Shown here piece by piece: positions 1 through 64,000 of a stretch of DNA of 64,000 bases (its first letter is position 1; each line of letters begins with the position of its first letter). The DNA is from Clostridium ljungdahlii DSM 13528 (GTDB lineage: Bacteria; Bacillota; Clostridia; Clostridiales; Clostridiaceae): assembly GCF_000143685.1 (NCBI RefSeq), contig NC_014328.1:2356001-2420000 (forward strand), given 5' to 3'. Under the pieces are notes generated by a model that searched no databases, was not told where the DNA came from, and saw nothing but the letters and a program-made list of their open reading frames with translations. Made by a program: the position numbers and the translations under genes.

Positions 1-291
1 CTCAAGCTCCTTAATATATAGTCTTCCAAAGTCATGTTCAACAAGCATTCCAAACTTAACTAATTTCTCAGCTGCTCCTCCAATCTCATCTATCATTCTA
101 TTGAATAAGATTTTTTCTTCCTTCTCATGATGATTTTTATCTGCATAATTTCTTACAAAGTCAATTATCTTTTCAAAATCTCCGTAATCAATTCCTTTTC
201 CGTTCATAATACCTAAACATGCTTTTCTAATAACCACTAACATCCTTTTTATGTTTTTATGTTCCTCAATCATTAAATCAATTCCATCCAT
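1..291 (-). CDS. Hemerythrin (HHE) domain protein, 3' part cut by the window edge
   Basis: The first 97 residues are readable before the window ends. The ATG at 291 follows an AAGAAAGG ribosome binding site. Histidines and acidic residues spaced as in the HHE cation-binding fold are visible: EEH near residue 10, NHHEKEE near 57-63 and EHDFGR near 87. In this family they form a di-iron site that binds O2 or senses redox or iron state in the cytoplasm. The gene is read leftwards, downstream of the lactate operon but after a hairpin, so it is probably a separate unit. Family assignment is fairly sure; the physiological role is inferred and the C-terminus is not visible. Confidence 0.8.
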   Translation of the reverse strand, partial: MDGIDLMIEEHKNIKRMLVVIRKACLGIMNGKGIDYGDFEKIIDFVRNYADKNHHEKEEKILFNRMIDEIGGAAEKLVKFGMLVEHDFGRLYIKELE

Positions 292-412
292 AAACTCATA
301 CCTTTCTTGTTATACTTATACTATTATAGGATTAGCCTTTTTTATATTAAGTATCCTTAGATATAAAAACAAAAAGGTGTAAGAAATGCAATTTAAACTT
401 ATACAAAAATAT

Positions 413-478
413 ACTGCCAAAATTGAAAACACATTTAAAAAACTTTTTCATAAGTTTTAACGGTGTTAAAATTGGCAG
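413..478 (-). terminator. Nested hairpin after the lactate operon
   Basis: The outer arms CTGCCAA and TTGGCAG enclose further paired segments (AACAC/GTGTT and AAAACTT/AAGTTTT). It lies 48 bp after the lctD stop. On the minus strand it is followed by a loose T-rich run, so it probably ends the lct transcript. Confidence 0.5.
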
Positions 479-526
479 CATATATCCCACTGCATATGTC
501 AAATTCTCTTTAGAGATTCCCTCTAA

Positions 527-1939
527 CTATTCACATACTTTATCTGGATTTAGTATATTTTTAGGATCAAATGCAAGTTTTATATTTCTCATAAGTTCAA
601 TATAATCTTCTCCATATTGTCTTTTTATATATTTCTTTTTAGCATATCCTATTCCATGTTCTCCTGAAACTGCACCTTCCAGTTCTTCAGATTTTTTGTA
701 CAGACAATCAAATACACCGCTTAATCTTTTATGCCACTCACCCTCTGATAAGTCATCTTTTAAAATATAAACGTGTAAATTCCCATCACCTGCGTGTCCA
801 AAACTTCTTATTCTAATATTAAATTTGTCTTGAACGTCATTTGTGTACTTAACAAATTCCGCTACTCTATTTCTAGGTACTACAACGTCACATTCATCCA
901 TCTCCGTAGTAGTCGCCTTAACAGCTTCAAGGAAAGCACCTCTTGCAGACCAAACGGATTCCTTTCTTTCATCAGTATCTGTAATATATACGTCCAGCGC
1001 ACCTTCTTTTAAGCATATATCTGCTACCTTTTCATAATCTCCTTCTATTTGCTCTTTGCTATTTCCATCAAATGTAAGGAGTAAATAGGCATCCGAAGAG
1101 TTATCCGGGAATTTCTTGCCTAAAAATTCTTCTGCTGCAAGTATTACTTCTCTTTGCATAAATTCTATAGCAGTAGGTACAGCTTTTGACTTTATTATTT
1201 TAGGTACCGTGCTTATAGCCCTATTTAAGTCAGGGAATGGTATAAGAAGGCTTATTGATTTTTTAGGAAGTGGCACTAGTTTTAGTATTATCTTTGTAAT
1301 TATTCCAAGAGTACCTTCTGAACCGCATATCAAATCCTTTATGCTATAACCGGAGCTATTTTTTACAATTTTCCCACCAAACTCTAATATTTTACCATTA
1401 GGAAGAACTACTTCAAGTCCTCTTACATAATCCCTTGTAACTCCATACTTAACAGCTCTCATTCCTCCTGCATTAGTACTTACATTTCCACCGATTGTTG
1501 CAGATTTTTCACCAGGATCTGGTGGGTAAAATAAATCATGGCTTTCTACAAATTTGCCTATATCCATTAGAAGTACTCCAGGTTCTAGTGTCAATGTAAG
1601 ATTATCTTCATCCAATTCAAGTATATTGTTCATCTTTGTTAAATTTATCATTATTCCACCTTCTATTGGAACAGATGAACCAACAAGACCGGTGCCTGAC
1701 CCTCTTGCCACTACTGGAATGTTGTTTTTATATGCATAGGCCATTATCTTTGATACTTCTTGTGCATTCAGTACTTCTACCATTGCATCAGGATATTTAC
1801 TTACACCTCCTAACTCATCATGGCTGTAATCTGCGTTTATGTCTTCCCCCACAAAAACTCTATCTTTTCCAAGTAAATCTATTAAAAAATCTATATCAGT
1901 ATTGTCCAATTTTTTATACTTTTCAATACACTTTTCCAT
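527..1939 (-). CDS. lctD: FAD-dependent lactate dehydrogenase subunit (GlcD/LctD type)
   Basis: This 470-aa protein has the two-domain layout of the GlcD/D-LDH family. The N-terminal PCMH-type FAD-binding domain includes [14 protein letters not shown] at about 79-92 and [17 protein letters not shown] at about 150-166. The FAD-oxidase C domain ends with the [12 protein letters not shown] and SGEHGIG metal/substrate motifs. It oxidises lactate to pyruvate. Directly upstream (27-bp gap) are the two Etf subunits, as in the A. woodii LctBCD complex, which couples lactate oxidation to NAD+ by electron confurcation with reduced ferredoxin. It is the last gene of the operon. The start ATG follows GGAGGAAATGAT. 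Whether it prefers D- or L-lactate cannot be read here; LarA upstream would make both usable. Confidence 0.9.
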
Positions 1940-1966
1940 ATCATTTCCTCCAAACTAAAATATGCC

Positions 1967-3175
1967 TTAGATTGCTTTGCACAAATTTTTACCAGACTTT
2001 ATATTTTCTATAAGTTTAGGTACAATTTCATATATGTCTCCTACAATACCTATGTTTGCTACATTAAATATAGGAGCTTTCGGATCTTTGTTTATTGCAA
2101 CAATTAGATCTGAATTGTTCATTCCTGCTACAAACTGTATAGCACCAGATATACCACAAGTTATTATAAGTTTTGGTTTAACTGTTCTTCCACTAAGACC
2201 AATCTGTCTCTTTGCATCTAACCATCCTGATTCTATAAGAGGTCTTGTGCAAGCAACTTGTCCTCCAACTAAATTAGCAAGTTCTTTTATAAGTTCCATA
2301 TCCTTCTCGGATTTAATTCCTCTTCCTGCCGCAACTATTACATCAGCTTCAGATATTTCCTCTTCAATTTTCTTCTTGATTATTTTTAATACTTCTATAT
2401 CTGATTTAAGTTTATTTTTATCCATAGATTGTACAGTTATTTTACCCGATATTTTTTCTGACCTATCAGGTGCATTCATAACCTTGTATCTAACAGTGGC
2501 AAGTTGTGGTCTGTTATTTGGGTTCAATATTTGAGCCATTATATTTCCTCCAAATGCAGGTCTTATTTGAACCAGATCTGTATTTTCCTTCATGTCAAGT
2601 ACAGTACAGTCAGCTGTAAGTCCAGTTCTAAATCTAGCTGCTATTCTAGGTGCCAGTGACCTTCCAACTGTAGTTGCACCAACTAAAAATGTCGAAGGTT
2701 TTACTTTGTTTATAAAATCTTCAAGAGCTGCAGTATAAGGCTCTATTCTAAAATCTTTAAGCTCATTATAATCATATACAAATACTTCATCTACACCATA
2801 ATGCAGCAATTCTTCTGCTTTGTCTTTTATATTGCATCCAACAAAAACTGCATAAACAGGATGTTTTATTTTAGCTGCAAGCTCCCTTGATTTTCCAATA
2901 AGTTCATAGGTTACAGGGTGTATATTTCCTTCTACATGATCTACATATACAGCTATTCCCTTCCACAAACTTTTATCTATTTGCTTAATTTCATCTTCTA
3001 TAAATTCAACTACCCCACAAGGTCCTTTTTTCACACACATCTTGCACATTTTACAAGCAGCACTTATTTCCAATTTTCCATCCTTATTTTCCATTGCTCC
3101 AAATGGACATATTCCAATCAATTCTTCTATAATTGAAGGAGTAAGCTTATTTTCATTTATTATTAATTTACCCAT
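1967..3175 (-). CDS. lctC: Electron-transfer flavoprotein alpha subunit with N-terminal [4Fe-4S] domain
   Basis: This 402-aa protein is longer than a plain EtfA (about 320-340 aa). The extra N-terminal part carries C23 in ICPFGAM and C41, C44, C47 and C53 in a CKMCKMC...PC pattern, enough for an iron-sulfur cluster as in A. woodii LctC. The C-terminal FAD domain is intact, with SGRTVKPKL, ITCGISGAIQ and NKDPKAPIF. In the bifurcating Etf-LDH complex the alpha-FAD shuttles electrons between the dehydrogenase and the beta subunit. A repeat element separates it from etfB, giving an unusual gap of about 200 bp in an otherwise tight operon. Its own ribosome site AAGGAGGAATTGAT is strong. Function is assigned with high confidence; the confurcating mechanism is inferred by homology. 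Confidence 0.92.
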   Translation of the reverse strand: MGKLIINENKLTPSIIEELIGICPFGAMENKDGKLEISAACKMCKMCVKKGPCGVVEFIEDEIKQIDKSLWKGIAVYVDHVEGNIHPVTYELIGKSRELAAKIKHPVYAVFVGCNIKDKAEELLHYGVDEVFVYDYNELKDFRIEPYTAALEDFINKVKPSTFLVGATTVGRSLAPRIAARFRTGLTADCTVLDMKENTDLVQIRPAFGGNIMAQILNPNNRPQLATVRYKVMNAPDRSEKISGKITVQSMDKNKLKSDIEVLKIIKKKIEEEISEADVIVAAGRGIKSEKDMELIKELANLVGGQVACTRPLIESGWLDAKRQIGLSGRTVKPKLIITCGISGAIQFVAGMNNSDLIVAINKDPKAPIFNVANIGIVGDIYEIVPKLIENIKSGKNLCKAI

Positions 3176-3202
3176 ATCAATTCCTCCTTGAAACTTTAAT
3201 CT

Positions 3203-3379
3203 ATCAATGAATCTTACTTAGTGGAAAAAGCAGATATCCCAAATCTTTGATTTGGTGATAGTCGCTTTCTCTTTAGAGTTTTGTTTCTCCCACTAAGTTT
3301 AGCTGAATTATCTAGGGGCGTAGATACTGTTAGCTCCCTCTTTGATAAAAGTGGGAGTGTTACAGTAGGTAGCCATCAG
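3203..3379 (-). repeat. Intergenic hairpin element, copy 1 (177 bp)
   Basis: The element reads on the minus strand from CTGATGGCTACC (after TTTAT at 3384-3380) to ATTCATTGAT at 3203. It has two GGGAG/CTCCC hairpins. The right hairpin loop holds a 42-bp cassette with its own stem (CCAAATC/GATTTGG). It lies between lctB and lctC, and its second to fourth bases are the lctB stop codon. There is no target duplication and no ORF. It matches copies at 16018, 32725 and 53579. Confidence 0.88.
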
Positions 3380-4164
3380 ATAAATTTAAGTTCTTTAAGC
3401 TTTTTTGAAAGTCTATCTGCAAGTTCAATTCCATTTCCCTTCCACATTTCTTTATCATTATTCACTTCTGGTGGGAATATTCTTTCTACCTGGGTTGCAG
3501 ATCCATTTAATCCATATTTATTTTCATCCTTATCTTCAAAATCCTTGTACCCAAATACTTTTACTTCTCTATCTTTGGTTTCAAGTTTCTTTTTATAAGA
3601 TGGAAGTCTAGGCTGAAATATATCTTTTTCCACTGTTAAAAGACAAGGATATTTTATTTCAGCTACTTCAACTGTATTTGGCATATCCATTTTCACTACC
3701 ATGGACTTTTCTTCAACCTTTTCTATACTAAGTGCATTAGCTATATGTGGTATTTGCAAGTATTCAGCCATTTCAGGTCCAACTTGTGCAGTATCTCCAT
3801 CTGTAGTCTGCTTTCCACATAATATTAAATCTATATGTCCCATTTTTTTTATTCCCTGAGCAATAGTATAAGAAGTTGCAAGTACATCAGCTCCTGCAAA
3901 TTTTCTGTCTGAAAGCAGCACACCTTCATCTGCACCCATCATATAAGCTTCTTTTATAACGTCAGCAGCCTGGGGAGGTCCCATACTTATAACTTTTACT
4001 GTTCCTCCTTTTTCTTCTTTGATCCTAAGTGCAGTTTCAAGTGCATACAGATCATAAGGATTCATTTTGGAATCTATACCTTCTCTTTTTAAAACACCAG
4101 TTACAGGATCAACTTCAACTTTAGAAGTTCCTGGTACCTGTTTTATACATACTAATATATCCAT
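3376..4164 (-). CDS. lctB: Electron-transfer flavoprotein beta subunit
   Basis: This 262-aa EtfB starts [20 protein letters not shown], typical of the family, and keeps the nucleotide-binding [19 protein letters not shown] segment at about 116-134. In bifurcating Etfs this subunit holds the FAD that exchanges electrons with NAD(H) and ferredoxin. It follows larA by 37 bp and precedes etfA. The last codon ATC and the TGA stop lie at the junction with repeat copy 1: TTTAT belongs to the gene and CTGA to the element, so the C-terminus ...KFI is partly set by the insertion. The start ATG follows GGAGGTAACTTAA. Confidence 0.92.
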
Positions 4165-4201
4165 TTAAGTTACCTCCAAAATTTTTATATGAATTTATAA
4201 A

Positions 4202-5476
4202 TTAACTTACAATAACTGAAACTCCATCAGGAATAACTGCTACCTTAGCATCTTTTCCCATAATGTCATATGCCCTAGTTAAAGCTTCAGAAATAGTTAA
4301 AGCGTGCTGCATATGAATATTTTTTATAATTTCAGGATCACACATATCTGTGACCATTATTACAGTATGTGTACTTAGTATTCTTGCAAGTATTTGAGAT
4401 TCCCATTGGTCTGGTACTGTTTCTCCTCTAGGCACTTTAGAAACTTTCTCTAAAAACTCCTTTGGAGAATTTACATTTGCCAAATTATTATAGAATCCTT
4501 CACCGCCATGACCATCATCACATGCAGCTACCATTATTATTACACCGCCTTCTTTGCAAGTAGCTTCAGCTGCAGTCATGCCTTTAACTGACTGATATAT
4601 ATTTTGATCCAGTGGATATCCTCCATTTGTCGAAATGGCAATATCAGCTTGGACTTTGTCAACTTTAGATAAGTCCATCACAAATTTACATCCCTCTTCA
4701 TGGGCAATCCTGCTGTCTCCTGCAAAAGCATTTATTATTTTCTTATCTTCATCTATAACTACATTTACTATAAATGCAAGCTTCGCTTTTTTTGCAGCAT
4801 ATAACATGTCCCTGTGTATAGGATTATTGTTAAGCTTACCTGTCCTTGCATAAGGGCTTGCTATGAATTCAGAACAATGGTTTGCCATTATGGTCTTTGC
4901 AGAAGCTATCCCAGGCAAAATGCTCTTTCTTCCTCCTGAAAATCCTGCAAAAAAGTGAGATTCTATAAAACCTTCTGCTATTAAAAGTTCAGTTTCAGCA
5001 GCAATTTTGTTTATTATGAGATCTCCACCAGAAGGAAGTGTTCCAATTTTAACAAGGCTCTCTTCGTCTCTAGAATCATGTATTATTATATTTTCATTTT
5101 CAACTATATCTTTCCCAAATTTATCTATAAGTTCTTCTTTAGTAGTAGCCCTGTGAAATCCTGTTGCTATTAAAATTTTTATATCAATATCTGGATTTAC
5201 CCTTCTTATTCTTTTTAAAAGTATTGGTGTTATTATTTTACTTGGTACAGGTCTTGTATGGTCGCTGGTTATTATAACCATATCTTTTTTACCCTTTACT
5301 AAATCCTCCAATTTAGGTGAAGCAATGGGATTATCAAATGCCCTTTCAACTATTTCAGCTTCCCCAAATTGAGGTTTGTAATCTTCTGCCCTTGACCTTA
5401 AAACTCCAACTAAATTTTTATCATCAATTTGAATTTCAATTGTCTTTTTACTATAAGGTAAACATACTTTAGACAT
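4202..5476 (-). CDS. larA: Nickel-dependent lactate racemase
   Basis: At 424 aa it has the usual LarA length. The N-terminal signature SDHTRPVP is near residue 75, ATGFHRATTKEEL near 110, and FFAGFSGGRKSILPG near 180 contains the lysine that binds the pyridinium pincer cofactor; a conserved NHCSEF histidine follows. The enzyme interconverts D- and L-lactate. I place the start at the ATG at 5476, nine bases after AGGAG, rather than two codons upstream at a TTG. Sitting between permease and LDH, it would let one stereospecific dehydrogenase use both isomers. The cofactor-making genes larB, larC and larE are not in this window. Related LarA-like racemases acting on other 2-hydroxyacids exist, so the lactate substrate rests partly on context. 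Confidence 0.87.
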   Translation of the reverse strand: MSKVCLPYSKKTIEIQIDDKNLVGVLRSRAEDYKPQFGEAEIVERAFDNPIASPKLEDLVKGKKDMVIITSDHTRPVPSKIITPILLKRIRRVNPDIDIKILIATGFHRATTKEELIDKFGKDIVENENIIIHDSRDEESLVKIGTLPSGGDLIINKIAAETELLIAEGFIESHFFAGFSGGRKSILPGIASAKTIMANHCSEFIASPYARTGKLNNNPIHRDMLYAAKKAKLAFIVNVVIDEDKKIINAFAGDSRIAHEEGCKFVMDLSKVDKVQADIAISTNGGYPLDQNIYQSVKGMTAAEATCKEGGVIIMVAACDDGHGGEGFYNNLANVNSPKEFLEKVSKVPRGETVPDQWESQILARILSTHTVIMVTDMCDPEIIKNIHMQHALTISEALTRAYDIMGKDAKVAVIPDGVSVIVS

Positions 5477-5505
5477 AATCAAATTCTCCTTTCGTAAGTA
5501 TTCAT

Positions 5506-7032
5506 TTAATTAAATCCAAATATAGGTCCTGCAAAGTAAGCAATAATTCCTAAAACAATTACATAAACTATGCAAAACTTTAACGTTGAATTTAGTATCT
5601 TTCCTTCTTGCCCTACAAGTCCAGTAGCCGCTGTTGCAACTGCTATACTTTGAGGTGAAATCATCTTTCCTGCTGTTGCTCCTCCAGTATTAGCCGCTGC
5701 AAGCCAGTACGGATTTAATCCAAGCGATTTAGCAACTTCAACCTGAAGTCCTCCAAAGAGTACATTAGCTGAAGTATCACTTCCAGTTACAAAAGTTCCA
5801 AGCGCACCAATTATAGGAGCAATAAGTGGATAAAATCTCCCAGTTGCAGCTACTAAAACAACCGATATAGACTTTATCATCCCGCTGTAGCCCATTATTT
5901 TTGCAAGAGCTACTATGGCAATTATAGTAATAGCTGACTTGTACATCTGTTTAAAGGTACTTCCCAGAACTCCAACTATTTCTGTAATCTTAGCACCCTG
6001 AATAAGTCCACCAATAAATGTGGCGATTATAATTAAAGTTCCTGGATTTGACAGCCAGTTAAATGTATAAGGTGCCCCTCCTTTTCCCGAATAAATAAGT
6101 ACTGAAGTTTTTACGGAAGACAACGCCTTATTTATTGGTGGGAACAGTGCACTACTTAATATTACAAATAAAAATACCAGTATAAAAGGCATCCATGCAA
6201 GTATTCCTTCTTTTGTGGAAACCTTTTCTGCTTGCTTATCAGCAGTATCTTTATAAAATATTTTAGCTACGGCAATTGTAACTATCATACAGCAAACAGA
6301 TCCAAGTATAGCTGGAAGCTCAGCTCCAAGATATTTTGCAGCGAGAAGCTGCGGAACTGCGAAAGAAATTCCTGATGCAAGGGAAATTCCCCAAAATCCC
6401 TTTATGGCTTTCACACTTTTTCCTGTAAGCATTACAAGCACAACTGGAACAATCACAATTAGAATTACAAGCTGCAGTCCTACTGCATAACTTAACTGAG
6501 TTACACTAATATTTGCAACTTTTGCAAGAGTTGTTACCGGAATTCCTATTGCGCCAAAAGCAGTAGGTGTTGTATTTGCAATAAGACATATAATAGCTGC
6601 AAACACAGGATCAAATCCAAGTCCAGCAAGTATACTTGCTGGTATAGCAACAGCAGTTCCAAATCCTGCTATGGCCTCCATAAATCCACCAAAAGCCCAA
6701 GCCAATATAAGAACTAATATTCTTTTATCTGTAGTAATACCTGTCATCATCTTTTTTATTACATCCATGCTTTTAGTGTAAACTGTAATATTATAGGTGA
6801 AAACAGCAGCTATAATGACAATCATAATAGGCCATATTGCAAGAGCTATACCTTCAAGTGCCGCTGTAATTGCATTAAAAATTGGCATTTTCCATACAAT
6901 TATAGCTAAAATCATAGTAACAACTAATGTGAAAGGGCATGTCTTTTGTCCCGGTATTTTTAGAGCCCCAAGCGATACCATTAGCCAAACAATTGGTATG
7001 AGTGCAATAAGAAAAAGTAAATAATTGTTCAT
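5506..7032 (-). CDS. lctP: L-lactate permease (LctP family)
   Basis: This 508-aa integral membrane protein has about 12-14 hydrophobic segments throughout. Family landmarks are GGFMEAIAGFGTAVAIPASIL at about 114-134, the LIANTTPTAFGAIGIPV segment and VTGSDTSANVLFGGLQ near 400. LctP proteins take up lactate (or glycolate) with protons or sodium. It is the first structural gene of the lct operon, preceded by an AGGGGG ribosome site and an operator about 25 bp upstream. The start ATG at 7032 is the only good choice. The adjacent racemase and LDH make lactate the likely physiological substrate. Confidence 0.93.
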   Translation of the reverse strand: MNNYLLFLIALIPIVWLMVSLGALKIPGQKTCPFTLVVTMILAIIVWKMPIFNAITAALEGIALAIWPIMIVIIAAVFTYNITVYTKSMDVIKKMMTGITTDKRILVLILAWAFGGFMEAIAGFGTAVAIPASILAGLGFDPVFAAIICLIANTTPTAFGAIGIPVTTLAKVANISVTQLSYAVGLQLVILIVIVPVVLVMLTGKSVKAIKGFWGISLASGISFAVPQLLAAKYLGAELPAILGSVCCMIVTIAVAKIFYKDTADKQAEKVSTKEGILAWMPFILVFLFVILSSALFPPINKALSSVKTSVLIYSGKGGAPYTFNWLSNPGTLIIIATFIGGLIQGAKITEIVGVLGSTFKQMYKSAITIIAIVALAKIMGYSGMIKSISVVLVAATGRFYPLIAPIIGALGTFVTGSDTSANVLFGGLQVEVAKSLGLNPYWLAAANTGGATAGKMISPQSIAVATAATGLVGQEGKILNSTLKFCIVYVIVLGIIAYFAGPIFGFN

Positions 7033-7058
7033 TTTAATCCCCCTTGAAAAAGCCTTAT

Positions 7059-7091
7059 TGGTATTATGGTAATACCACTTTTGACATTATA
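7059..7091 (-). promoter_or_regulatory. lct operon promoter -10 with FadR/LldR-type operator
   Basis: TGGTATTATGGTAATACCA (7059-7077) is an inverted repeat with 8-bp arms and a 3-bp spacer. The TGGT...ACCA ends are typical of FadR-subfamily GntR operators. A TATAAT on the minus strand (7086-7091) puts the transcription start within or next to the operator, so a bound repressor would block lctP transcription. The natural ligand is presumably lactate. The -35 is unclear. Confidence 0.68.
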
Positions 7092-7189
7092 TTAGCATAA
7101 TCATTTCAATTTTTCTACAATTGTTATATTGTTAACATTACTTATAATAAATTGAATTAATTAAATTATGTTGTAGTCGTAACGTTTTC

Positions 7190-7239
7190 ATGAAAATTAG
7201 GGTACAGATAAAAATTTTTATCTGTACCCTAATTTTCAT
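7190..7239. repeat. 50-bp perfect palindrome between regulator and permease
   Basis: The two 25-base halves are exact reverse complements with no spacer; the centre is AAAAATTTTT and the outer part contains AGGGTACAG/CTGTACCCT. It lies between the regulator stop (7328) and lctP. As RNA it would fold as a long hairpin, so it is probably the regulator gene's terminator, though it could also be a protein site. Confidence 0.72.
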
Positions 7240-7256
7240 ATTATAGTGTATTAGCC

Positions 7257-7284
7257 GTTAACTTATTAACGTTAATAAGTTAAC
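7257..7284. repeat. 28-bp perfect palindrome
   Basis: GTTAACTTATTAAC is followed directly by its exact reverse complement. It is AT-rich, 44 bp downstream of the regulator stop codon and 17 bp from the 50-bp palindrome. Either a hairpin or a binding site would fit. Confidence 0.6.
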
Positions 7285-7327
7285 TATTTTATTTAAGCAA
7301 AAGGCTTTTTTTACATTCATCAGATCA

Positions 7328-8026
7328 CTACATATTATTTCTAATATACTTATCTGTAAAATCTAAATGTTTTTTCATTTCTTCTGAAGCCATTGCAGCA
7401 TCATGATTTTTAATAGCTTCACATATTTTAATATGCTGTGCTGCAAGTACTGATAGATTTCCTTCATCTACCAATATCTTACTTCTAGCCTCTTTTAAAA
7501 AGGAATCCATTAAAAAAGACATTGAATTTAAAATATTTTTTATCAAAAAATTTTCAGTAACTTGGGCAATTTGATAGTGAAATTGTTTATCAAGTTCTAC
7601 ATTATCTTTCTCATCTTTAGAGGTCTTGAAAGCATTTGCTAATTTCTCCAGATTACTTAGCTGCTCGCCATTTATTTTTTCTGCAGCTATAGCTGCTGTC
7701 TTCACTTCTATAATCTTTCTAACTTCCATTATTTCTTCAGGTTTCCCACCTTGGAGCATAAATATTATGGACAATGGTTCAAACAAACTATCCTCAAAGC
7801 TTTGCTTTATAAAATTTCCTTCTCCCTGCCTGCTGTCTATGAGTCCTATAACTTGAAGTGCCCTTAAAGCCTCCCTTATAGAAGTCCTACTAACTTTAAA
7901 GTTATCAACTAACTCTCTTTCAGAAGGAAGTTTGTCTCCCCTTTTTAAAGTACCATCCATAATCATATTTTCAATTTGCACTATTACATGTTCATATACC
8001 TTTGTACTCTTTATAGGTGTAAACAT
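7328..8026 (-). CDS. GntR/FadR-family transcriptional regulator of lactate genes
   Basis: This 232-aa protein has an N-terminal winged helix (GDKLPSERELVDNFKVSRTSIREALRAL then GEGNFI, about residues 30-75) and a C-terminal all-helical FCD ligand-binding domain with the metal-type histidines (QFHYQIA, AAQHIKICEAI). It is a DNA-binding repressor or activator. An upstream GTG at 8038 overlaps the GAGGTGG ribosome site, so I start at the ATG at 8026, eight bases after AGGTGG. It is divergent from nothing and lies directly upstream of, and on the same strand as, lctP. Control of the lct operon through the site at 7059 is inferred from position and operator type. Confidence 0.85.
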   Translation of the reverse strand: MFTPIKSTKVYEHVIVQIENMIMDGTLKRGDKLPSERELVDNFKVSRTSIREALRALQVIGLIDSRQGEGNFIKQSFEDSLFEPLSIIFMLQGGKPEEIMEVRKIIEVKTAAIAAEKINGEQLSNLEKLANAFKTSKDEKDNVELDKQFHYQIAQVTENFLIKNILNSMSFLMDSFLKEARSKILVDEGNLSVLAAQHIKICEAIKNHDAAMASEEMKKHLDFTDKYIRNNM

Positions 8027-8073
8027 CAAATGAGCCACCTCAATTCATTTTATCTTATATTTGCATAAGTCTT

Positions 8074-8736
8074 CTATATATTTTGAGCAGAGCCTACAAA
8101 AACATCATTCCACTTTGTATATATATCAAATAAGCTTACCACATCCTGCTCATTATACAATAATATTTTTTGTTTTTTCATTTCAGGCATTCTCTTTATA
8201 TATTCATCATCTTTTGCTATTTTACTAAAAGTTTTAGCCAAATTTGAACCACTTATTACTTCGTTTTCCCTATTTATTCCAAATTCTTTTTCCAGTGCTT
8301 TTAGTCCTATGGATTTATGCATTTCTTTTTCATATTCTTTTTGCAAATCTATACTTATAAAATAATCTTTTATATTAAATTCTATACCATATTTCTCAAA
8401 AAGGTAGTTTATTACTGTAAAATCATTGTTGCCCGAAAAAGTCACTATATATTTTTTTCCCATTTCAATCATAGTTTCAAAGTAACTTCTTGCTAAATCA
8501 AGTATATCTCTTACATCTTTGCTGTTTTCTATCATATACTGAGTTACTTTTAGAATTTGATTTTTGTAATCATAAAAGCAGCATCCAAATACTCCTATAC
8601 ATATTGGTTTCTTATATATATAATGTTCTAAATCAAAAAATACAGAATCTTTAAAAACACAGTTATTGTTTTCTACTTTTAGTGAGCTTTCTGTCATAGG
8701 CATTTCAACACCAACATCATTAAGTCTTTCTATCAC
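8074..8736 (-). CDS. Ribonuclease H-like (YprB-type, DEDD) putative exonuclease
   Basis: Three motifs of the DEDD exonuclease fold are visible: FFDLEHY (DxE) near residue 35, SGNNDF about 65 residues later, and LYNEQDVVSLFDI near 195. They coordinate two metal ions for 3'-end hydrolysis of nucleic acid. An in-frame TTG at 8754 has no ribosome site, so I favour the GTG at 8736 behind GGAGAAGAG; this choice is uncertain. A paralogue with the same C-terminal motif lies at 12370-13167. It forms a two-gene unit with the HAD phosphatase upstream. The substrate is unknown. Confidence 0.65.
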   Translation of the reverse strand: MIERLNDVGVEMPMTESSLKVENNNCVFKDSVFFDLEHYIYKKPICIGVFGCCFYDYKNQILKVTQYMIENSKDVRDILDLARSYFETMIEMGKKYIVTFSGNNDFTVINYLFEKYGIEFNIKDYFISIDLQKEYEKEMHKSIGLKALEKEFGINRENEVISGSNLAKTFSKIAKDDEYIKRMPEMKKQKILLYNEQDVVSLFDIYTKWNDVFVGSAQNI

Positions 8737-8776
8737 TTTATCACTCTTCTCCAATTCATTTTAAAACATAAACAAT

Positions 8777-9502
8777 TTATATATCATTTATGCACTTTGT
8801 TTCTAGTTTGTATATCATATCTTTTCTTTCTACTATTACTTTTGCCTTTTCGCTTAAAACACTATTATCTTTTATTTTTTTCAAAAGTTCCCGGGTTGGA
8901 TTTACACAGACAGGATTTCCAACCATATTGAGCATTGCAAAATCTCCTGAAGTATCCCCATATGCATAACTTTTTGCTAAATCTATACCATATTTTTCAA
9001 CTAATAATTCTATGGCTTTTTTCTTGCTAGCACTATCCCACATAGGAACAACTTCTCCCGTATAAATATCCCTACTATCTATAATATACACAGCTCCTAC
9101 ATAATCGTCAAATCCATATCTAACAGCCATTTCCCTTACAAGCTCCACTGGACTTCCAGATACAGTTATAACCTTGTGTCCCTGCTCCTTATGCCATTTT
9201 ATCATATCCCTAGTATAAGAATACACCCTATGGCCCTTTTGTGAGACTACATTTTTGGCTATAAATTCTATTTGAGATCTGTGAAGACCTTTTATAGCTT
9301 CAATATATATACCAGCAATCTTTAAAAGATAATTATCATAATTTCCCTCTCTTTTATCCCACTTTTCATATTCTGGTTTAACTTCCTTATACCATCTTTC
9401 TCCAGGTATTACTTCATATTTTACCAATTTTTTAAATACCTCTGTTATAAGACCCTCTCTATATAAAGTACCATCAATATCAAAAAAAGCTGCTATACTC
9501 AT
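8777..9502 (-). CDS. HAD superfamily (subfamily IB, SerB-like) hydrolase
   Basis: The 241-aa protein begins with the HAD nucleophile motif AFFDIDGTLY. It has motif II in VITVSGSP near residue 115, a conserved lysine in SASKKKAI, and motif III/IV YGDTSGDFAMLNMV near 190. This is the phosphoserine-phosphatase-like IB group, acting on small phosphomonoesters in the cytoplasm. The start ATG follows AGGAG. The closely following RNase H-like gene suggests co-transcription. The substrate is not recognisable from sequence. Confidence 0.82.
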   Translation of the reverse strand: MSIAAFFDIDGTLYREGLITEVFKKLVKYEVIPGERWYKEVKPEYEKWDKREGNYDNYLLKIAGIYIEAIKGLHRSQIEFIAKNVVSQKGHRVYSYTRDMIKWHKEQGHKVITVSGSPVELVREMAVRYGFDDYVGAVYIIDSRDIYTGEVVPMWDSASKKKAIELLVEKYGIDLAKSYAYGDTSGDFAMLNMVGNPVCVNPTRELLKKIKDNSVLSEKAKVIVERKDMIYKLETKCINDI

Positions 9503-9602
9503 ACTCCTTATTCTCCTTAACTATTATTTGAAAAAACATAAATATATCTTATTATTTTAACATACATACTTATAATATCAATATTCGAAAAAAAATAATC
9601 GG

Positions 9603-9634
9603 TTGACAGTATATTTCTAATATGATATTATAAT
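9603..9634 (+). promoter_or_regulatory. Sigma-A promoter of the feo operon
   Basis: TTGACA at 9603-9608 is followed by TATTAT at 9626 (17-bp spacing) or by a perfect TATAAT at 9629 (20-bp spacing). Confidence 0.65.
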
Positions 9635-9643
9635 ATTAGAAAT

Positions 9644-9662
9644 GATAATGATTTTCATTATA
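9644..9662 (+). promoter_or_regulatory. Fur box
   Basis: GATAATGATTTTCATTATA differs at only a few positions from the classical Fur consensus GATAATGATAATCATTATC. It lies just after the -10 and 27 bp before feoA. This predicts repression when iron is plentiful. Confidence 0.85.
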
Positions 9663-9688
9663 TTTAACAAATTGGGAGGTGGCTTTAT

Positions 9689-9916
9689 ATGAGTATTTGC
9701 GATTTAAAATTAGGTGAAATTGGAATGATAAAAAGTATAAGTGGTAATGAAAAATTAGTTAAAAGACTTCTTGCTCTTGGATGCATAGAAGGGACTGAAG
9801 TATTATTAAAAAATTGTGCTCCTTTAGGGGATCCTATAGTTATAAACTTAAGGGGTTTCAATTTAGCTATACGTAAGAAAGATGCACAAAATATATCAGT
9901 AAATGTCCCTGCATAA
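9689..9916 (+). CDS. feoA: Ferrous iron transport protein A
   Basis: The 75-aa protein consists of one FeoA/SH3-like fold (LKLGEIGMIKSI... to ...FNLAIRKKDAQNISV). FeoA binds the cytosolic part of FeoB and is needed for full Fe(II) uptake. The ATG follows a GGGAGGTGG ribosome site. It is the first gene of a Fur-controlled feoA-feoB-Cys-rich small gene operon, with a 37-bp gap to feoB. Length and gene order are normal for Firmicutes. Confidence 0.92.
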   Translation: MSICDLKLGEIGMIKSISGNEKLVKRLLALGCIEGTEVLLKNCAPLGDPIVINLRGFNLAIRKKDAQNISVNVPA

Positions 9917-9953
9917 AATTATTAATAATGAAGTTATAGACGGGAGGAGTATT

Positions 9954-11720
9954 ATGATCGTAGCAGCTTTACTTGGCAACCCAAACGTAGGTAAAACTTC
10001 TTTATTTAATCATCTAACTGGTTCAAATCAATATGTTGGAAACTGGGCTGGAGTAACCGTTGAAAAAAAGGAAGGTTACGTAGATAATTTTATAAAAATT
10101 GTAGATTTGCCCGGAATATATGCCATGGATACATATTCTAATGAAGAAAAAGTATCCAAAGAATTTTTACTTACAGGAAATCCAAGCGTAATAATAAATA
10201 TTGTAGATTCATCAAATCTAAATAGGAATCTATATCTTACAACTCAATTGAAACAATTTAATAAACCTATTATATTAGTTTTGAATATGATGGATGCAGC
10301 AGAATCTAAAGGATTAAAAATAGATTTTTCAGCACTTTCTAAAGAACTAGGAGTAACAGTGGTTCCAATTGTAGCAGCTAAAGGAAAAGGTATAGACAAC
10401 CTTCTTGAAATTCTTAAAAGTGGTAACTTTTTAAAGGAAACAGATAATAGCAAATTTATCTTTGAAAATGAAAAAGCAGCCTATTCCTATATAAATAATA
10501 TTTTAAACAAATGTGTTAAGGAAACAAAAAAAAATATTACTTCAACTACTGAAAAAATAGATAAGGTAGTTTTAAATAGATTTTTAGCTTATCCAATATT
10601 TTTAATATGCTTAATATTGATTTTCAAATTTACTTTTAGCTGGGTAGGTCAACCTACTGCAGATATTTTTGACAATTTTTTAGAAAGCTTCTTAAAACCG
10701 GATTTAAAGATGCTCTTAGCAGGAACAAGTAACTGGTTTAGTTCTCTTTTAGTAGATGGCATTCTATCTGGTGTAGGATCTGTAGTTGTATTTTTCCCCG
10801 TTATATTCTGTTTATTTTTAGGAGTATCTTTTCTAGAAGACAGTGGGTACATGGCAAGAGGGGCTTTTATAATGGACAAACTTATGAGAAAAATGGGATT
10901 ATCTGGGAAAGCTTTTATACCACTTATAGTAGGTTTTGGTTGTTCCGTGCCTGCAATTATGACTTCTAGAACACTCGAAAGTGAAAAAGATAGAAAATTA
11001 ACAGCATTACTTATACCTTTAATGTCATGTAACGCTAGGTTACCTATATATGCACTATTTGCATCAGCTTTTTTCACTAAAAATAAAACTACTGTAGTAT
11101 TTTCTTTGTACATTCTTGGAATCTTTATAGCCTTTTTAATTGGCCTCATTTTTAAAAATACCTTATTTAAAAAAGACGAAGAACCTTTTATAATAGAACT
11201 TCCTGAATACAATATTCCTGAATTAAAAAGTTTGTTATTTCACACTTGGGAAAAAGCTAAGGGATTCTTAAAAAAAGCAGGTACCATAATATTTTCCATG
11301 TCGGTTTTAATCTGGTTTTTGTCTAACTTCAATTTATCTGGTATGGTATCCATGGATAAAAGTATTCTATCTTCTATCGGTAAATTAATAAGTCCTATAT
11401 TTTCACCAATGGGATTTGGCACCTGGCAAAGTTCAGTATCACTTATCACAGGTATCACTGCAAAAGAAATTGTATTAAGTACTATGAGTATTGTATATGG
11501 TGGAAATTTAGTCACCTCTCTTCAAAGTCAATTTTCCCCTATTTCCGCTTATGCATTCTTAGTTTTTGTATTGCTATATACCCCTTGCATATCTGCAATA
11601 GCAACCATGAAAAAGGAATATGGAAGCAAAATCGCGGTATTTTCCGTAACATACCAACTTTTACTAGCATGGATATCTTCTTTTACTGTATTTAATATAG
11701 CTTCACTGATATTTAAGTAA
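9954..11720 (+). CDS. feoB: Ferrous iron transport GTPase B
   Basis: This 588-aa inner-membrane Fe(II) transporter has an N-terminal G domain with GNPNVGKTS (G1), VDLPG (G3) and NMMD (G4), then a GDI-like spacer. The membrane part has two gate motifs, GFGCSVPAIMTSR and SCNARLPIYALFA. I place the start at the ATG at 9954, after GGGAGGAG, because the 17 residues encoded upstream overlap feoA and are not family-like. It is somewhat shorter than E. coli FeoB and typical of clostridial forms. It acts with FeoA and the small Cys-rich protein downstream under Fur control. Confidence 0.95.
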   Translation: MIVAALLGNPNVGKTSLFNHLTGSNQYVGNWAGVTVEKKEGYVDNFIKIVDLPGIYAMDTYSNEEKVSKEFLLTGNPSVIINIVDSSNLNRNLYLTTQLKQFNKPIILVLNMMDAAESKGLKIDFSALSKELGVTVVPIVAAKGKGIDNLLEILKSGNFLKETDNSKFIFENEKAAYSYINNILNKCVKETKKNITSTTEKIDKVVLNRFLAYPIFLICLILIFKFTFSWVGQPTADIFDNFLESFLKPDLKMLLAGTSNWFSSLLVDGILSGVGSVVVFFPVIFCLFLGVSFLEDSGYMARGAFIMDKLMRKMGLSGKAFIPLIVGFGCSVPAIMTSRTLESEKDRKLTALLIPLMSCNARLPIYALFASAFFTKNKTTVVFSLYILGIFIAFLIGLIFKNTLFKKDEEPFIIELPEYNIPELKSLLFHTWEKAKGFLKKAGTIIFSMSVLIWFLSNFNLSGMVSMDKSILSSIGKLISPIFSPMGFGTWQSSVSLITGITAKEIVLSTMSIVYGGNLVTSLQSQFSPISAYAFLVFVLLYTPCISAIATMKKEYGSKIAVFSVTYQLLLAWISSFTVFNIASLIFK

Positions 11721-11734
11721 TGGAGGCGTTTTAA

Positions 11735-11896
11735 TTGTTAGAAATTATAGTAACAACAATTATTGCAGTAACAGCTTTATATATACTTTATAAAAATATT
11801 AAAAATAAAGCCAAAGGTAAATGTGATTGTGGCTCATGTGCTGGTTCAAAATGTCCCTATCATACAAAAGGTTGTAATAATATAAAAAAGTTCTGA
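11735..11896 (+). CDS. FeoB-associated Cys-rich membrane protein
   Basis: A 53-aa protein starting at a TTG, seven bases after GGAGGCG and 14 bp after the feoB stop. It has one N-terminal membrane helix (residues 3-19, IIVTTIIAVTALYILY), a basic stretch, and a cytosolic cysteine cluster (CDCGSC then C40 and C47). This matches the small FeoB-associated family that follows feoB in many Firmicutes. Its role is unproven; iron handover or FeoB assembly is proposed. The stop codon lies inside the operon terminator. Confidence 0.82.
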   Translation: MLEIIVTTIIAVTALYILYKNIKNKAKGKCDCGSCAGSKCPYHTKGCNNIKKF

Positions 11897-11917
11897 TATA
11901 AATATCAGAACTTTTTT
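11884..11917. terminator. Bidirectional terminator, feo operon / CBS gene
   Basis: 16-base arms (AAAAAAGTTCTGATAT and its exact complement) with a 2-base loop and T/A runs on both sides. It serves the convergent genes ending at 11896 and 11905. Confidence 0.88.
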
Positions 11918-12282
11918 ATAACATAATCCATTATATCTTCAATAGATATAATTCCCTTAACCGTATTTTCATCATCAATTACAGGAATAGATACTATGTT
12001 CTTTTCCCTCAGCCTTTTTGCAACAGCTAAAATATCTTCATCACTTTTAGCTGTAACTACATCCTTTGCCATAACCCAGTCAACAGGACATGTATCATAA
12101 TGTCCTTCTTCCATTAAGAACCTATATATATCCGCTTTTACTATCATACCTGTTAGTTTACCGTTTTCATCAACTACGGGTGCTCCATTTATATTATGGT
12201 CATACATTACATCTAGAGCCTTATGGAGACTATCTTCTCTCTTCAATTTTACAATATCAGAATGCATTATCTCTCCTATCAT
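11905..12282 (-). CDS. CBS domain-pair protein
   Basis: The 125-aa protein is two CBS domains in tandem (about 8-60 and 72-124). Each has the GAPVVDENGKLTGMI- or SIPVIDDENTVKGII-type strand pattern. Stand-alone CBS pairs usually bind adenosyl nucleotides and sense energy state. The ATG at 12282 follows AGGAGGG; an 18-residue upstream extension exists in frame but has no ribosome site. It is monocistronic and convergent with feo. The partner is unknown. Confidence 0.85.
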   Translation of the reverse strand: MIGEIMHSDIVKLKREDSLHKALDVMYDHNINGAPVVDENGKLTGMIVKADIYRFLMEEGHYDTCPVDWVMAKDVVTAKSDEDILAVAKRLREKNIVSIPVIDDENTVKGIISIEDIMDYVIKKF

Positions 12283-12369
12283 ACCATTATCCCTCCTTAT
12301 TTTAATTATACAATTCTTTTTCGATATAAAGTACAAATACTTTAAAAATTTAATTTTATATTAAAAGTA

Positions 12370-13167
12370 TTAGTAACTATTATTTATTATATTTACTAAT
12401 TCATCACAATCACTTTCACCTTTTAGGAGATGGTCTATGACGTGAGAAGCAGCTCTTTTAGATACTTTTTCTAATTGAATATCTAGTCGTATATTATTCT
12501 TTTTCAAAAGTATTTTTAAATATTTTAACTGTTTCTCTGTAATACAATCTTCCCTTACAAGCAAATTATTATTTTTAATTTTGCAAGCAAATTCATGTAT
12601 TTTGGGTAAATTTAAAACATCTTCATAATTATGCAGCATTATAGTTTTCTTTATATTTTCATTTTTACTTTCTAGAAATTCTTTATACAGATCTACACTA
12701 ATTCCACCATCTATTTTATCTTTTCGATCTATTCCCAAGTGTTTTTCTACAGTCTTTAAGTTACATCTTTCCATTCCAAGTTGTTTATAGTAGGGTCTTA
12801 TAAGCCTGTACAAATCTATGTGATGTCCAGGAGCTTCAAAACACATATTGCTTTGATGAGCCCTCTCCTTTATAAAAGGCTCATCAAATGCTATTCCATT
12901 ATAGGAACACCAACTGCTATATTTTTTTACATCTAATCCAAAATTATATATAACTTCTCTTTCGTCTTCTAAAACATCCGAAAAATACTGTTTCATTTCA
13001 AAGTCATACCTGCTTAAGAATCTCCCAAAAGATATAAGTATTATGTTGTCATGTTCCCTGTCAAATCCTGTTGTTTCTATATCAAAATATGCCACATCAT
13101 TCATATTACAACTTGAAAATGTATCTTCTGAAATATTTATACGCTGTTTATACTCTTTGATTTCCAT
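12370..13167 (-). CDS. Ribonuclease H-like (YprB-type, DEDD) nuclease
   Basis: This 265-aa protein has the DEDDy-like motifs AYFDIETTGFDRE (about 26-38), CSYNGIAFDEPFI (about 97-109) and MLHNYEDVLNLPKI (about 197-210). These fit a metal-dependent 3'-5' exonuclease of the YprB/RNase_H_2 family. The C-terminal 60 residues are basic and helical. It is a paralogue of the gene at 8074. The ribosome site before the ATG at 13167 is weak. It lies upstream of the CBS gene and downstream of argS, probably as its own unit. Confidence 0.75.
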   Translation of the reverse strand: MEIKEYKQRINISEDTFSSCNMNDVAYFDIETTGFDREHDNIILISFGRFLSRYDFEMKQYFSDVLEDEREVIYNFGLDVKKYSSWCSYNGIAFDEPFIKERAHQSNMCFEAPGHHIDLYRLIRPYYKQLGMERCNLKTVEKHLGIDRKDKIDGGISVDLYKEFLESKNENIKKTIMLHNYEDVLNLPKIHEFACKIKNNNLLVREDCITEKQLKYLKILLKKNNIRLDIQLEKVSKRAASHVIDHLLKGESDCDELVNIINNSY

Positions 13168-13238
13168 AACCTAGTTACTAAGTAACTTCCCCATCTCCAT
13201 TCTGCTGTAGAGTTGAATTCAAAATACAAATACTATTT

Positions 13239-14933
13239 TTACATCTTTTCTACTACATCTATTCCAAGTAAATTCAAGCCATTTTTTATTACCTGGCAGG
13301 AAGCCTTTACAAGCTGAATTCTAGCTGCCTTCACACCTTCATCTTCAGCATTTATAATGCTGTGTGCATTATAAAACTTATTAAAGGCTTTAGCTGCATC
13401 TATTACATATCTAGTTACTATAAATGGCTCCAACTTATTTATAGCACTTAATACTGCCTTATTAAAACCATGAAGTATTTTTATAAGTTCAAATTCCTCT
13501 TTACTACTTAATTTGCTGTAATCTACATTTTCACTTATACCAGCAGGAGCTTTCCTTAATATACTTTTTCCTCTAGCATAGCTATATTGTACATAAGGAC
13601 CAGTTTCTCCTTCAAAGCTTAGCATTTCATTCCAGTCAAATACTATATCCCTTTCTCTGTTGTTTTTTAAATAAGTAAATATAACGGCACCTACACCTAT
13701 CTTCTTTGCAACTTCTTCCTTATTTTCAAGTTCAGGATTTTTTTCATTTATTATTTCAAGAGTTCTCTCTATAGCTCTGTTCAACAAATCCTCTAAGAAT
13801 ATTACGTCTCCCTTTCTCGTAGAAAGTTTTTTATCTGCAAACCTTACAAGACCAAAACCTACATGTACACATGAATCAACCCAATCTTTTCCCATTAATT
13901 TGAGAGTTGCAAATATCTGTCTAAAGTAAAGTGATTGATCAAGTCCCACTACATATATGCATTTATCAAAATCATAGGTTTTCTTTCTATATATAGCTGC
14001 AGTCAAATCACGGGTTGCATATATAGTGGCTCCGTCCGATTTTTTTACAATGCAAGGAGGTAAATTATAATCATCAAGCATTACAACTTTTGCTCCATTG
14101 CTATCAACTAAAATACCTGTCTTGTCTATTTCATCTACTACAGCATCCATTTTATCTGAATAAAAACTTTCTCCTGCATAAGAATCAAATTCTACATTTA
14201 AAAGATCATATATCTTTTTAAATTCTCTAAGGCTTAAATCTTTAAATTTTTTCCAGAGAGCAACTTCTTCCTCGCATCCATCTTCTAATTTTTTAAAATA
14301 CATTCTACCTTCTTCATCGAGTGAAGGATCTTTTTCAGCTTCTTCATGAAATTTAACATATATTCTTAAAAGCTCTTTTATTGGATCTTTATGTAGGGAA
14401 TCTTCATCACACCATCTTTTATAAGCAGATATGAGCTTTCCAAATTGAGTGCCCCAATCCCCCAGATGATTTATTCTGGTGCAGTTATACCCTTGAGAAC
14501 TTATTATTTTATACAATGCATTTCCAACAGATGTACTAAAAAGGTGTCCTACGTGAAATGGCTTTGCAATGTTAGGTGACGAAAACTCTACAACTACATT
14601 TTTTCCTTTACCTAGCTCAGACTTACCATAATTCTCTCCTTCTTTTAATACCTTCTCTAAGGTATCTTTTGTAAAAGCCGCTTTATCTACAAAAAAGTTT
14701 AAATAAGGTCCTAGATTTTCAATTTTTTCAAAATATTCTTTGTCTAATTTACTTTTCAATTCTTCTGCAATCATATTTGGAGCTTTTCTTAACGTCTTTG
14801 CCAATTGAAAACATGGAAAGGCATAATCCCCCATCTCAGGCTTTGGAGGTATCTCTATCAAACCTTTTATAAAATCCAATTCTAAATCTACATTTTCTTT
14901 AATTCTTTCTGCTATTATTTCTTTATAATCCAT
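13239..14933 (-). CDS. argS: Arginyl-tRNA synthetase
   Basis: A 564-aa class I synthetase with a short N-terminal Add-1-type domain and the HIGH-equivalent PFHVGHLFS at about 118-126. It has [11 protein letters not shown] and a KLSTRKGD stretch in the KMSKS position. The anticodon-binding helical bundle ends in [11 protein letters not shown]. It charges tRNA-Arg with arginine. No clear ribosome site lies in the usual window before the ATG at 14933; a GGAG is about 44 bases upstream, on the far side of an AT-rich inverted repeat. Confidence 0.95.
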
Positions 14934-14940
14934 AACTTTA

Positions 14941-14968
14941 TGTTAAATAAATTTATATTTATTTAACA
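14941..14968. terminator. AT-rich inverted repeat between galE and argS
   Basis: TGTTAAATAAA and its complement are separated by 6 bases. It may end galE transcription, or bring a distant GGAG (14977-14980) nearer to the argS start when folded. It has low GC, so its strength is doubtful. Confidence 0.4.
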
Positions 14969-14998
14969 ATATTCAACTCCTCTCCTGTTTACATTCTA

Positions 14999-15985
14999 TT
15001 ATTTTTCATATCCAGTTGCATGATTTTTATGCCAATTCCAGGCCGTCCCAATAATGTTCTCCAGAGAATTATACTTTGGCTTCCATCCAAGTTCATCCTG
15101 GGCTTTTTTAGAAGAAGCCACAAGCACTGCTGGATCTCCTTGTCTCCTAGGTGCAATTTCAGCCTCTATTTTTTCTCCAGTTACCTTTCTTGAAACTTCA
15201 ATTACTTCTTTTACAGAAAATCCTTTTCCATTACCTAAATTATAAATCTTACTTTCATTTTCTTTCATAATTTTATTTAGTGCTAAAAGATGAGCATTAG
15301 CTAAATCAGTTACATGAACGTAATCTCTAACACAGGTACCGTCTTCTGTATTGTAATCATCCCCAAATATGAATATTTTATCTCTCTTTTTTAAGGCTAC
15401 TTGAAGTATTATTGGAATTAAATGAGTTTCAGGTCTGTGATCTTCTCCTATAGTCCCATTTACATGTGCTCCAGCTGCATTAAAATATCTTAGTGCAGCA
15501 TACTTTATGCCATATGCCCTATCACTCCACTTCAAAATCTTCTCCACTGTAAGTTTCGATTCTCCATAGGGATTAGTAGGATATGTAACTGCATTTTCTA
15601 AAATTGGTATACTTTTTGGTTCCCCATAAGTAGCTGCAGTTGATGAAAATACAACATACTTTACATTATGCTTTCTCATTGCTTTAAGCAAATTTAAAGT
15701 TCCACCTACATTATTATCAAAGTATTTAAGAGGTTCATCTACACTTTCCCCTACAAGAGAATAAGCAGCAAAATCTATTACAGCTTCAATTTGATTTTCT
15801 TCAAATACTCTGTCAAGTATATTATCATCTCTTAAATCTCCCTCATATACCTTTCCACCTAAAATTGCAGATCTATGTCCTTTTTCAAAATTATCTAATA
15901 CGATAACTTCTTTCTTATTTTCCAATAACTCTGCAATCATATGACTGCCTATGTATCCGGCCCCACCGCAAACTAAAATTGCCAT
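14999..15985 (-). CDS. galE: UDP-glucose 4-epimerase
   Basis: A 328-aa short-chain dehydrogenase of the GalE type. It has the NAD-binding GGAGYIGSH at 7-15, FAAYSLVGESV, FSSTAATYGEP, the catalytic YGESK near 140, and a C-terminal LGWKPKY. It interconverts UDP-glucose and UDP-galactose for cell-surface sugars. Its start follows TTGGAGG. Repeat copy 2 lies only 32 bp upstream of its start and may carry or separate its promoter. No other sugar genes are adjacent. Confidence 0.94.
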   Translation of the reverse strand: MAILVCGGAGYIGSHMIAELLENKKEVIVLDNFEKGHRSAILGGKVYEGDLRDDNILDRVFEENQIEAVIDFAAYSLVGESVDEPLKYFDNNVGGTLNLLKAMRKHNVKYVVFSSTAATYGEPKSIPILENAVTYPTNPYGESKLTVEKILKWSDRAYGIKYAALRYFNAAGAHVNGTIGEDHRPETHLIPIILQVALKKRDKIFIFGDDYNTEDGTCVRDYVHVTDLANAHLLALNKIMKENESKIYNLGNGKGFSVKEVIEVSRKVTGEKIEAEIAPRRQGDPAVLVASSKKAQDELGWKPKYNSLENIIGTAWNWHKNHATGYEK

Positions 15986-16017
15986 TATAAAACCTCCAAT
16001 ATAAATTATACCTTTAT

Positions 16018-16142
16018 CTGATGACTACCTACTGTAACACTCCCACTTCTATCAAAGTGGGAGCTAACAGTAGCTACGCCCCTAGATAATTCATCTAAAC
16101 TTAGTGGGAGAAATAAACTCCCACTAAGTAAGATTCATTGAT
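16018..16142 (+). repeat. Intergenic hairpin element, copy 2 (125 bp, minimal form)
   Basis: It reads rightwards from CTGATGACTACC after TTTAT (16013-16017) to ATTCATTGAT. The left hairpin is CTCCCACTT/AAGTGGGAG, extended by an outer CTACTGT/ACAGTAG. The right hairpin is ACTTAGTGGGAG/CTCCCACTAAGT. No cassette is inserted, so this is the simplest copy. It lies upstream of galE. Confidence 0.88.
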
Positions 16143-16210
16143 AGTTATTTAAATACTATATTTTATATTTTATATCTATTTCATCCTATTTGTCTACTAT
16201 AGTTGTAATT

Positions 16211-16270
16211 ATGCTCTATATAATGTTATAAAGAGCATAACCTAATTAAAAAACGGTATGCTCTTTATAA
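16211..16270. other. Three-part inverted repeat in the gap 16143-16328
   Basis: ATGCTCTATATAA (16211), TTATAAAGAGCAT (16226) and ATGCTCTTTATAA (16258) allow the middle part to pair with either neighbour; the right pairing is perfect over 13 bp. No clear T run is seen. The rest of this gap holds only repeat copy 2 and AT-rich DNA. Confidence 0.5.
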
Positions 16271-16328
16271 TACATCTTCAAAAAAATAACCAATCAGTAT
16301 GCTAGACTATTTTTTTTAAATACCTAAT

Positions 16329-17699
16329 TTAATTCATTTTAATTGCCCTTCCAGGCAAAATATCTTTTTTAATTTTACCATACTCAGCTACTACATGTCC
16401 ATTAACTATTACATAATGAACTCCATTTGGATAAGCATCTGGTCTTCCTTTTCCCAAAAAGTCAGATTTATCTTCAATAGTATCTATATCAAATATTACT
16501 AAATCCCCATCACATCCTGCAGACAACCTTCCCTTATTTTTGAGGCCAAGTATATTTGCCGGTATCAAAGTACATTTTTTTATAGCATCAATAAGAGAAA
16601 GATACTTTTTCTCCCTTACCATCTTTTTAAAGAAGCGTGGAAATGTACCACAATTTTGAGGATGACCTTCTCCTATGTCTCCTGTAGGAGAAGGACCTGT
16701 ATCTGAAGACAGTACTACATAATCTCTTAATAGTGCTTCATAAATCTCTTCTTCTACTCCAGTGTAACAAATTATAACTGCATCCTCATCATTTTGTCTC
16801 ATTTTGTCATACAATTTTTTTGTAAGACACTTGCCTTTAAGTTTTCCTGAAGCTATATATAGATCACTGAATTTCCATCCAAATTTTTTAATATGATCTT
16901 CATCAAAAACACTGGTGGTTATACCTGTTGCAAAAGAAGTATACATTCCGCTGTCTGCCCATATATTTACTCCATTTTTTCTTGCCTTATCTAAAATACC
17001 AAGTGCCTCTGTCATGACTCCTTCTCCATATTGATATACTAAATGGGATACCTGAACTAGTGCACCTGTAATTTCTGAGATCTTAACAGCTTCTTTAAGA
17101 GATTCTAAATCATCAGGAGCCTTAAGCCTTGTGTGAATAGAAATTAACTTTTTATACTGTGAAGCAAGCTTGCTTAAGGCTATAACCTCTTCAAAGGAAG
17201 ACCCTGGAGCATATTCAAGCCCAAAGGATAACCCCACAGCTCCATTTGCAAATTCTTTTTCCAAAAGTTTTTTCATTTCCCCTATTTGAGTTTTTGTCGC
17301 ATTTATATAGGGATTATCAATTCCAACTTTATATCTTAAACTAAAGGAATGGCCTATAAATTGAAGTTGATTTATTGGAAAGCCATTTTTATTTTGTGTT
17401 TCAAAAAACTTGTTCAAATTTGTAGGACCACCACCACAATTTCCACCTACTGTTGTAGTAATTCCTTGAACTAAAGACAATTCTCCATAGCTCATATTTC
17501 CGTCAATATGGGCATGAATATCTATAAAACCGGGGCATACTATACAACTTTTAGCATCAATTTCCTTTCTGCCTCTTATATTTTCACTAGTAATTGAAGC
17601 TATCTTACCATTTTCAACCGCTAGATTACCATGGAATATTTTTTGATTTTCTGGATCTGCTATTTGAGCATTTTTTATAACTAAATCATAGATATTCAT
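16329..17699 (-). CDS. Amidohydrolase of the D-aminoacylase type
   Basis: The 456-aa protein has the amidohydrolase plan: a small beta domain, then GFIDIHAHIDGN (HxH metal site, about 57-68), a GLEYAPGS segment, SIHTRLK, VSHLVYQYG and LSSDTGPSP near 340. It ends with the returning beta strand DLVIFDIDTIEDK...NGVHYVIVNGHVV. This resembles N-acyl-D-amino-acid deacylases, zinc enzymes that hydrolyse an amide. The ATG at 17699 follows GGGGGAGG; nine upstream in-frame residues are unlikely. It is the last gene of the pot-type operon, 54 bp after the binding protein, so it may act on the imported compound. The substrate is unknown. Confidence 0.8.
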   Translation of the reverse strand: MNIYDLVIKNAQIADPENQKIFHGNLAVENGKIASITSENIRGRKEIDAKSCIVCPGFIDIHAHIDGNMSYGELSLVQGITTTVGGNCGGGPTNLNKFFETQNKNGFPINQLQFIGHSFSLRYKVGIDNPYINATKTQIGEMKKLLEKEFANGAVGLSFGLEYAPGSSFEEVIALSKLASQYKKLISIHTRLKAPDDLESLKEAVKISEITGALVQVSHLVYQYGEGVMTEALGILDKARKNGVNIWADSGMYTSFATGITTSVFDEDHIKKFGWKFSDLYIASGKLKGKCLTKKLYDKMRQNDEDAVIICYTGVEEEIYEALLRDYVVLSSDTGPSPTGDIGEGHPQNCGTFPRFFKKMVREKKYLSLIDAIKKCTLIPANILGLKNKGRLSAGCDGDLVIFDIDTIEDKSDFLGKGRPDAYPNGVHYVIVNGHVVAEYGKIKKDILPGRAIKMN

Positions 17700-17753
17700 A
17701 AACCTGCCTCCCCCATAAAGTTTCATTTAAAATCTATATTTAAGTTTTCAATG

Positions 17754-18830
17754 CTATTGTTGTTTGAATTCGGACCATATTAAATCATAGGTCTTTGCAG
17801 CATTGCCTACATCTCTAAATCTTTCAGCCCTATTTAATTCTGAATCTGGAATAAATACTGCCTTGTCGTTTAAATAACTACTCGACATAAATTTCTTGGC
17901 AGCTTTATTTGTATTTACATATTGATTAATTGTCGTAGCTTCATTGCTTATTTTACCATCCAGCATAAAGTTTATGAACTTTTCAGCATTTTCTTTGTGA
18001 GGTGCTTTTACTGGTATAATAAAATTATCTTCTTCTGCATTCATGCCCTCTTCTGGATATACTATTTTAAACTTAGAATTTGTTTTAACTGCAGTAGATG
18101 CTTGAGAACCATACATAAATCCTACTGTTGCATCTCCATTAATAAGACTATTATGAGGTGTATCTGCATTAAGTACTTTTACATTTGGCTTTAATTTTTT
18201 AAGTTCTTCCTTAGCCTGAGCTAATTTCTTAGAATCCGTCTCATTCATGGAATATCCTAATTTTTTAAGAGTCATGCCTATTACTATTCTAGGATCATCT
18301 ACAAGTACAAGAGAATTCTTAAGTGTAGAATTCCATAAATCTTTATATCCCTTTATCGGAATTTTAACTTTTTCTGAATTATATACTATTATCTGACTTC
18401 CTAATGTATAAGGAATAGAATATTTGTTGCCTTTATCATAAAGTTGATTTAAAAATCGAGGATCTACATTTTTATAATTTGGTATCTTTGACTTGTCTAT
18501 GGGCTGCATTAAAATATTTTTTTGTTTTCCCATAACTTCAATAATATAATCACTGCATATTACTACATCATATTCAGCTCCCTTTGCTGCCTGAAGTTTT
18601 GTAAGCATTTCCTCGTTAGTTGAAAAGTTACTGTAATTTACCTTTATACCTGTTTTATTCTGAAATTCCTTTATTACAGAATCGGGTACATAATTAGCCC
18701 AGGTAAACACATTTACTACTTTTTCATCATTTCCAGAAGCCTGTTTTTGACTTCCGCAACCAGACAAAGTAGCAATCGTACATGCAACTATTACTGATAA
18801 GCTCAATAGTTTTAGTAATTTCTTTTTCAT
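17754..18830 (-). CDS. potD: Spermidine/putrescine-type ABC transporter substrate-binding lipoprotein
   Basis: A 358-aa protein with a lipoprotein signal (MKKKLLKLL..., lipobox LSGC near residues 22-25). The mature part is PotD-like: VNVFTWANYVPDSVIKEFQNKTGIKVNYSNF, YDVVICSDYIIEVM, and a C-terminal WSEFKQQ. It sits outside the membrane and passes a polyamine-like ligand to PotBC. The start follows GGGGGG. It is the fourth gene of potA-potB-potC-potD. The adjoining deacylase makes an N-acylated or amide ligand possible, so polyamine specificity is a family default. Confidence 0.88.
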   Translation of the reverse strand: MKKKLLKLLSLSVIVACTIATLSGCGSQKQASGNDEKVVNVFTWANYVPDSVIKEFQNKTGIKVNYSNFSTNEEMLTKLQAAKGAEYDVVICSDYIIEVMGKQKNILMQPIDKSKIPNYKNVDPRFLNQLYDKGNKYSIPYTLGSQIIVYNSEKVKIPIKGYKDLWNSTLKNSLVLVDDPRIVIGMTLKKLGYSMNETDSKKLAQAKEELKKLKPNVKVLNADTPHNSLINGDATVGFMYGSQASTAVKTNSKFKIVYPEEGMNAEEDNFIIPVKAPHKENAEKFINFMLDGKISNEATTINQYVNTNKAAKKFMSSSYLNDKAVFIPDSELNRAERFRDVGNAAKTYDLIWSEFKQQ

Positions 18831-18881
18831 TCAATATTCCCCCCTCATTATATTAAAATTAATATTCATACAAATTTAAAC

Positions 18882-19670
18882 CTATACTTTTTTTATTCCT
18901 ATTAGTTTAATAATTTGTACAGAAGCTAAAATTACAAATGTGACTAAAAGCATAAGGGTACAAAGGGCATTTATCTCTGGAGATAACCCAAATTTAAGCA
19001 TAGAAAATATCTTTATTGGAAGAGTTGTGCTTTCCGCTCCCGATACAAAAAAATTTATAATTACATCATCAAAAGAAAGAACAAATGCAATCATTGCCCC
19101 TGAAAATATGCCCGGTAATATGAGTGGAAGTGTAATACTGGTAAAAACCTTAAGCCTATTTGCTCCAAGGTCCATAGCTGCATCCTCCATTGACAAATCG
19201 AATCCTGCAAGTCTTGATCTAACTACTATAAACACAAAAGGAATACTAAAGGTTGCATGTGCTAGAACTAAGGTACCTATACCAAGGGTTAGCCCAATTT
19301 GTGAAAAATACACAAGCAATGCAATTCCCATAATAATTTCAGGTATAACAATAGTTATATTTAATAATCCTTCCACTACACTTTTTCCCTTAAATTTATA
19401 CTTATACAATCCTACAGCCCCTATTGTACCTATTATTGAAGAAACTATCGTACTTATAACTGCTATGGTCAAACTATTTTTAAATGCAACTATAACATTT
19501 GAATCATCAAACAACTGCTTATACCAGTTAATAGTAGTTCCATTCCATGCTGCCCCTGTTTTTGCACTGTTAAAAGAATAAACTACAACCACAGCTATAG
19601 GTAAGTATAAAAAAATGAATACAAGCACTATATACAGGACAGAAGTTCTCTTAAGAATTTTATTTATCAT
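18882..19670 (-). CDS. potC: Spermidine/putrescine-type ABC transporter permease
   Basis: This 262-aa permease has six predicted membrane spans and the EAA loop MEDAAMDLGANRLKVFTSITLPLILPGI near residues 176-203. That loop contacts the ATPase. The start ATG follows GGAGGTTTTTTAGC, one base after the potB stop. It pairs with PotB as the membrane channel. Confidence 0.92.
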   Translation of the reverse strand: MINKILKRTSVLYIVLVFIFLYLPIAVVVVYSFNSAKTGAAWNGTTINWYKQLFDDSNVIVAFKNSLTIAVISTIVSSIIGTIGAVGLYKYKFKGKSVVEGLLNITIVIPEIIMGIALLVYFSQIGLTLGIGTLVLAHATFSIPFVFIVVRSRLAGFDLSMEDAAMDLGANRLKVFTSITLPLILPGIFSGAMIAFVLSFDDVIINFFVSGAESTTLPIKIFSMLKFGLSPEINALCTLMLLVTFVILASVQIIKLIGIKKV

Positions 19671-19671
19671 G

Positions 19672-20541
19672 CTAAAAAACCTCCAAATCCACTTTTTTAC
19701 CTACTAGCTTAGTACTTACATGCAAAAGTATCAGTGTAATAATTATCATAAATACAGATAATGCTGCACCGAAAGGCCAATCACGAGATATTAAAAATTG
19801 ATTTCTAATTAAATTGCCTATGAGCATTACCTTGCTTCCTCCCATAAGATCACATATATAAAATAATCCAAGGGAAGGTATAAAGACTAAAATACTTCCA
19901 GCTACAATTCCAGGCTTGGTAAGCGGTAAAGTTACTGTTAGAAATGCTCTAAGAGAAGTTGCACCTAAATCTTTAGCTGCTTCAATGTAATTTTTATTAA
20001 CTTTTTCTATAGATGTATAAAGTGGTAGTACCATAAATGGAAAAAGAGTATATATCATTCCTATAAGTACAGCTCCATAAGTATACAACATTTCAATAGG
20101 TTCTTTTATAAATCCCACTTTAATAAGTAAATTATTCACAAGTCCCTCTGTACTTAAAAGTGTCATCCAAGCATAGGATCTTATAAGAGAGTTAGTCCAA
20201 AAAGGGACAATTATAAGCATTACAACAAATATACGAAACTTTTTTGGTATTTTTACTACAAGATATGCAAATGGATATCCTACAACTAAAGTAAATAAAG
20301 TAGTTATAAGTGCAATTAATAAAGAATCCATAAATACCTTAAGATACAGTGGTGATATAATTCTTTTATAGTTATCCAGAGAAAATACGAAATCAATTCC
20401 ACCATTTGTCCCCCTTTGTAGAAAGCTTATAAATATAACATAGCAAATTGGCGCCCCCATTAAAACTATCATCCAAAGAGATACAGGCCCTATAAAAAAA
20501 CTTTTTTCAAAATTTAATAGTCTCTTTTTTTCAATCTTCAA
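19672..20541 (-). CDS. potB: Spermidine/putrescine-type ABC transporter permease
   Basis: A 289-aa permease with six spans and the EAA loop NYIEAAKDLGATSLRAFLTVTLPLTKPGI near residues 185-213. Translation starts at a TTG that overlaps the potA stop in the four bases TTGA, a sign of translational coupling. The GGTGATGG just upstream serves as its ribosome site. Confidence 0.92.
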   Translation of the reverse strand: MKIEKKRLLNFEKSFFIGPVSLWMIVLMGAPICYVIFISFLQRGTNGGIDFVFSLDNYKRIISPLYLKVFMDSLLIALITTLFTLVVGYPFAYLVVKIPKKFRIFVVMLIIVPFWTNSLIRSYAWMTLLSTEGLVNNLLIKVGFIKEPIEMLYTYGAVLIGMIYTLFPFMVLPLYTSIEKVNKNYIEAAKDLGATSLRAFLTVTLPLTKPGIVAGSILVFIPSLGLFYICDLMGGSKVMLIGNLIRNQFLISRDWPFGAALSVFMIIITLILLHVSTKLVGKKVDLEVF

Positions 20542-21650
20542 CTTACCATCACCTTGCTTGTTTGATTAATCTCATCAGTATTCTCCTTATTATCTATTAT
20601 AATAGCGTCCTTTACATTCCAATATATCCATAAAGTTTCATTAATTTCTGGTATTCTTGAATTTCTATCATAATTATTGGATACAATTTTTCTTCCATCT
20701 TCTAAAATAAAAGTGGTTCTTATATTAGAACCTAAATATACATTTTCTTGGGCTATTGCCTTAATACTAAAATTTTCAACTTGACTTAAAGAATATTTAA
20801 TATTTTCAGGTCTAACTAAAACAGACACCCTCTCTCCTAAATTGAATGCTTTATTTAAAGCAGCAAGTTTAAACTCTCCAGTTTTCAATATAACCCTATC
20901 TTCAAAAATATCTTCCACAGTTGACTCAAACAAGTTGGATTCACCTATAAAACTTGCTACGAACCTGGTTTTAGGATTTTCATATATATCTCTAGCGTCA
21001 CCTACCTGTTCTATAGATCCTCCATTCATTATAACTATACGGTCAGACATATTTAATGCCTCTTCCTGATCATGAGTTACATATACAAATGTTATCCCCA
21101 GTTTTTTTTGAAGCATCTTTAATTCTATCTGCATTTGTTTTCTTAATTTAAAATCTAGAGCACCTAAAGGTTCATCTAAAAGCAATATTTTAGGTTTATT
21201 AATAAGTGCCCTTGCAATTGCTACCCTTTGTTTTTGGCCCCCGCTTAACTGAAATGGCATTCTTTTTTCGTAATTACCTAACTGTACAAGCTCTAGCATA
21301 TCATTAACACGTTTTTTTATTTCTAACTTTTTAACTTTTTTAATTTTTAAACCATAGGCTACATTATCAAATACATTCATATGGGGAAAAAGAGCATAAT
21401 TTTGAAATACCGTATTAATATCCAACTCATAAGGTTCCCTATTTTCTATAGGCTCTCCATCTAAGAGAATACTTCCAGCAGTGAGTTTTTCAAAACCTGC
21501 AATCATTCTAAGTGTAGTTGTCTTTCCACAGCCACTTGGTCCAAGGATAGTTAAGAATTCACCTCTTCTAATATCAAGTGAAATATTTTTTACTATTCTT
21601 TGTTCATCAAAAACTTTTGCTAAATTAATAAGTCTCAGAATACTTTTCAA
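20538..21650 (-). CDS. potA: Spermidine/putrescine-type ABC transporter ATPase
   Basis: This 370-aa ATPase has Walker A GPSGCGKTTTLRM near residue 38, the signature LSGGQKQRVAIARAL, Walker B ILLLDEPLGALD and a C-terminal TOBE-like regulatory domain. I place the start at the TTG at 21650: the ATG at 21665 lies inside the GGAGGTGG ribosome site that precedes this TTG by seven bases. It heads the operon and follows a structured leader with a terminator (21651-21866), so expression probably depends on readthrough. Confidence 0.92.
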   Translation of the reverse strand: MKSILRLINLAKVFDEQRIVKNISLDIRRGEFLTILGPSGCGKTTTLRMIAGFEKLTAGSILLDGEPIENREPYELDINTVFQNYALFPHMNVFDNVAYGLKIKKVKKLEIKKRVNDMLELVQLGNYEKRMPFQLSGGQKQRVAIARALINKPKILLLDEPLGALDFKLRKQMQIELKMLQKKLGITFVYVTHDQEEALNMSDRIVIMNGGSIEQVGDARDIYENPKTRFVASFIGESNLFESTVEDIFEDRVILKTGEFKLAALNKAFNLGERVSVLVRPENIKYSLSQVENFSIKAIAQENVYLGSNIRTTFILEDGRKIVSNNYDRNSRIPEINETLWIYWNVKDAIIIDNKENTDEINQTSKVMVS

Positions 21651-21866
21651 TGTTTCCACCTCCATATTATGGTATTAAAAAGCTTCTGACTCTTTACAGA
21701 GACAGAAGCCCACTTCTGCGATCTTTATTCACTCTGCTATACTGTTTTGCCATACTGTATTGTAGAGAATAAAAAATTTGTAAATACAGGTTTTAATATC
21801 AATTCCTACTGTTTTACTCACATTTAATTATATGGTTATAATAACATATTCAAACATTTTAGTCAA
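21651..21866 (-). promoter_or_regulatory. Promoter and structured leader of the pot-type operon
   Basis: On the minus strand TTGACT (21861-21866) and TATTAT (21838-21843) are 17 bp apart. About 180 nt of leader follow. They contain GTAAA...CAGTAGG/CCTGTATTTAC pairing, a CTCT...AGAG hairpin with ATAC/GTAT inside, then CAGAAG-TGGG-CTTCTG, which competes with the terminator at 21676-21708. This arrangement is typical of a riboswitch or attenuator. I do not recognise a known class. Confidence 0.5.
21676..21708 (-). terminator. Intrinsic terminator within the potA leader
   Basis: GCTTCTGTCTC and GAGTCAGAAGC form a stem with one mismatch and a 6-base loop, followed by TTTTT on the minus strand. 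It lies 26 bp before the potA start. Confidence 0.72.
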
Positions 21867-21897
21867 TTATTTTATACTATTGTATTACCAACTATTG

Positions 21898-23313
21898 TTA
21901 TTTTAAAAAAGTCTCAATAATATTATCTTTTAAATTTTTAACCTTTAATTCTTTACCATAATTAGAACTATATAAAATAAATTTGTAATTGCAAACTCCC
22001 TTATTGTGTTGGAAATAATTATATGATAAAGTCACAGATTGTATAGTCGACATCTTTAAAAGAGATTGAGTCTTATTAAAACTATTATGGCATATACAAA
22101 CCAAATTTCTATTTATCCCCAGTGCGGTATTTTTAAATTCCATATGTCCTATAATAAATAATATTATAAACATGACTATACTAAATAAAATAAAGCTTGG
22201 TTTGGTAAACGCAATTATCCAAGTGACAATTATCCAAAATATAATTTTCTTATAAAAAAATCCAAAATATACATTACTAAGAGGTTTATTAAAATTATCT
22301 TCATATAAAAATTCATTAAGTAAATCTTTTAATATTCTATCTTTCAATTGGCTATTACATATGGGATATAATATAGCTTTTTCTCCTTTTTCATCTCCGT
22401 ATCCAATACTTTCTATTTCTATAGTAAAATAGCCAAAAACCTGCATTAAAACGCTCTGTTTAAGATGTATTCCTTTAATCTTTTCTCTATCGAAACTATA
22501 ATTTTTCTTATTTAAGGCTCCATAATTTATGGAAATTTTATTATTATCAGCCCACATCCTAAAATTATAATATTTTATAAAATTATATATAATAGACAAA
22601 CATAAACTTACAAATAATATAATACAAACTATAATTACTATTATATAAATTTTTTCATAAAAAGTTACATAATGAAACCCTCTAAAATATCTAGATGTAT
22701 CAATATTAAGTTTAAGTAATTTTTTAACACGTTCCTCAAAAAATTGCTGTATAGCAAGCAATATAGCTAGTCCCTTAAACAGCGAATTAGATATAATAGA
22801 ATATATAAATAATTCTTTTGAACCTAAACTATAAGATTCCTGTTCATATTTATTTTTAAGTGTATCCGTATTTTCCTTAAGCAGTATATTTCTAATCGCC
22901 TCAGCCCTACCTCTATTTAAAGTGAACTTCAATTCATTTCCATGATCCTTTGCATCTCCTGTATCAATTTTTATAGTTGCTACATTAAAAATTTGTTCAA
23001 AAAAATTTGTTGAAATGTCCACTGTATTGATTTTTTCTAAAGGAACTTCTATTTTTTTTACGCTAAAAACCCCTTCTTTGTGATAAATATACTTTTCTCT
23101 TATTATAAAAATGTTTTTTCTCCATTCTATAATCTCATATGCTAGAAGTAGTATTAATAAAATTACTGCAGTTAAAATTCCTAATCTAAATCCAATCCAC
23201 TTAATTAAGAATCCTGATGCAAAAATAATTCCTATCATTTCTTTTAATATTGTGCCTAAACTATAAAATAATTTAAAGAAATGATTTCTCTCTATCCTAT
23301 CCAATTTTATCAC
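21898..23313 (-). CDS. Bacterial PH domain membrane protein, YdbT-like
   Basis: A 471-aa membrane protein with three bPH2 domains separated by hydrophobic pairs. The repeats start near residues 75 (KYIYHKEGVFSVKKIEVPLEKINTVDI), 255 (NNKISINYGALNKKNYSFDREKIKGI) and 405 (NLVCICHNSFNKTQSLLKMSTIQSVTL). Membrane helices lie at about 20-60, 165-185, 215-250 and 350-390. The GTG start lies within the last codons of the upstream YdbS-like gene, a 17-bp overlap. In Bacillus YdbS/YdbT have been linked to resistance to a foreign bacteriocin; the role here is unknown. Confidence 0.78.
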   Translation of the reverse strand: MIKLDRIERNHFFKLFYSLGTILKEMIGIIFASGFLIKWIGFRLGILTAVILLILLLAYEIIEWRKNIFIIREKYIYHKEGVFSVKKIEVPLEKINTVDISTNFFEQIFNVATIKIDTGDAKDHGNELKFTLNRGRAEAIRNILLKENTDTLKNKYEQESYSLGSKELFIYSIISNSLFKGLAILLAIQQFFEERVKKLLKLNIDTSRYFRGFHYVTFYEKIYIIVIIVCIILFVSLCLSIIYNFIKYYNFRMWADNNKISINYGALNKKNYSFDREKIKGIHLKQSVLMQVFGYFTIEIESIGYGDEKGEKAILYPICNSQLKDRILKDLLNEFLYEDNFNKPLSNVYFGFFYKKIIFWIIVTWIIAFTKPSFILFSIVMFIILFIIGHMEFKNTALGINRNLVCICHNSFNKTQSLLKMSTIQSVTLSYNYFQHNKGVCNYKFILYSSNYGKELKVKNLKDNIIETFLK

Positions 23314-23782
23314 CCAATTCTATAACATTTTTAAGGTTATTTGCGACTTTTTCAGCATCTTTCACAGCTATAGCAGGGATTTTATGTGTACCCCCTGCCG
23401 TTATAATATTTACAGAAGCTATTTTACACATTCTTTCAATTGGTCCCTGTTCTATTTTTAAATTCTGAATTCTAGAAATTGGAATTATTGTTCTTTTTCT
23501 TATGATTATGCCTTCTATAAGTTCAATTTTATCTTCAAATATGCCATATTTCCACTGCTTATACTCTAAAAAAGGCCATATAAAACTATCCAAAATTGAA
23601 ACAAATATTATTATTGCAGTTAAAAAATTTAAAATACATTTTAGTACTTTCATATCTTCAATTCTTGGCATTAAAAACAAATTCATACATAGCACATATA
23701 AAGCTATAAATATAACACTAATTACTGTTCTTCCAATAATCCATGATTTTATAGCACTTTTATCAATCTTATCATAATTCAT
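23297..23782 (-). CDS. Bacterial PH domain membrane protein, YdbS-like
   Basis: A 161-aa protein with two membrane helices (about 15-35 and 45-65) followed by one bPH2 domain (WKYGIFEDKIELIEGIIIRKRTIIPISRIQNLKIEQGPIER). It is the small partner of the downstream YdbT-like protein, with overlapping reading frames. The ATG at 23782 follows AAAGGAG. Such pairs sit in the cytoplasmic membrane; their biochemical activity is not established. Confidence 0.8.
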   Translation of the reverse strand: MNYDKIDKSAIKSWIIGRTVISVIFIALYVLCMNLFLMPRIEDMKVLKCILNFLTAIIIFVSILDSFIWPFLEYKQWKYGIFEDKIELIEGIIIRKRTIIPISRIQNLKIEQGPIERMCKIASVNIITAGGTHKIPAIAVKDAEKVANNLKNVIELGDKIG

Positions 23783-23906
23783 AGTTAATCTCCTTTACAT
23801 ATCTAATGTACTTGCTTGTACACTAATTAGTTTTGCCTATATTATATATTACATAATTAAATTTTACTATTTTAAAATTTAATAAATCCTTTATAATTAT
23901 TATATA

Positions 23907-23935
23907 TTGACGTTTATATTTGTATATCATAATAT
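23907..23935 (+). promoter_or_regulatory. Sigma-A promoter of the arsR-family gene
   Basis: TTGACG at 23907-23912 and TAATAT at 23930-23935 are 17 bp apart, 45 bp before the gene. Confidence 0.6.
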
Positions 23936-23979
23936 GTAAATGTAAAGATTGAAATATAGAAATATAGTGAGGTAGAACT

Positions 23980-24258
23980 ATGGACAATAATTATAAAGAG
24001 TATGCCGATACTGCTGAGCTTCTTAAGGTACTGGCACATCCTATTAGACTATGTATAGTCAGAGGGCTATTAAATAAAGGCTGCTGTAATGTTACACACA
24101 TGCAAAATTGCCTTAAAATTCCTCAGTCAACTTTATCACAACACCTACAAAAATTAAGGACAGCAAAAATTATAGAAGGAACTAGAAATGGACTTGAAGT
24201 TAATTACAATGTTTGTAATAAAACAGCTATTGATTTAATTCATGTTTTATTTAAGTAA
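23980..24258 (+). CDS. ArsR-family transcriptional regulator
   Basis: The 92-aa protein is one winged helix: LLKVLAHPIRLCIVRGLL, then the recognition helix IPQSTLSQHLQKLRTAKII at about 52-70, and a GLEVNYNV wing. Cysteines occur at CIV, CCNVTHMQNC and VCN, which could sense metal or redox, but no classic ELCVCDL site is present. The start follows GAGGTAGAACT. No partner gene is adjacent, so the target is unknown. The two giant palindromes begin 13 bp after its stop. Confidence 0.85.
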   Translation: MDNNYKEYADTAELLKVLAHPIRLCIVRGLLNKGCCNVTHMQNCLKIPQSTLSQHLQKLRTAKIIEGTRNGLEVNYNVCNKTAIDLIHVLFK

Positions 24259-24270
24259 TTTCAATGATCT

Positions 24271-24528
24271 ATAGGGTTTCAAAGTAGAAAGTTAACTTAT
24301 ACCAGCCATATACTAACAAATTTCATCACACCAAAAACTTTTTATAAGTCTAAAGCTCGGTATTTTGAAAATCTAAAGAAGCCTATATAAACTCGTACCT
24401 CAGACATATATAAGCTTCTAAGATTTTCTAAAATACCTCACTAAAATTTATAAAAAAAGTTTTTAAGTGTGATTTCCATTTTGTTAGTATATTTTATGTA
24501 TAAGTAACTTTTAAATTGAAAACCCTAT
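24271..24528. repeat. Giant imperfect palindrome A (258 bp)
   Basis: The arms match nearly end to end. ATAGGGTTT (24271) pairs with AAACCCTAT (24520-24528), then AACTTATAC with GTATAAGTAA, ATACTAACAAA with the TTTGTTAGTAT arm, AAAAACTTTTTATAA with its partner, and GTATTTTGAAAATCT with AGATTTTCTAAAATAC. The centre is near 24398. No ORF is present. Confidence 0.85.
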
Positions 24529-24534
24529 ATATAT

Positions 24535-24653
24535 GTTTTCTAACTAAAAAATAACTTATGCGCAGAGATATTTTTACAATAAATAAACATATTTAACGGT
24601 GCTTGTTTTTGTAAAAATATTTGGAGCATAAGTTTATTTTTCGTTTAGAAAAC
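24535..24653. repeat. Large imperfect palindrome B (119 bp)
   Basis: GTTTTCTAACTAAAAAATAA and CTTATGC at the left match the reverse complement of GCATAAGTTTATTTTT and GTTTAGAAAAC at the right, followed by ATATTTTTACA/TGTAAAAATAT inner arms. It begins six bases after palindrome A. No ORF is present. Confidence 0.82.
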
Positions 24654-24734
24654 TATAATAGATTATTGTAATTTCAAAAATATTAAATTTAAAACTTATT
24701 GAAGTAAAGCTGCAATAACGCTGCATTTTAGATC

Positions 24735-24795
24735 TTCTGTAGTGTTAACGAAAGAAAATCATCCATAACTATTAATTCTTAATTTTTAATTGTAC
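24735..24795 (+). repeat. Short sequence resembling the hairpin at 51731-51793
   Basis: It shares TTCTGT, then AGAAAATCATCC, and ends in AATTGTAC, in the same order as the sequence after the spoVB-like gene. It may be a degenerate small repeat. The rest of the gap up to 24803 shows nothing else. Confidence 0.35.
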
Positions 24796-24803
24796 TTTAA
24801 TAG

Positions 24804-25748
24804 CTATACAGGATTTTTTCTTAATTTTACTTCTTGTTTACTTGGATAAATGGTATCAGAATATATATAATCTACCCCCATTTTAGCAGCTCTTTTAAAA
24901 TCTTGTCTTCTGTCAATTGTCCAACAAAATACCTTTAATCCATCTTTATGAGCCAATTGTACAATTTTCTTATTAAGAAAATCATATCTGGAGTCTAAAG
25001 CCACAGCCCCTATAGATTTTGCATACATATAACCATGGAGTCTGCTATTTGGATTTATAATTGGCATTATACGAATCTCATTATCCTTACTTTTTAAATA
25101 TTCTAAAGCTTGATAATTAAATGAATGAACAATAACTTTTTTTTCGTAACCATATTCATGGATAATATCTAAAAATGTATTAATATCTCTATTTCTTCTA
25201 CTTAAAAATTTAATTTCAAATATTGGCACAAGATTGTATTTAGAGCATTCCGTCAATGCTTCCTCAAATCGAGGTACTTTTAAATTAGGATATTGAGCTA
25301 TATTTGCTCCCTTATCAATCTTAAGCTCATCTATTTCGTCTGACGACTTTTTTGTTATTGGTCCCCTTCCATTAGTTGTTCTATTAAGTGTAGGATCATG
25401 GAGTAAATATAAAACACCATCGGAGGAAGAGCATACATCTAATTCTACTCCCCAATATCCCATTTTACCTGCAATATCAATAGCAGGAATGGAATTTTCA
25501 GGAGCAAATTTATTTGCTCCACGATGGGCTATTACTATAGGTTCATTTTGCATTACAGCATTATTGACTTTTTTTGGTATCTTGTTCTTTCTTTTATAAT
25601 TTATATTATTTAATTTGTTAATTCTTATATTAGACGAATATTTAAGAGAAAGAGAACTGGTATTGTAATAAAAAGTTACAGCCATAACTTTTAAAAGTAA
25701 TACAGTAAACAATATAAGGATAACATTTGTAAATACCTTTTTATAAAT
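24804..25748 (-). CDS. Membrane-anchored glycerophosphodiester phosphodiesterase
   Basis: The catalytic domain starts with IAHRGANKFAPENSIPA (general-acid/base His plus Arg), followed by GVELDVCSSSD and YLLHDPTLNRTT, and near the end FCWTIDRRQDF. GDPD enzymes cleave glycerophosphodiesters to glycerol 3-phosphate and an alcohol. Reading upstream from the first conventional codon (TTG at 25712) the frame stays open. An ATT at 25748 lies seven bases after AAGGGGGG, and starting there gives YKKVFTNVILILFTVLLLKVMAV, a good N-terminal anchor. I therefore propose a rare ATT start, giving 314 aa; TTG 25712 is the alternative. The substrate is unknown, possibly teichoic acid or lipid headgroups. Confidence 0.8.
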   Translation of the reverse strand: MYKKVFTNVILILFTVLLLKVMAVTFYYNTSSLSLKYSSNIRINKLNNINYKRKNKIPKKVNNAVMQNEPIVIAHRGANKFAPENSIPAIDIAGKMGYWGVELDVCSSSDGVLYLLHDPTLNRTTNGRGPITKKSSDEIDELKIDKGANIAQYPNLKVPRFEEALTECSKYNLVPIFEIKFLSRRNRDINTFLDIIHEYGYEKKVIVHSFNYQALEYLKSKDNEIRIMPIINPNSRLHGYMYAKSIGAVALDSRYDFLNKKIVQLAHKDGLKVFCWTIDRRQDFKRAAKMGVDYIYSDTIYPSKQEVKLRKNPV

Positions 25749-26062
25749 ACTATTACCCCCCTTATTGATAGAGCTTTAAGCTTAACTAAATATTTTAGCA
25801 GATTTAACTTTAATTTAAAAATACCATACTAGACAAGAACATGATTTTTTTCATCATTTCTCTTTTAATTCTACCATAAATTATCTATAATAGTCTAATT
25901 TATAAAAAATATATATAATAATTTTACTACATTACCTAAGCTAGTAATAAGAAGTATTTTACTCTTATCAATAACTATTGTTACGCAAATATTATTTTTT
26001 ATATATAATAAGATAAACTCATTAAATTTGTGTATTAAAGATATCATCTTTATTAAAAACAT
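25749..26062. other. AT-rich gap without recognised feature
   Basis: Apart from the GDPD ribosome site at its left edge I see no ORF, promoter pair or strong hairpin here. Confidence 0.5.
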
Positions 26063-26103
26063 AAAAAAGTTTCCAGAAAGGTAAACTTCCTAGAAACTTT
26101 TTT
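26063..26103 (-). terminator. Terminator of the lysine permease gene
   Basis: AAAAAAGTTTC and GAAACTTTTTT form the outer stem with further AG/CT pairs inside. It lies directly after the permease stop and has a T run on the minus strand. Confidence 0.78.
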
Positions 26104-26111
26104 CCAAAACA

Positions 26112-27575
26112 TTACTTCATATCTTCTACTTCTTTTTCAATACTATTAAAATCTACATCCTCTAATTTAATAACTTTTGTACTATGCCTTTTTTTATACC
26201 ATATCCATAGACCTAAGAATAAAGGCAGTCCTATATATGAAGAAATAACTCCGCCCCAATCTATTTTAGCTTCTCCAAAATAAGTAATACCTTGGCCCAA
26301 AATAACCACAATACAAAGTACAAGTGCTATAATCGGACCCAGTGGAAATAATTTAGCCTTATATTTTAATTTACTAAAATCACGTTTTTGTAAATTATAA
26401 GCCTTTCTAAAACGGTAATGGCAAAGTGCTATTCCAACCCATGCTACAAATCCTGCTAGTCCTGAAGCTGCTACCAGCCATACATACACTGTAGTTTCTG
26501 CATAAAATCCAGTTAAAAAACAAGCAGATGCCACTATAGTAGTAAGTATAAGTGAATTTACTGGTACTCCCCTTGAATTAACTTTTGCAAAACATACAGG
26601 TGCATTTTTTTCTTTAGCCATAGAATATAACATTCTTGTTGAAGCATACATTCCAGAATTCCCTGCAGATAGAACTGAGGTTAAAACAACTGCATTCATA
26701 AGAGAAGCTGCCCCTGCTATACCTGCCTTTTGAAATACCATCGTAAAAGGACTTGTATCAACTCCTGCATTCATATAAGGTATAAGAGCTCCTACTACAA
26801 ATATTGTGCCTATATAAAATAATATTATTCTCCAAAATACAGCATTAATTGCCTTTGGTATAGTTTTTTCTGGATTTTCACTTTCTCCTGCTGCTATACC
26901 TATAAGCTCTGTGCCTTGAAAAGAAAATCCTGCAATTAAGAAAACTAAAAATATAGATTTAAAACCACCTACAAAAGGTGCATCTCCTACTGTAAAGTTT
27001 TTAAATCCTACAGGTTTTCCATTAAATATTCCACAAATAGTTGCCACACCTACAATTAAAAATACTATAACTGTAAAAACCTTAATACCTGCAAACCAAA
27101 ATTCTGATTCTCCATAAGCTTTTGCAGACAATAAATTAAGTCCAACTATAAGTACTAAAAAACATACACTCCATATAATAGATGGTACACCTGGAAACCA
27201 AAATTTCATTATCAAGGCCCCTGCTACCATTTCTGTTGCAACAGTTATAGCCCAATTGTACCAATAGTTCCATCCAAGTGCAAACCCAAGTGCCGGATCT
27301 ACAAACTTAGTAGCATATGTACTAAAGGAACCTGAATCAGGCATGTACGTTGCCATTTCTCCTAAACTTGTCATTAAAAAATAAACCATAACTCCTATAC
27401 AGCCATAAGCCACAAGTGCTCCTCCGGGACCCGCCTGTTTAATCGTAGCTCCTAGAGCTAAAAATAACCCTGTTCCTATAGCTCCGCCCAAAGCAATCAT
27501 ATTTAAATGCCTGGCTTTAAGACCTCTTTTAAGTTCATAGGTCCCCTCTTGTTTTTGTTCTGCAACACTCTGCAT
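26112..27575 (-). CDS. lysP: Lysine-specific amino acid permease
   Basis: This 487-aa APC-superfamily transporter has about 12 membrane helices. The N-terminal ELKRGLKARHLNMIALGGAIGTGLFLALG is the amino-acid-binding first helix; SLGEMATYMPDSGSFSTYA and FLIAGFSFQGTELIGIAAGE are typical of the AAT/LysP branch. A lysine riboswitch and terminator lie upstream (27644-27878), so specificity for lysine is well supported by regulation: expression should fall when lysine is plentiful. The start follows AAGGGGGG. Confidence 0.9.
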   Translation of the reverse strand: MQSVAEQKQEGTYELKRGLKARHLNMIALGGAIGTGLFLALGATIKQAGPGGALVAYGCIGVMVYFLMTSLGEMATYMPDSGSFSTYATKFVDPALGFALGWNYWYNWAITVATEMVAGALIMKFWFPGVPSIIWSVCFLVLIVGLNLLSAKAYGESEFWFAGIKVFTVIVFLIVGVATICGIFNGKPVGFKNFTVGDAPFVGGFKSIFLVFLIAGFSFQGTELIGIAAGESENPEKTIPKAINAVFWRIILFYIGTIFVVGALIPYMNAGVDTSPFTMVFQKAGIAGAASLMNAVVLTSVLSAGNSGMYASTRMLYSMAKEKNAPVCFAKVNSRGVPVNSLILTTIVASACFLTGFYAETTVYVWLVAASGLAGFVAWVGIALCHYRFRKAYNLQKRDFSKLKYKAKLFPLGPIIALVLCIVVILGQGITYFGEAKIDWGGVISSYIGLPLFLGLWIWYKKRHSTKVIKLEDVDFNSIEKEVEDMK

Positions 27576-27643
27576 TTTTTTCCCCCCTTATCGGTTTTTA
27601 ATTTCCGATAAGTGATATAACTAAGACGGACATAAGGTGATCA

Positions 27644-27677
27644 TAAAAATAACCTTGAGAGTACACTCAAGGTTATA
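27644..27677 (-). terminator. Expression-platform terminator of the lysine riboswitch
   Basis: AACCTTGAG and CTCAAGGTT enclose a 6-base loop and are followed by TTATTTTTAT on the minus strand. It sits between the aptamer and lysP. Confidence 0.87.
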
Positions 27678-27699
27678 TAAAGACATATTAATCCTATAA

Positions 27700-27878
27700 C
27701 GAATGATAGCTCTCCACAAATTAACCTTGTGACAGTTTTACATATATTTTATGTAAACCCAATTATTTAGCATTAAAGCATCTGCTAAATAACTTCGGCA
27801 AAATTTCCTTTCAAGTTGTATCATAGTGCTTAACTCCTCAACTCTACTCTTAAATTCTGCACCTCTACCTCAGTTATT
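27700..27878 (-). ncRNA. Lysine riboswitch (L box)
   Basis: On the minus strand the conserved core appears in order: GAGGTAGAGGTGC, AAGAGTA, GAGGAG, AAAGGAAATTTTGCCGAAG, an AGCAGATGCT hairpin, TGGGTT, AACTGTCAC and GTGGAGAGCTATC. These are the signature segments of the five-helix L-box aptamer. With the terminator downstream it should switch off lysP when lysine binds. Confidence 0.95.
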
Positions 27879-27893
27879 CACTTATATTAATAT

Positions 27894-27922
27894 ATTATGA
27901 ACTAAAACTTCAAGTTAGTCAA
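27894..27922 (-). promoter_or_regulatory. Sigma-A promoter of the riboswitch-lysP transcript
   Basis: TTGACT (minus strand, 27917-27922) and CATAAT (27894-27899) are separated by exactly 17 bp, just upstream of the aptamer. Confidence 0.75.
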
Positions 27923-27986
27923 TAGATTTTGTACTCTAAAGTACATTTTGTAAAAATATTATTGAATATGCAAAAAATATATCAGA

Positions 27987-29807
27987 TTAATCGTCAGGTA
28001 CATTAATTCCTGCCATTTTCATAAGATACAGAGCATTTCTCGTTTTCGATGCACCCCTATGTAATTTATAATCAAACTGTATTTTATTATCTTTATAATA
28101 TTCTCTAAAATGATAATTTTTTACTCTTTCATTACTTTCACTCTCTATATCACATAATTCCAAATCATGAGTTGATACCATACCACAGGTATTAGAATCC
28201 ATCAATTCATTTATAAGTATCTTGGCTCCAGTGTGCCTATCTATGGAATTAGTACCTTTAAATATTTCATCTAATAAGAAAAAAATATTTTCTCCCCTAT
28301 TAGCAGCTTCTACAATAGATTTTATTCTCAAAATTTCTCCATAAAAAGAAGATATATTTTTTTCTAAATTGTCACTTATTCGCATACAAGTGTAAATACT
28401 CATTATAGAACAACAAAATGATTTTGCACGAACCGGTGCCCCCGAATAAGCAAGTACTAAATTTATACCTGCTGTTCTTAAAAAAGTGCTTTTCCCAGAC
28501 ATATTTGATCCCGTGATAAGTGCTACTTTAGAATTTTTATTCAAATCCAGATTATTACAAACTGCCTTATCCCCTAAAAGAGGATGTGCCATAGAATCTG
28601 CTTTTAAAACCAAGGATTTATCCAAAATCTGAGGCATTGTCCAACTTGAATGGTCAAATGCTATAACTGCAAGACTACTCAACATTTCAAATTTTCCAAC
28701 AGTTTCAATCCAATCATAGAGTTCCCTACCATTTTCTTCTCTCCACTTTTCAAAGGCAAACATACATTGATAATCCCAAAGGAAAAATATATTAAGTATT
28801 ATATATGCAAGATTCTGGCGCTGAGATATGCTCTCTGATATCTTTTTTAGCTTATATATTTCTTCTGCTGCATTTTTTAATTTTCCATTTTGTTTTTTTA
28901 ATAGCATACTTTTTAAGTCATTTAAGTAATCACACTGAAATTTTTCTTTGCATATTAAGGATATAGTTTTTTCATAAGATCTTATATTACTTTTTAAATT
29001 AAAAACTGTGTTTAAAGTGCTAAATCTGTTTTTAGCCCCTGGTAAAAGTAAAATTATTTGAACTACAAGTGCTGCATACCCTATAGAATTATTAAAAAAG
29101 TGAAATACAAAACTCATAAACAAAAGCATTATAGTTACAATAGGAATTATTTTAAATACAACTATAATGTATTTATTTCTGTATGTTGAATTCTTAGTTG
29201 AAACTATTTCTTTAAGCTTTGAAACACTCTCCTTATTATCTTCTATGGATGAACTTTGTGCCTCTAAATGCTGTCTCCACTTTAATTTACAGGACAATTC
29301 CAAAACTGCACTTTGTCTTTTTTCTATATCTTTAGAATTTCCTAAAGGTGAAGACAACACATTTTTTAAATTTTCCTTTCCAAGATAAGTATTACAGCAA
29401 TTAATACATTGAAATAATGAGTTTTCACCAAATATATCAAGATCCCAGGAATAATTATGTTCTACATTCTTAAAATTTTCTCCTTTTTCGTTAAATTCTT
29501 TCCAATCACCAACTATTCTTTTTAACGAATTACAATTTATTTCTACTAGCTTTTTTGTAAAATCTGTATTTTGTTTTAACTTTTCATGGATTCTTACAGC
29601 AAGTACAAACAATATAGCTGAAACCAGGAAAATGCTTAAACTCATATAGTGATAGTTTTTAATATAGAAACCTACTATAAAGATTATTCCTAGCAAAAAT
29701 ATTAAAAAACGTAACCTACTTATACGTACTACAGTAGAACTTTGACTTTTCACAAGATGATCGTAATGTTTTTTTCTCCTGCAGTAGATTTTTTCACTTT
29801 CCTTCAA
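27987..29807 (-). CDS. Membrane-anchored MutS-family ATPase
   Basis: The 606-aa protein has two hydrophobic hairpins (about 30-70 and 210-255), a helical middle, and a C-terminal MutS-type ATPase. The ATPase has Walker A TGSNMSGKSTFLRTAGIN near 430, IFFLLDEIFKGTNSIDR near 510 (Walker B plus signature) and VSTHDLELC. It lacks the mismatch-recognition domain I of MutS1. Similar membrane MutS-like proteins are widespread in Firmicutes and their function is unknown; they are unlikely to do standard mismatch repair. The TTG start lies nine bases after GAGGAG. Confidence 0.82.
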   Translation of the reverse strand: MKESEKIYCRRKKHYDHLVKSQSSTVVRISRLRFLIFLLGIIFIVGFYIKNYHYMSLSIFLVSAILFVLAVRIHEKLKQNTDFTKKLVEINCNSLKRIVGDWKEFNEKGENFKNVEHNYSWDLDIFGENSLFQCINCCNTYLGKENLKNVLSSPLGNSKDIEKRQSAVLELSCKLKWRQHLEAQSSSIEDNKESVSKLKEIVSTKNSTYRNKYIIVVFKIIPIVTIMLLFMSFVFHFFNNSIGYAALVVQIILLLPGAKNRFSTLNTVFNLKSNIRSYEKTISLICKEKFQCDYLNDLKSMLLKKQNGKLKNAAEEIYKLKKISESISQRQNLAYIILNIFFLWDYQCMFAFEKWREENGRELYDWIETVGKFEMLSSLAVIAFDHSSWTMPQILDKSLVLKADSMAHPLLGDKAVCNNLDLNKNSKVALITGSNMSGKSTFLRTAGINLVLAYSGAPVRAKSFCCSIMSIYTCMRISDNLEKNISSFYGEILRIKSIVEAANRGENIFFLLDEIFKGTNSIDRHTGAKILINELMDSNTCGMVSTHDLELCDIESESNERVKNYHFREYYKDNKIQFDYKLHRGASKTRNALYLMKMAGINVPDD

Positions 29808-29843
29808 ATATATTTCTCCTCTTTTCTTACTACGTCTATGTTT

Positions 29844-30275
29844 CTATTTGCTATTTTTCAGCCTACTTAATTTTAACTCATCAAAATAATCTTTTATCTT
29901 CAAATCCATACCTAATATATGACTTGATATCCAATTGTACACAAAATCTAGAATATTCAAAATTGATTTTTGTATATCTTCATCCATTTCATCTAAATCC
30001 AAGCTCTCTATTTTTTCTATAAATTTATCATGCACTCGTTTTTGTTCCGAATAGCCTGGATAGTCATACATTTGCATAATCTTTTCCTCATCCTCAAAAT
30101 GATAAACAGTATACTCTTTTAGATCGTCAATTAAATTCAAAATATCACCAAAATAGTCCACGTGATTTTCATTGACAGCTAGCTCATATATAGACTGTCC
30201 TATTTCAAATAACTTTTGATGCTCATCATCTATTCTCTTAATACCGCAAGCATATTCATCTTTCCATTCAAACAT
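29844..30275 (-). CDS. Bacteriohemerythrin
   Basis: A 143-aa single-domain protein beginning MFEWKDEYACGIKRIDDEHQKLF. The iron ligands are visible as DDEHQ near 19, YTVYHFEDEEKIM near 55-67 (HxxxE), H in KRVHDKF near 81, and HILGMDLKIKDYF near the end (H...D). These bind O2 at a di-iron centre, often supplying or scavenging oxygen in anaerobes and microaerophiles. The start follows AAAGGAAG. It is monocistronic, downstream of no obvious partner. Confidence 0.92.
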   Translation of the reverse strand: MFEWKDEYACGIKRIDDEHQKLFEIGQSIYELAVNENHVDYFGDILNLIDDLKEYTVYHFEDEEKIMQMYDYPGYSEQKRVHDKFIEKIESLDLDEMDEDIQKSILNILDFVYNWISSHILGMDLKIKDYFDELKLSRLKNSK

Positions 30276-30402
30276 AGTATACTTCCTTTCTAAATATTTT
30301 ATCGTAGAATTTTGTAAATAAGTTTAATTTCTATAACTTACTGATTGTGCTGCTTCTGTACATATTATAACAAAATTTAAATTACTAAACTACTACTAAT
30401 TT

Positions 30403-30431
30403 AAAAAGCCGCCGGAATAATACCGACGGCG
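30403..30431 (-). terminator. Terminator of the holin-like gene
   Basis: On the minus strand GCCGTCGG and CCGGCGGC pair around a 7-base loop, followed by TTTTT. It is unusually GC-rich for this window. Confidence 0.9.
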
Positions 30432-30479
30432 TAAAGGAAATAAAAAATTATTCACTTATTTGATCTGTAGGAACTATTT

Positions 30480-30842
30480 TTACATAACCCTTCCTGGAAT
30501 TACTGCATCTAATATTCCAATGACTATTGCTGCCAAAATGGCTCCTACTATGGTAACTCTCATATATGGAACTAAAAATTGAGTTAAATATAATATTACA
30601 GCTGCAATTACAAAACCTTTTATTCCCTTTCCAAAAGGAGACGCATCTATATTCATAAATCTTTCCACTAAATAATCTATTAAACTTATTACAACTGCTG
30701 CAGCTACATATGACCATAATCCTGATATCTTGAAACCAGGTGTTAAAAATGAAGTTATTGCCAGTACAACTACCGTTAAAACAAATCTTAATATATAACC
30801 TCCCACTGTAGATCTTTCGGGTTGTTTATTTGTATCACCCAT
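30480..30842 (-). CDS. Phage-holin-4 superfamily small membrane protein
   Basis: The 120-aa protein has four hydrophobic segments (about 16-35, 42-60, 75-95 and 98-116) and no signal cleavage site. This matches the holin-4/YvlD-type membrane family found in many Firmicutes chromosomes. No phage genes surround it, so it is more likely an envelope or stress protein than a lysis holin. The ATG at 30842 sits six bases after AGGAGTG; a GTG three codons upstream overlaps the ribosome site. Confidence 0.72.
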   Translation of the reverse strand: MGDTNKQPERSTVGGYILRFVLTVVVLAITSFLTPGFKISGLWSYVAAAVVISLIDYLVERFMNIDASPFGKGIKGFVIAAVILYLTQFLVPYMRVTIVGAILAAIVIGILDAVIPGRVM

Positions 30843-30981
30843 GGAAGTCACTCCTTTTTCAATAAAATATTTATTCCCTTATATTTTTACCTAAAACATA
30901 AAAAATATTTAAAAATAAAAAACTTTTTAAATAGAAGTTATAACTATTTTATTTTAGATAAAACTAAATTTAAAATGAATA

Positions 30982-31010
30982 TTGACAAAATTTAAGAAAA
31001 AAGGTATAAG
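30982..31010 (+). promoter_or_regulatory. Sigma-A promoter of the 108-aa hypothetical gene
   Basis: TTGACA (30982-30987) and TATAAG (31005-31010) with a 17-bp spacer; the start codon is 53 bp downstream. Confidence 0.78.
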
Positions 31011-31062
31011 TAATATTGTCTGTATAGTAAATACTTATAAATTACTAAAAAGGAGTGTAACA

Positions 31063-31389
31063 ATGAAAACATTTCAAACTCTTATTGATGAAACTTTACA
31101 AGCCAAAGATTTAGATGAGTTGGAATCCGCTGCAGATCTATTTCAATTTGGTATAGAAAAAGGATATTATAATCAAAGACAGTCAAATGAATTTAACACT
31201 ACATACTGGAAAATAAAAAATAAATATTTGGCTTATGAAATTGCAAATGAGATAAAATACAGTAAACTGGACATTTTGACTATAGTTATTAATGCACCAG
31301 TGAATATAAAGGACAATAAGTCAGAACTTTTAAGCTATGTAAATGGCCGTATAAAGGCACTTAGAGGTAAAATATCCGGAATAAAATAG
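31063..31389 (+). CDS. Hypothetical small helical protein
   Basis: A 108-aa soluble, mostly helical, charge-rich protein that I do not recognise. It has no cysteines, no signal peptide and no membrane segment. The ATG at 31063 lies seven bases after AAGGAGTG, and a good promoter precedes it, so the gene is real; a longer frame from 30982 would begin inside that promoter. It has its own terminator and lies among spore and stress genes, including a SASP, but nothing shows its role. Confidence 0.7.
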   Translation: MKTFQTLIDETLQAKDLDELESAADLFQFGIEKGYYNQRQSNEFNTTYWKIKNKYLAYEIANEIKYSKLDILTIVINAPVNIKDNKSELLSYVNGRIKALRGKISGIK

Positions 31390-31392
31390 TGC

Positions 31393-31423
31393 AAAAGCCA
31401 GATGAAACTATCATCTGGCTTTT
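31393..31423. terminator. Bidirectional terminator
   Basis: AAAAGCCAGATGA and its exact complement surround a 5-base loop with T/A tails. It lies between convergent genes ending at 31389 and 31440. Confidence 0.9.
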
Positions 31424-31439
31424 ACCTATACTCAATATC

Positions 31440-31640
31440 TTATTTTAAGCCCTGTTCATAGGCCTGAACCATCTTTTTAACCATGTTTCCACCTACGGAA
31501 CCTGCTTCTCTAGAGGTAAGATCTCCATTATAACCTTCTTTTAAATCTACTCCTACTTCTCTAGCTGATTCCATTTTAAATTTATCTAAAGCCTCTTTAG
31601 CTTGTGGAACTAAGACTCTGTTTCCTCTACTGTTTGCCAT
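31440..31640 (-). CDS. Small acid-soluble spore protein, alpha/beta type
   Basis: The 66-aa protein shows both SASP signatures: the GPR-protease region KMESAREVGVDL, and GYNGDLTSREAGSVGGNMVKKMV near the C-terminus. Such proteins coat and protect spore DNA and are degraded at germination. The ATG at 31640 follows GGAGGGGAACAATT; an ATG six codons upstream overlaps the ribosome site. Expression is expected in the forespore under sigma-G, but I could not pick a convincing sigma-G promoter. Confidence 0.94.
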   Translation of the reverse strand: MANSRGNRVLVPQAKEALDKFKMESAREVGVDLKEGYNGDLTSREAGSVGGNMVKKMVQAYEQGLK

Positions 31641-31886
31641 AATTGTTCCCCTCCTCATTTTTAAATTATTTGTTTTGTATTACACTATCAGTTTGCTCCA
31701 TATAAAAATTATTACTCTATAAAATTAAATGAAAATATACTATATTATAGGGTATTTAGAAACTTTTATAATCGAAATTTTTTCTCTACTATACTATGGA
31801 AAGCCATAAATTTAAAGCTTATTGAAACTTTGCATGATTAAAGTAGTATAATAAATATAAGCTAATTTTAAAAGTAGGTGATTTTG

Positions 31887-32744
31887 TTGTATAAAAAAGG
31901 AGACTTTCACTTACATACTAATGCCTCGGATGGTAACTTATTTCCGGCAAAACTAGTATGCATGGCAAAACGAGAAGGTGTTGATATTATTGCAATAACA
32001 GACCATGACACCTTATCTGGTATAGATGAAGCCTTAATGGAAGGGAAAAAAATAGGTATTAAAGTTATTCCTGGAATAGAACTATCTACCTTGTATGAAA
32101 ATAAAAGCGTTCACATACTAGGGTATTTTAAAGATATCTCTCATATATCTCCAAAGTTTAAAGACTTTCTAAAAGAAATGAACTTATACAGAATAAATAG
32201 AGCAAAAAAAATAGTAAATAATTTATATAAATTTTTCAATATAAAACTTGATTTTGAAAGCATATTAAAGATAGCTAATGGAGTTGTAGCAAGACCTCAT
32301 ATAGCAAAAGCCATAATAAATGCAGGTTATAATTACAGTTTTGATTACATATTTTCAAATTTTATAGGGGATTCCAGTCCTGCCTATGTTCCAAACAAAA
32401 AACTTTCTACAACAGAAGGAATAAAAATGCTTATGTCTTTAAATGCTATGGTTGTACTTGCCCACCCTATACTTATAAAAGATATAAATATAGAAGATTT
32501 AATTAAACTTCCCTTTCATGGTATAGAAGCTATTTATCCTGCTAATAAGGTTTGTGATACAGAAAAATTCATAAAGTATGCTAAAAAGTATAAAAAAATC
32601 ATAACTGCAGGATCTGATTTCCATTCTGCAAACAAAAAAAGTTTAAAGCACGGTCATACTATAGGTGAAGTTTATTTAGATGAAAATCAAATAAATGATT
32701 TCTTAAGCAAACTTAAAAGTTTATCTGATGACTACCTACTGTAA
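31887..32744 (+). CDS. PHP-domain metal-dependent phosphoesterase
   Basis: About 285 aa with the four PHP motifs: DFHLHTNASDG near residue 5, ITDHDT near 37, VIPGIELST near 64 and AGSDFHSANK near 245; ARPHIAKAI adds a further ligand. The family hydrolyses phosphodiester or phosphomonoester bonds; relatives such as YciV/RNase AM act on nucleotide 3',5'-bisphosphates and RNA 5' ends. The start is unclear: GTG 31878, TTG 31884 or TTG 31887, and the last has the best distance from AGGTG. The final six codons and the TAA lie inside repeat copy 3, so the C-terminus SDDYLL comes from the insertion. Confidence 0.82.
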   Translation: MYKKGDFHLHTNASDGNLFPAKLVCMAKREGVDIIAITDHDTLSGIDEALMEGKKIGIKVIPGIELSTLYENKSVHILGYFKDISHISPKFKDFLKEMNLYRINRAKKIVNNLYKFFNIKLDFESILKIANGVVARPHIAKAIINAGYNYSFDYIFSNFIGDSSPAYVPNKKLSTTEGIKMLMSLNAMVVLAHPILIKDINIEDLIKLPFHGIEAIYPANKVCDTEKFIKYAKKYKKIITAGSDFHSANKKSLKHGHTIGEVYLDENQINDFLSKLKSLSDDYLL

Positions 32745-32900
32745 CACTCCCACGCACACAGTGAAAGCGACTATCACCAAATCAAAGATTTGGGATATCT
32801 GCTTTTCTATCAAAGTGGGAGCTAACAGTAGCTACGCCCCTATATAATTCATCTAAACTTAGTGGGAGAAACAAAGTTCCACTAAGTAAGATTCATTGAT
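32725..32900 (+). repeat. Intergenic hairpin element, copy 3 (176 bp)
   Basis: It starts with CTGATGACTACC after TTTAT (32720-32724) and ends with ATTCATTGAT. Here the 42-bp cassette (CCAAATC/GATTTGG stem, AAAGC...GCTTT base) sits in the left hairpin loop, whereas in copies 1 and 4 it sits in the right one. The PHP gene ends 20 bp inside it. Confidence 0.88.
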
Positions 32901-32922
32901 AGTTTTTAAAACAATCTACAGT

Positions 32923-32970
32923 GGGGATGTTGTAATAACAATTCTTAAATTGCTTAACAACATCCCCTTT
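32923..32970 (+). terminator. Terminator after the PHP gene
   Basis: GGGGATGTTGT and ACAACATCCCC form an 11-bp stem around a 23-base loop, followed by TTTTAT. It lies 22 bp after repeat copy 3. From there to 33062 I see nothing further. Confidence 0.8.
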
Positions 32971-33062
32971 TATAGATAAATGTGCTTAAAAGCATGTATA
33001 CATGTTAAAATGGCTGACATACTAATTAATTAGTGTAACAGAACTTCTCTACAGATCATTTC

Positions 33063-34463
33063 TTATATCTCTTTTAGAAATGCAACGTATCCTTTTACCG
33101 CTTCATATATATCTGCTTTACTTGCTACTTCCCAAGGTGCATGCATATTATGAAGTGCTATCCCACAATCTATAACTTGCATATTGTACTCCGCTAGTAT
33201 ATAAGCTATAGTTCCGCCACCACCCTGGTCTACCTTGCCAAGTTCTGCAGTTTGCCAGGACACATCGTTTTTATCCATTATATTTCTTATTTCAGCTATA
33301 TATTCTGGATTTGCATCATTACAACCTGATTTTCCTCTTGCACCAGTATATTTGTTAAATACTACCCCCTTTCCAAAATATGCTGCATTATTTTTGTCCA
33401 TTACAGAAGGATAATTTGGATCAAAGGCAGCGCTTACGTCAGAAGACAGCATTTTCGAATTCGTTAAAGCCCTTCTAAGTTTTAAATCGCTATATTCTTC
33501 GCATAGTGACATTACCTCAGCTGCTGTATTCTCAAAGAATCTTGATTGCATTCCTGTAGCTCCTACGCTTCCTATTTCTTCTTTATCTACTAAAAGAGTA
33601 ACACATGTCTTGTTTGGATTTTCTATTTTCATCATAGCATCAAAAGAAGTATAGGCACATATTTTATCATCATGGCCATAAGCCATAACCATACTACTGT
33701 CAAGTCCAAAATCTCTAGCAGGTCCTGCTGGAACTACTTCTAATTCTGCAGATACAAAATCCTCTTCTTCTATTCCATATTTGTCATTTAAAATTCTTAA
33801 TATATTCTTTTTTACTCTATTTTTATCTTCTTTGTCCTCTATTGGAATACTTCCAATTAGAACATTTAAATCTTCCCCTTCTACAACCTTATTTCCTTTC
33901 TTATCCATCTGGTCTCCTGCAAGATGTACAAGTAAATCAGATACTCCAACTACAGGATCTCCATCCTTTTCTCCTATTACTACTTCTACCTTAGTTCCAT
34001 CTTTTTTTATAACTACACCATGAATAGCAAGTGGAAGTGTAACCCACTGATATTTCTTTATACCTCCATAATAATGGGTGTCAAACAATGCAAGGTCAGT
34101 ATCCTCATAAAGGGGATTTTGCTTTAAATCAAGCCTTGGAGAATCTATATGAGCTCCAAGTATTCTCATCCCTTTTTCCATATCTTCAGTACCAATTACA
34201 AAAAGAGCTAAATTCTTATCCTTGTTATTAGCATAAACCTTATCTCCTGGTTTTAAAGGGGATTTCGCATTCATTATATCCTCTATATTTTTATATCCAT
34301 TTTTTTCAGCTCTCAATATAAATTCTTTTACGCACTCTCTCTCTGTCTTGCATTTAGACATAAATTTTTCATAGTCATCTGAAATTTTAAAAAGTATTTT
34401 AAAATCTTTTTTTGAATATTTGTCCCATGCATATTTGTATTCCTTAGTTAAATTTTTTGACAT
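33063..34463 (-). CDS. M18-family aminopeptidase (aspartyl-type)
   Basis: A 466-aa zinc aminopeptidase with the M18 landmarks GAHIDSPRLDLK near 100 (first His), GVSDLLVHL, TLLVDKEEIGSVGATGMQSRF near 295-315, SSDVSAAFDP near 345 and a C-terminal CGIALHNMHAPWEVASK with the last metal His. These dodecameric enzymes cleave N-terminal acidic or neutral residues in the cytoplasm. The start follows GAGGAGAGATAAA. It is monocistronic. Confidence 0.92.
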   Translation of the reverse strand: MSKNLTKEYKYAWDKYSKKDFKILFKISDDYEKFMSKCKTERECVKEFILRAEKNGYKNIEDIMNAKSPLKPGDKVYANNKDKNLALFVIGTEDMEKGMRILGAHIDSPRLDLKQNPLYEDTDLALFDTHYYGGIKKYQWVTLPLAIHGVVIKKDGTKVEVVIGEKDGDPVVGVSDLLVHLAGDQMDKKGNKVVEGEDLNVLIGSIPIEDKEDKNRVKKNILRILNDKYGIEEEDFVSAELEVVPAGPARDFGLDSSMVMAYGHDDKICAYTSFDAMMKIENPNKTCVTLLVDKEEIGSVGATGMQSRFFENTAAEVMSLCEEYSDLKLRRALTNSKMLSSDVSAAFDPNYPSVMDKNNAAYFGKGVVFNKYTGARGKSGCNDANPEYIAEIRNIMDKNDVSWQTAELGKVDQGGGGTIAYILAEYNMQVIDCGIALHNMHAPWEVASKADIYEAVKGYVAFLKEI

Positions 34464-34662
34464 TTTATCTCTCCTCTTCTATATTAATGTTATCGTATTA
34501 GCAAATAAATGTTACGCTTCACTTTATTAACAATTATATTCTATCACAAAATACACCAATATATTTATATTTTTGAGAGGACAGAGGACAATTGTTTCGC
34601 AATTTTTTTAAACTGTGAAAGTTACTAACTAATTAATAAGCAGCCAACCTTGTATATCTATA

Positions 34663-35601
34663 TTAAAACCACTTTTTCCTCTTAAATATACATATAAGAA
34701 TGACTGCCACAATAAACATAATTATTACTACGTAATGACATCCATTTTCTATCTCCATAAATGGTATTCCTTTTAAGTTCATACCATAGATACTACTTAT
34801 GAGATCTAATGGTAAAAATATAGTAGCTATTACAGTAAAAACTTTCATGAGTTCATTGGTTTTATTTGCGGTTTCAGATTCAAAAGCTTCCCTCACTAAA
34901 GCTAGATCTTGAACCAAACTTTCAATACAAAACATAAGTTTTTCTATTTTTCTATTTAAATTGCTAAAGTATTCTAAGACGTCCTTTTCTATTACCAGAT
35001 TGTCATTCATAACCAAGCTATCTCCTATGTATATAAGTGGATTTAAATATTTTCTTATTTTATAAACTTGCCTTCTCAGGGTTATAAGACTATCTATCTG
35101 ATCATGTTTTGGGTTCTTTAAAACATCTATTTCAATTTTATCTGCTTTAACCTCTAGTGCAGATATTATATCATAGTTCTTTATAACTATTCTGTCTAAA
35201 ATATAGTAAAGTAATATAGATGCTCTCGAATTATCCTTTAGTAAAAAGCAATTTTTGGAGTCATATATATCTTGTATTAGATCATCTAATATATCAATCT
35301 TATCTTTGTATACAGTTATTATATACTTTCTACTTAAAAATACATTCAATTCTCTAGGAATAACTATTTCTTCTACATAATTGAGTACATTAAGTATTAT
35401 AAAGAGATACCCATTGAAAAAATTTATTTTTGATACTTGTGAAAAACTTTTACATTCCTCTATACTATCTCTATCTATGTCTACAAAATCCTTTAACTTT
35501 TCAATTTCATCTGCATGAAGTAATATCCAATAATGGCTGCTTGTAAAATCAATTTCTTCCGTAACTTCTTGAAAACCATTATCTATATCAAGTATTTTCA
35601 T
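34663..35601 (-). CDS. corA: CorA-family magnesium transporter
   Basis: The 312-aa protein has a large cytosolic N-domain with long helices. Two C-terminal membrane helices follow, the first ending in the family motif YGMN (SIYGMNLKGIP near 270-280), then YVVIIMFIVAVILICIFKRKKWF. CorA forms pentameric Mg2+/Co2+ channels. The start is preceded by GGTGGTGTTTTT. It stands alone, and no Mg-sensing leader was recognised. Confidence 0.92.
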   Translation of the reverse strand: MKILDIDNGFQEVTEEIDFTSSHYWILLHADEIEKLKDFVDIDRDSIEECKSFSQVSKINFFNGYLFIILNVLNYVEEIVIPRELNVFLSRKYIITVYKDKIDILDDLIQDIYDSKNCFLLKDNSRASILLYYILDRIVIKNYDIISALEVKADKIEIDVLKNPKHDQIDSLITLRRQVYKIRKYLNPLIYIGDSLVMNDNLVIEKDVLEYFSNLNRKIEKLMFCIESLVQDLALVREAFESETANKTNELMKVFTVIATIFLPLDLISSIYGMNLKGIPFMEIENGCHYVVIIMFIVAVILICIFKRKKWF

Positions 35602-35750
35602 AAAAACACCACCAATGTAAACATAAAAATAAGTTCATTCTTATTAGTGTGTTAATTTTAATTAGAAATAATTCATTACTTGACAGATGTAATTTTATGA
35701 CAAAAAACTATAGTATAAAAATACTATAACAGTAGAATTAAACAAAATAA

Positions 35751-35803
35751 AAAAAGTATTGTCCATGAACCCTCTTAGCAATATAAAGGACGCAATACTT
35801 TTA
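35751..35803 (-). terminator. Terminator of the hprK/fau operon
   Basis: AAAGTATTG(CG)TCC pairs with GGA-CAATACTTT around a long loop, followed by TTTTTTT on the minus strand. It lies 53 bp after the cyclo-ligase stop. Confidence 0.75.
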
Positions 35804-35855
35804 ATATCTAGTTATAAATATTTTAAATAGATAATATAATAACATTGTAAATATT

Positions 35856-36401
35856 TTAATCAGAAATGATACCATCTATAAACATATCATGTTCTTCCAT
35901 TGGGACTTCATCTAGTACCTGAAACCTATATGCAAGGGCAATTTTTTTGGAGTCCTCCCTAAGCTTTTTAAAGAACCTATCATAATATCCTCCTCCATAT
36001 CCAACTCTCCCACCTCTTTTATCAAAGGCTACTCCTGGAATATAACACAAATCTATAGAGGATTCCTTTACTTTAAATTTTGTATCTTCTGGTTCCAATA
36101 TACCATATGCCCCACTTTTTAATTCACTAAAATCATGTATTCTAACTGCAATCATTCCATCCTCTTTGGATATAACTTTAGGAACACAAATATTTTTTCC
36201 CTGCTCAAGTGCCTTTTTTATAATTCTATGAGTGTCCACTTCACTTCCATAACTTACAAATATAAATATACTGTTAGCCTTATTATATTCTTCACTTTTT
36301 ATAACCTTTTGAAGTACGCTATTGTCCAATTTTCCTTTTTGTAAATTAGATAATTTATTTCTCTCTTCTTTCATTTTCTTTCTTATAATATTCTTATCCA
36401 T
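35856..36401 (-). CDS. 5-formyltetrahydrofolate cyclo-ligase
   Basis: The 181-aa enzyme has an N-terminal IRKKMKEERNKLS and a C-terminal ATP/metal motif DKRGGRVGYGGGYYDRFF near 130-147. It converts 5-formyl-THF to 5,10-methenyl-THF with ATP, recycling folate for one-carbon metabolism. The ATG at 36401 follows AGGAAGAAGA and overlaps the last 8 bp of hprK, so translation is coupled. The upstream in-frame ATG inside hprK is unlikely. Confidence 0.92.
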   Translation of the reverse strand: MDKNIIRKKMKEERNKLSNLQKGKLDNSVLQKVIKSEEYNKANSIFIFVSYGSEVDTHRIIKKALEQGKNICVPKVISKEDGMIAVRIHDFSELKSGAYGILEPEDTKFKVKESSIDLCYIPGVAFDKRGGRVGYGGGYYDRFFKKLREDSKKIALAYRFQVLDEVPMEEHDMFIDGIISD

Positions 36402-37314
36402 TCTTCTTCCTCGCCACCTCATTTATTCTTTCACTTATTACATCTACAGGAGTTACATTTGATATAAGACTGTATCTGTAATTTGCTGCAGCGGCCTCTA
36501 TTATGACTGCCAGGTTTCTTCCTGGTCTAATTGGAATTTTCAATTTTCTTACAGGTACATTTAATATATTTAAATACTCCTTGTCTATTCCAAGTCTATC
36601 ATAATTTTCATCTTCCTTCCACTGTTCCAGATATATTATCATATTAATATCCTTTGCCTTAAGTACAGAACTCAATCCATAAAGGGCAGGTATATCAATT
36701 ATCCCCATTCCTCTAACTTCTATCATCCCTGAAGTAATATACGGCGATGTTCCATGAAGCACCCCGTCTATTTGCTTTATATCTACTGCATCATCTGCTA
36801 CTAAACGATGTCCCCTTTTTATAAGTTCAAGTGCAGTTTCACTTTTTCCTATACCACTTTCTCCAGTTATAAGTATTCCAATACCATAAACATCTACAAG
36901 CACGCCATGTATCCTTGTTTCAGGTGCTAATTTGTCATCTAAATAATTCATAACCTTATTTATAAACCTTGTAGATATACTATCAGTTCTTAGTATCCAC
37001 CTTTTATTCAAGATAGCACTCTCTAAAAACTCCTTATGGGGTGCTAAATTCCTAGTTATTATGGTACATGGATTGTCAAATTCAAAATATTTTCCCAGCC
37101 TTTTTTTCCTAAGCTCAGGCTGCATAGCATCTAAAAAACTCCATTCCGCCTTACCCACTATCTGGACTCTCTCATTAGCATAATAATTATAAAACCCACT
37201 AAATTGAAGTCCAGGTCTATTTATATCGCTTTCCTTTATTTCGTTTATATTTTCTCCTCTATTTATAACTTCCAAATTTAAATCATTTATAATATCTACT
37301 ACTGTTACTGGCAT
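36394..37314 (-). CDS. hprK: HPr kinase/phosphorylase
   Basis: A 306-aa bifunctional enzyme with the Walker A GESGIGKSETALELIKRGHRLVADD near 152-176, where the His and Asp are catalytic, and the family signature EVRGMGIIDIPALYG near 203-217. It phosphorylates Ser46 of HPr and reverses this, controlling carbon catabolite repression. The start follows AGAGGTGAGAAA, 11 bp after a DUF896 gene. It is a little upstream of the cyclo-ligase gene in one operon. Confidence 0.96.
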   Translation of the reverse strand: MPVTVVDIINDLNLEVINRGENINEIKESDINRPGLQFSGFYNYYANERVQIVGKAEWSFLDAMQPELRKKRLGKYFEFDNPCTIITRNLAPHKEFLESAILNKRWILRTDSISTRFINKVMNYLDDKLAPETRIHGVLVDVYGIGILITGESGIGKSETALELIKRGHRLVADDAVDIKQIDGVLHGTSPYITSGMIEVRGMGIIDIPALYGLSSVLKAKDINMIIYLEQWKEDENYDRLGIDKEYLNILNVPVRKLKIPIRPGRNLAVIIEAAAANYRYSLISNVTPVDVISERINEVARKKNG

Positions 37315-37325
37315 TTTCTCACCTC

Positions 37326-37508
37326 TTAATTGAGTTCATCTTCATTAGATTTTGGCTGTATAGCTCCAAGTTGAGCTCTTAAATTTTTCTTTATATTGTT
37401 TATATATTTCTCTCTAAGTCTTCTCTGTTCCTCTTTTTCATCTTCTGTAAGTTGTGAAGTTTTACTCTTTTTATAAAGAAAATTTATTCTTTCAGTTAAT
37501 TTGTCCAT
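37326..37508 (-). CDS. DUF896 (YnzC-like) small protein
   Basis: A 60-aa helical protein (MDKLTERINFLYKKSKTSQLTEDEKEEQRRLREKYI..., ending IQPKSNEDELN) that matches the YnzC/UPF0291 family. In Bacillus the homologue is a small LexA-controlled protein of unknown role. The ATG at 37508 has an AGGAG 13 bases upstream, a bit far; a longer frame to 37586 has no family similarity. It heads the hprK operon. Next to the DnaA-box-like array, its promoter region may be shared with that array. Confidence 0.8.
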   Translation of the reverse strand: MDKLTERINFLYKKSKTSQLTEDEKEEQRRLREKYINNIKKNLRAQLGAIQPKSNEDELN

Positions 37509-37707
37509 TTTATAGCTGCAGCTCCTAACTTTATAATTTATATACTTATTCAATTTTATTTTCCACAAATCACTCCATATTGTCAACTATTTTTATAACA
37601 GTTAATATAGTAAGTTTATAAATATGATAAAAACTTTTAGACATTATTTTGACTTGTAAAATTTATCCATGGTTATTTATATCAGTATATGAAGACATTT
37701 TTTTCTT

Positions 37708-37750
37708 TTTTCCACATTTTCTCCACAGAATAATCCACACCTTATCTACA
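37708..37750 (+). promoter_or_regulatory. Tandem array of four DnaA-box-like 9-mers
   Basis: TTTTCCACA (37708), TTCTCCACA (37719), TAATCCACA (37731) and TTATCTACA (37742) each differ from TTATCCACA by one base. All point the same way at 11, 12 and 11 bp steps, about one helical turn. A weaker TTATCCATG lies at 37663. The array is 116 bp before the Spo0E-like gene and 200 bp from the DUF896 start. The rest of the gap 37509-37865 shows no other feature. Confidence 0.6.
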
Positions 37751-37865
37751 GAAATTATGTTTATTTTTGTAATATACTGCAAATTGGTGACTAATAAAAG
37801 ATATGGTTATTTTCTTATTATCTGGTAAAATATAAGAGTACAAAGTTTCTTGTGGAGGAATGATA

Positions 37866-38030
37866 ATGAATGATAATTTGAGAATTTTAGATGTTGAAAT
37901 AAACAATCTAAAGGAAACTTTATATCTATTAATGAAAACTAGTAGTCTTACGGATGAAATTGTTGTAAAGTGCAGTGAAAAGTTGGACAGGCTAATTCTA
38001 CAATACCAAAAGGAAAATAAATTTAGTTAA
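37866..38030 (+). CDS. Spo0E-like aspartyl-phosphate phosphatase
   Basis: A 54-aa protein of the Spo0E family: two helices, the first ILDVEINNLKETLYLLM, and the second with CSEKLDRLILQYQKE, which carries the S-x-x-LD motif of the family. Spo0E-type enzymes dephosphorylate Spo0A~P and so delay sporulation. The ATG at 37866 lies seven bases after GGAGG; another ATG two codons earlier abuts the ribosome site. It has its own terminator. The upstream DnaA-box-like array suggests control by replication state. Confidence 0.82.
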   Translation: MNDNLRILDVEINNLKETLYLLMKTSSLTDEIVVKCSEKLDRLILQYQKENKFS

Positions 38031-38057
38031 TTTATTTTAACTGAATTTTATTTTTTT
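38019..38057 (+). terminator. Terminator of the Spo0E-like gene
   Basis: AAATTTAGTTAA and TTAACTGAATTT (one G-T pair) with a 6-base loop, followed by a TATTTTTTT run. It overlaps the stop codon. Confidence 0.72.
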
Positions 38058-38250
38058 CTATTTGTTTTTCTTTTCAAATTTATTCTTTTCAATATACTTA
38101 AAATCATTACATTTCATTTGAATTTTAAGGTATAGATATTTAAACCATATATGTAAAATTAAAATAGAATAATGCTTAAAATAAATTCTAAAAATAACAT
38201 TGAACTTAAATTTTCATTTTACCAAAAGTTAAATTAGGGAGGTAACTTAA

Positions 38251-39150
38251 ATGGACGTTAGTGTAATAGGTGTCCCTATCTTTTTTGGTTCTGACAGAAA
38301 AGGTACAGAATACGGCCCTGGAAAATTGAGGCAAAAAAAATTAATATACATTTTAAATAAAAGTGGTCATACAATTTATGATACGGGAGATATCCCCGTT
38401 TTAGATATACCTGAGAGCGAAAAATACACATATAATTCTCATATGAAATATTTAAAACCTATACTAAATGCAAACAAAAATCTAGCTCATCAGGTTTACA
38501 GTTCACTATGTGCCCATAGTTTTCCTTTAACTATAGGCGGTGATCATTCTATAGGACTTGGAAGTCTTTCAGGTACAAGCAAATATAACAAAAATATTGG
38601 AGTTGTATGGTTAGATGCTCATGGCGATATAAATACAGACAAGACTTCTCCATCAGGTAATGTGCATGGAATGCCCCTTTCAGCTGCTATGGGCTTTGGA
38701 TATGATAAGCTTTCTGATCTTTATTATAAAGGTCCTAAAGTAAAACCGCAAAATGTATTTATACTAGGTGCTAGGTCATTAGATAAAGGAGAACTGGATT
38801 TTTTAAAAGAACAAAATATAAACATATACTCAACTCGTGATATACATTCAATGAGCATAAAAAATGTAATGGAGGAGATTGGTTCAAAACTAAAAAGAAA
38901 CGGCATACAATCTCTTCATTTTAGTTTCGACATAGATGTTTTAAATCCTCAATTAGTTCCTGGAACAGGCACTCCAGTAAAAAAAGGCATAAACATTATA
39001 GAAGTTAAGTATATATTGAAATATTTAATGGAAACTGGTCTAGTAAAGTCCATGGATATAGTAGAATTAAATCCTAAGTTAGATGAAAATGATAAAACTT
39101 CTGATTTATGTATAGATTTGCTTTCCTGGACTTTTCAGCATTTAAAATAA
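38251..39150 (+). CDS. rocF: Arginase
   Basis: A 299-aa ureohydrolase with all dimanganese motifs: TIGGDHSIGLGS (H99), WLDAHGDINT (D122, H124, D126) and the later SFDIDVLNPQLVPGTGTP (two Asp) near 226-243. The SGNVHGMPLSAAMG loop is typical of arginase rather than agmatinase. It hydrolyses arginine to ornithine and urea. The start follows GGGAGGTAACTTAA. No other arginine genes are adjacent; arginase is less common in clostridia than the deiminase path, so local physiology is not evident. Confidence 0.9.
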   Translation: MDVSVIGVPIFFGSDRKGTEYGPGKLRQKKLIYILNKSGHTIYDTGDIPVLDIPESEKYTYNSHMKYLKPILNANKNLAHQVYSSLCAHSFPLTIGGDHSIGLGSLSGTSKYNKNIGVVWLDAHGDINTDKTSPSGNVHGMPLSAAMGFGYDKLSDLYYKGPKVKPQNVFILGARSLDKGELDFLKEQNINIYSTRDIHSMSIKNVMEEIGSKLKRNGIQSLHFSFDIDVLNPQLVPGTGTPVKKGINIIEVKYILKYLMETGLVKSMDIVELNPKLDENDKTSDLCIDLLSWTFQHLK

Positions 39151-39177
39151 GAAAGGGACATTGCCCTTCCTTATTTT
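39144..39177. terminator. Bidirectional terminator, arginase / flavodiiron protein
   Basis: AAAATAAGAAAGGG and CCCTTCCTTATTTT pair (one mismatch) around a 6-base loop, with A/T tails on both sides. It overlaps both stop codons. Confidence 0.85.
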
Positions 39178-40351
39178 AAAGTAAATCTAAAAATTCATTT
39201 ATAAATTTGTCTGCTTCTTTTAGCTTTTCCTCATTAGGTACAAATTTGAACCTAAAACCACTGGCTACCTTAAATTTCAGTGACTTTAATCTTTCTGTTA
39301 ACATAGGCACACCTTCACCGCTCCATCCATAAGAACCAAATGCACCAGCTGCCTTTCCTCTATTTGTTATAGCACATACAAGTGAAAGCATATCCCATGC
39401 AGGTTTCACTGCATCCTGATTTATAGTAGGTGATCCCACTAATATACCTGAAGCTCCTTCAATGAGAGAAATAGCCTCTTCCATAGGAATAGAAGTTATT
39501 TCATGTGCTTCTGCCTTTATTCCTCTTGAATTAATTACATTTTCTATATATCTGGCAACTTTTTCTGTATTTCCATAAGCTGATATATAAAATATTTGAA
39601 CATTTTTTTCTTTAGATTCTGTAAGAGCCCACTTTCTATAGGATTCAATAGATTTCTTTATATCATCTATATGAACAGGTCCATGACTTGGGCCTACCAT
39701 ATCAAAATCTAAATTTTTAATTTTATCAAGTCCCATAAGTACAAATTTTTTAAATGGTCCCATTATTACATCAAAGTAATATTTCATCTCATGATCATAA
39801 TCAGCTGAATTATCAGTAATTGAACCTTTAGGGCAATAGTGACATCCTAGAAAATCACAAGTAAATAATACTTTTCTATTTTGTATATAAGTAAACATCG
39901 TATCAGGCCAGTGTAAATTTGGTGACTTTATAAATTGCAAATTAATCTTTCCAAGACTCAATTCATTTGGAGCTTCCATGCTCTTAAATTCTTTATTTGT
40001 TATATCCTTTAAATACATCAATGCTGCTTTAGTACCTACTACAACAGCTTCAGGATATAAGTCAATGAGTTTTGCAAGTGATCCACTATGATCAAGTTCT
40101 GTATGTTGTACTATTATGTAGTCAATATTTCTTTTGCCTATTATACCTTTTATATTTGATATATATTTTTCAAAAAAAACACCTTTATCCTTTACAGTAT
40201 CTATTACTGCTACTTTTTCATCATCAATTAAATAAGAATTATAAGTACTTCCTTCTTTAGTATTCATTATTATGTCAAAGATTTTTAGTTCAGGATCTTT
40301 TACACCAATCCAATAAATATTTTCTTTTAATTTTACATTTTCCATAGTCAT
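39176..40351 (-). CDS. fprA: Flavodiiron protein (FprA-type A flavoprotein)
   Basis: This 391-aa protein has a metallo-beta-lactamase-like domain with the di-iron ligands QHTELDH (H83, E85, D87, H88), [15 protein letters not shown] and SHGPVH. The C-terminal flavodoxin domain starts at [17 protein letters not shown] near 255. FprA reduces O2 (or NO) to water, protecting strict anaerobes. The ATG at 40351 is preceded by GGATGGTGA; an ATG two codons later is also possible. It is monocistronic and shares a terminator with arginase. Confidence 0.94.
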
Positions 40352-40513
40352 TCACCATCCTATTTTTTTAATATGAATACATTTATATTTTATCTAACTA
40401 TTGATATTCTATCACATAATTTTAAAAATGTAAAACTAAATATTTGGTAATAATAATTATTAATATAATTTTAACTTATATATATTGTTGTATTGACGAA
40501 ATTAAAATTATAA

Positions 40514-42811
40514 CTAAACATTCTTAATAAGTTTAGACTTTTTACCTGAATAAAATATATATTCCATATGAAGTGCCCTTGTAAGAACTACATATAATAT
40601 CTTTCTATCAAGCTCATTTTCACCATAATTTTCTTCGCTGCAATTGTAAATTACACTACAGTCAAACTCCAATCCTTTTGTCATATAAGATGGAATTATT
40701 ATGTTTTCAAAACTTAAATTATTGTCATTTTCCCTTACCAAACTCCAACTATAAGAACTGTACTTTTTTAAATACTCTCTGATTTTCTTACACTGATCAT
40801 AGGTCTTACCTATAACAGCTATGCTTTTTTTGCCCACACTGTAAACTTCCTCTACAATCCTATCTAAAGCATCACCAAATTCTCTATTGTTTTTAAATTC
40901 TATTACTTGTGGTACTTTGCCATGTCTAAGCACTGGTACTGCAGGTTTTAGATTGTTTTTCTGAAGCTTAAGAACCTTATTTGCAAATTTTATTATTTCC
41001 ATTGTAGAACGATAACTGTGTTCAAGTTGAGTATATTTTGCATTAGAATCAAATACATCTTCTATTAAATTTTTCCAACTAGTTATTCCTTTATAATAGT
41101 ATATACCCTGTCCTAAATCTCCAACTATAGTCATGGAATCATTTATGCTAATTTCCTTTAAAATGATCATCTGAAAAGCACTATAATCCTGCGCCTCATC
41201 CACTACAATGTGCTTATATTTAAATTTTTTAGAAACTCCTTCTATTTTAAATTTTAAGTAGCAAAGAGGAGCCAAATCATCACTATCTATTACTTTTTTT
41301 TCTCTATTTTCCTTTACTTCCTGTCTTATATTATTCCATATGTTGTTTGAAATATTTCCCTTTATAATTCTATCAAATACTTCTTTGTCATTTAAAAATT
41401 CTTCATAGAGGTTTTCTGTATCAATCTCACTCCATCTATTAAAATAACATTCAAAAGCCTGTATTGCCCTATTTTTAGTATCTTTCTTCTTTTTATCTCT
41501 CTCATTATATACACCCGTGAGTGTCCTTCTCCTATCTGGACCATCCTCCATGCTTTTCTTTAGTCTTGCAATCATATATTCATAATAAAAATCTATTTTG
41601 TCCATTATTTTATTTATCTTATCATCTATCTTCAGCAGAAAATACCTCTTTATCTCATGCTTCCTATTATTTATAGGCAAATGTTTCATATCACTTGAAT
41701 ACAATCTACATATTTCTTCTTTGTTAAACAGGATATAATTATCTATCTTTATATCATCAATATTTACATCTCTTTCTTCTATATATTCTATATACCTATC
41801 AATTAAATTTTTATATAAAATGCTTCCTCTAACGCGACTGGATTCAAGTGTGTTTTCTACACCACTGTATTTTTTATTTTCTATTATACTGGACAGCTTT
41901 TTATCTTTGGTATATACTTTGCTTTTTAAATTCAACATCTGGCAGCACATTTTTTCAAAGGTTACCTGCTTGACTTTTTCTATGCCTAAATTTGGAAGTA
42001 CATCTGAAATATAATTTAAAAACAATTTATTAGGGGCTACAACTACAATATCTTCCCCTTGAATTTTACCTTTATATCTATAAAGTAGGTAGGCAAGCCT
42101 ATGAAGTGCTACTGTGGTTTTTCCAGAACCTGCAGATCCTTGAACTACAAGTGAAATATTTTTTTCAGTTCTTATTATATTGTTTTGCTCCTTTTGTATG
42201 GTAGCAACTACATCTTTAAGTTTGCTATTTGCACTTTGTTCCAAATTTATTTTTAAAAATTCATCTACTAAGACATTTTCACTTTCATCCGCAGATTGAA
42301 GTATTATTTCATTTATTCCCTCATCAAAAGCATCCTTTAATTTTCCATCTTCAATCAAGAATTTTCTCTTTAAATTAAGTTCTCCATTTATTATGCCTTG
42401 AGGAGATCTATAAAAGGTTTCTCCTGAAACCCCACTATAATAAAGATCTGCTAAAGGAGCCCTCCAGTCAATTACCTTTTCATCCCCTTTTTCCATATCT
42501 CCAAGTCCAAATTTTCCTATATAGAAAGTCTCTTCTTCCCCTTTGTATTCTCTAAAATCTACTCTTCCAAAATAAGGTTTATTCTTACTTTCCATATATT
42601 TTTCAAGATTCTTATGAGTTATATTATATAACTTTTCTTTTGTTTCCAGTTCTTCGTTATATTTACCTCTGGATTGTTTTCTAAGTCCATCTATAATTAT
42701 TTTTAACTTTTCATCTTCCGAATTTACGTTTTTAATCTGAGTATCTATCCAATTCAAGGTTTCTTCTAAATGTTCCTTTTCATTTTTCATATCTATAACA
42801 TTTATAGCCAT
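40514..42811 (-). CDS. helD: UvrD/Rep-family helicase of the HelD type
   Basis: A 765-aa superfamily 1 protein with an N-terminal coiled-coil arm (NEKEHLEETLNWIDTQIKNVNSEDEKL). It has Walker A VQGSAGSGKTTVALHRLAYLLYR near 205, a large insertion, Walker B HIVVDEAQDYSAFQ near 540, VGDLGQGIYYYKG, and motif VI VLTRALHMEYIF at the end. This plan fits HelD, which removes stalled RNA polymerase from DNA in Bacillus. The ATG at 42811 follows GGGAGGGAAGAG; a 32-residue upstream extension is hydrophobic and unlikely. The alternative would be a DNA helicase IV-like role. Confidence 0.87.
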   Translation of the reverse strand: MAINVIDMKNEKEHLEETLNWIDTQIKNVNSEDEKLKIIIDGLRKQSRGKYNEELETKEKLYNITHKNLEKYMESKNKPYFGRVDFREYKGEEETFYIGKFGLGDMEKGDEKVIDWRAPLADLYYSGVSGETFYRSPQGIINGELNLKRKFLIEDGKLKDAFDEGINEIILQSADESENVLVDEFLKINLEQSANSKLKDVVATIQKEQNNIIRTEKNISLVVQGSAGSGKTTVALHRLAYLLYRYKGKIQGEDIVVVAPNKLFLNYISDVLPNLGIEKVKQVTFEKMCCQMLNLKSKVYTKDKKLSSIIENKKYSGVENTLESSRVRGSILYKNLIDRYIEYIEERDVNIDDIKIDNYILFNKEEICRLYSSDMKHLPINNRKHEIKRYFLLKIDDKINKIMDKIDFYYEYMIARLKKSMEDGPDRRRTLTGVYNERDKKKKDTKNRAIQAFECYFNRWSEIDTENLYEEFLNDKEVFDRIIKGNISNNIWNNIRQEVKENREKKVIDSDDLAPLCYLKFKIEGVSKKFKYKHIVVDEAQDYSAFQMIILKEISINDSMTIVGDLGQGIYYYKGITSWKNLIEDVFDSNAKYTQLEHSYRSTMEIIKFANKVLKLQKNNLKPAVPVLRHGKVPQVIEFKNNREFGDALDRIVEEVYSVGKKSIAVIGKTYDQCKKIREYLKKYSSYSWSLVRENDNNLSFENIIIPSYMTKGLEFDCSVIYNCSEENYGENELDRKILYVVLTRALHMEYIFYSGKKSKLIKNV

Positions 42812-42950
42812 ATCTCTTCCCTCCCATATACTATAGAAGTCTATAGTTTTTACAATAAATATACAAGTACAAAAATAAATTTTATATTTAATAACACCAT
42901 ATGTCAAGATAAGAAGACCTTACTCATGTCTCATCCAAAAACTTCCTTTA

Positions 42951-42979
42951 TTGATTGTTTAAGCAAATAACTGTATAAT
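42951..42979 (+). promoter_or_regulatory. Sigma-A promoter of the peptide deformylase gene
   Basis: TTGATT (42951-42956) and a perfect TATAAT (42974-42979) with 17-bp spacing, 33 bp before the TTG start. Confidence 0.78.
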
Positions 42980-43011
42980 TTAAATATACTTACTTAGAGG
43001 AGGTAATACAT

Positions 43012-43482
43012 TTGGCCGTAAGAGAAATATTGAAGTTTGGTGATAAATTACTTAGAAAAGTCAGCAGAAAAGTCAAAAACATAGATGAAGAAACTTTAGG
43101 TATTGTACAAGATTTGAAGGATACTTTATATGCTAGTTCTGGAGTTGGATTATCTGCTCCACAGATAGGGATTCTTAAGAGAATAATATTTATTGATTTG
43201 GGAAAAGAAAATACCGATCCTGTAGTCTTAATAAACCCTAAAATAGTAAAAAAAATGGGTAGAAATGAAGGCCCAGAAGGCTGCCTAAGTTATAATGGTC
43301 ATGAGGGCATTGTAGTTAGACCTAAAAAAGTAATTGTAGTAGGTGAAGATATAAATGGAAATGAGGTTAGATACAATGCAGAAGGACTATTTGCCAGGGC
43401 TTTTTGTCATGAAATAGATCATTTAGATGGTGTTTTATATACAGATAAGGCAAAGAAAGTATACAAAGTAGATGAGTTCTAA
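43012..43482 (+). CDS. def: Peptide deformylase
   Basis: The 156-aa metalloenzyme has the three PDF motifs: GVGLSAPQIG near 43-52, EGCLS near 87-91 with the metal Cys, and HEIDHLDGVLY near 129-139. It removes formyl from new protein N-termini. Translation begins at a TTG nine bases after GAGGAGG, giving AVREILKFGDKLLRK, which is the family N-terminus. It stands alone here rather than with fmt and priA, so it may be a second copy. Confidence 0.94.
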   Translation: MAVREILKFGDKLLRKVSRKVKNIDEETLGIVQDLKDTLYASSGVGLSAPQIGILKRIIFIDLGKENTDPVVLINPKIVKKMGRNEGPEGCLSYNGHEGIVVRPKKVIVVGEDINGNEVRYNAEGLFARAFCHEIDHLDGVLYTDKAKKVYKVDEF

Positions 43483-43508
43483 TTGCACTAATTACATCAG
43501 CAAAAAAT

Positions 43509-43640
43509 CTAAATTCTTTTGAAACTCGTACCATTTGCTCCTAAAGGTCCCCAAATCCCTGAAGTAAATTCGAGATTTATATTACAGGCAGCATTTAAAT
43601 CTTTAAACTCCTTAGAAACATTATAAACAACTAATTTCAT
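43509..43640 (-). pseudogene. ABC transporter ATPase, N-terminal remnant
   Basis: The minus-strand ATG at 43640 follows GGAGGAAAAATAT and encodes 43 residues, MKLVVYNVSKEFKDLNAACN... then GIWGPLGANGTSFKRI. This is an ABC ATPase start that breaks off exactly at the Walker A loop (GPLGANG then G-K-T/S missing). The remaining 200 or so residues are absent. It is probably a remnant of a BcrA-like exporter gene, as fragments of a kinase and a regulator lie beside it. Confidence 0.7.
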
Positions 43641-43712
43641 ATATTTTTCCTCCTTAATTAAGGTAATAAAGAATCCTTATGACTATATGCTATAGCATTC
43701 TTTAACAAGTTG

Positions 43713-43919
43713 TTAAACACCAACGTAAATCTTCATATTAGGAGGCAGATTTATATCAAATTTTAAGTTTTTATCACGAAGCATAGAATATATTTCTTCA
43801 GTCAACTGTTCTAAGAAAAAATCTGCATCTAATAAACTTTTATTTAAAGGAATTTCCTGAAGATTAAATCGAGTAAATACATAAGTACGCAGATTTTTCT
43901 GTGTTGTTATAAAAAGCAT
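43713..43919 (-). pseudogene. Sensor histidine kinase remnant
   Basis: About 68 residues. FTRFNLQEIPLNKSLLDADFFLEQLTEEIYSMLRDKNLKFDINLPPNMKIYV matches the stretch between the phosphoacceptor helices and the ATPase domain of VanS/BcrS-like kinases. Neither the H box nor the N, G1 or G2 boxes are present. The first codon has no ribosome site. I read it as a decayed gene in the same strand order as the neighbouring ATPase and response-regulator fragments. Confidence 0.6.
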
Positions 43920-44064
43920 ACCATTTAATTTGAAGAATATGCAATTATTAGAAGAGCCTTAATAGAATACCGATTTTTTCAACGCTCAAATGATTGTAGT
44001 ATTTACTTGATAAAAGAATAATTACACTTTTACTCGGTAAAAATAATCTATGAGGTGATAAAAC

Positions 44065-44238
44065 ATGTCTCATATAAAACAAGAAATTAATAAAAATGGA
44101 AACATGCAAAATGGAAAAGAGATAAATTTAGGAGCTTCAGATATAGTAAATGGTGCTGGACCTCAATATACTATTAAAGAAGTTGAAATGGAGTCACAAA
44201 TTGAAGAGGTATTAGAAGAAAGCAAAAAACACAGCTAA
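44065..44238 (+). CDS. Small hypothetical protein, 57 aa
   Basis: A 57-aa hydrophilic, acidic C-terminal peptide (MSHIKQEINKNGNMQ... to ...QIEEVLEESKKHS), starting ten bases after GAGGTGAT and ending in a strong terminator. It has no cysteine, membrane helix or motif I recognise. It is the only rightward gene in the decayed transporter/two-component locus. A peptide substrate of the lost exporter is conceivable but unproven; it could also be a leftover. Confidence 0.5.
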   Translation: MSHIKQEINKNGNMQNGKEINLGASDIVNGAGPQYTIKEVEMESQIEEVLEESKKHS

Positions 44239-44255
44239 CAACTGTGTTTTTTGCT
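44221..44255. terminator. Strong bidirectional terminator-like hairpin
   Basis: AGCAAAAAACACAG and CTGTGTTTTTTGCT form a 14-bp perfect stem around a 7-base loop with an internal T run. It covers the end of the 57-aa gene. Confidence 0.82.
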
Positions 44256-44303
44256 GGTTTTTGCTTGAATAATTGCCCCCCCTTTGATGTCACCTTTTCG
44301 CAT
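44235..44303 (-). CDS. Possible 22-residue peptide gene
   Basis: The minus-strand ATG at 44303 lies seven bases after a perfect GGAGGTGAT and encodes a basic peptide, starting MRKGDIKGG and ending TSKKHSC with a terminal Cys. The stop overlaps the end of the 57-aa gene on the other strand. The reading frame runs through the terminator stem, which argues against it; the excellent ribosome site argues for it. Confidence 0.3.
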   Translation of the reverse strand: MRKGDIKGGAIIQAKTSKKHSC

Positions 44304-44345
44304 ATGCAAATCACCTCCAAAAACACTGCAAAAAACAGAAAAAAG

Positions 44346-44772
44346 CTAAAATATAATAATTCCATCTAAGATTAAACCTTTATAATATATAGTGCTATCT
44401 TCCTTTGCATCTTCTCCATACTCCTTGTATCGTCTAAACTGAGCTTTAACTCTTGCCATAACTTCCAGAGGATTAAGAGTTTTAGTAATATAGTCATCTG
44501 CACCATAAGTAAGACCTATTATTTTATCTTGATCTGCTGTTTTAGCAATGAGCATTATTATAGGATATTTGTATTTTGTGCGTATATTTTTACAAATATT
44601 AAGCCCACTTGTATCTGGCAGCATTAAATCCAAAATAACTAAGTCTGGTTCTCTATTTTCAAGAATTTCAAAAGCTTCTTTACCATTTTCTGCTTTCCAT
44701 GCTTCAAAAGATTCACCTTTTAAATATATCTCGAATATCTTCATCATCTTCCACAATCAAAATTTTCTCCAT
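44346..44772 (-). pseudogene. OmpR-type response regulator, frameshifted and truncated
   Basis: The ATG at 44772 follows GGAGGAATTAA and encodes MEKILIVEDDEDIRDI, a normal receiver start, then hits a TGA after 19 codons. The rest of the receiver continues in another frame: EIYLKGESFEAWKAENG, DLVILDLMLPDTSG with the phospho-Asp, and ADDYITKTLNP. The DNA-binding domain is missing after LILDG. A short deletion near 44715-44725 would explain the shift. This is consistent with decay of the neighbouring ABC and kinase genes. Confidence 0.78.
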
Positions 44773-44797
44773 TTAATTCCTCCATGGCATTCTATAT

Positions 44798-45106
44798 TTA
44801 AAGGTATTTTACAGAAACCCCTTTACTTCCAAATCTTTCTCCTATAAAAGGTAATTTGGCTTTTTGATATATAAGTACCTCATCATCTTTTATTTCCAGA
44901 CCTTTTTCTATAAATACATTTATTTCTTTATAACTATAACTGTTAAATATCTTTTCATTTACTTTAAAATCTTTTATAAATTCTACAGTTATTTCTCTTA
45001 CATCCATAGAGAAACATCCTCCTGGTGCAGAAATAGTCCTTACTACAAAATCCCCTTCTTTTTCCCTTGCATAACTTAGGGCTTTATCTTCAATAGTTAT
45101 ATTCAC
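44798..45106 (-). CDS. Small conserved protein with GGC motif (HesB/IscA-like fold possible)
   Basis: A 102-aa protein with a single motif-like stretch SAPGGCFSMDVREITVEF near 26-43. The pattern of a short N-terminal helix, a glycine-cysteine loop and beta strands recalls HesB/IscA-like or CC/Se-motif small proteins, but the usual second cysteine pair is missing. The GTG start lies eight bases after AGGGG. It is 25 bp downstream of the radical SAM gene in the reading direction, so it is probably co-transcribed with it. Function is unknown. Confidence 0.55.
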   Translation of the reverse strand: MNITIEDKALSYAREKEGDFVVRTISAPGGCFSMDVREITVEFIKDFKVNEKIFNSYSYKEINVFIEKGLEIKDDEVLIYQKAKLPFIGERFGSKGVSVKYL

Positions 45107-45131
45107 AGTACCGACCCCTTTTTAAATATAT

Positions 45132-46844
45132 TTATTCGTGAAATAAATATATCTCTTTATCATTTTCAATATCAAATATTACATACCCCTCTTTTTTCTC
45201 CAATACCGAATCATTTAAAAGTCTTTCTATATTTATAAAAAACTTTTCTATATGATATTTTTTTGATACCTCTATAAATCCATCCTCAATTTTAGCTTTT
45301 ATAGTTTTTTCTTCTTCCTTATTTCTTTCTCTCATTAAAAAATCTGGGAGCCATTTTTTCTTATTAAATTTCAAGTAATCATACTTTATTATCTCTTCTA
45401 ATTCAATATTTTTTTCATTTAAACACTCATTTTCAAATTCTATAAATACCTTATAGTAATCTGAGGAAGATATATTTTTATTTAAATATCCTTTATTATA
45501 AAAAAACTTTCCAAGTTCATAGTAAAAATCAAAAGCTGTTTTAAATTTAGGTACAAAATAATTTAGTATATTTTTAAATTTACCAGAATTATAGTATTTA
45601 TCAAAGACCTCCTCTATTCTCTTCAATATAACAATTTCATCATAGCTTATACTATCTGTCTTTAATATCTCATAAGGAGCATAGGGTGAATACACCATTC
45701 CCCATTTTGAGACTTCTTCTATCATAGATGAGCCTTTCAATAACTTTAAAAATCCAAGTTGAAGAGCCTCTGGTTTTATAGAATATACATCATTAAAAGA
45801 TTTTTTAAAGGACTCAAAATCTTCTCCAGGAAGTCCTGCTATTAAATCAAGATGCTGATTGATGTTGTGATACTTTTGAACCTTCTTCACCCTGTCATAT
45901 ATATAATTAAATTTAACATATCTATTTATATTATTTAACACAGTATCATTTGTAGTTTGTACCCCTACTTCAAGTTGAATTCTTCCTTTAGGGGCTGTAT
46001 TAAGAAGTTTTATTTCTTCATCTTTTAAAACATCTGCAGAAATCTCAAAGTGAAATGTAACATCTGTATCTGCATTTATTACAAATTTCCAAATTTCCAT
46101 AGCAAATTCATAATTACAATTAAAAGTCCTATCTACAAATTTTATTAGCTTTATGTCCTTGTCCATTAAAAATTTAAGTTCTTTTTTTACTCTCTCTATA
46201 TTCAAAAACCTTACTTCAAAACTCGCAGAAGAAAGGCAGTATTTACATTTAAAGGGACATCCTCTGCTAGCTTCATAATACACAATTTTATTTTTCAAAT
46301 TATCTTCTTTTGTATAGGGAAATACTATCTTGTTCATATCCATTGGTTCTCTTTGTTCATTTAGAATTACATTTTCATTTTGTTTGAAGCAAAGACCCTT
46401 TATATCTCTCAATTCTAGAAAAAACTCTTTATTATTAACTTTTCCTGAAGTATCAAAATATTTTTTCCTGAGTTTTACAAATTGATAGTAGGTTTCTTCT
46501 CCTTCACCTACTATTACATACTCCCCTGGCACACTTTTCAAAAAGCTATCACTATCATAAGACACCTCAGGTCCCCCATACAAAATTTCCACTTTAGGAT
46601 TTATAAGTTTAATGAGTACCGCTAAAGATTTTATGTATTCTATATTCCATATGTAACAGGAGAAAGCCACTACATCTGGTTTCTCCCCTATAATTTCCTC
46701 TAATACTTTTTCCCTTCTATCATTTATAGTAAATTCCTTTATAGTACAATTATAATTGAGTTTTTGTGTATAAGCCTTTAAATACCTCACTGCTAAATTG
46801 CTGTGAATAAATTTTGAATTAAGTGCTGCTAATAGTACCTTCAT
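45132..46844 (-). CDS. B12-binding radical SAM protein
   Basis: The 570-aa protein has an N-terminal cobalamin-binding-like Rossmann domain (LLAALNSKFIHSNLAVRYL, then VVAFSCYIWN and ILYGGPEVS). A radical SAM barrel follows with SRGCPFKCKYCLSS near 194-207 (CxxxCxxC for the [4Fe-4S] cluster). The C-terminal 200 residues are helical and of the DUF4080 type. It probably makes a radical-based modification or methylation; the substrate is unknown. Start ATG after GGGAGACTCATAAT. The methyltransferase-like gene upstream may be in the same operon. Confidence 0.83.
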   Translation of the reverse strand: MKVLLAALNSKFIHSNLAVRYLKAYTQKLNYNCTIKEFTINDRREKVLEEIIGEKPDVVAFSCYIWNIEYIKSLAVLIKLINPKVEILYGGPEVSYDSDSFLKSVPGEYVIVGEGEETYYQFVKLRKKYFDTSGKVNNKEFFLELRDIKGLCFKQNENVILNEQREPMDMNKIVFPYTKEDNLKNKIVYYEASRGCPFKCKYCLSSASFEVRFLNIERVKKELKFLMDKDIKLIKFVDRTFNCNYEFAMEIWKFVINADTDVTFHFEISADVLKDEEIKLLNTAPKGRIQLEVGVQTTNDTVLNNINRYVKFNYIYDRVKKVQKYHNINQHLDLIAGLPGEDFESFKKSFNDVYSIKPEALQLGFLKLLKGSSMIEEVSKWGMVYSPYAPYEILKTDSISYDEIVILKRIEEVFDKYYNSGKFKNILNYFVPKFKTAFDFYYELGKFFYNKGYLNKNISSSDYYKVFIEFENECLNEKNIELEEIIKYDYLKFNKKKWLPDFLMRERNKEEEKTIKAKIEDGFIEVSKKYHIEKFFINIERLLNDSVLEKKEGYVIFDIENDKEIYLFHE

Positions 46845-46875
46845 ATTATGAGTCTCCCGTCCTTTTTTAGTTGTC

Positions 46876-47403
46876 CTAGCTTTTACAAACCAAGTTCTTC
46901 TTTTCAGCCTTTATATAATAAAGTCCGTCAGAATTTCTACATTCTAAAATTTTAAAATAATTATCTAGTAGTCGTAGGGTACTTTCCTTAGAATTATCTT
47001 TTAAAATGTTAAAATCCCTTATTTTTATTTTTCTCAGTTTTCCTTCAGGTATTAATATCTTTATATCTGCATTAAAAATCTTTCCATACCCTTTATCAAT
47101 ATCCCATATATGGATAGTCCCATTTTTTGCTAAATGGTTGTATATATCTTTTATAAAATTTTTCTTTTTAAATTTTACCCATAATTTATTAAAGGAAAAT
47201 AATAATATACAATTATCATAATAATCTTCTTTTATATTTTTGCCTTCTTCTTTCCCACTTACATATTCCACATTTACATTATCATTAAATTCCTTATATA
47301 TATTATAAATTATACCTTGATTGTCCATGCCTATATCCAAAAGATTTCCTTTGAATATTTCCTTTTCCATATTTATAAATATATCCTTACTCAATTTAAT
47401 CAC
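46876..47403 (-). CDS. Class I methyltransferase-like protein
   Basis: A 175-aa protein with weak features of a SAM methyltransferase: GNLLDIGMDNQGI near 19-31 (motif I position) and LAKNGTIHIWDID near 90-102. Several canonical residues are not conserved and it is shorter than usual. The first codon is a GTG just after AAAGGATA; a later start at the TTG three codons on is possible. It lies 31 bp upstream of the radical SAM gene. Catalytic activity is uncertain. Confidence 0.55.
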   Translation of the reverse strand: MIKLSKDIFINMEKEIFKGNLLDIGMDNQGIIYNIYKEFNDNVNVEYVSGKEEGKNIKEDYYDNCILLFSFNKLWVKFKKKNFIKDIYNHLAKNGTIHIWDIDKGYGKIFNADIKILIPEGKLRKIKIRDFNILKDNSKESTLRLLDNYFKILECRNSDGLYYIKAEKKNLVCKS

Positions 47404-47494
47404 TATCCTTTACCAACATATATAAACAGAGTTAAATCCTTATTATATATGTTCTGTAAAAGTAGGAAAAAAACCTCCATTTTATGGAAAAATA

Positions 47495-48199
47495 TTAAAG
47501 TTTTTTTAGCTCCCTATAGTATTTAATCATAAAACCTGCTGTGGTTCTCTCAGCTTCTTTTATAATGGTTGCAGCTACTTTAGAATATCTTTCATCTCTA
47601 GATTGTATATTTATATTCTTCATATATACGCTATTGGCCATTATTGCATTGTTTTTTACAAAATCCTCCACTTTGTCATATACTATAGCACCTTCTTCAG
47701 CTACAAAAGAATAATCTGTCATAAGCCTTCCTATTATCCATAGCTCAAATCTTCTATGGCTGTTCAAAAGTTTGTTATTTACGTGATGAGGGACTGTTAC
47801 ATCTTGAATAAGGTGGCAGGATGCACCAAAATAAAATAGAGCTCTTTCCACTTCTTTATTCTTTAGAAATTGTATTGATTTATCATAATATTTCTCACAT
47901 TCTGTAAGTGCATCCGAAAATCCATATAACCCTTTTCCTTTACTCACATGGTAAAAATGATTTGAACTCTTAAAGTCCTGATCTGCCCATGTAACTCCTG
48001 CATTTAACCTTTTAACATGTTTTCTAAAAAACTCATACTCTTCCATATAATTATCATTTTTTAATATTTCAATAGCACGTATGATTATAAATTTGTGAAC
48101 AGTACAATTAGTTTTCATAATTTTTTTCTTAAGTGGGTTAACTGCGAAAAATATTTTTCTTACAGCACTTCCATAGGTTTTTTCAATTTCTTGTTTCAT
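47495..48199 (-). CDS. Zinc-dependent phospholipase C-like protein
   Basis: The 234-aa protein has the zinc-ligand pattern of the PLC/S1-P1 nuclease fold: VHKFIIIRAIEIL near 34, GVTWADQDFKSSNHFYH near 68-84, and FGASCHLIQDVTVPHHVNNKLLNSHRRFELW near 125-155. The family hydrolyses phospholipids and includes the C. perfringens alpha-toxin catalytic domain. Unlike secreted members, no signal peptide is seen: the N-terminus is charged (MKQEIEKTYGSAVRK...). It could act inside the cell or be released otherwise. The start follows AGAGGAGATTGTAGTT. No C-terminal C2-like domain is present. Confidence 0.75.
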   Translation of the reverse strand: MKQEIEKTYGSAVRKIFFAVNPLKKKIMKTNCTVHKFIIIRAIEILKNDNYMEEYEFFRKHVKRLNAGVTWADQDFKSSNHFYHVSKGKGLYGFSDALTECEKYYDKSIQFLKNKEVERALFYFGASCHLIQDVTVPHHVNNKLLNSHRRFELWIIGRLMTDYSFVAEEGAIVYDKVEDFVKNNAIMANSVYMKNINIQSRDERYSKVAATIIKEAERTTAGFMIKYYRELKKL

Positions 48200-48239
48200 C
48201 TAACTACAATCTCCTCTTTAATTTAAATATACACTTAAA

Positions 48240-49547
48240 TCAACGTCCTTGAACTTTTAAAATTAATATTATTCCAAGTACTGTTGTCATAAGTATGTAT
48301 GGATAAATATTTTTATTTATTTCTGAAACTTTCTTAATCTTACCTCTTTTTATACTATATAAATAACCTTCTTTACCGTCAAGTAATAATAAAGATTTAT
48401 CATATATTTTTATACTTGAAATTTTAGTTCTTTCACTAAATTTAACTTTTTCCTCCGGTAAGCCTGTTCCTCGAAAGCTATATACTATATTATCAATATT
48501 ATCATAAAAAAATATACAATTTCTATCGTTTAAGTCACCTTTTGAATCCACTGCAAGAGTTCCAATACTACTTACTGTTTTATGCTGATATATAGGAGCT
48601 TGTGGATTTGTCGTAGGGTGATTGTCCAGTATAAATTGCAGTGGAGAATTCTTCACACTTTTAAACTTAGGTGAAGTAACTGGATCTCCCCCACTATAAT
48701 CTGGCCATCCATACCACCTTCCCTTTTTTACTTCATATATATAATCTGTATCCCCAATAACAGGTCTGCTTCCTCTATCTTCCATCCCCCCTACAGCACA
48801 TATTAATTTGCTGCTGTCTGTAAAACCCATTCCTGTAACATTCCTTATTCCCCAAGCAAAAGTATCACTTGTCCCGCTTTCCAAATTATATATTATAATA
48901 CAAGCATTTCCTGGGAAATGTGCTGGAACTATTTGACCTTTTATGCTTTTAGTATTATAGCTTTGAAAAGCACCTGTCTTACTCTTTCCAAAATTTATTC
49001 CCCTAAGAGTTATATTCTCTGGGCTCATATCATGGGCATAAAGATTGCCATTTACCCACTTATTATCATCTCCTACTACACCTGAATTAGTAGCAGAACC
49101 TATGGAAATATATAAGCATGCATTGCTTACTTTTACTAAACTGTCCTTATAATCACCATAATTAGGCAATCCCTTTATTAAAATTGTATTTTTACCTTCA
49201 TTCATATTATAGCAATATATATTATCTCCTGAAGAATAATATATATTGCCCTTATAATAGTCCATGCTGTGAATATTCAAATTTGAATTCTTCAATATGT
49301 CATAACTTTTCCCGTTATCTTTTATAATCTGTATCCTATTACTATATGCTATGTAATAATTTTGTTTTTCGTCTTTTGTAAAGTCAACTGCACCTTTTAA
49401 TCTGGAATACTTTAAATCATAACTTAGAGTATTGTCCTTCATTTGAACTTCAACTTTATAATGAGTTTTAGAAAAATAATTTACAATTACAAAAGTTAAT
49501 ACAAATACAACTGTAATTGTAAATAAAATTTTTATAATTTTTTTCAT
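48240..49547 (-). CDS. Membrane-anchored beta-propeller protein (PQQ-dehydrogenase-like fold)
   Basis: A 435-aa protein with an N-terminal anchor (residues 3-22) and a C-terminal hydrophobic helix (YPYILMTTVLGIILIL). The large outer domain between them has soluble-glucose-dehydrogenase-like motifs: GDYKDSLVKVSN, AHFPGNACIIIYNLESG, WGIRNVTGMGF and KKGRWYGWPDYSGGDPV. Those families oxidise sugars with PQQ, but here the catalytic residues cannot be confirmed and PQQ is unlikely in such an organism. The ATG at 49547 follows GGAGAG. Role unknown. Confidence 0.65.
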   Translation of the reverse strand: MKKIIKILFTITVVFVLTFVIVNYFSKTHYKVEVQMKDNTLSYDLKYSRLKGAVDFTKDEKQNYYIAYSNRIQIIKDNGKSYDILKNSNLNIHSMDYYKGNIYYSSGDNIYCYNMNEGKNTILIKGLPNYGDYKDSLVKVSNACLYISIGSATNSGVVGDDNKWVNGNLYAHDMSPENITLRGINFGKSKTGAFQSYNTKSIKGQIVPAHFPGNACIIIYNLESGTSDTFAWGIRNVTGMGFTDSSKLICAVGGMEDRGSRPVIGDTDYIYEVKKGRWYGWPDYSGGDPVTSPKFKSVKNSPLQFILDNHPTTNPQAPIYQHKTVSSIGTLAVDSKGDLNDRNCIFFYDNIDNIVYSFRGTGLPEEKVKFSERTKISSIKIYDKSLLLLDGKEGYLYSIKRGKIKKVSEINKNIYPYILMTTVLGIILILKVQGR

Positions 49548-49592
49548 ATACACTACTCTCCTCAAAATTATAGATCCTAGAATATATATATT

Positions 49593-49636
49593 AAAAAAGA
49601 ACCCTGCATATGAATAACTAAATGCAGAGTTCTTTT
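49593..49636 (-). terminator. Terminator of the rubrerythrin-like gene
   Basis: GAACTCTGCAT and ATGCAGGGTTC (one mismatch) form a stem followed by TTTTTT on the minus strand. It lies 32 bp after the stop. Confidence 0.8.
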
Positions 49637-49667
49637 AATTTTAATATATGGCTTATGAATTTTTAGC

Positions 49668-50231
49668 TTATTTTTTATCTGTAAGCTGTATATGTATTTT
49701 TTCTACATATGCTAGCACATTAAATACATCTCTAATTTTATTATCTTCCATACGGTTAGCATACTTTTCATAGTATTCCACTGCATGTTTTTCCCTTTTA
49801 CATGCCATTTCAAGCAATTTATCATTACCTGCGTATTTAGAGTAATCTAATTTTTTGAGATTAGGTTCAGAAGTAAATCCCCCTATTTTCTTGTGCACTG
49901 AAGCATGCATATACTCTATTCTGGAAAGCGCTTTAAACATATCTTTTATTTTTGAATCCTCAGCTAATTTTGAAGCTTCTTTATAAAAATCTCCATTAAA
50001 TACTTCCAGCTTAAATGCATTATTCACTATTTTTAAATGCCATTCATCCAAATTGTGCCCTAAAGTGTTGATTTTATGTTCATCTTCAACTAAATATTTT
50101 ACAGGAGCTCCACAAAAAGGGCAGAACATTATGTTTCCTGAAGTGTTTTTTCTAAGAAAAGCCTCCTTATTGAAAAAATAATTTTTATCATCTATAGCCA
50201 TACCACAGATGCTACAAATTAATTTGTTCAT
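49668..50231 (-). CDS. Ferritin-like/rubrerythrin-type protein with N-terminal zinc ribbon
   Basis: The 187-aa protein has CSIC near residue 6 and CPFC near 38, forming a zinc-ribbon or rubredoxin-like pair. A four-helix bundle follows with KLEVFNGDFYKEASKLAED, RIEYMHASVHKKI, KREKHAVEYYEKYAN and YVEKIHIQL. The E...ExxH-like pairs fit a di-iron site. Family members reduce peroxide in anaerobes, but the electron donor is not evident. The domain order is ribbon first, reversed from classical rubrerythrin. The start is chosen as the ATG at 50231; an in-frame TTG lies 9 bp upstream. Confidence 0.72.
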   Translation of the reverse strand: MNKLICSICGMAIDDKNYFFNKEAFLRKNTSGNIMFCPFCGAPVKYLVEDEHKINTLGHNLDEWHLKIVNNAFKLEVFNGDFYKEASKLAEDSKIKDMFKALSRIEYMHASVHKKIGGFTSEPNLKKLDYSKYAGNDKLLEMACKREKHAVEYYEKYANRMEDNKIRDVFNVLAYVEKIHIQLTDKK

Positions 50232-50392
50232 CAAAAACAATCCTTTCTATCATAAATTTTCCGATAACTTTACAATTTAAGTTTAGTATATCACAAAATG
50301 CCTAATAGAAACTTTTATGAGTAAAAAGAATATACTTCAAATCCTTATCATAATTATTAATATTAATTCTAATTTTAATTACGGGAGTTTTT

Positions 50393-51730
50393 ATGAAAAG
50401 AGACAGGTTTTTAAAAAATTCACTTATTTTAATTTGTTCAAATTTAATTACTTCTATATTTGCATTTATATTTCCCATAATATTATCTAGAGAACTCGGG
50501 GCTGAAGGAATAGGTCTCTATGGACTAATAATGCCTATATACGATTTGTTCATATGCCTTATATCGGGAGGTATGGTAGCAGCCATTTCCAAAATAGCTG
50601 CCGTATATTTTAGCAAAGATGATTTTAATAACTTAAATAATTCCATAGATGCATCTCTAACTTTTAATTCACTCTTTGCTTTACTTATAGTCTGTACCGT
50701 CTTTATAAATGCTCCTTACATAGGTACTAAAATAGTAGATGACACTAGATCGGTACATGCCCTGCAGGTTATGTGCCCAGCTATGTTTTTTATAGGATTA
50801 TCCTCTATACTAAAAGGTTATTTTTATGGGATATCTCAGGTTAAAATACCTGCAATTATAGATATATCAGAAAAATTTCTTAGAATTGTAATAATAATTA
50901 GTATAATTACTGTATTTTCCTTGAAAGATGTTGGTTCCACCGTTACTGCAGCTTATACAACCCTTGCCATAGGAGAGTTTATAAGTTTCATCTTACTTTA
51001 CATAATGTATAAAACTAGAAGGAGAAAATTTAGATCTAGTTCTTCAAATCCCGAGGAAAAACTTCAACTTTTATTCAATATACTGGTACTATCTTTTCCC
51101 CTTTGTTTAAATGGATTTTTATCTACTGCACTTGGTGCTGTCTCTACACTTATAACTCCAAGAAGGCTTGTAGCATCTGGTATAGAATACAACTTAGCCC
51201 TAGCTATGATAGGTAAATTTGACGGCATGGCTTTAAATATAATATTTTTCCCAATTACAATTATAAATTCCATATCAATGGTTCTCATTCCAGATTTATC
51301 AGAAAAGATGAGCCGTAGGAATTACTGGTCTATAGAAAAAAGGATTCATCAAATTATAAAAATATCTTTATTTTTAGGTATCTGTACCATGGTAATTTGC
51401 CTTTTCACTGGAGATTACTTAGGACAATTATTTTATAACAGAAATGACCTGGGAAATTATATAAAATTTGCTTCACTAGCTGCTCCTGTTACCTTTGTCT
51501 CCTTTTCTACTTTTGGTATTTTAAATGGCATTGGCAAACAAAATATACTATTAAAAAACTCTTTGATTTCTGCCATTTTAGAAGTCATATTAATATACAT
51601 ACTTGCAGGCATATCATGGATAAATATATATAGTACCGCAATAAGTTTAATAATAACTTCATCTACCACTTTAATTTTAAATATAAGAGAAATAAAAAGA
51701 AGCAGCAGAAGCTGCTGTCATATTCTATAA
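50393..51730 (+). CDS. Stage V sporulation protein B-like lipid flippase
   Basis: A 445-aa MOP-superfamily protein with about 12-14 membrane helices. The N-terminus MKRDRFLKNSLILICSNLITSIFAF and the ELGAEGIGLYGLIMPIYDLFI loop are typical of SpoVB/MurJ-like exporters. SpoVB is needed for spore cortex and probably flips lipid-linked peptidoglycan precursors. It is shorter than Bacillus SpoVB (about 518 aa). The start follows ACGGGAG. It is monocistronic. General polysaccharide export is the alternative. Confidence 0.82.
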   Translation: MKRDRFLKNSLILICSNLITSIFAFIFPIILSRELGAEGIGLYGLIMPIYDLFICLISGGMVAAISKIAAVYFSKDDFNNLNNSIDASLTFNSLFALLIVCTVFINAPYIGTKIVDDTRSVHALQVMCPAMFFIGLSSILKGYFYGISQVKIPAIIDISEKFLRIVIIISIITVFSLKDVGSTVTAAYTTLAIGEFISFILLYIMYKTRRRKFRSSSSNPEEKLQLLFNILVLSFPLCLNGFLSTALGAVSTLITPRRLVASGIEYNLALAMIGKFDGMALNIIFFPITIINSISMVLIPDLSEKMSRRNYWSIEKRIHQIIKISLFLGICTMVICLFTGDYLGQLFYNRNDLGNYIKFASLAAPVTFVSFSTFGILNGIGKQNILLKNSLISAILEVILIYILAGISWINIYSTAISLIITSSTTLILNIREIKRSSRSCCHIL

Positions 51731-51793
51731 TCAATTCACAATTTTGGTACATTTTCTGTGGTAACAGAAAATCATCCTTAATTGTGAATTGTA
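51731..51793. terminator. Compound hairpin after the SpoVB-like gene
   Basis: Outer arms CAATTCACAATT/AATTGTGAATTG and an inner ATTTTCTGT/ACAGAAAAT stem with a GGTA loop. No T run follows directly. A related sequence lies at 24735. Confidence 0.6.
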
Positions 51794-51830
51794 CATCATT
51801 CATTGTAAATTGATTTAGCGTTTATTATAT

Positions 51831-52292
51831 TTAAAACTGTTTCATTAAATTTGCCATTTCTATAGCTGACATAGCTCCATCATATCCTTTATTTCCACCT
51901 TTAGTTCCTGCTCTTTCTACAGCTTGCTCTATATTATCTGTGGTAAGAACACTAAATATTACTGGCATACCGCTTTCAAGGGAAACACTTGCTACTCCCT
52001 TTGACACTTCATTTGATACATAATCAAAATGAGGTGTTTGTCCTCTTATTACTGCTCCCAGACAAATAACTGCATCATACTTTTTAGAAAAAGCCATTTT
52101 CTTTGAAACCATTGGTATTTCAAAGGCTCCTGGAACCCAGGCTACCTCAATGTCTTCTTCTTGTGCTCCATGTCTTTTTAAACAATCTAAAGCACCCTCT
52201 AACAATTTCGTGCCTATAAATTCATTAAATCTTGCAATTACAATTCCAAATTTTAAACCTTCTGCAACTAATTTTCCTTCATACATCTTCAT
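51831..52292 (-). CDS. ribH: 6,7-dimethyl-8-ribityllumazine synthase
   Basis: A 153-aa enzyme with [15 protein letters not shown] near 13-27, [11 protein letters not shown] near 50, [23 protein letters not shown] near 76-98 (His catalytic) and [21 protein letters not shown] at the end. It condenses the butanone phosphate from RibB with the RibD product. It is the last gene of the rib operon, 21 bp after ribBA, with AAGAGGATTATTT before its ATG. Confidence 0.96.
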
Positions 52293-52313
52293 AAATAATC
52301 CTCTTTTCTATTT

Positions 52314-53519
52314 TTATTTATATAATTTTAATAAATGTCCCATCTTTTCTCGTTTAGTTTTCATATACCTCTTACTTTCCTGTGAACAATCTACTTCAAT
52401 AGGTACTCTCTCTACTATTTCCAATCCATAATCTGAAAGTCCCTCAATTTTCTTTGGATTATTCGTAAGAAGTTTTATTTTTTTAATACCTATATCTTCA
52501 AGTATTTGTGCTCCTATCCCATAATCACGCATGTCTGCTGGAAATCCCAATGCTAAATTTGCCTCTACTGTGTCCATTCCATTTTCTTGAAGCTTATAAG
52601 CTTTTATCTTATTTAAAATTCCTATGCCTCTTCCTTCTTGACTCATATATAAAAGTACACCTTTGCCTTCTTTTTCTATCTGTTTAAGTGCAGATTGAAG
52701 CTGCTGTCCACAATCGCACCTAAGTGAGTGAAAAACATCTCCCGTAAGGCACTCTGAATGTACTCTTACAAGGACAGGTTCTTTTTCAAAATTATCTCCC
52801 TTTACAAGACACACATGCTCATCACCATTTAATATATTTTTATAACCTATAATTTTAAATTTTCCAAATCTAGTTGGAAGATTAGCAGAAGCCACTCTTT
52901 TAACTAATTTCTCTGTTTTTTTTCTATAGGCTATTAAGTCCACTATGGTAACAATTTTTAAATTATGTTCTTTAGCAAACTCCATCAAGTCATCTCTTCT
53001 TGCCATAGTTCCATCATCTTTTATTATTTCACATATTGCTGCTGCACCTTTAAATCCTGCAAGCTTAGCTAGATCAACTGAAGCTTCCGTATGACCAGTT
53101 CTGTCAAACACTCCATTTTCCTTAGCTATAAGCGGAAATATGTGTCCTGGTCTTCTGAAGTCATCTTTAGAATTTGAAGCAGCTATCATATTTATGGTAT
53201 GTGCCCTTTCAAAAGCTGATATTCCCGTTGTAGTATCTTTATAGTCAACAGTTACAGTAAATGCTGTTTCATGATTGTCTGTATTGTGCTGAACCATAGG
53301 ATTTAATCCAAGCTTTACTGCTATTCCTTCTTCAATTGGTGCACACAAGAGACCTTTTGCATATTTGATCATAAAATTAATATTTTCTCCAGTTGCCTTT
53401 TCTGCAGGTATAACTAAATCACCTTCATTTTCTCTTCCTTCATCATCTACAATTATGATCATTTTCCCTTGTTTAAGATCTTTTATTGCATCTTCTATAG
53501 TATCAAATTTAAAATTCAT
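52314..53519 (-). CDS. ribBA: Bifunctional DHBP synthase / GTP cyclohydrolase II
   Basis: The 401-aa fusion has an N-terminal RibB part ([17 protein letters not shown] near 20-36, RRPGHIFPL and [11 protein letters not shown] near 140-155) and a C-terminal RibA part from about 205. The latter has [21 protein letters not shown] (zinc Cys) and [12 protein letters not shown]. It makes dihydroxybutanone phosphate from ribulose 5-P and opens GTP. Its start follows AAGGGAG. A 278-bp gap holding repeat copy 4 separates it from ribE, breaking the operon's tight spacing. Confidence 0.96.
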
Positions 53520-53578
53520 GATTTTTATCTCCCTTCAAAAATAAACGTTTAGGCATCTAAAAGAAAATGCCTTATTGC

Positions 53579-53801
53579 ATCAATGAATCTTACTTAGTGG
53601 GAAAAGCAGATATTCCAAATCTTTGATTTGCTGATAGCCGCTTTCTCTTTAAAGTTTTGTTTCTCCCACTAAGTTTAGATGAATTATCTAGGGGCGTAGC
53701 TACTGTTATGCACAGCATAAGAACTCTAAATCGCTGAAGCTCAAGAGTTCTAATATCTCTCACTTTGATAGAAGTGGGAGGTTACAGTAGGTAGCCATCA
53801 G
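53579..53801 (-). repeat. Intergenic hairpin element, copy 4 (223 bp)
   Basis: On the minus strand it starts CTGATGGCTACC after TTTAT (53806-53802) and ends ATTCATTGAT at 53579. It has the 42-bp cassette (with a few changes) in the right hairpin and a further insert with an AGAACTCT/AGAGTTCT stem after the left hairpin. The ribE stop codon lies in its first four bases. Confidence 0.88.
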
Positions 53802-54451
53802 ATAAAGCCATATTCCTTTAGTTTTAAAGCATCTATACTGCCGCTTTTTTCTGGCTCTTTTTTTGGATTCAAAACCATTTTTTCTACATATTTTCCTATT
53901 AAATCACACTCTATATTTACTAAATCTCCTATTTTTTTATAATCTAAAATAGTTTCCATCTTAGTATGGGGTATAAGAGACACACTGAAACAATTTTTAT
54001 TTAATTCTGCTACAGTAAGGCTCACACCATCTATAGTCACGGAACCTTTTCGTACTATATATCTAAGTAAATCATAAGACGCTTCTATGTCTATCCAGGT
54101 TGAGATGTCCTCTTCTCTCACATCTACAATTTTTCCAGTACCATCTATATGTCCACTTACTATATGTCCACCTAATCTGTCTCCAAGCCTTAGGGCCCTT
54201 TCCAGGTTAACTTTGCTTCCTATTTTTAAATCTTTTAAACTGCTCATTCTCAAAGTTTCAGCCATAATATCTACAGTAAAAGAATTCTTTTTTAAATCAA
54301 CTACAGTAACACAAGTTCCATTTACAGCAATGCTATCTCCCAGTTTAACTCCATCTAGTAAATTTCCTACTTTTATGGACACTTTTGAAGAGTTTCTTCC
54401 CCTTGATATTTTTAATATTTCTCCTATTTCTTCTACTAGACCAGTAAACAA
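53798..54451 (-). CDS. ribE: Riboflavin synthase alpha chain
   Basis: A 217-aa protein of two repeated lumazine-binding domains. Domain 1 starts MFTGLVEEIGEI with GDSIAVNGTCVTV near 37-49, and domain 2 with GHIVSGHIDGTGKI near 94-107 and GSVTIDGVSLTV near 133-144. It dismutates two lumazine molecules to riboflavin. The TTG start is preceded by AAGGGATAAAC. The final ATC-TGA comes from the junction with repeat copy 4, so the natural C-terminus may have been changed. It lies 15 bp after ribD. Confidence 0.95.
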   Translation of the reverse strand: MFTGLVEEIGEILKISRGRNSSKVSIKVGNLLDGVKLGDSIAVNGTCVTVVDLKKNSFTVDIMAETLRMSSLKDLKIGSKVNLERALRLGDRLGGHIVSGHIDGTGKIVDVREEDISTWIDIEASYDLLRYIVRKGSVTIDGVSLTVAELNKNCFSVSLIPHTKMETILDYKKIGDLVNIECDLIGKYVEKMVLNPKKEPEKSGSIDALKLKEYGFI

Positions 54452-54466
54452 GTTTATCCCTTCTTT

Positions 54467-55585
54467 CTAATTTTCAGCATTTATTACATAGGCTTGTATC
54501 ATAATGTCCTCTCCCACATTTTCTGCACATATATCTTTTAATTTTATACTGTCTGAGAGGTTTCCAATTCCATATCCTTCAACTGAAGTTTTAGCATTCT
54601 TACCTCCAAGTATTTTAGGTGCAATAAAATAAATAACTTTATTTACAATTCCAGACTTCAGTGCAGAAAAATTAAGTTCTGAGCCTCCCTCAACAAGTAC
54701 ACTATCTATACCCATTTCTCCAAGTTTTTTAGTTAAATATTTTAAATCTACCCTTCCTTCTTTATTTTCTGTACAGACAACTATATTTACTCCCATAGCT
54801 TTTAAAGACTCTGCCTTGACCTTATCAAACTTTTCTGTACATGCTATTATTATTTCTCTTTCACGAGAAGTTTTGAAAATTTGAGATTCAACAGGCACTC
54901 TCAGCTTTGAGTCTACAATTACAGCCTTAGGACTTTTACACTTTTCTTCAAGCCTTGTAGTTAAAAGAGGATCATCTAAAATCACAGTACCTACTCCAAC
55001 CATAATTGCCATAACTCTATTTCGCATCTTGTGAACTTTTAACCTTGATTTTTCACCTGTTATCCACTTAGATTCACCACTAACTGTAGCTATTTTTCCA
55101 TCTAAAGTAACTCCAGATTTTAAAATTACAAAAGGTAACTTTGACTTTATATAACTCATAAATATCTCATTTATTTTTACAGCTTCTCTTTCCATAACCC
55201 CGGTAACCACTTCTATGTTTTCATCTCTTAAAATTTTTACACCTCTCCCTGATACAAGAGGATTTGGATCTACACTTCCTATTACTACCTTTTTTATTCC
55301 AGCTTCTACTATAGCTTTTGCACAAGGTGGAGTTTTTCCATAATGTGAACAAGGTTCTAACGTTACATACAGATCTGCACCTTGTGCATTATCTCCTGCT
55401 TCTCTAAGTGCATATACTTCTGCATGAGCCCCTCCAAAGAACCTATGATAACCTTTCCCTATTATCTTTCCATTTTTAACTATCACAGCTCCCACAAGGG
55501 GATTTGGATTCACAAATCCTTTTCCCAATAAAGCTAGTTTTAAAGCTTCTTTCATATACTTTTCATCTGTATTTTCTTTTTCCAT
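54467..55585 (-). CDS. ribD: Bifunctional deaminase/reductase RibD
   Basis: The 372-aa fusion has an N-terminal deaminase (NPNPLVGAVIV, HAEVYALREA with the zinc His-Ala-Glu, and EPCSHYGKTPPCAKAI near 82-97). The C-terminal reductase has ATVSGESKWITGE, VGVGTVILDDPLLTTR and VLVEGGSELNFSAL. It performs the second and third steps of riboflavin synthesis. I favour the ATG at 55585 after GGAAGTGA over the ATG at 55600, which has no ribosome site. Expression is under the FMN riboswitch at 55752. Confidence 0.94.
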   Translation of the reverse strand: MEKENTDEKYMKEALKLALLGKGFVNPNPLVGAVIVKNGKIIGKGYHRFFGGAHAEVYALREAGDNAQGADLYVTLEPCSHYGKTPPCAKAIVEAGIKKVVIGSVDPNPLVSGRGVKILRDENIEVVTGVMEREAVKINEIFMSYIKSKLPFVILKSGVTLDGKIATVSGESKWITGEKSRLKVHKMRNRVMAIMVGVGTVILDDPLLTTRLEEKCKSPKAVIVDSKLRVPVESQIFKTSREREIIIACTEKFDKVKAESLKAMGVNIVVCTENKEGRVDLKYLTKKLGEMGIDSVLVEGGSELNFSALKSGIVNKVIYFIAPKILGGKNAKTSVEGYGIGNLSDSIKLKDICAENVGEDIMIQAYVINAEN

Positions 55586-55685
55586 AAGATTCACTTCCAT
55601 AATTAAATTATATATTTATTTACTTTTTTATAAAAATATTACATTATGTACTTATAGTAATCCTAATTTTCTTGAAATTTTGCAT

Positions 55686-55719
55686 ATAAAAATTCCCTGA
55701 AATAACCTTCAGGGAATAA
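55686..55719 (-). terminator. Terminator of the FMN riboswitch expression platform
   Basis: On the minus strand ATTCCCTGAA and TTCAGGGAAT pair around a 6-base loop, followed by TTTTAT. It is between aptamer and ribD. Confidence 0.87.
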
Positions 55720-55751
55720 AATTACAAAACATATAAAAACATAGCCTAAAC

Positions 55752-55872
55752 TATATCTTTACTTTCTTTTATCCAGACTTTACTGTCGGTACTGGAATCA
55801 AACCAGTTCATGCTATAAAAGCTCGCGGACTATACCGCCGATCGGGAATTTCACCCTGCCCCGAAAGTTTAA
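55752..55872 (-). ncRNA. FMN riboswitch (RFN element)
   Basis: On the minus strand the hallmarks run in order: CTTTCGGGGCAGGGTGAAAT, TCCCGATCGGCGGTATAGTC, CGCGAGC, then ACTGGTTTGATTCCAGTACC, GACAGT and AAAGTCTGGAT. This is the conserved six-stem FMN aptamer. With the terminator downstream it should reduce rib operon expression when FMN is high. Confidence 0.96.
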
Positions 55873-55968
55873 CTTTATTAAGTTTTATTATGTTTTCAAT
55901 ATATACCTATTTTTTTCTATTGTCAATGGTAATCTCCCAATTTTTTATGTTTTTTTGTATTAATATCC

Positions 55969-57630
55969 CTAGTCTCCTAAATCAATTCCATGATATTTCT
56001 TTTTTGCCTTCATATCTTTTAACATATTAAGTACTTCTGGATTTATATTTTCCACTTTATCATAACTAGAATTTATTCTTCTTATTTTAAATTTCTTAAC
56101 TTGCTCTAGCATAATATCTGCCTGATTTGAAAGTTCTTGACTTGCCGCTGCACTCTCTTCAGATGTAGCAGAATTTTCTTGAATCACCTGAGATACTTCC
56201 ATTATTCCACTGCTAATCTGTTCTGCACCAGTAGCCTGCTCTTTAGAAGCTACTGCTATGCTTTCCACAAAATCTGCTACCTTTGTAACTCCTTCTACAA
56301 TCTCACCAAGAGCTTCAGCTGTTTCATTTGCAATCTTAGTACCTTTATCCACCTTTTTAATAGAATCTTCTATTAGTGCAGTAGTTTCTTTTGCAGCATC
56401 CCGTGACTTTGCAGCTAAATTTCTTACTTCCTCAGCAACTACCGCAAATCCTTTTCCATACCTACCTGCCCTCGCAGCTTCAACAGCAGCGTTTAAAGCC
56501 AGAATATTTGTCTGAAAGGCAATATCATCTATGGCCTTTATAACTTTAGATATATTCCCCGAAGCTGCATTTATATCATCCATACTTTTAAGCATTTCAT
56601 CCATATGTGAATTTCCCTTAACTGCATTATCTTTCACATGTTCAGTCAATTCATTTGCCTTAACTGCATTATTTGCATTAAGCCTTATTTGTGAAGAAAT
56701 CTCTTCTACAGAAGCCGTTAATTCCTCCACAGAACTTGCTTGTTCCGTAGATCCTTCTGAAAGAGCTATACCTGAATCTGATACTTGTTTAGCACCGACA
56801 GCCACCTGATTTGCCGCAGCTTGAATATTTGTTACAACTTCATTTAAATTGTCATTCATCTTTTTAGATGCCTTTGCAAGTATTCCTATTTCGTCTTTTC
56901 CACTAATATCTATATTTACATTTAGATCTCCATTTGAAACTTTATCTGTAGAAAGCATAAGCTCTCTAATTGGTCTTATTATGGATAGTGAAATAATTGT
57001 TCCTAGTAATGCAGCAGCAATCACTCCTATAACTATAAAAATTATAATTAGTTTTCCGGTTGCACTGGCTGTTTTATCATTGTTCTGTGAAAAGCTTTCT
57101 GCAAGATTTTCTTTTAAACTTATAACCGTTTTCAAATTATTTGCCACATCACTCTGTGCTGCATTAAGCTTGCTGTGAATTAGACTTACTGCACCTTTGT
57201 TATCACCTTTTTTTACCGCATCAATAATTTCATTAGCTATTTCCATATACTTTGCTTTAGAAGATTTAAGATTTCCAGTTGCCTGTTTCCCGGAATCAGT
57301 TAAAAGTGTCTTTGAAAATTCATCTAATTGACTATCAAAATCCAAGCTAGATGAATTCACCTTATTTATATATTGATTCATATCCGATTGATTATCTGCT
57401 AAAATAGCATCTCTTAAATGTGCTCTTATATCTCCATAAGATGAATTAAGTCCAGTCAACTCTCCGAGTGGCACTGTCATATTTTTATATAATTGAGTGT
57501 CTAAATCATTGATTTTATTCATATTGATTAATCCGAATATCCCAATTATACACATTACAAGTACAATTAACGCAAATCCTACAAATAGTCTTATACCTAT
57601 TTTTAAATTGTTAAATAATTTCACACCCAT
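55969..57630 (-). CDS. Methyl-accepting chemotaxis protein
   Basis: The 553-aa receptor has membrane helix 1 (about 12-35), an outer 4HB-MCP-type four-helix domain, helix 2 (about 190-215) and a HAMP domain ([20 protein letters not shown]). A long signalling domain contains the invariant [22 protein letters not shown]...[13 protein letters not shown] hairpin tip. No CheR-docking pentapeptide ends the protein. The ligand is unknown. The ATG at 57630 is only three bases after AGGAG; a GTG two codons on is an alternative. It is the last gene of cheY-cheA-cheW-mcp. Confidence 0.93.
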
Positions 57631-57644
57631 CCACTCCTTTTATA

Positions 57645-58136
57645 TTAAATATTACTTAAGCTATCTGTATCTCCATGGTTTAACAGTTTATCGCAATCTA
57701 AAAGCAATTTTACATTATCTTGAACTTTCCCTATGCCTTTTATAAATTTATTTCTAATTTTGCTAATTTCTGGAGGATCTACAATTTCGCAATCAGGTAT
57801 ATCTATTACCTCGGAGACACCATCTACAATAAGTCCTACATAAATGTCCTCAATCTGAATTACAATAATGCATGTTCTATCATTATATTCTATTGCCTCC
57901 TTTTTAAATCTTAACCTAATATCCATTACTGGTATTATTTTGCCTCTTAAATTTATAATTCCCTTTATATATTCTGGTAGTTCAGGTATTTCACTTATTG
58001 GTTGAATTCCTATTATTTCAATAACGTATTTAATTTCTATACCATAAAACTCTTTTTCAAGAGTAAAAGTAAGATATTTATTCTTTTGAGTATCTTCTTC
58101 TTCAACTAAGCTATCATCTACTACAATTTCTGACAT
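57645..58136 (-). CDS. cheW: Chemotaxis coupling protein CheW
   Basis: A 163-aa CheW-like protein with two SH3-like halves: YLTFTLEKEFYGIEIKYVIEIIG, LPEYIKGIINLRGKIIPVMDIRLRF near 50-75, and VGLIVDGVSEVIDI near 103-116. It links receptors to CheA. The start follows AAAGGAG. It lies 28 bp after cheA and 14 bp before the mcp gene. Confidence 0.94.
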   Translation of the reverse strand: MSEIVVDDSLVEEEDTQKNKYLTFTLEKEFYGIEIKYVIEIIGIQPISEIPELPEYIKGIINLRGKIIPVMDIRLRFKKEAIEYNDRTCIIVIQIEDIYVGLIVDGVSEVIDIPDCEIVDPPEISKIRNKFIKGIGKVQDNVKLLLDCDKLLNHGDTDSLSNI

Positions 58137-58164
58137 ATTTATATTCTCCTTTCACTGCGCACTT

Positions 58165-60150
58165 TTATTTACCAAGCATATTTACAAGTTCACCTATATC
58201 AAGTATTAAACTAATACTCCCATCTCCAAGGAGGGTACACCCTGAAAGTCCATCTATATTTTTTACTTTTTTTATATAGTTAGGCAAACACTTTACTACA
58301 ACCTGCTGTTGTCCAGCTAATTCATCTGCAAATATGCACAATCCCATATTGTCTTTTTCTACCATGACAATTATTCCATCTTCTAAATTTTTAACGTCAG
58401 TTTTTATATTGTATAATTTGTGTATACGGATAAGAGGATAACATTTACCCCTCACCATTATCATTTCGCCGCTGTCCATATTAGAAATCACATTGTTTTT
58501 TTCCACACTAAAAAGCTCTTTTATAGACGTAATAGGAATAGTATAATAGGAATTTCCTACCCTTATATTCATACCATCTATAATTGCAAGGGTTCGAGGT
58601 ATTTTCATCGTTATGGTAGACCCACTATTTTCCAAACTATCTATTGAAACTGATCCACATACATTTTGAATATTTTTAACTACTACATCCATACCAACCC
58701 CTCTGCCACTAAATTCTGTAACATTTTCATTAGTGGAAAACCCTGGAATAAAAATTAAATTATAGATTTCCTGGTCGCTCATTTCTTCTGGATTTTTCTT
58801 AAGTATCCCATTTGAAATAGCTTTTTCTAATATGCTCTTCCTATCTAATCCTCTGCCATCGTCTTTTACAATTACAACAACATCATTTCCTTCATTTTTT
58901 GCTTCTAAGGTAACAGTTCCATTTTCACTTTTTCCAAGACACTTTCTATCTTCTATTGATTCTATTCCGTGATCAATGGAATTTCGCACCAAATGCATAA
59001 GGGGATCTGATATGTGTTCAATTATATTTTTATCTACCTCAGTATCCTCTCCAATTAATTTTAAATGAACTTGCTTATTTAACTTTTTACTCATATCATG
59101 TACTATACGATTCATTTTGTGAAATACTATAGATATAGGTACCATCCTTACAGACATTATCACATCCTGAAGCTCACTTGTAATTTTATGAAGCTGTCTT
59201 GAAGATTTTTCAAAATTATTCAGTTTCATCCCCTTTAAATCAGAATTTTGAGTAACCATAGCTTCGGCAATAACCATTTCCTCTACTAGATACATTAGCT
59301 TATCTAGCTTGTCCACTTTTACATTTATAAAATCTTGTATAATTGATTTATCTTTCGTATTTTCATCACATACGTTTATGCCTTGATTGGATTTAGTAGA
59401 CTGCTGAAGCTGTTCAGCATCTTCTAGCTGTTCAAGTTTAAAGGTTTTTAAGAAAACTGCCTGGTTTAAAATTTCACAAAGTTCATCATAAGATTTATAG
59501 GATTTTATAAATATTTTAAAACCGCTTTCATGTATTGTTTTACAAGTATCATCATTTTCCATTATATCTTTAGGTATATAGTTAATCTCTTCTGAAAACT
59601 CTCTCAAAGTTTCCACTACAGTATAAGCCCTCAAGTTTTCCATTTCACAGTCGTCTTCAAAAAATATAAGTGCCTCATATCTATTAGTCAATTTGATTTC
59701 TTCATTTCTATTTTCTGTACTAATGTTCTCCTTAGGTTTTTGATTTTGTAACTCCATAAGAAAATTTTTATTGTACTCTATTATAGAATCACAGTTGCCA
59801 TCCACTTTATTCCCATTTTTTATTTTTTCAAGTTCCACTTTTATAAAATCCACACATTTTAAAATCAAGTCTGATAAACTTTCGTAATCTACATCTTTAG
59901 GTTTCTCTTCTCTGAGAAAATAAAACAAATCTTCTATAGAATGAGCCAACTTTGAAATATACTCATAGGACATCATAGCGGATGATCCTTTTATTGTATG
60001 CATAATGCGAAATATCTCATTGATAGTTTCTTCCGAATAGCAATTTCCACTTTCATTTTCCAATATCAATGTTTCAAGTTGATCAATAAGCTGGGATGTC
60101 TCAAATATATAGGATTCAAGTATGACATCATCTGAGCTTTTATCTGACAC
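58165..60150 (-). CDS. cheA: Chemotaxis histidine kinase CheA
   Basis: This 661-aa kinase has P1 with phospho-His H51 in IMHTIKGSSAMMS, a P2-like response-regulator-binding domain (about 155-240) and a P3 dimer region. P4 has N-box HLVRNSIDHGIES and ATP motifs VKDDGRGL and GRGVGMDVV; the P5 CheW-like regulatory domain is at the end. It phosphorylates CheY. The GTG start follows AGGGGTGG. Neither cheB, cheR, cheC nor cheD is adjacent, so adaptation must come from elsewhere. An alternative output, such as type IV pili or another CheY target, is possible. Confidence 0.95.
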   Translation of the reverse strand: MSDKSSDDVILESYIFETSQLIDQLETLILENESGNCYSEETINEIFRIMHTIKGSSAMMSYEYISKLAHSIEDLFYFLREEKPKDVDYESLSDLILKCVDFIKVELEKIKNGNKVDGNCDSIIEYNKNFLMELQNQKPKENISTENRNEEIKLTNRYEALIFFEDDCEMENLRAYTVVETLREFSEEINYIPKDIMENDDTCKTIHESGFKIFIKSYKSYDELCEILNQAVFLKTFKLEQLEDAEQLQQSTKSNQGINVCDENTKDKSIIQDFINVKVDKLDKLMYLVEEMVIAEAMVTQNSDLKGMKLNNFEKSSRQLHKITSELQDVIMSVRMVPISIVFHKMNRIVHDMSKKLNKQVHLKLIGEDTEVDKNIIEHISDPLMHLVRNSIDHGIESIEDRKCLGKSENGTVTLEAKNEGNDVVVIVKDDGRGLDRKSILEKAISNGILKKNPEEMSDQEIYNLIFIPGFSTNENVTEFSGRGVGMDVVVKNIQNVCGSVSIDSLENSGSTITMKIPRTLAIIDGMNIRVGNSYYTIPITSIKELFSVEKNNVISNMDSGEMIMVRGKCYPLIRIHKLYNIKTDVKNLEDGIIVMVEKDNMGLCIFADELAGQQQVVVKCLPNYIKKVKNIDGLSGCTLLGDGSISLILDIGELVNMLGK

Positions 60151-60175
60151 AATTTACCACCCCTAGTTTCAATAT

Positions 60176-60538
60176 TTAAACTGATAATACTTTATTAAGT
60201 GCTTTAACCAATTGATCCTCCTTAAAAGGTTTAACAATAAATGACCTAGCACCACTAACTATTGCTCTTTTAACCATAGCTTCTTGTCCCATTGCAGTTA
60301 TCATAACAACCTTAGCTTTATTATCATATTCTCTGATTTTTTTAAGTGCCTCAATTCCATCCATATCAGGCATCGTAATATCCATTGTTACAATATCAGG
60401 ATTATATTGCTTATATTTAGTAATTGCCGAAACTCCATTTTTAGCTTCTCCAATAACCTCAAATCCATTTTTAGACAGCATAGTTTTTAGAGATATCCTC
60501 ATAAAAGATGCATCATCAACAATAAGTACTTTTGACAT
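60176..60538 (-). CDS. cheY: CheY-type response regulator
   Basis: A 120-aa receiver-only protein with acidic residues D8 and D9, phospho-Asp D53 in VTMDITMPDMDG, Thr in MITAMGQ near 82 and Lys in FIVKPFK near 104. It relays the CheA signal to the flagellar motor switch or another target. The ATG at 60538 follows AGGGGGAAAAATTT; the upstream in-frame extension of 12 residues includes the ribosome site. It is the first gene of the cluster, 25 bp before cheA. Confidence 0.93.
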   Translation of the reverse strand: MSKVLIVDDASFMRISLKTMLSKNGFEVIGEAKNGVSAITKYKQYNPDIVTMDITMPDMDGIEALKKIREYDNKAKVVMITAMGQEAMVKRAIVSGARSFIVKPFKEDQLVKALNKVLSV

Positions 60539-60764
60539 AAATTTTTCCCCCTTATAATCAAATTTTAAAATCAATTTAATTATTAACTATATTTTTCTAT
60601 ATTATCTCCATTTGTTTATAAATTCTACATCTATGTCTATTTTCATTTATTTTTTGTTTTTTTATTATAAAAAATATAAATATATTAAAATTTGCATTAT
60701 TGTCATGTAATTCACCTTATATAGCAATGCATAAAGTTACATTCTTAAATAGAAATGCATAAAA
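60539..60764. other. AT-rich region upstream of cheY
   Basis: It should hold the che promoter, but I could not single out a convincing -35/-10 pair. No ORF or strong hairpin is visible apart from the terminator at 60765. Confidence 0.4.
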
Positions 60765-60805
60765 AAATTAGCAAGTTATGTAATAAACATTACTTGCTAA
60801 TTTAG
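60765..60805 (-). terminator. Terminator of the mop gene
   Basis: AAATTAGCAAGT and its complement extend for 17 bp with one mismatch around a 6-base loop, and a TTTTTTT run follows on the minus strand. Confidence 0.85.
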
Positions 60806-60836
60806 TAAATAATCTGGCTATTTAATTGAAAGTTCC

Positions 60837-61043
60837 TTAAGCCATAATAATTACTGAAGAAGCCTTAACAAGTGCTGTAACTTCAGAACCAACTTTAATT
60901 CCTAAATTTTTAATGGATTCCATTGTAATAATTGAGCATATAGTTGTTCCATTTCCTAAGTCTACTATAACCTCACCATTTACAGCTCCTTCTTTAATTT
61001 CAGAAACTTTTCCTTTTAACTGATTTCTTGCACTGATTTTCAT
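60837..61043 (-). CDS. Mop-family molybdate-binding protein
   Basis: The 68-aa protein is one TOBE/Mop domain ([32 protein letters not shown]...[14 protein letters not shown]). It is the standard Mo/W-binding module that assembles into hexamers and stores oxyanions in the cytoplasm. It lies after modC, behind that gene's terminator, in the same direction as modABC. The start follows AAGAAGGTAATTTAAT. It probably buffers molybdate or tungstate for dehydrogenases. Confidence 0.92.
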
Positions 61044-61095
61044 ATTAAATTACCTTCTTTTTAATATATTTTATAGTGTTTTTACCTCAATAAAA

Positions 61096-61143
61096 TAAAA
61101 ACCACAAGATAGTTGTAGTTTACCCCTATCTTGCAGTTTTTAT
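61096..61143 (-). terminator. Terminator of modABC
   Basis: On the minus strand CTGCAAGATAG and CTATCTTGTGG pair (one mismatch) and are followed by TTTTTATTTT. The modC stop codon lies at its edge. Confidence 0.82.
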
Positions 61144-62204
61144 TCAATCAAAAATAAATTGTCTTTGTCTATATATATATTCCAGGGCTGGCTAATTTTT
61201 TTCAGTGCAACCCAATTTTCCTTTGGAATTTCCCACAGTAAACTTTTAGTCTTAGTATATGTTTTCTCCTCTACACTGTCCAAATAAATTGAAACTGTAA
61301 AAGGACTTTCATTTATATGGTTTACACAGCATTTAAATATATTTTCATTTTTATTATCATCTGCTAATTCAACATAATGTGCTCTAATTCCCATGTAGGA
61401 TACCTTACCTTCAATTTTATCCTTAACTTTAAGAGTACATCCCCAATCTACAGCTTCTATAGTATGTTCATCTACCACTTCAACCTTAGATATATTTTTG
61501 CACCCTGTAAGCTGTGCTGCTGAAACAGTAGGAGGATTTTTGAATATATAATCTCTATCTCCAAAAGCTTCTACTTTACCTCTATTAATTACCGCTATAT
61601 TTTTGCAAATACGATATATCTCATCTCTATTATGAGACACAAATACCGTATGTCCATTATAATTGGACAATATATGTATAAGTTGTTCTTCCATTTTACT
61701 TCTCAGATGAGTATCTAATGCAGAGAAAGGTTCATCTAATAGAAGTATTTCAGGCTCTATTGCAAGGGCCCTGGCAATAGCAACCCTCTGCTGCTGCCCT
61801 CCTGAAAGCTGACTTGGAAATCTCCTCTCCAATCCTTTAAGATTCATCATATTTATCTTTTCAGAAATTATCTTATTTTTCTTATCTTTATCCATATCTT
61901 GCAATCCAAACCCTATGTTTTGTTCTACATTCATGTTTGGAAATAGGGCATAATTTTGAAATAAGAAACCCACTTTTCGTTTTCTACTTGGAATATTTAT
62001 TTTTTTATCAGAATCATATAGTACTTTTTCATTTAATACTATTTTTCCCCTATCAGGCGTATCTAACCCAGCAATAAACTTAAGTGTCATACTTTTACCA
62101 GATCCCGAAGCTCCTAAAAGTCCTATTATATTTTTTTCATTATTAAACTTTACTTTTAAACTAAACCCTGGTAACTTCTTTTCAATATCTACATACAGTC
62201 CCAT
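61140..62204 (-). CDS. modC: Molybdate ABC transporter ATPase
   Basis: A 354-aa ATPase with Walker A LLGASGSGKSMTLKFIAG near 30-47, the signature LSGGQQQRVAIARALAIEPEILLLDEPFSALD near 127-158, and a C-terminal TOBE-like domain that binds oxyanions. It powers molybdate uptake with ModAB. The start follows AGGAGAAATTAAAA, two bases after modB. Tungstate cannot be excluded as the substrate. Confidence 0.93.
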   Translation of the reverse strand: MGLYVDIEKKLPGFSLKVKFNNEKNIIGLLGASGSGKSMTLKFIAGLDTPDRGKIVLNEKVLYDSDKKINIPSRKRKVGFLFQNYALFPNMNVEQNIGFGLQDMDKDKKNKIISEKINMMNLKGLERRFPSQLSGGQQQRVAIARALAIEPEILLLDEPFSALDTHLRSKMEEQLIHILSNYNGHTVFVSHNRDEIYRICKNIAVINRGKVEAFGDRDYIFKNPPTVSAAQLTGCKNISKVEVVDEHTIEAVDWGCTLKVKDKIEGKVSYMGIRAHYVELADDNKNENIFKCCVNHINESPFTVSIYLDSVEEKTYTKTKSLLWEIPKENWVALKKISQPWNIYIDKDNLFLIE

Positions 62205-62206
62205 TT

Positions 62207-62893
62207 TTAATTTCTCCTAACACCGTATATATTTTTCTGTTGATAGTCATTCCAATAATTCATAAGTAAAATGACTATAGTTGAGATTGCAACTATTAAC
62301 AGCACCCACATAAAAGCTTTATCCATCTCTCCATTTTCAGCTGCAAAATAAATAGCTATAGGAATAGTTTCAGTTTTGTTAGGTATATTACCTGCTATCA
62401 TTAAAGTAGCTCCAAATTCTCCAAGAGCCCTTGCAAAAGAAAGAACTGTAGCTGCCCCTATTCCTGGCCAGGCAAGAGGCAGTACAACTTTCCAAAAAAC
62501 TTTCCATTCAGAAACACCTAATGTTCTTGCTGCACTTACAATATTCCTATCTATCTGCTCAAAAGCTGCCTTTGTAGTTTTATACATAAGAGGAAAAGCT
62601 ATAACAGCTGCCGCTATTACCGTAGCAGGCCAAGAAAAAATTATATTGATTCCAATTTTAGAAAGTAATTTACCTATAGGACTATTTATTCCAAATATAA
62701 GGAGTAGAAAGAATCCTGCCACCGTAGGTGGCAGAACAAGTGGGAGGGTAAGTATAGTATCCAAAATATTTCTTAACTTTCCATTATAATTTACCATTAA
62801 ATAAGCTACTGCAATTCCTATAAAAAAAGTTATAAATGTAGCCGTAAATGTAGTTTTTAACGAAATCCATACAGGCGAAGCATCAAAATTCAT
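62207..62893 (-). CDS. modB: Molybdate ABC transporter permease
   Basis: A 228-aa permease with about five to six membrane helices and the EAA loop IVSAARTLGVSEWKVFWKVVLPLAWPGIGAA near 125-155, followed by SFARALGEFGATLMIAG, the ModB signature. It forms the membrane channel with ModC and receives the oxyanion from ModA. The start follows AGGATAAGTTT. Confidence 0.94.
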   Translation of the reverse strand: MNFDASPVWISLKTTFTATFITFFIGIAVAYLMVNYNGKLRNILDTILTLPLVLPPTVAGFFLLLIFGINSPIGKLLSKIGINIIFSWPATVIAAAVIAFPLMYKTTKAAFEQIDRNIVSAARTLGVSEWKVFWKVVLPLAWPGIGAATVLSFARALGEFGATLMIAGNIPNKTETIPIAIYFAAENGEMDKAFMWVLLIVAISTIVILLMNYWNDYQQKNIYGVRRN

Positions 62894-62919
62894 AAACTTA
62901 TCCTCTCCATTACAATAAA

Positions 62920-63741
62920 TTATTTTCCAAGTTTAAATCCATACTTTTGAAATACGGCTTTAGCTTTATCACTTGATAAAAATTTAAGAAAATCTTTAGC
63001 TTGAGTAGGATTTTTACTAGCTTTAACTACAGCTGTTGGATATACTACAGCCTTGTGAGAGTTTTCAGGTGCCGTAGCTACAATATTTACTTTCTTTGAT
63101 ACTAATGCATCAGTTTTATAAACTATACCAGCATCTACATTTCCTGTCTCAACCCAGGTCAAAACTTCTTTTACATCCTTACCATAAATAGCTTTTGGTT
63201 GAACCTTATCCATTATCTTTAAATTTGTAAGTATTTCCTGGGAATATTGTCCTACTGGTACACTTTTAACTTCTCCAAGAGCTACTTTTTTAACCTTATC
63301 ACTTGCTAAATCGTTAAAACTCTTAACATTAGAAGATGAATTTTTAGGTACTATAAGAACTACATCATTTTTTAAAAGATTAGTTATAGTATCGTTTACT
63401 AGCAAATTTTTACCTTTTAATGCATCCATCTGTTTTGTTGCTGCAGACATAAATATATCTGCTGGTGCTCCTTGTTCAATTTGCTGTTGAAGAGTCCCTG
63501 ATGCTCCAAAATTATATGTAATAGTAACATTCGGATGATCTTTTGCATATAACTGTTTGATTTCATTCATAGAATCCTTTAAACTTGCAGCAGCAGATAC
63601 AGTTAAAGTCACTGCTTTTTCTTGTTTTGTAGAGGAATCTGACTTTTTTTCACTTGAACTCTGACTACCGCCGCAACCTGCTGCCATGGTTGTGACAATT
63701 AAAACCAGAATGAGTACTAAACTTTTTTTTAGTTTTTTCAT
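62920..63741 (-). CDS. modA: Molybdate-binding lipoprotein ModA
   Basis: The 273-aa lipoprotein has a signal ending in lipobox AAGC near residue 23 and a serine-rich linker. The binding-protein motifs are VSAAASLKDSMNEI near 49-62, FGASGTLQQQIEQGAPADIFMSA near 79-101, VPVGQYSQEIL and NVDAGIVYKTDAL. The conserved Ser/Ala pockets fit MoO4/WO4 binding. It is the first gene of modA-modB-modC, with GGGGGTG before its ATG. The upstream region shows no certain ModE site. Confidence 0.93.
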   Translation of the reverse strand: MKKLKKSLVLILVLIVTTMAAGCGGSQSSSEKKSDSSTKQEKAVTLTVSAAASLKDSMNEIKQLYAKDHPNVTITYNFGASGTLQQQIEQGAPADIFMSAATKQMDALKGKNLLVNDTITNLLKNDVVLIVPKNSSSNVKSFNDLASDKVKKVALGEVKSVPVGQYSQEILTNLKIMDKVQPKAIYGKDVKEVLTWVETGNVDAGIVYKTDALVSKKVNIVATAPENSHKAVVYPTAVVKASKNPTQAKDFLKFLSSDKAKAVFQKYGFKLGK

Positions 63742-63941
63742 TAAAACACCCCCAGCGTTTAAAACTTATATTATTTTTCAGTGAATCATAACATAACATT
63801 ATATAGAGTTATACAAAGGAACATTTTATTCCATAATATAGTGTTTTATTATGATATATCTATTATATCATCTACTTAAGCAATTATTCAACCCGTTTGT
63901 AAACATTGTCATAAAAACATTATAATAATACTTAACATAAA

Positions 63942-63966
63942 AGCATTCAATTATAAATTGAATGCT
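63942..63966 (-). terminator. Hairpin, terminator of a gene beyond the window
   Basis: AGCATTCAATT and its exact complement with a 3-base loop; on the minus strand it is followed by TTTTATGTT. It points to a leftward gene beyond 64000. The region 63742-63941 shows nothing further that I can support. Confidence 0.65.
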
Positions 63967-64000
63967 CACTATTATAATTATATAATCAACTCTGTTATTT

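What the first reader, a model, noticed from the sequence alone, without database searches (positions are those of the whole stretch)
3203..53801. Four-copy family of intergenic elements resembling miniature IS200/IS605 derivatives
Copies at 3203-3379 (-), 16018-16142 (+), 32725-32900 (+) and 53579-53801 (-) share both termini: CTGATGRCTACCTACTGTAA at the left and AGTAAGATTCATTGAT at the right. All four are preceded by TTTAT and lack target duplications and terminal inverted repeats. Each has two subterminal hairpins with GGGAG/CTCCC stems. This fits single-strand transposition by a TnpA of the IS200/IS605 group, with TTTAT as the insertion site and TTGAT resembling it at the right end. The right end, with its terminal hairpin, could also be an omega-RNA-like scaffold for a TnpB elsewhere in the genome. 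The repeats are seen directly; the transposition and RNA roles are inferred.
Basis: partly seen in the sequence, partly recalled or inferred. Interest (0 to 1): 0.7.

Follow-up and report, generated by a model that had tools for sequence, protein, structure and literature searches.

The report
Self-guided TTTAT-targeting miniature mobile elements
The four repeats belong to a large family of tiny protein-less jumping elements of clostridia, which sit exactly after the letters TTTAT and carry a short internal sequence that pairs both with that target and with their own far end, while the enzyme that moves them has not been found.

Summary
The four copies are real, at the stated coordinates, and are not a chance match. 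They belong to a large family: the window's genome (G000, 4,630,065 bp) holds at least 127 related left ends, and 74 of 194 sampled genomes of the order match. At 13 of 15 sites examined, a close relative has an empty site showing insertion directly 3' of TTTAT without target duplication. Its IS200/IS605 assignment is not established: no Y1 transposase match in G000, no shared ends in the 30 (of 54) Y1 loci read, and no lagging-strand bias. The TnpB/omega-RNA idea has no support.

New here: the left end is a covarying long hairpin. Its base helix pairs target TTAT plus the first two element bases with an internal guide RGATAA. The base after the guide matches the right end (C with GTTTAT, G with CTTGAT, T with ATTGAT). 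One guide thus fits both the target and the element's own right end. I read these as non-autonomous elements moved in trans, probably through a single strand. The enzyme is unknown. The nearest known family is bcr1 of Bacillus cereus; homology could not be tested.

The parts
3203..3379 (-). Element copy 1 (177 nt, family A, module in hairpin 2); lies between an ORF 3376-4164 (-) and an ETF-alpha ORF 1967-3175 (-)
3380..3384 (-). TTTAT target of copy 1 (not part of the element)
   Evidence: the same site is empty in G005 with one TTTAT
3307..3313 (-). internal guide AGATAAT of copy 1
   Evidence: hit 2359307-2359384 minus
16013..16017 (+). TTTAT target of copy 2
   Evidence: empty site in G004 and G005
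16018..16142 (+). Element copy 2 (125 nt, family A, no module)
16029..16035 (+). hairpin-1 5' arm CTACTGT (P2); 3' arm ACAGTAG at 16067-16073
16084..16090 (+). internal guide AGATAA + T: AGATAA pairs with TTAT|CT at the left junction; AAT can pair with ATT of the right end ATTGAT
16100..16128 (+). hairpin 2 CTTAGTGGGAG...CTCCCACTAAG
16137..16142 (+). right-end motif ATTGAT
32720..32724 (+). TTTAT target of copy 3
   Evidence: empty in G004
32725..32900 (+). Element copy 3 (176 nt, module in hairpin 1; guide mutated to ATATAAT)
53579..53801 (-). Element copy 4 (223 nt, extra segments in both hairpins); lies between ORF 53798-54451 (-) and a ribBA-type ORF 52314-53519 (-)
53802..53806 (-). TTTAT target of copy 4
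   Evidence: empty in G004
53683..53689 (-). internal guide AGATAAT of copy 4
   Evidence: hit 2409683-2409806 minus

Best explanation
These are copies of a family of non-autonomous miniature mobile elements. Shown: they sit exactly 3' of TTTAT without duplicating it. Their left end folds, together with the target, into a covarying stem whose base is target TTAT plus element bases 1-2 paired to an internal guide RGATAA. The base after the guide is usually complementary to the base that begins the right end NTT[G/T]AT. Inferred: movement runs through one strand of DNA. The guide presents the left junction, the right end and the new target in turn to a strand-transferring enzyme supplied in trans, and the right end (TTTAT or TTGAT) becomes joined to the left end in an excised form. 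It would thus work like the guide-directed peel-and-paste of IS200/IS605 (recalled), but with one shared guide placed 3' of the left hairpin. The enzyme is unknown; a Y1/HUH-type or similar nuclease is my first guess.
For: Empty sites at 13 of 15 sites in at least one of two relatives (one of the 13, L007, is supported by only 22 nt past the junction). Helix covariation: 94.9% of cells paired, and 308 cells changed on both sides against 83.8 +/- 8.0 in shuffles and 9-48 when slid (alignment fitted to the model); the same holds on a plain MAFFT alignment of 17 sequences. An energy fold of copy 2 also pairs the flank with the guide. Flank-guide helix: of 112 copies in G000 that are in register with an intact GATAA, 104 pair at 6 of 6 positions and 8 at 5. 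Guide-right end complementarity: 99 of 107 and 109 of 122 in the census. Head-to-tail copies share one TTTAT junction. Six of six sites occupied in G000 and one relative differ in length, and presence patterns conflict, which suggests excision, repeated insertion or recombination.
Against: No transposase sharing the ends was found: no Y1 match in G000 or G003, and no gene-sized copy among the 127 left ends of G000. No lagging-strand bias, which IS608-type transposition would predict (54 of 127 co-directional, p = 0.11, slightly the other way). Mispairs are strand-symmetric (G.T 43, A.C 35) and both strands fold well, so the data do not say which strand, or whether DNA or RNA, carries the structure. 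The right-end covariation rests mainly on three subfamilies and not on many independent changes. Eight of 107 and 13 of 122 copies do not fit it as measured.
Confidence: 0.5

Rival explanations
1. They are bcr1-type elements: a clostridial branch of the Bacillus cereus repeat bcr1, moved by an unknown, possibly site-specific recombination-like process acting on TTTAT in double-stranded DNA.
For: [quoted passage not shown] The present family also has short gene-less copies, TTTAT on the left, often TTTAT on the right, and copies between genes on the same strand.
Against: No bcr1 sequence was available to compare. Against the double-strand mechanism: family A ends in TTGAT, not TTTAT, so the right motif belongs to the element and is not a copy of the target; guide pairing is not expected of a site-specific recombinase.
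Confidence: 0.3
2. RNA-level mobility: the element is a small structured RNA that inserts by reverse splicing or target-primed copying, its guide selecting TTTAT as an internal guide sequence does in introns.
For: Structure, guide and covariation fit an RNA as well as ssDNA. Sites just downstream of strong hairpins are about two-fold over-represented (28 of 186 vs 7.9% of 1500 control TTTAT sites at <= -12 kcal/mol, Fisher p 0.002), though some of the 28 are head-to-tail copies.
Against: No Rfam match, so no known intron core. G.U-type mispairs are not clearly favoured over A.C (43 vs 35). The overall upstream-fold distribution does not differ from controls (p = 0.19).
Confidence: 0.12
3. Omega-RNA / TnpB: the element is a guide-RNA scaffold for a TnpB elsewhere in the genome.
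For: The right-end motif can pair with an internal segment next to where a guide would start; TnpB matches exist in 10 of 13 genomes of the genus.
Against: No TnpB sharing the ends was seen in 20 of 43 TnpB loci; two have a complete copy nearby, near the density expectation of 1.0. G006 and G012 carry elements (17 and 1 by R1) but no TnpB match.
Confidence: 0.04
4. Cis-acting RNA regulators or processing signals that were spread by mobility and are now kept for function (operon-internal copies).
For: Copies 1 and 4 lie in sense orientation between same-strand ORFs, next to ETF-alpha and ribBA-type genes.
Against: Positions are not conserved even between very close relatives; mispairs accumulate symmetrically.
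Confidence: 0.04

Closest known systems
bcr1 (group A repeats bcr1-bcr3) of the Bacillus cereus group
   Same: Short (147-167 bp in the table of PMC2267715), high-copy, gene-less, structured, associated with TTTAT, often in UTRs/operons (passages of PMC6542083, PMC3446304, PMC2267715; other details recalled)
   Different: Its describing paper's title calls it specific to the B. cereus group (title seen in a reference list; paper not readable); the family here is in clostridia. Sequence and guide homology could not be compared. No internal guide was mentioned in the passages seen.
IS200/IS605 elements and their miniature derivatives
   Same: Constant 5' target motif, no target duplication, no terminal inverted repeats, subterminal hairpins, guide pairing with the cleavage site (mechanism recalled)
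   Different: No Y1 transposase with these ends found; one guide, 3' of the left hairpin, fits both ends; no lagging-strand bias
Group A IStrons (e.g. CdISt1)
   Same: Insert 3' of T-rich pentamers including TTTAT, no target duplication (PMC4227781 section 15)
   Different: IStrons end in TCAG, carry a group I intron and IS200/IS605 ORFs; these elements end in TT[G/T]AT and have no intron match in Rfam
REP/BIME sequences mobilised by RAYT (TnpA-REP)
   Same: Small gene-less hairpins moved in trans by a Y1 enzyme (recalled)
   Different: Longer Y1 genes that I take for RAYT-like (not tested) are listed in G004, G005, G006, G008, G010 and G012 but not in G000, G003, G009 or G011. Two of them (L122, L123) are flanked by a different palindrome; one (L115) has a complete copy at its 3' end.

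Membership tests
IS200/IS605-derived miniature element | Insertion 3' of a fixed short target, no target duplication | tested here: met
   empty sites, 13 of 15 sites; flank TTTAT in 97 of 112 in-register copies
IS200/IS605-derived miniature element | Autonomous element with the same ends encoding Y1 TnpA | tested here: not met
   no PF01797 match in G000; 30 of 54 Y1 loci of the genus read: one copy (L115) beside a Y1 gene, on the other strand, none around one
IS200/IS605-derived miniature element | Guide sequences 5' of each end hairpin pairing with cleavage sites (recalled) | tested here: inconclusive
   a guide exists and pairs, but at the left end it lies 3' of the hairpin
IS200/IS605-derived miniature element | Orientation bias to the lagging-strand template (recalled) | tested here: not met
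   54 of 127 co-directional with the fork, p = 0.11
bcr1 | Short dispersed repeat associated with TTTAT motifs | tested here: met
   (left TTTAT in most copies; right TTTAT in family B, TTGAT in A and mostly in C)
bcr1 | Sequence homology to bcr1 | not testable with these tools
   no B. cereus-group sequence was obtained
Group A IStron | 3' terminus TCAG and group I intron | tested here: not met
   ends TT[G/T]AT; no Rfam match
TnpB omega-RNA | TnpB gene with the same right end | tested here: not met
   20 of 43 TnpB loci of the genus
MITE | Terminal inverted repeats and target duplication | tested here: not met
Known Rfam RNA family | Score over a family's gathering threshold | tested here: not met
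   window at gathering scores and five loci at E <= 1

The most novel reading that the evidence does not exclude
A new class of self-guided mobile element: a single internal guide base-pairs in turn with the chromosomal target, the left junction and the element's own right end, so that target choice is written in the element and not in a protein. It would be moved by an enzyme (or RNA activity) of a kind not yet linked to transposition, and would be spread over two dozen or more clostridial genera, perhaps including bcr1.
Probability: 0.2. Interest if true: 0.85.

Novelty: new variant of a known kind. Interest (0 to 1): 0.6.

Why it matters
Gene-less TTTAT-associated repeats such as bcr1 are called mobile without a known mover (passages). 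This family gives a testable rule (guide = target = right end), more than a hundred copies in an acetogen lineage, empty sites in close relatives, and hosts without any Y1 match, which narrows the search for the enzyme. If target choice can be rewritten by changing a few bases, it would also be a very small programmable insertion unit.

Tried and rejected
Autonomous partner: the genus (13 genomes) was searched for Y1 transposases (54 matches) and TnpB (43 matches). 30 Y1 loci plus L031/L032 were scanned with R1 (one strong match in L115 and three weak ones, E 0.07-0.3) and 20 TnpB loci with R2 (strong matches in L317 and L328, three weak ones, E 0.02-0.3). The flanks of ten Y1 loci were read and three. 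The three strong matches are complete copies: the one in L115 (183 nt) overlaps the 3' end of a Y1 gene on the other strand; a sister copy of the L317 TnpB (L325) and TnpB relatives of L328 (L318, L319, L327) have none. By copy density 1.19 and 1.00 copies are expected in these two sets. All 127 left ends in G000 were read: 122 have a right-end motif within 330 nt, giving 108-244 nt plus one 385-nt value from a degenerate hit; of the other five, four show a right-end variant by eye and one is degenerate. No gene-sized copy was seen. IscB (RRXRR) gave no match, but its control rang nowhere, so absence is not shown.

Phage or plasmid carriage: blastn with copy 2 found no match in the plasmid or phage collections, and the exact left-end pattern found none in viral contigs.

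The first covariance model R1 was drawn with several 3' arms one column off (seen). Counts from it are not used for structure; R2 has the corrected pairing. R1 copy counts are used only as copy numbers; in G000 R1 gives 128 and R2 127. A first right-end count (121 of 128) looked only for the complementary base and is biased, so it is not used.

G.T/A.C asymmetry as a test of strand: uninformative. Upstream-hairpin preference: weak. No paper describing this clostridial family was seen in those listings, which cover only the held open-access library. Of PMC4022347 (C. autoethanogenum genome) only passages were seen; its table names intergenic repeat gaps without sequences.
Full report
OBSERVATION. 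The 25-nt left junction TTTATCTGATGRCTACCTACTGTAA and the 20-nt right end each occur exactly four times in the window with no mismatch; shuffles give 0.00 and 0.05 on average. Element lengths are 177, 125, 176 and 223 nt, and there are no terminal inverted repeats (7-8 of 20 positions). A 141-bp query finds 55 matching pieces in the own genome.

THE FAMILY. G000 is one contig of 4,630,065 bp, which I recognise from memory as the size of Clostridium ljungdahlii DSM 13528. Contig lengths identify G005 as C. ljungdahlii ERI-2 (NZ_LITT01000062, 267,441) and G004 as C. ragsdalei P11 (NZ_LROS01000066, 177,123). Besides the window's family A (CTGATGGCTACC ... ATTGAT) there is family B (CCGATGACTACC ... 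GTTTAT) and family C (CCGATC/AACGCTACC ..., mostly CTTGAT). A left-end covariance model scores 127 places in G000 (at most 150 candidates are scored, so this is a minimum). In the genus, R1 found 128, 144, 115, 115, 84, 43, 26, 20, 17 and 1 copies in ten genomes and none in three; R2 under stricter filters did not find the single one (G012). In the order, 74 of 194 sampled genomes and 24 of 49 genera match (at most 24 candidates scored per genome). The 80 titles listed include many Clostridium species, Haloimpatiens, Niameybacter, Konateibacter, Desulfosporosinus, Tindallia and several MAGs. There was no match in viral contigs (exact pattern), plasmids or phages (blastn with copy 2).

MOBILITY. 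The site of copy 2 is empty in G004 and G005. The left flank, ending in TTTAT, runs to subject base 2018 in L045 and the right flank starts at 2019, so exactly 125 bp were inserted and TTTAT is present once. Fourteen further sites, out of 26 prepared, were tested as joined flanks. Counting all 15, an empty site is found in at least one relative for 13: L001, L005, L007, L010, L013, L016, L017, L018, L023, L025, and family B sites L030, L037, L042. L007 is aligned through the junction for only 22 nt with small gaps. L003 is occupied in G004 and not resolved in G005 (its left flank matches two places in G004); L022 gave no match. All four window copies are among the 13 (L017 = 3203, L001 = 16018, L016 = 32725, L025 = 53579). 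Six sites are occupied in G000 and in one relative, and in all six the two copies differ in length: 177/125, 223/278, 176/205, 125/105, 126/177 and 178/47; three of these relatives' copies (205, 105, 47) have lost the guide. The presence patterns conflict: L005 and L017 are filled in G004 and empty in G005; L016 and L025 are filled in G005 and empty in G004. No single series of insertions on one tree explains both, so exact excision, repeated insertion at the same site, or recombination must be at work. This is an inference from three genomes.

MODULES. Length classes (125-134, 143-148, 171-182, 194-197, 209, 223-230) largely reflect segments sitting in the loop of hairpin 1 or hairpin 2. The commonest, ~50 nt (GCGAAAGCGACTATCACCAAATCAAAGATTTGGGATATCTGCTTTT and neighbours), occurs in either hairpin, in tandem, and in families A and C.

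ANATOMY. With the corrected pairing, a plain alignment of 17 left ends gives 95.5% of cells paired against 87.0 +/- 0.9 in shuffles and 31-43% in slid versions. For 114 matches (103 distinct) the figures are 94.9%, with 308 cells changed on both sides against 83.8 +/- 8.0 shuffled and 9-48 slid; that larger alignment was fitted to the model and leans towards it. The helices are P1 (target TTAT + element bases 1-2 with RGATAA), P1b (GGC/GCC, GAC/GTC, CGC/GCG and a few others), and P2 with its upper stem. Energy folding of copy 2, as DNA or RNA, also pairs the flank with the guide (z -7.9 and -7.4 on the + strand; the opposite strand folds better, z -9.7 and -9.5). In G000, 112 of 127 hits are in register with an intact GATAA (my filter, so the guide side is fixed by choice); 104 pair at 6 of 6 positions of P1 and 8 at 5 of 6. 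Element base 2 and guide base 1 are C-G in 87, T-A in 21, and other in 4. The flank varies at the first T, outside the helix, in 6 of 112, at A to G, which still wobbles, in 5, and at other helix positions in 4. The base after the guide and the first base of the right end are complementary in 99 of 107 copies from many genomes (C-GTTTAT 71, G-CTTGAT 19, T-ATTGAT 6, G-CTTTAT 2, T-ATTTAT 1; 7 further copies without a motif). In the G000 census they are complementary in 109 of 122 (5 of 127 without a motif; five of the 13 exceptions are hits whose model end stops two bases early, and some others are wrong picks of the motif search). These counts follow subfamilies, so independent events are fewer. 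The Konateibacter copy (GATAAG with CTTTAT) and the Desulfosporosinus copy (family-B-like left end with GATAAG and CTTGAT) show that right end and left end types reassort.

MECHANISM. A right end joined to a left end reads NTT[G/T]AT|CY, which the guide RGATAAN' can pair with apart from one bulged base; the target TTTAT|CY pairs in a similar way. Head-to-tail copies with exactly this junction exist. The simplest reading is that one internal guide holds target, left junction and right end in turn for a strand-transfer enzyme acting on one strand. That resembles the guide logic of IS200/IS605 (recalled), yet the guide lies 3' of the left hairpin and is shared. No linked Y1 was found: G000 and G003 have no Y1 match, and the 30 of 54 Y1 loci held do not share the ends. 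One complete copy lies against the 3' end of a longer, RAYT-like Y1 gene in G006 (L115); five other such loci held have none, and about 1.2 copies are expected by density in the 30 loci. The lack of lagging-strand bias also speaks against a standard IS608-like process: 54 of 127 co-directional with the terminus set at 2.315 Mb, 54-58 for other settings (origin near base 1 and terminus between 2.16 and 2.40 Mb from sampled skew). Trans supply by an unlinked or since-lost enzyme remains open.

OMEGA-RNA IDEA. The only TnpB match of G000 has no such ends. In the genus, TnpB and copy number do not track: G006 has 17 copies and no TnpB match. Of 20 TnpB loci held, two have a complete copy nearby (L317, L328), near the density expectation of 1.0, and related TnpB loci have none.

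KNOWN RELATIVES. The nearest description is bcr1. [quoted passage not shown] passages of PMC3446304 call bcr1-3 MITE-like; passages of PMC2267715 list bcr1 with other stem-loop families. The primary bcr1 paper was not held and no bcr1 sequence was at hand, so homology is untested. Group A IStrons share the target (PMC4227781 section 15) but not the ends. Rfam has no match.

VERDICT. Observation confirmed; mobility supported; IS200/IS605 origin unproven and weakened; omega-RNA unsupported. The shared guide is the new feature.

Noticed in passing
window 3203-3379 and 53579-53801: Copies 1 and 4 sit in sense orientation between same-strand ORFs (3376-4164 / ETF-alpha; 53798-54451 / ribBA-type, with an FMN riboswitch at 55757-55872), and the inserted left end supplies the stop codon TGA of the upstream ORF.
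   Followed up: partly
window 32725-32744: The upstream ORF 31878-32744 runs 20 nt into copy 3 and ends at a TAA of the element.
   Followed up: partly
L115 2040-2222 (G006): A complete 183-nt copy lies against the 3' end of a RAYT-like Y1 gene, on the other strand, overlapping its last codons; a possible lead to the mover or a coincidence.
   Followed up: partly
L030 (G000:C1:4466096-4466171, minus): A family B copy lies in a small cysteine-containing reading frame that looks continuous in G004 and G005 (read by eye).
   Followed up: partly
L012, L019, L079, L080: The ~50-nt hairpin module occurs singly, doubly or triply in either hairpin; how it moves between hairpins and copies is unexplained.
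   Followed up: no
L027, L115, L136, L195: A second inserted segment (CCCTAAAGGATAACG...CTAAGTG...CACTAAGAATNCTGTTA and variants) looks like a nested extra guide-hairpin-right-end unit.
   Followed up: no
right flank of L007 (query 217-298): Another repeat (GGATATTTTTTACAAACTTCAGCTCGTTAAATATTTTGATAAGGCTAAGCA) with dozens of copies in G004 and G005, often with an opposite-strand partner within ~250 nt.
   Followed up: no
L122, L123 (G005, G004): RAYT-like Y1 genes (185-aa frames) flanked by GGTGCCTGTCAC-type palindromes; no such match in G000.
   Followed up: no
L178 (JAAYAE010000032.1): A copy almost identical to Haloimpatiens copies on a 3,983-bp contig labelled Acholeplasmataceae; probably a binning error.
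   Followed up: no
window 27699-27875 and 55757-55872: Lysine and FMN riboswitches (Rfam).
   Followed up: no
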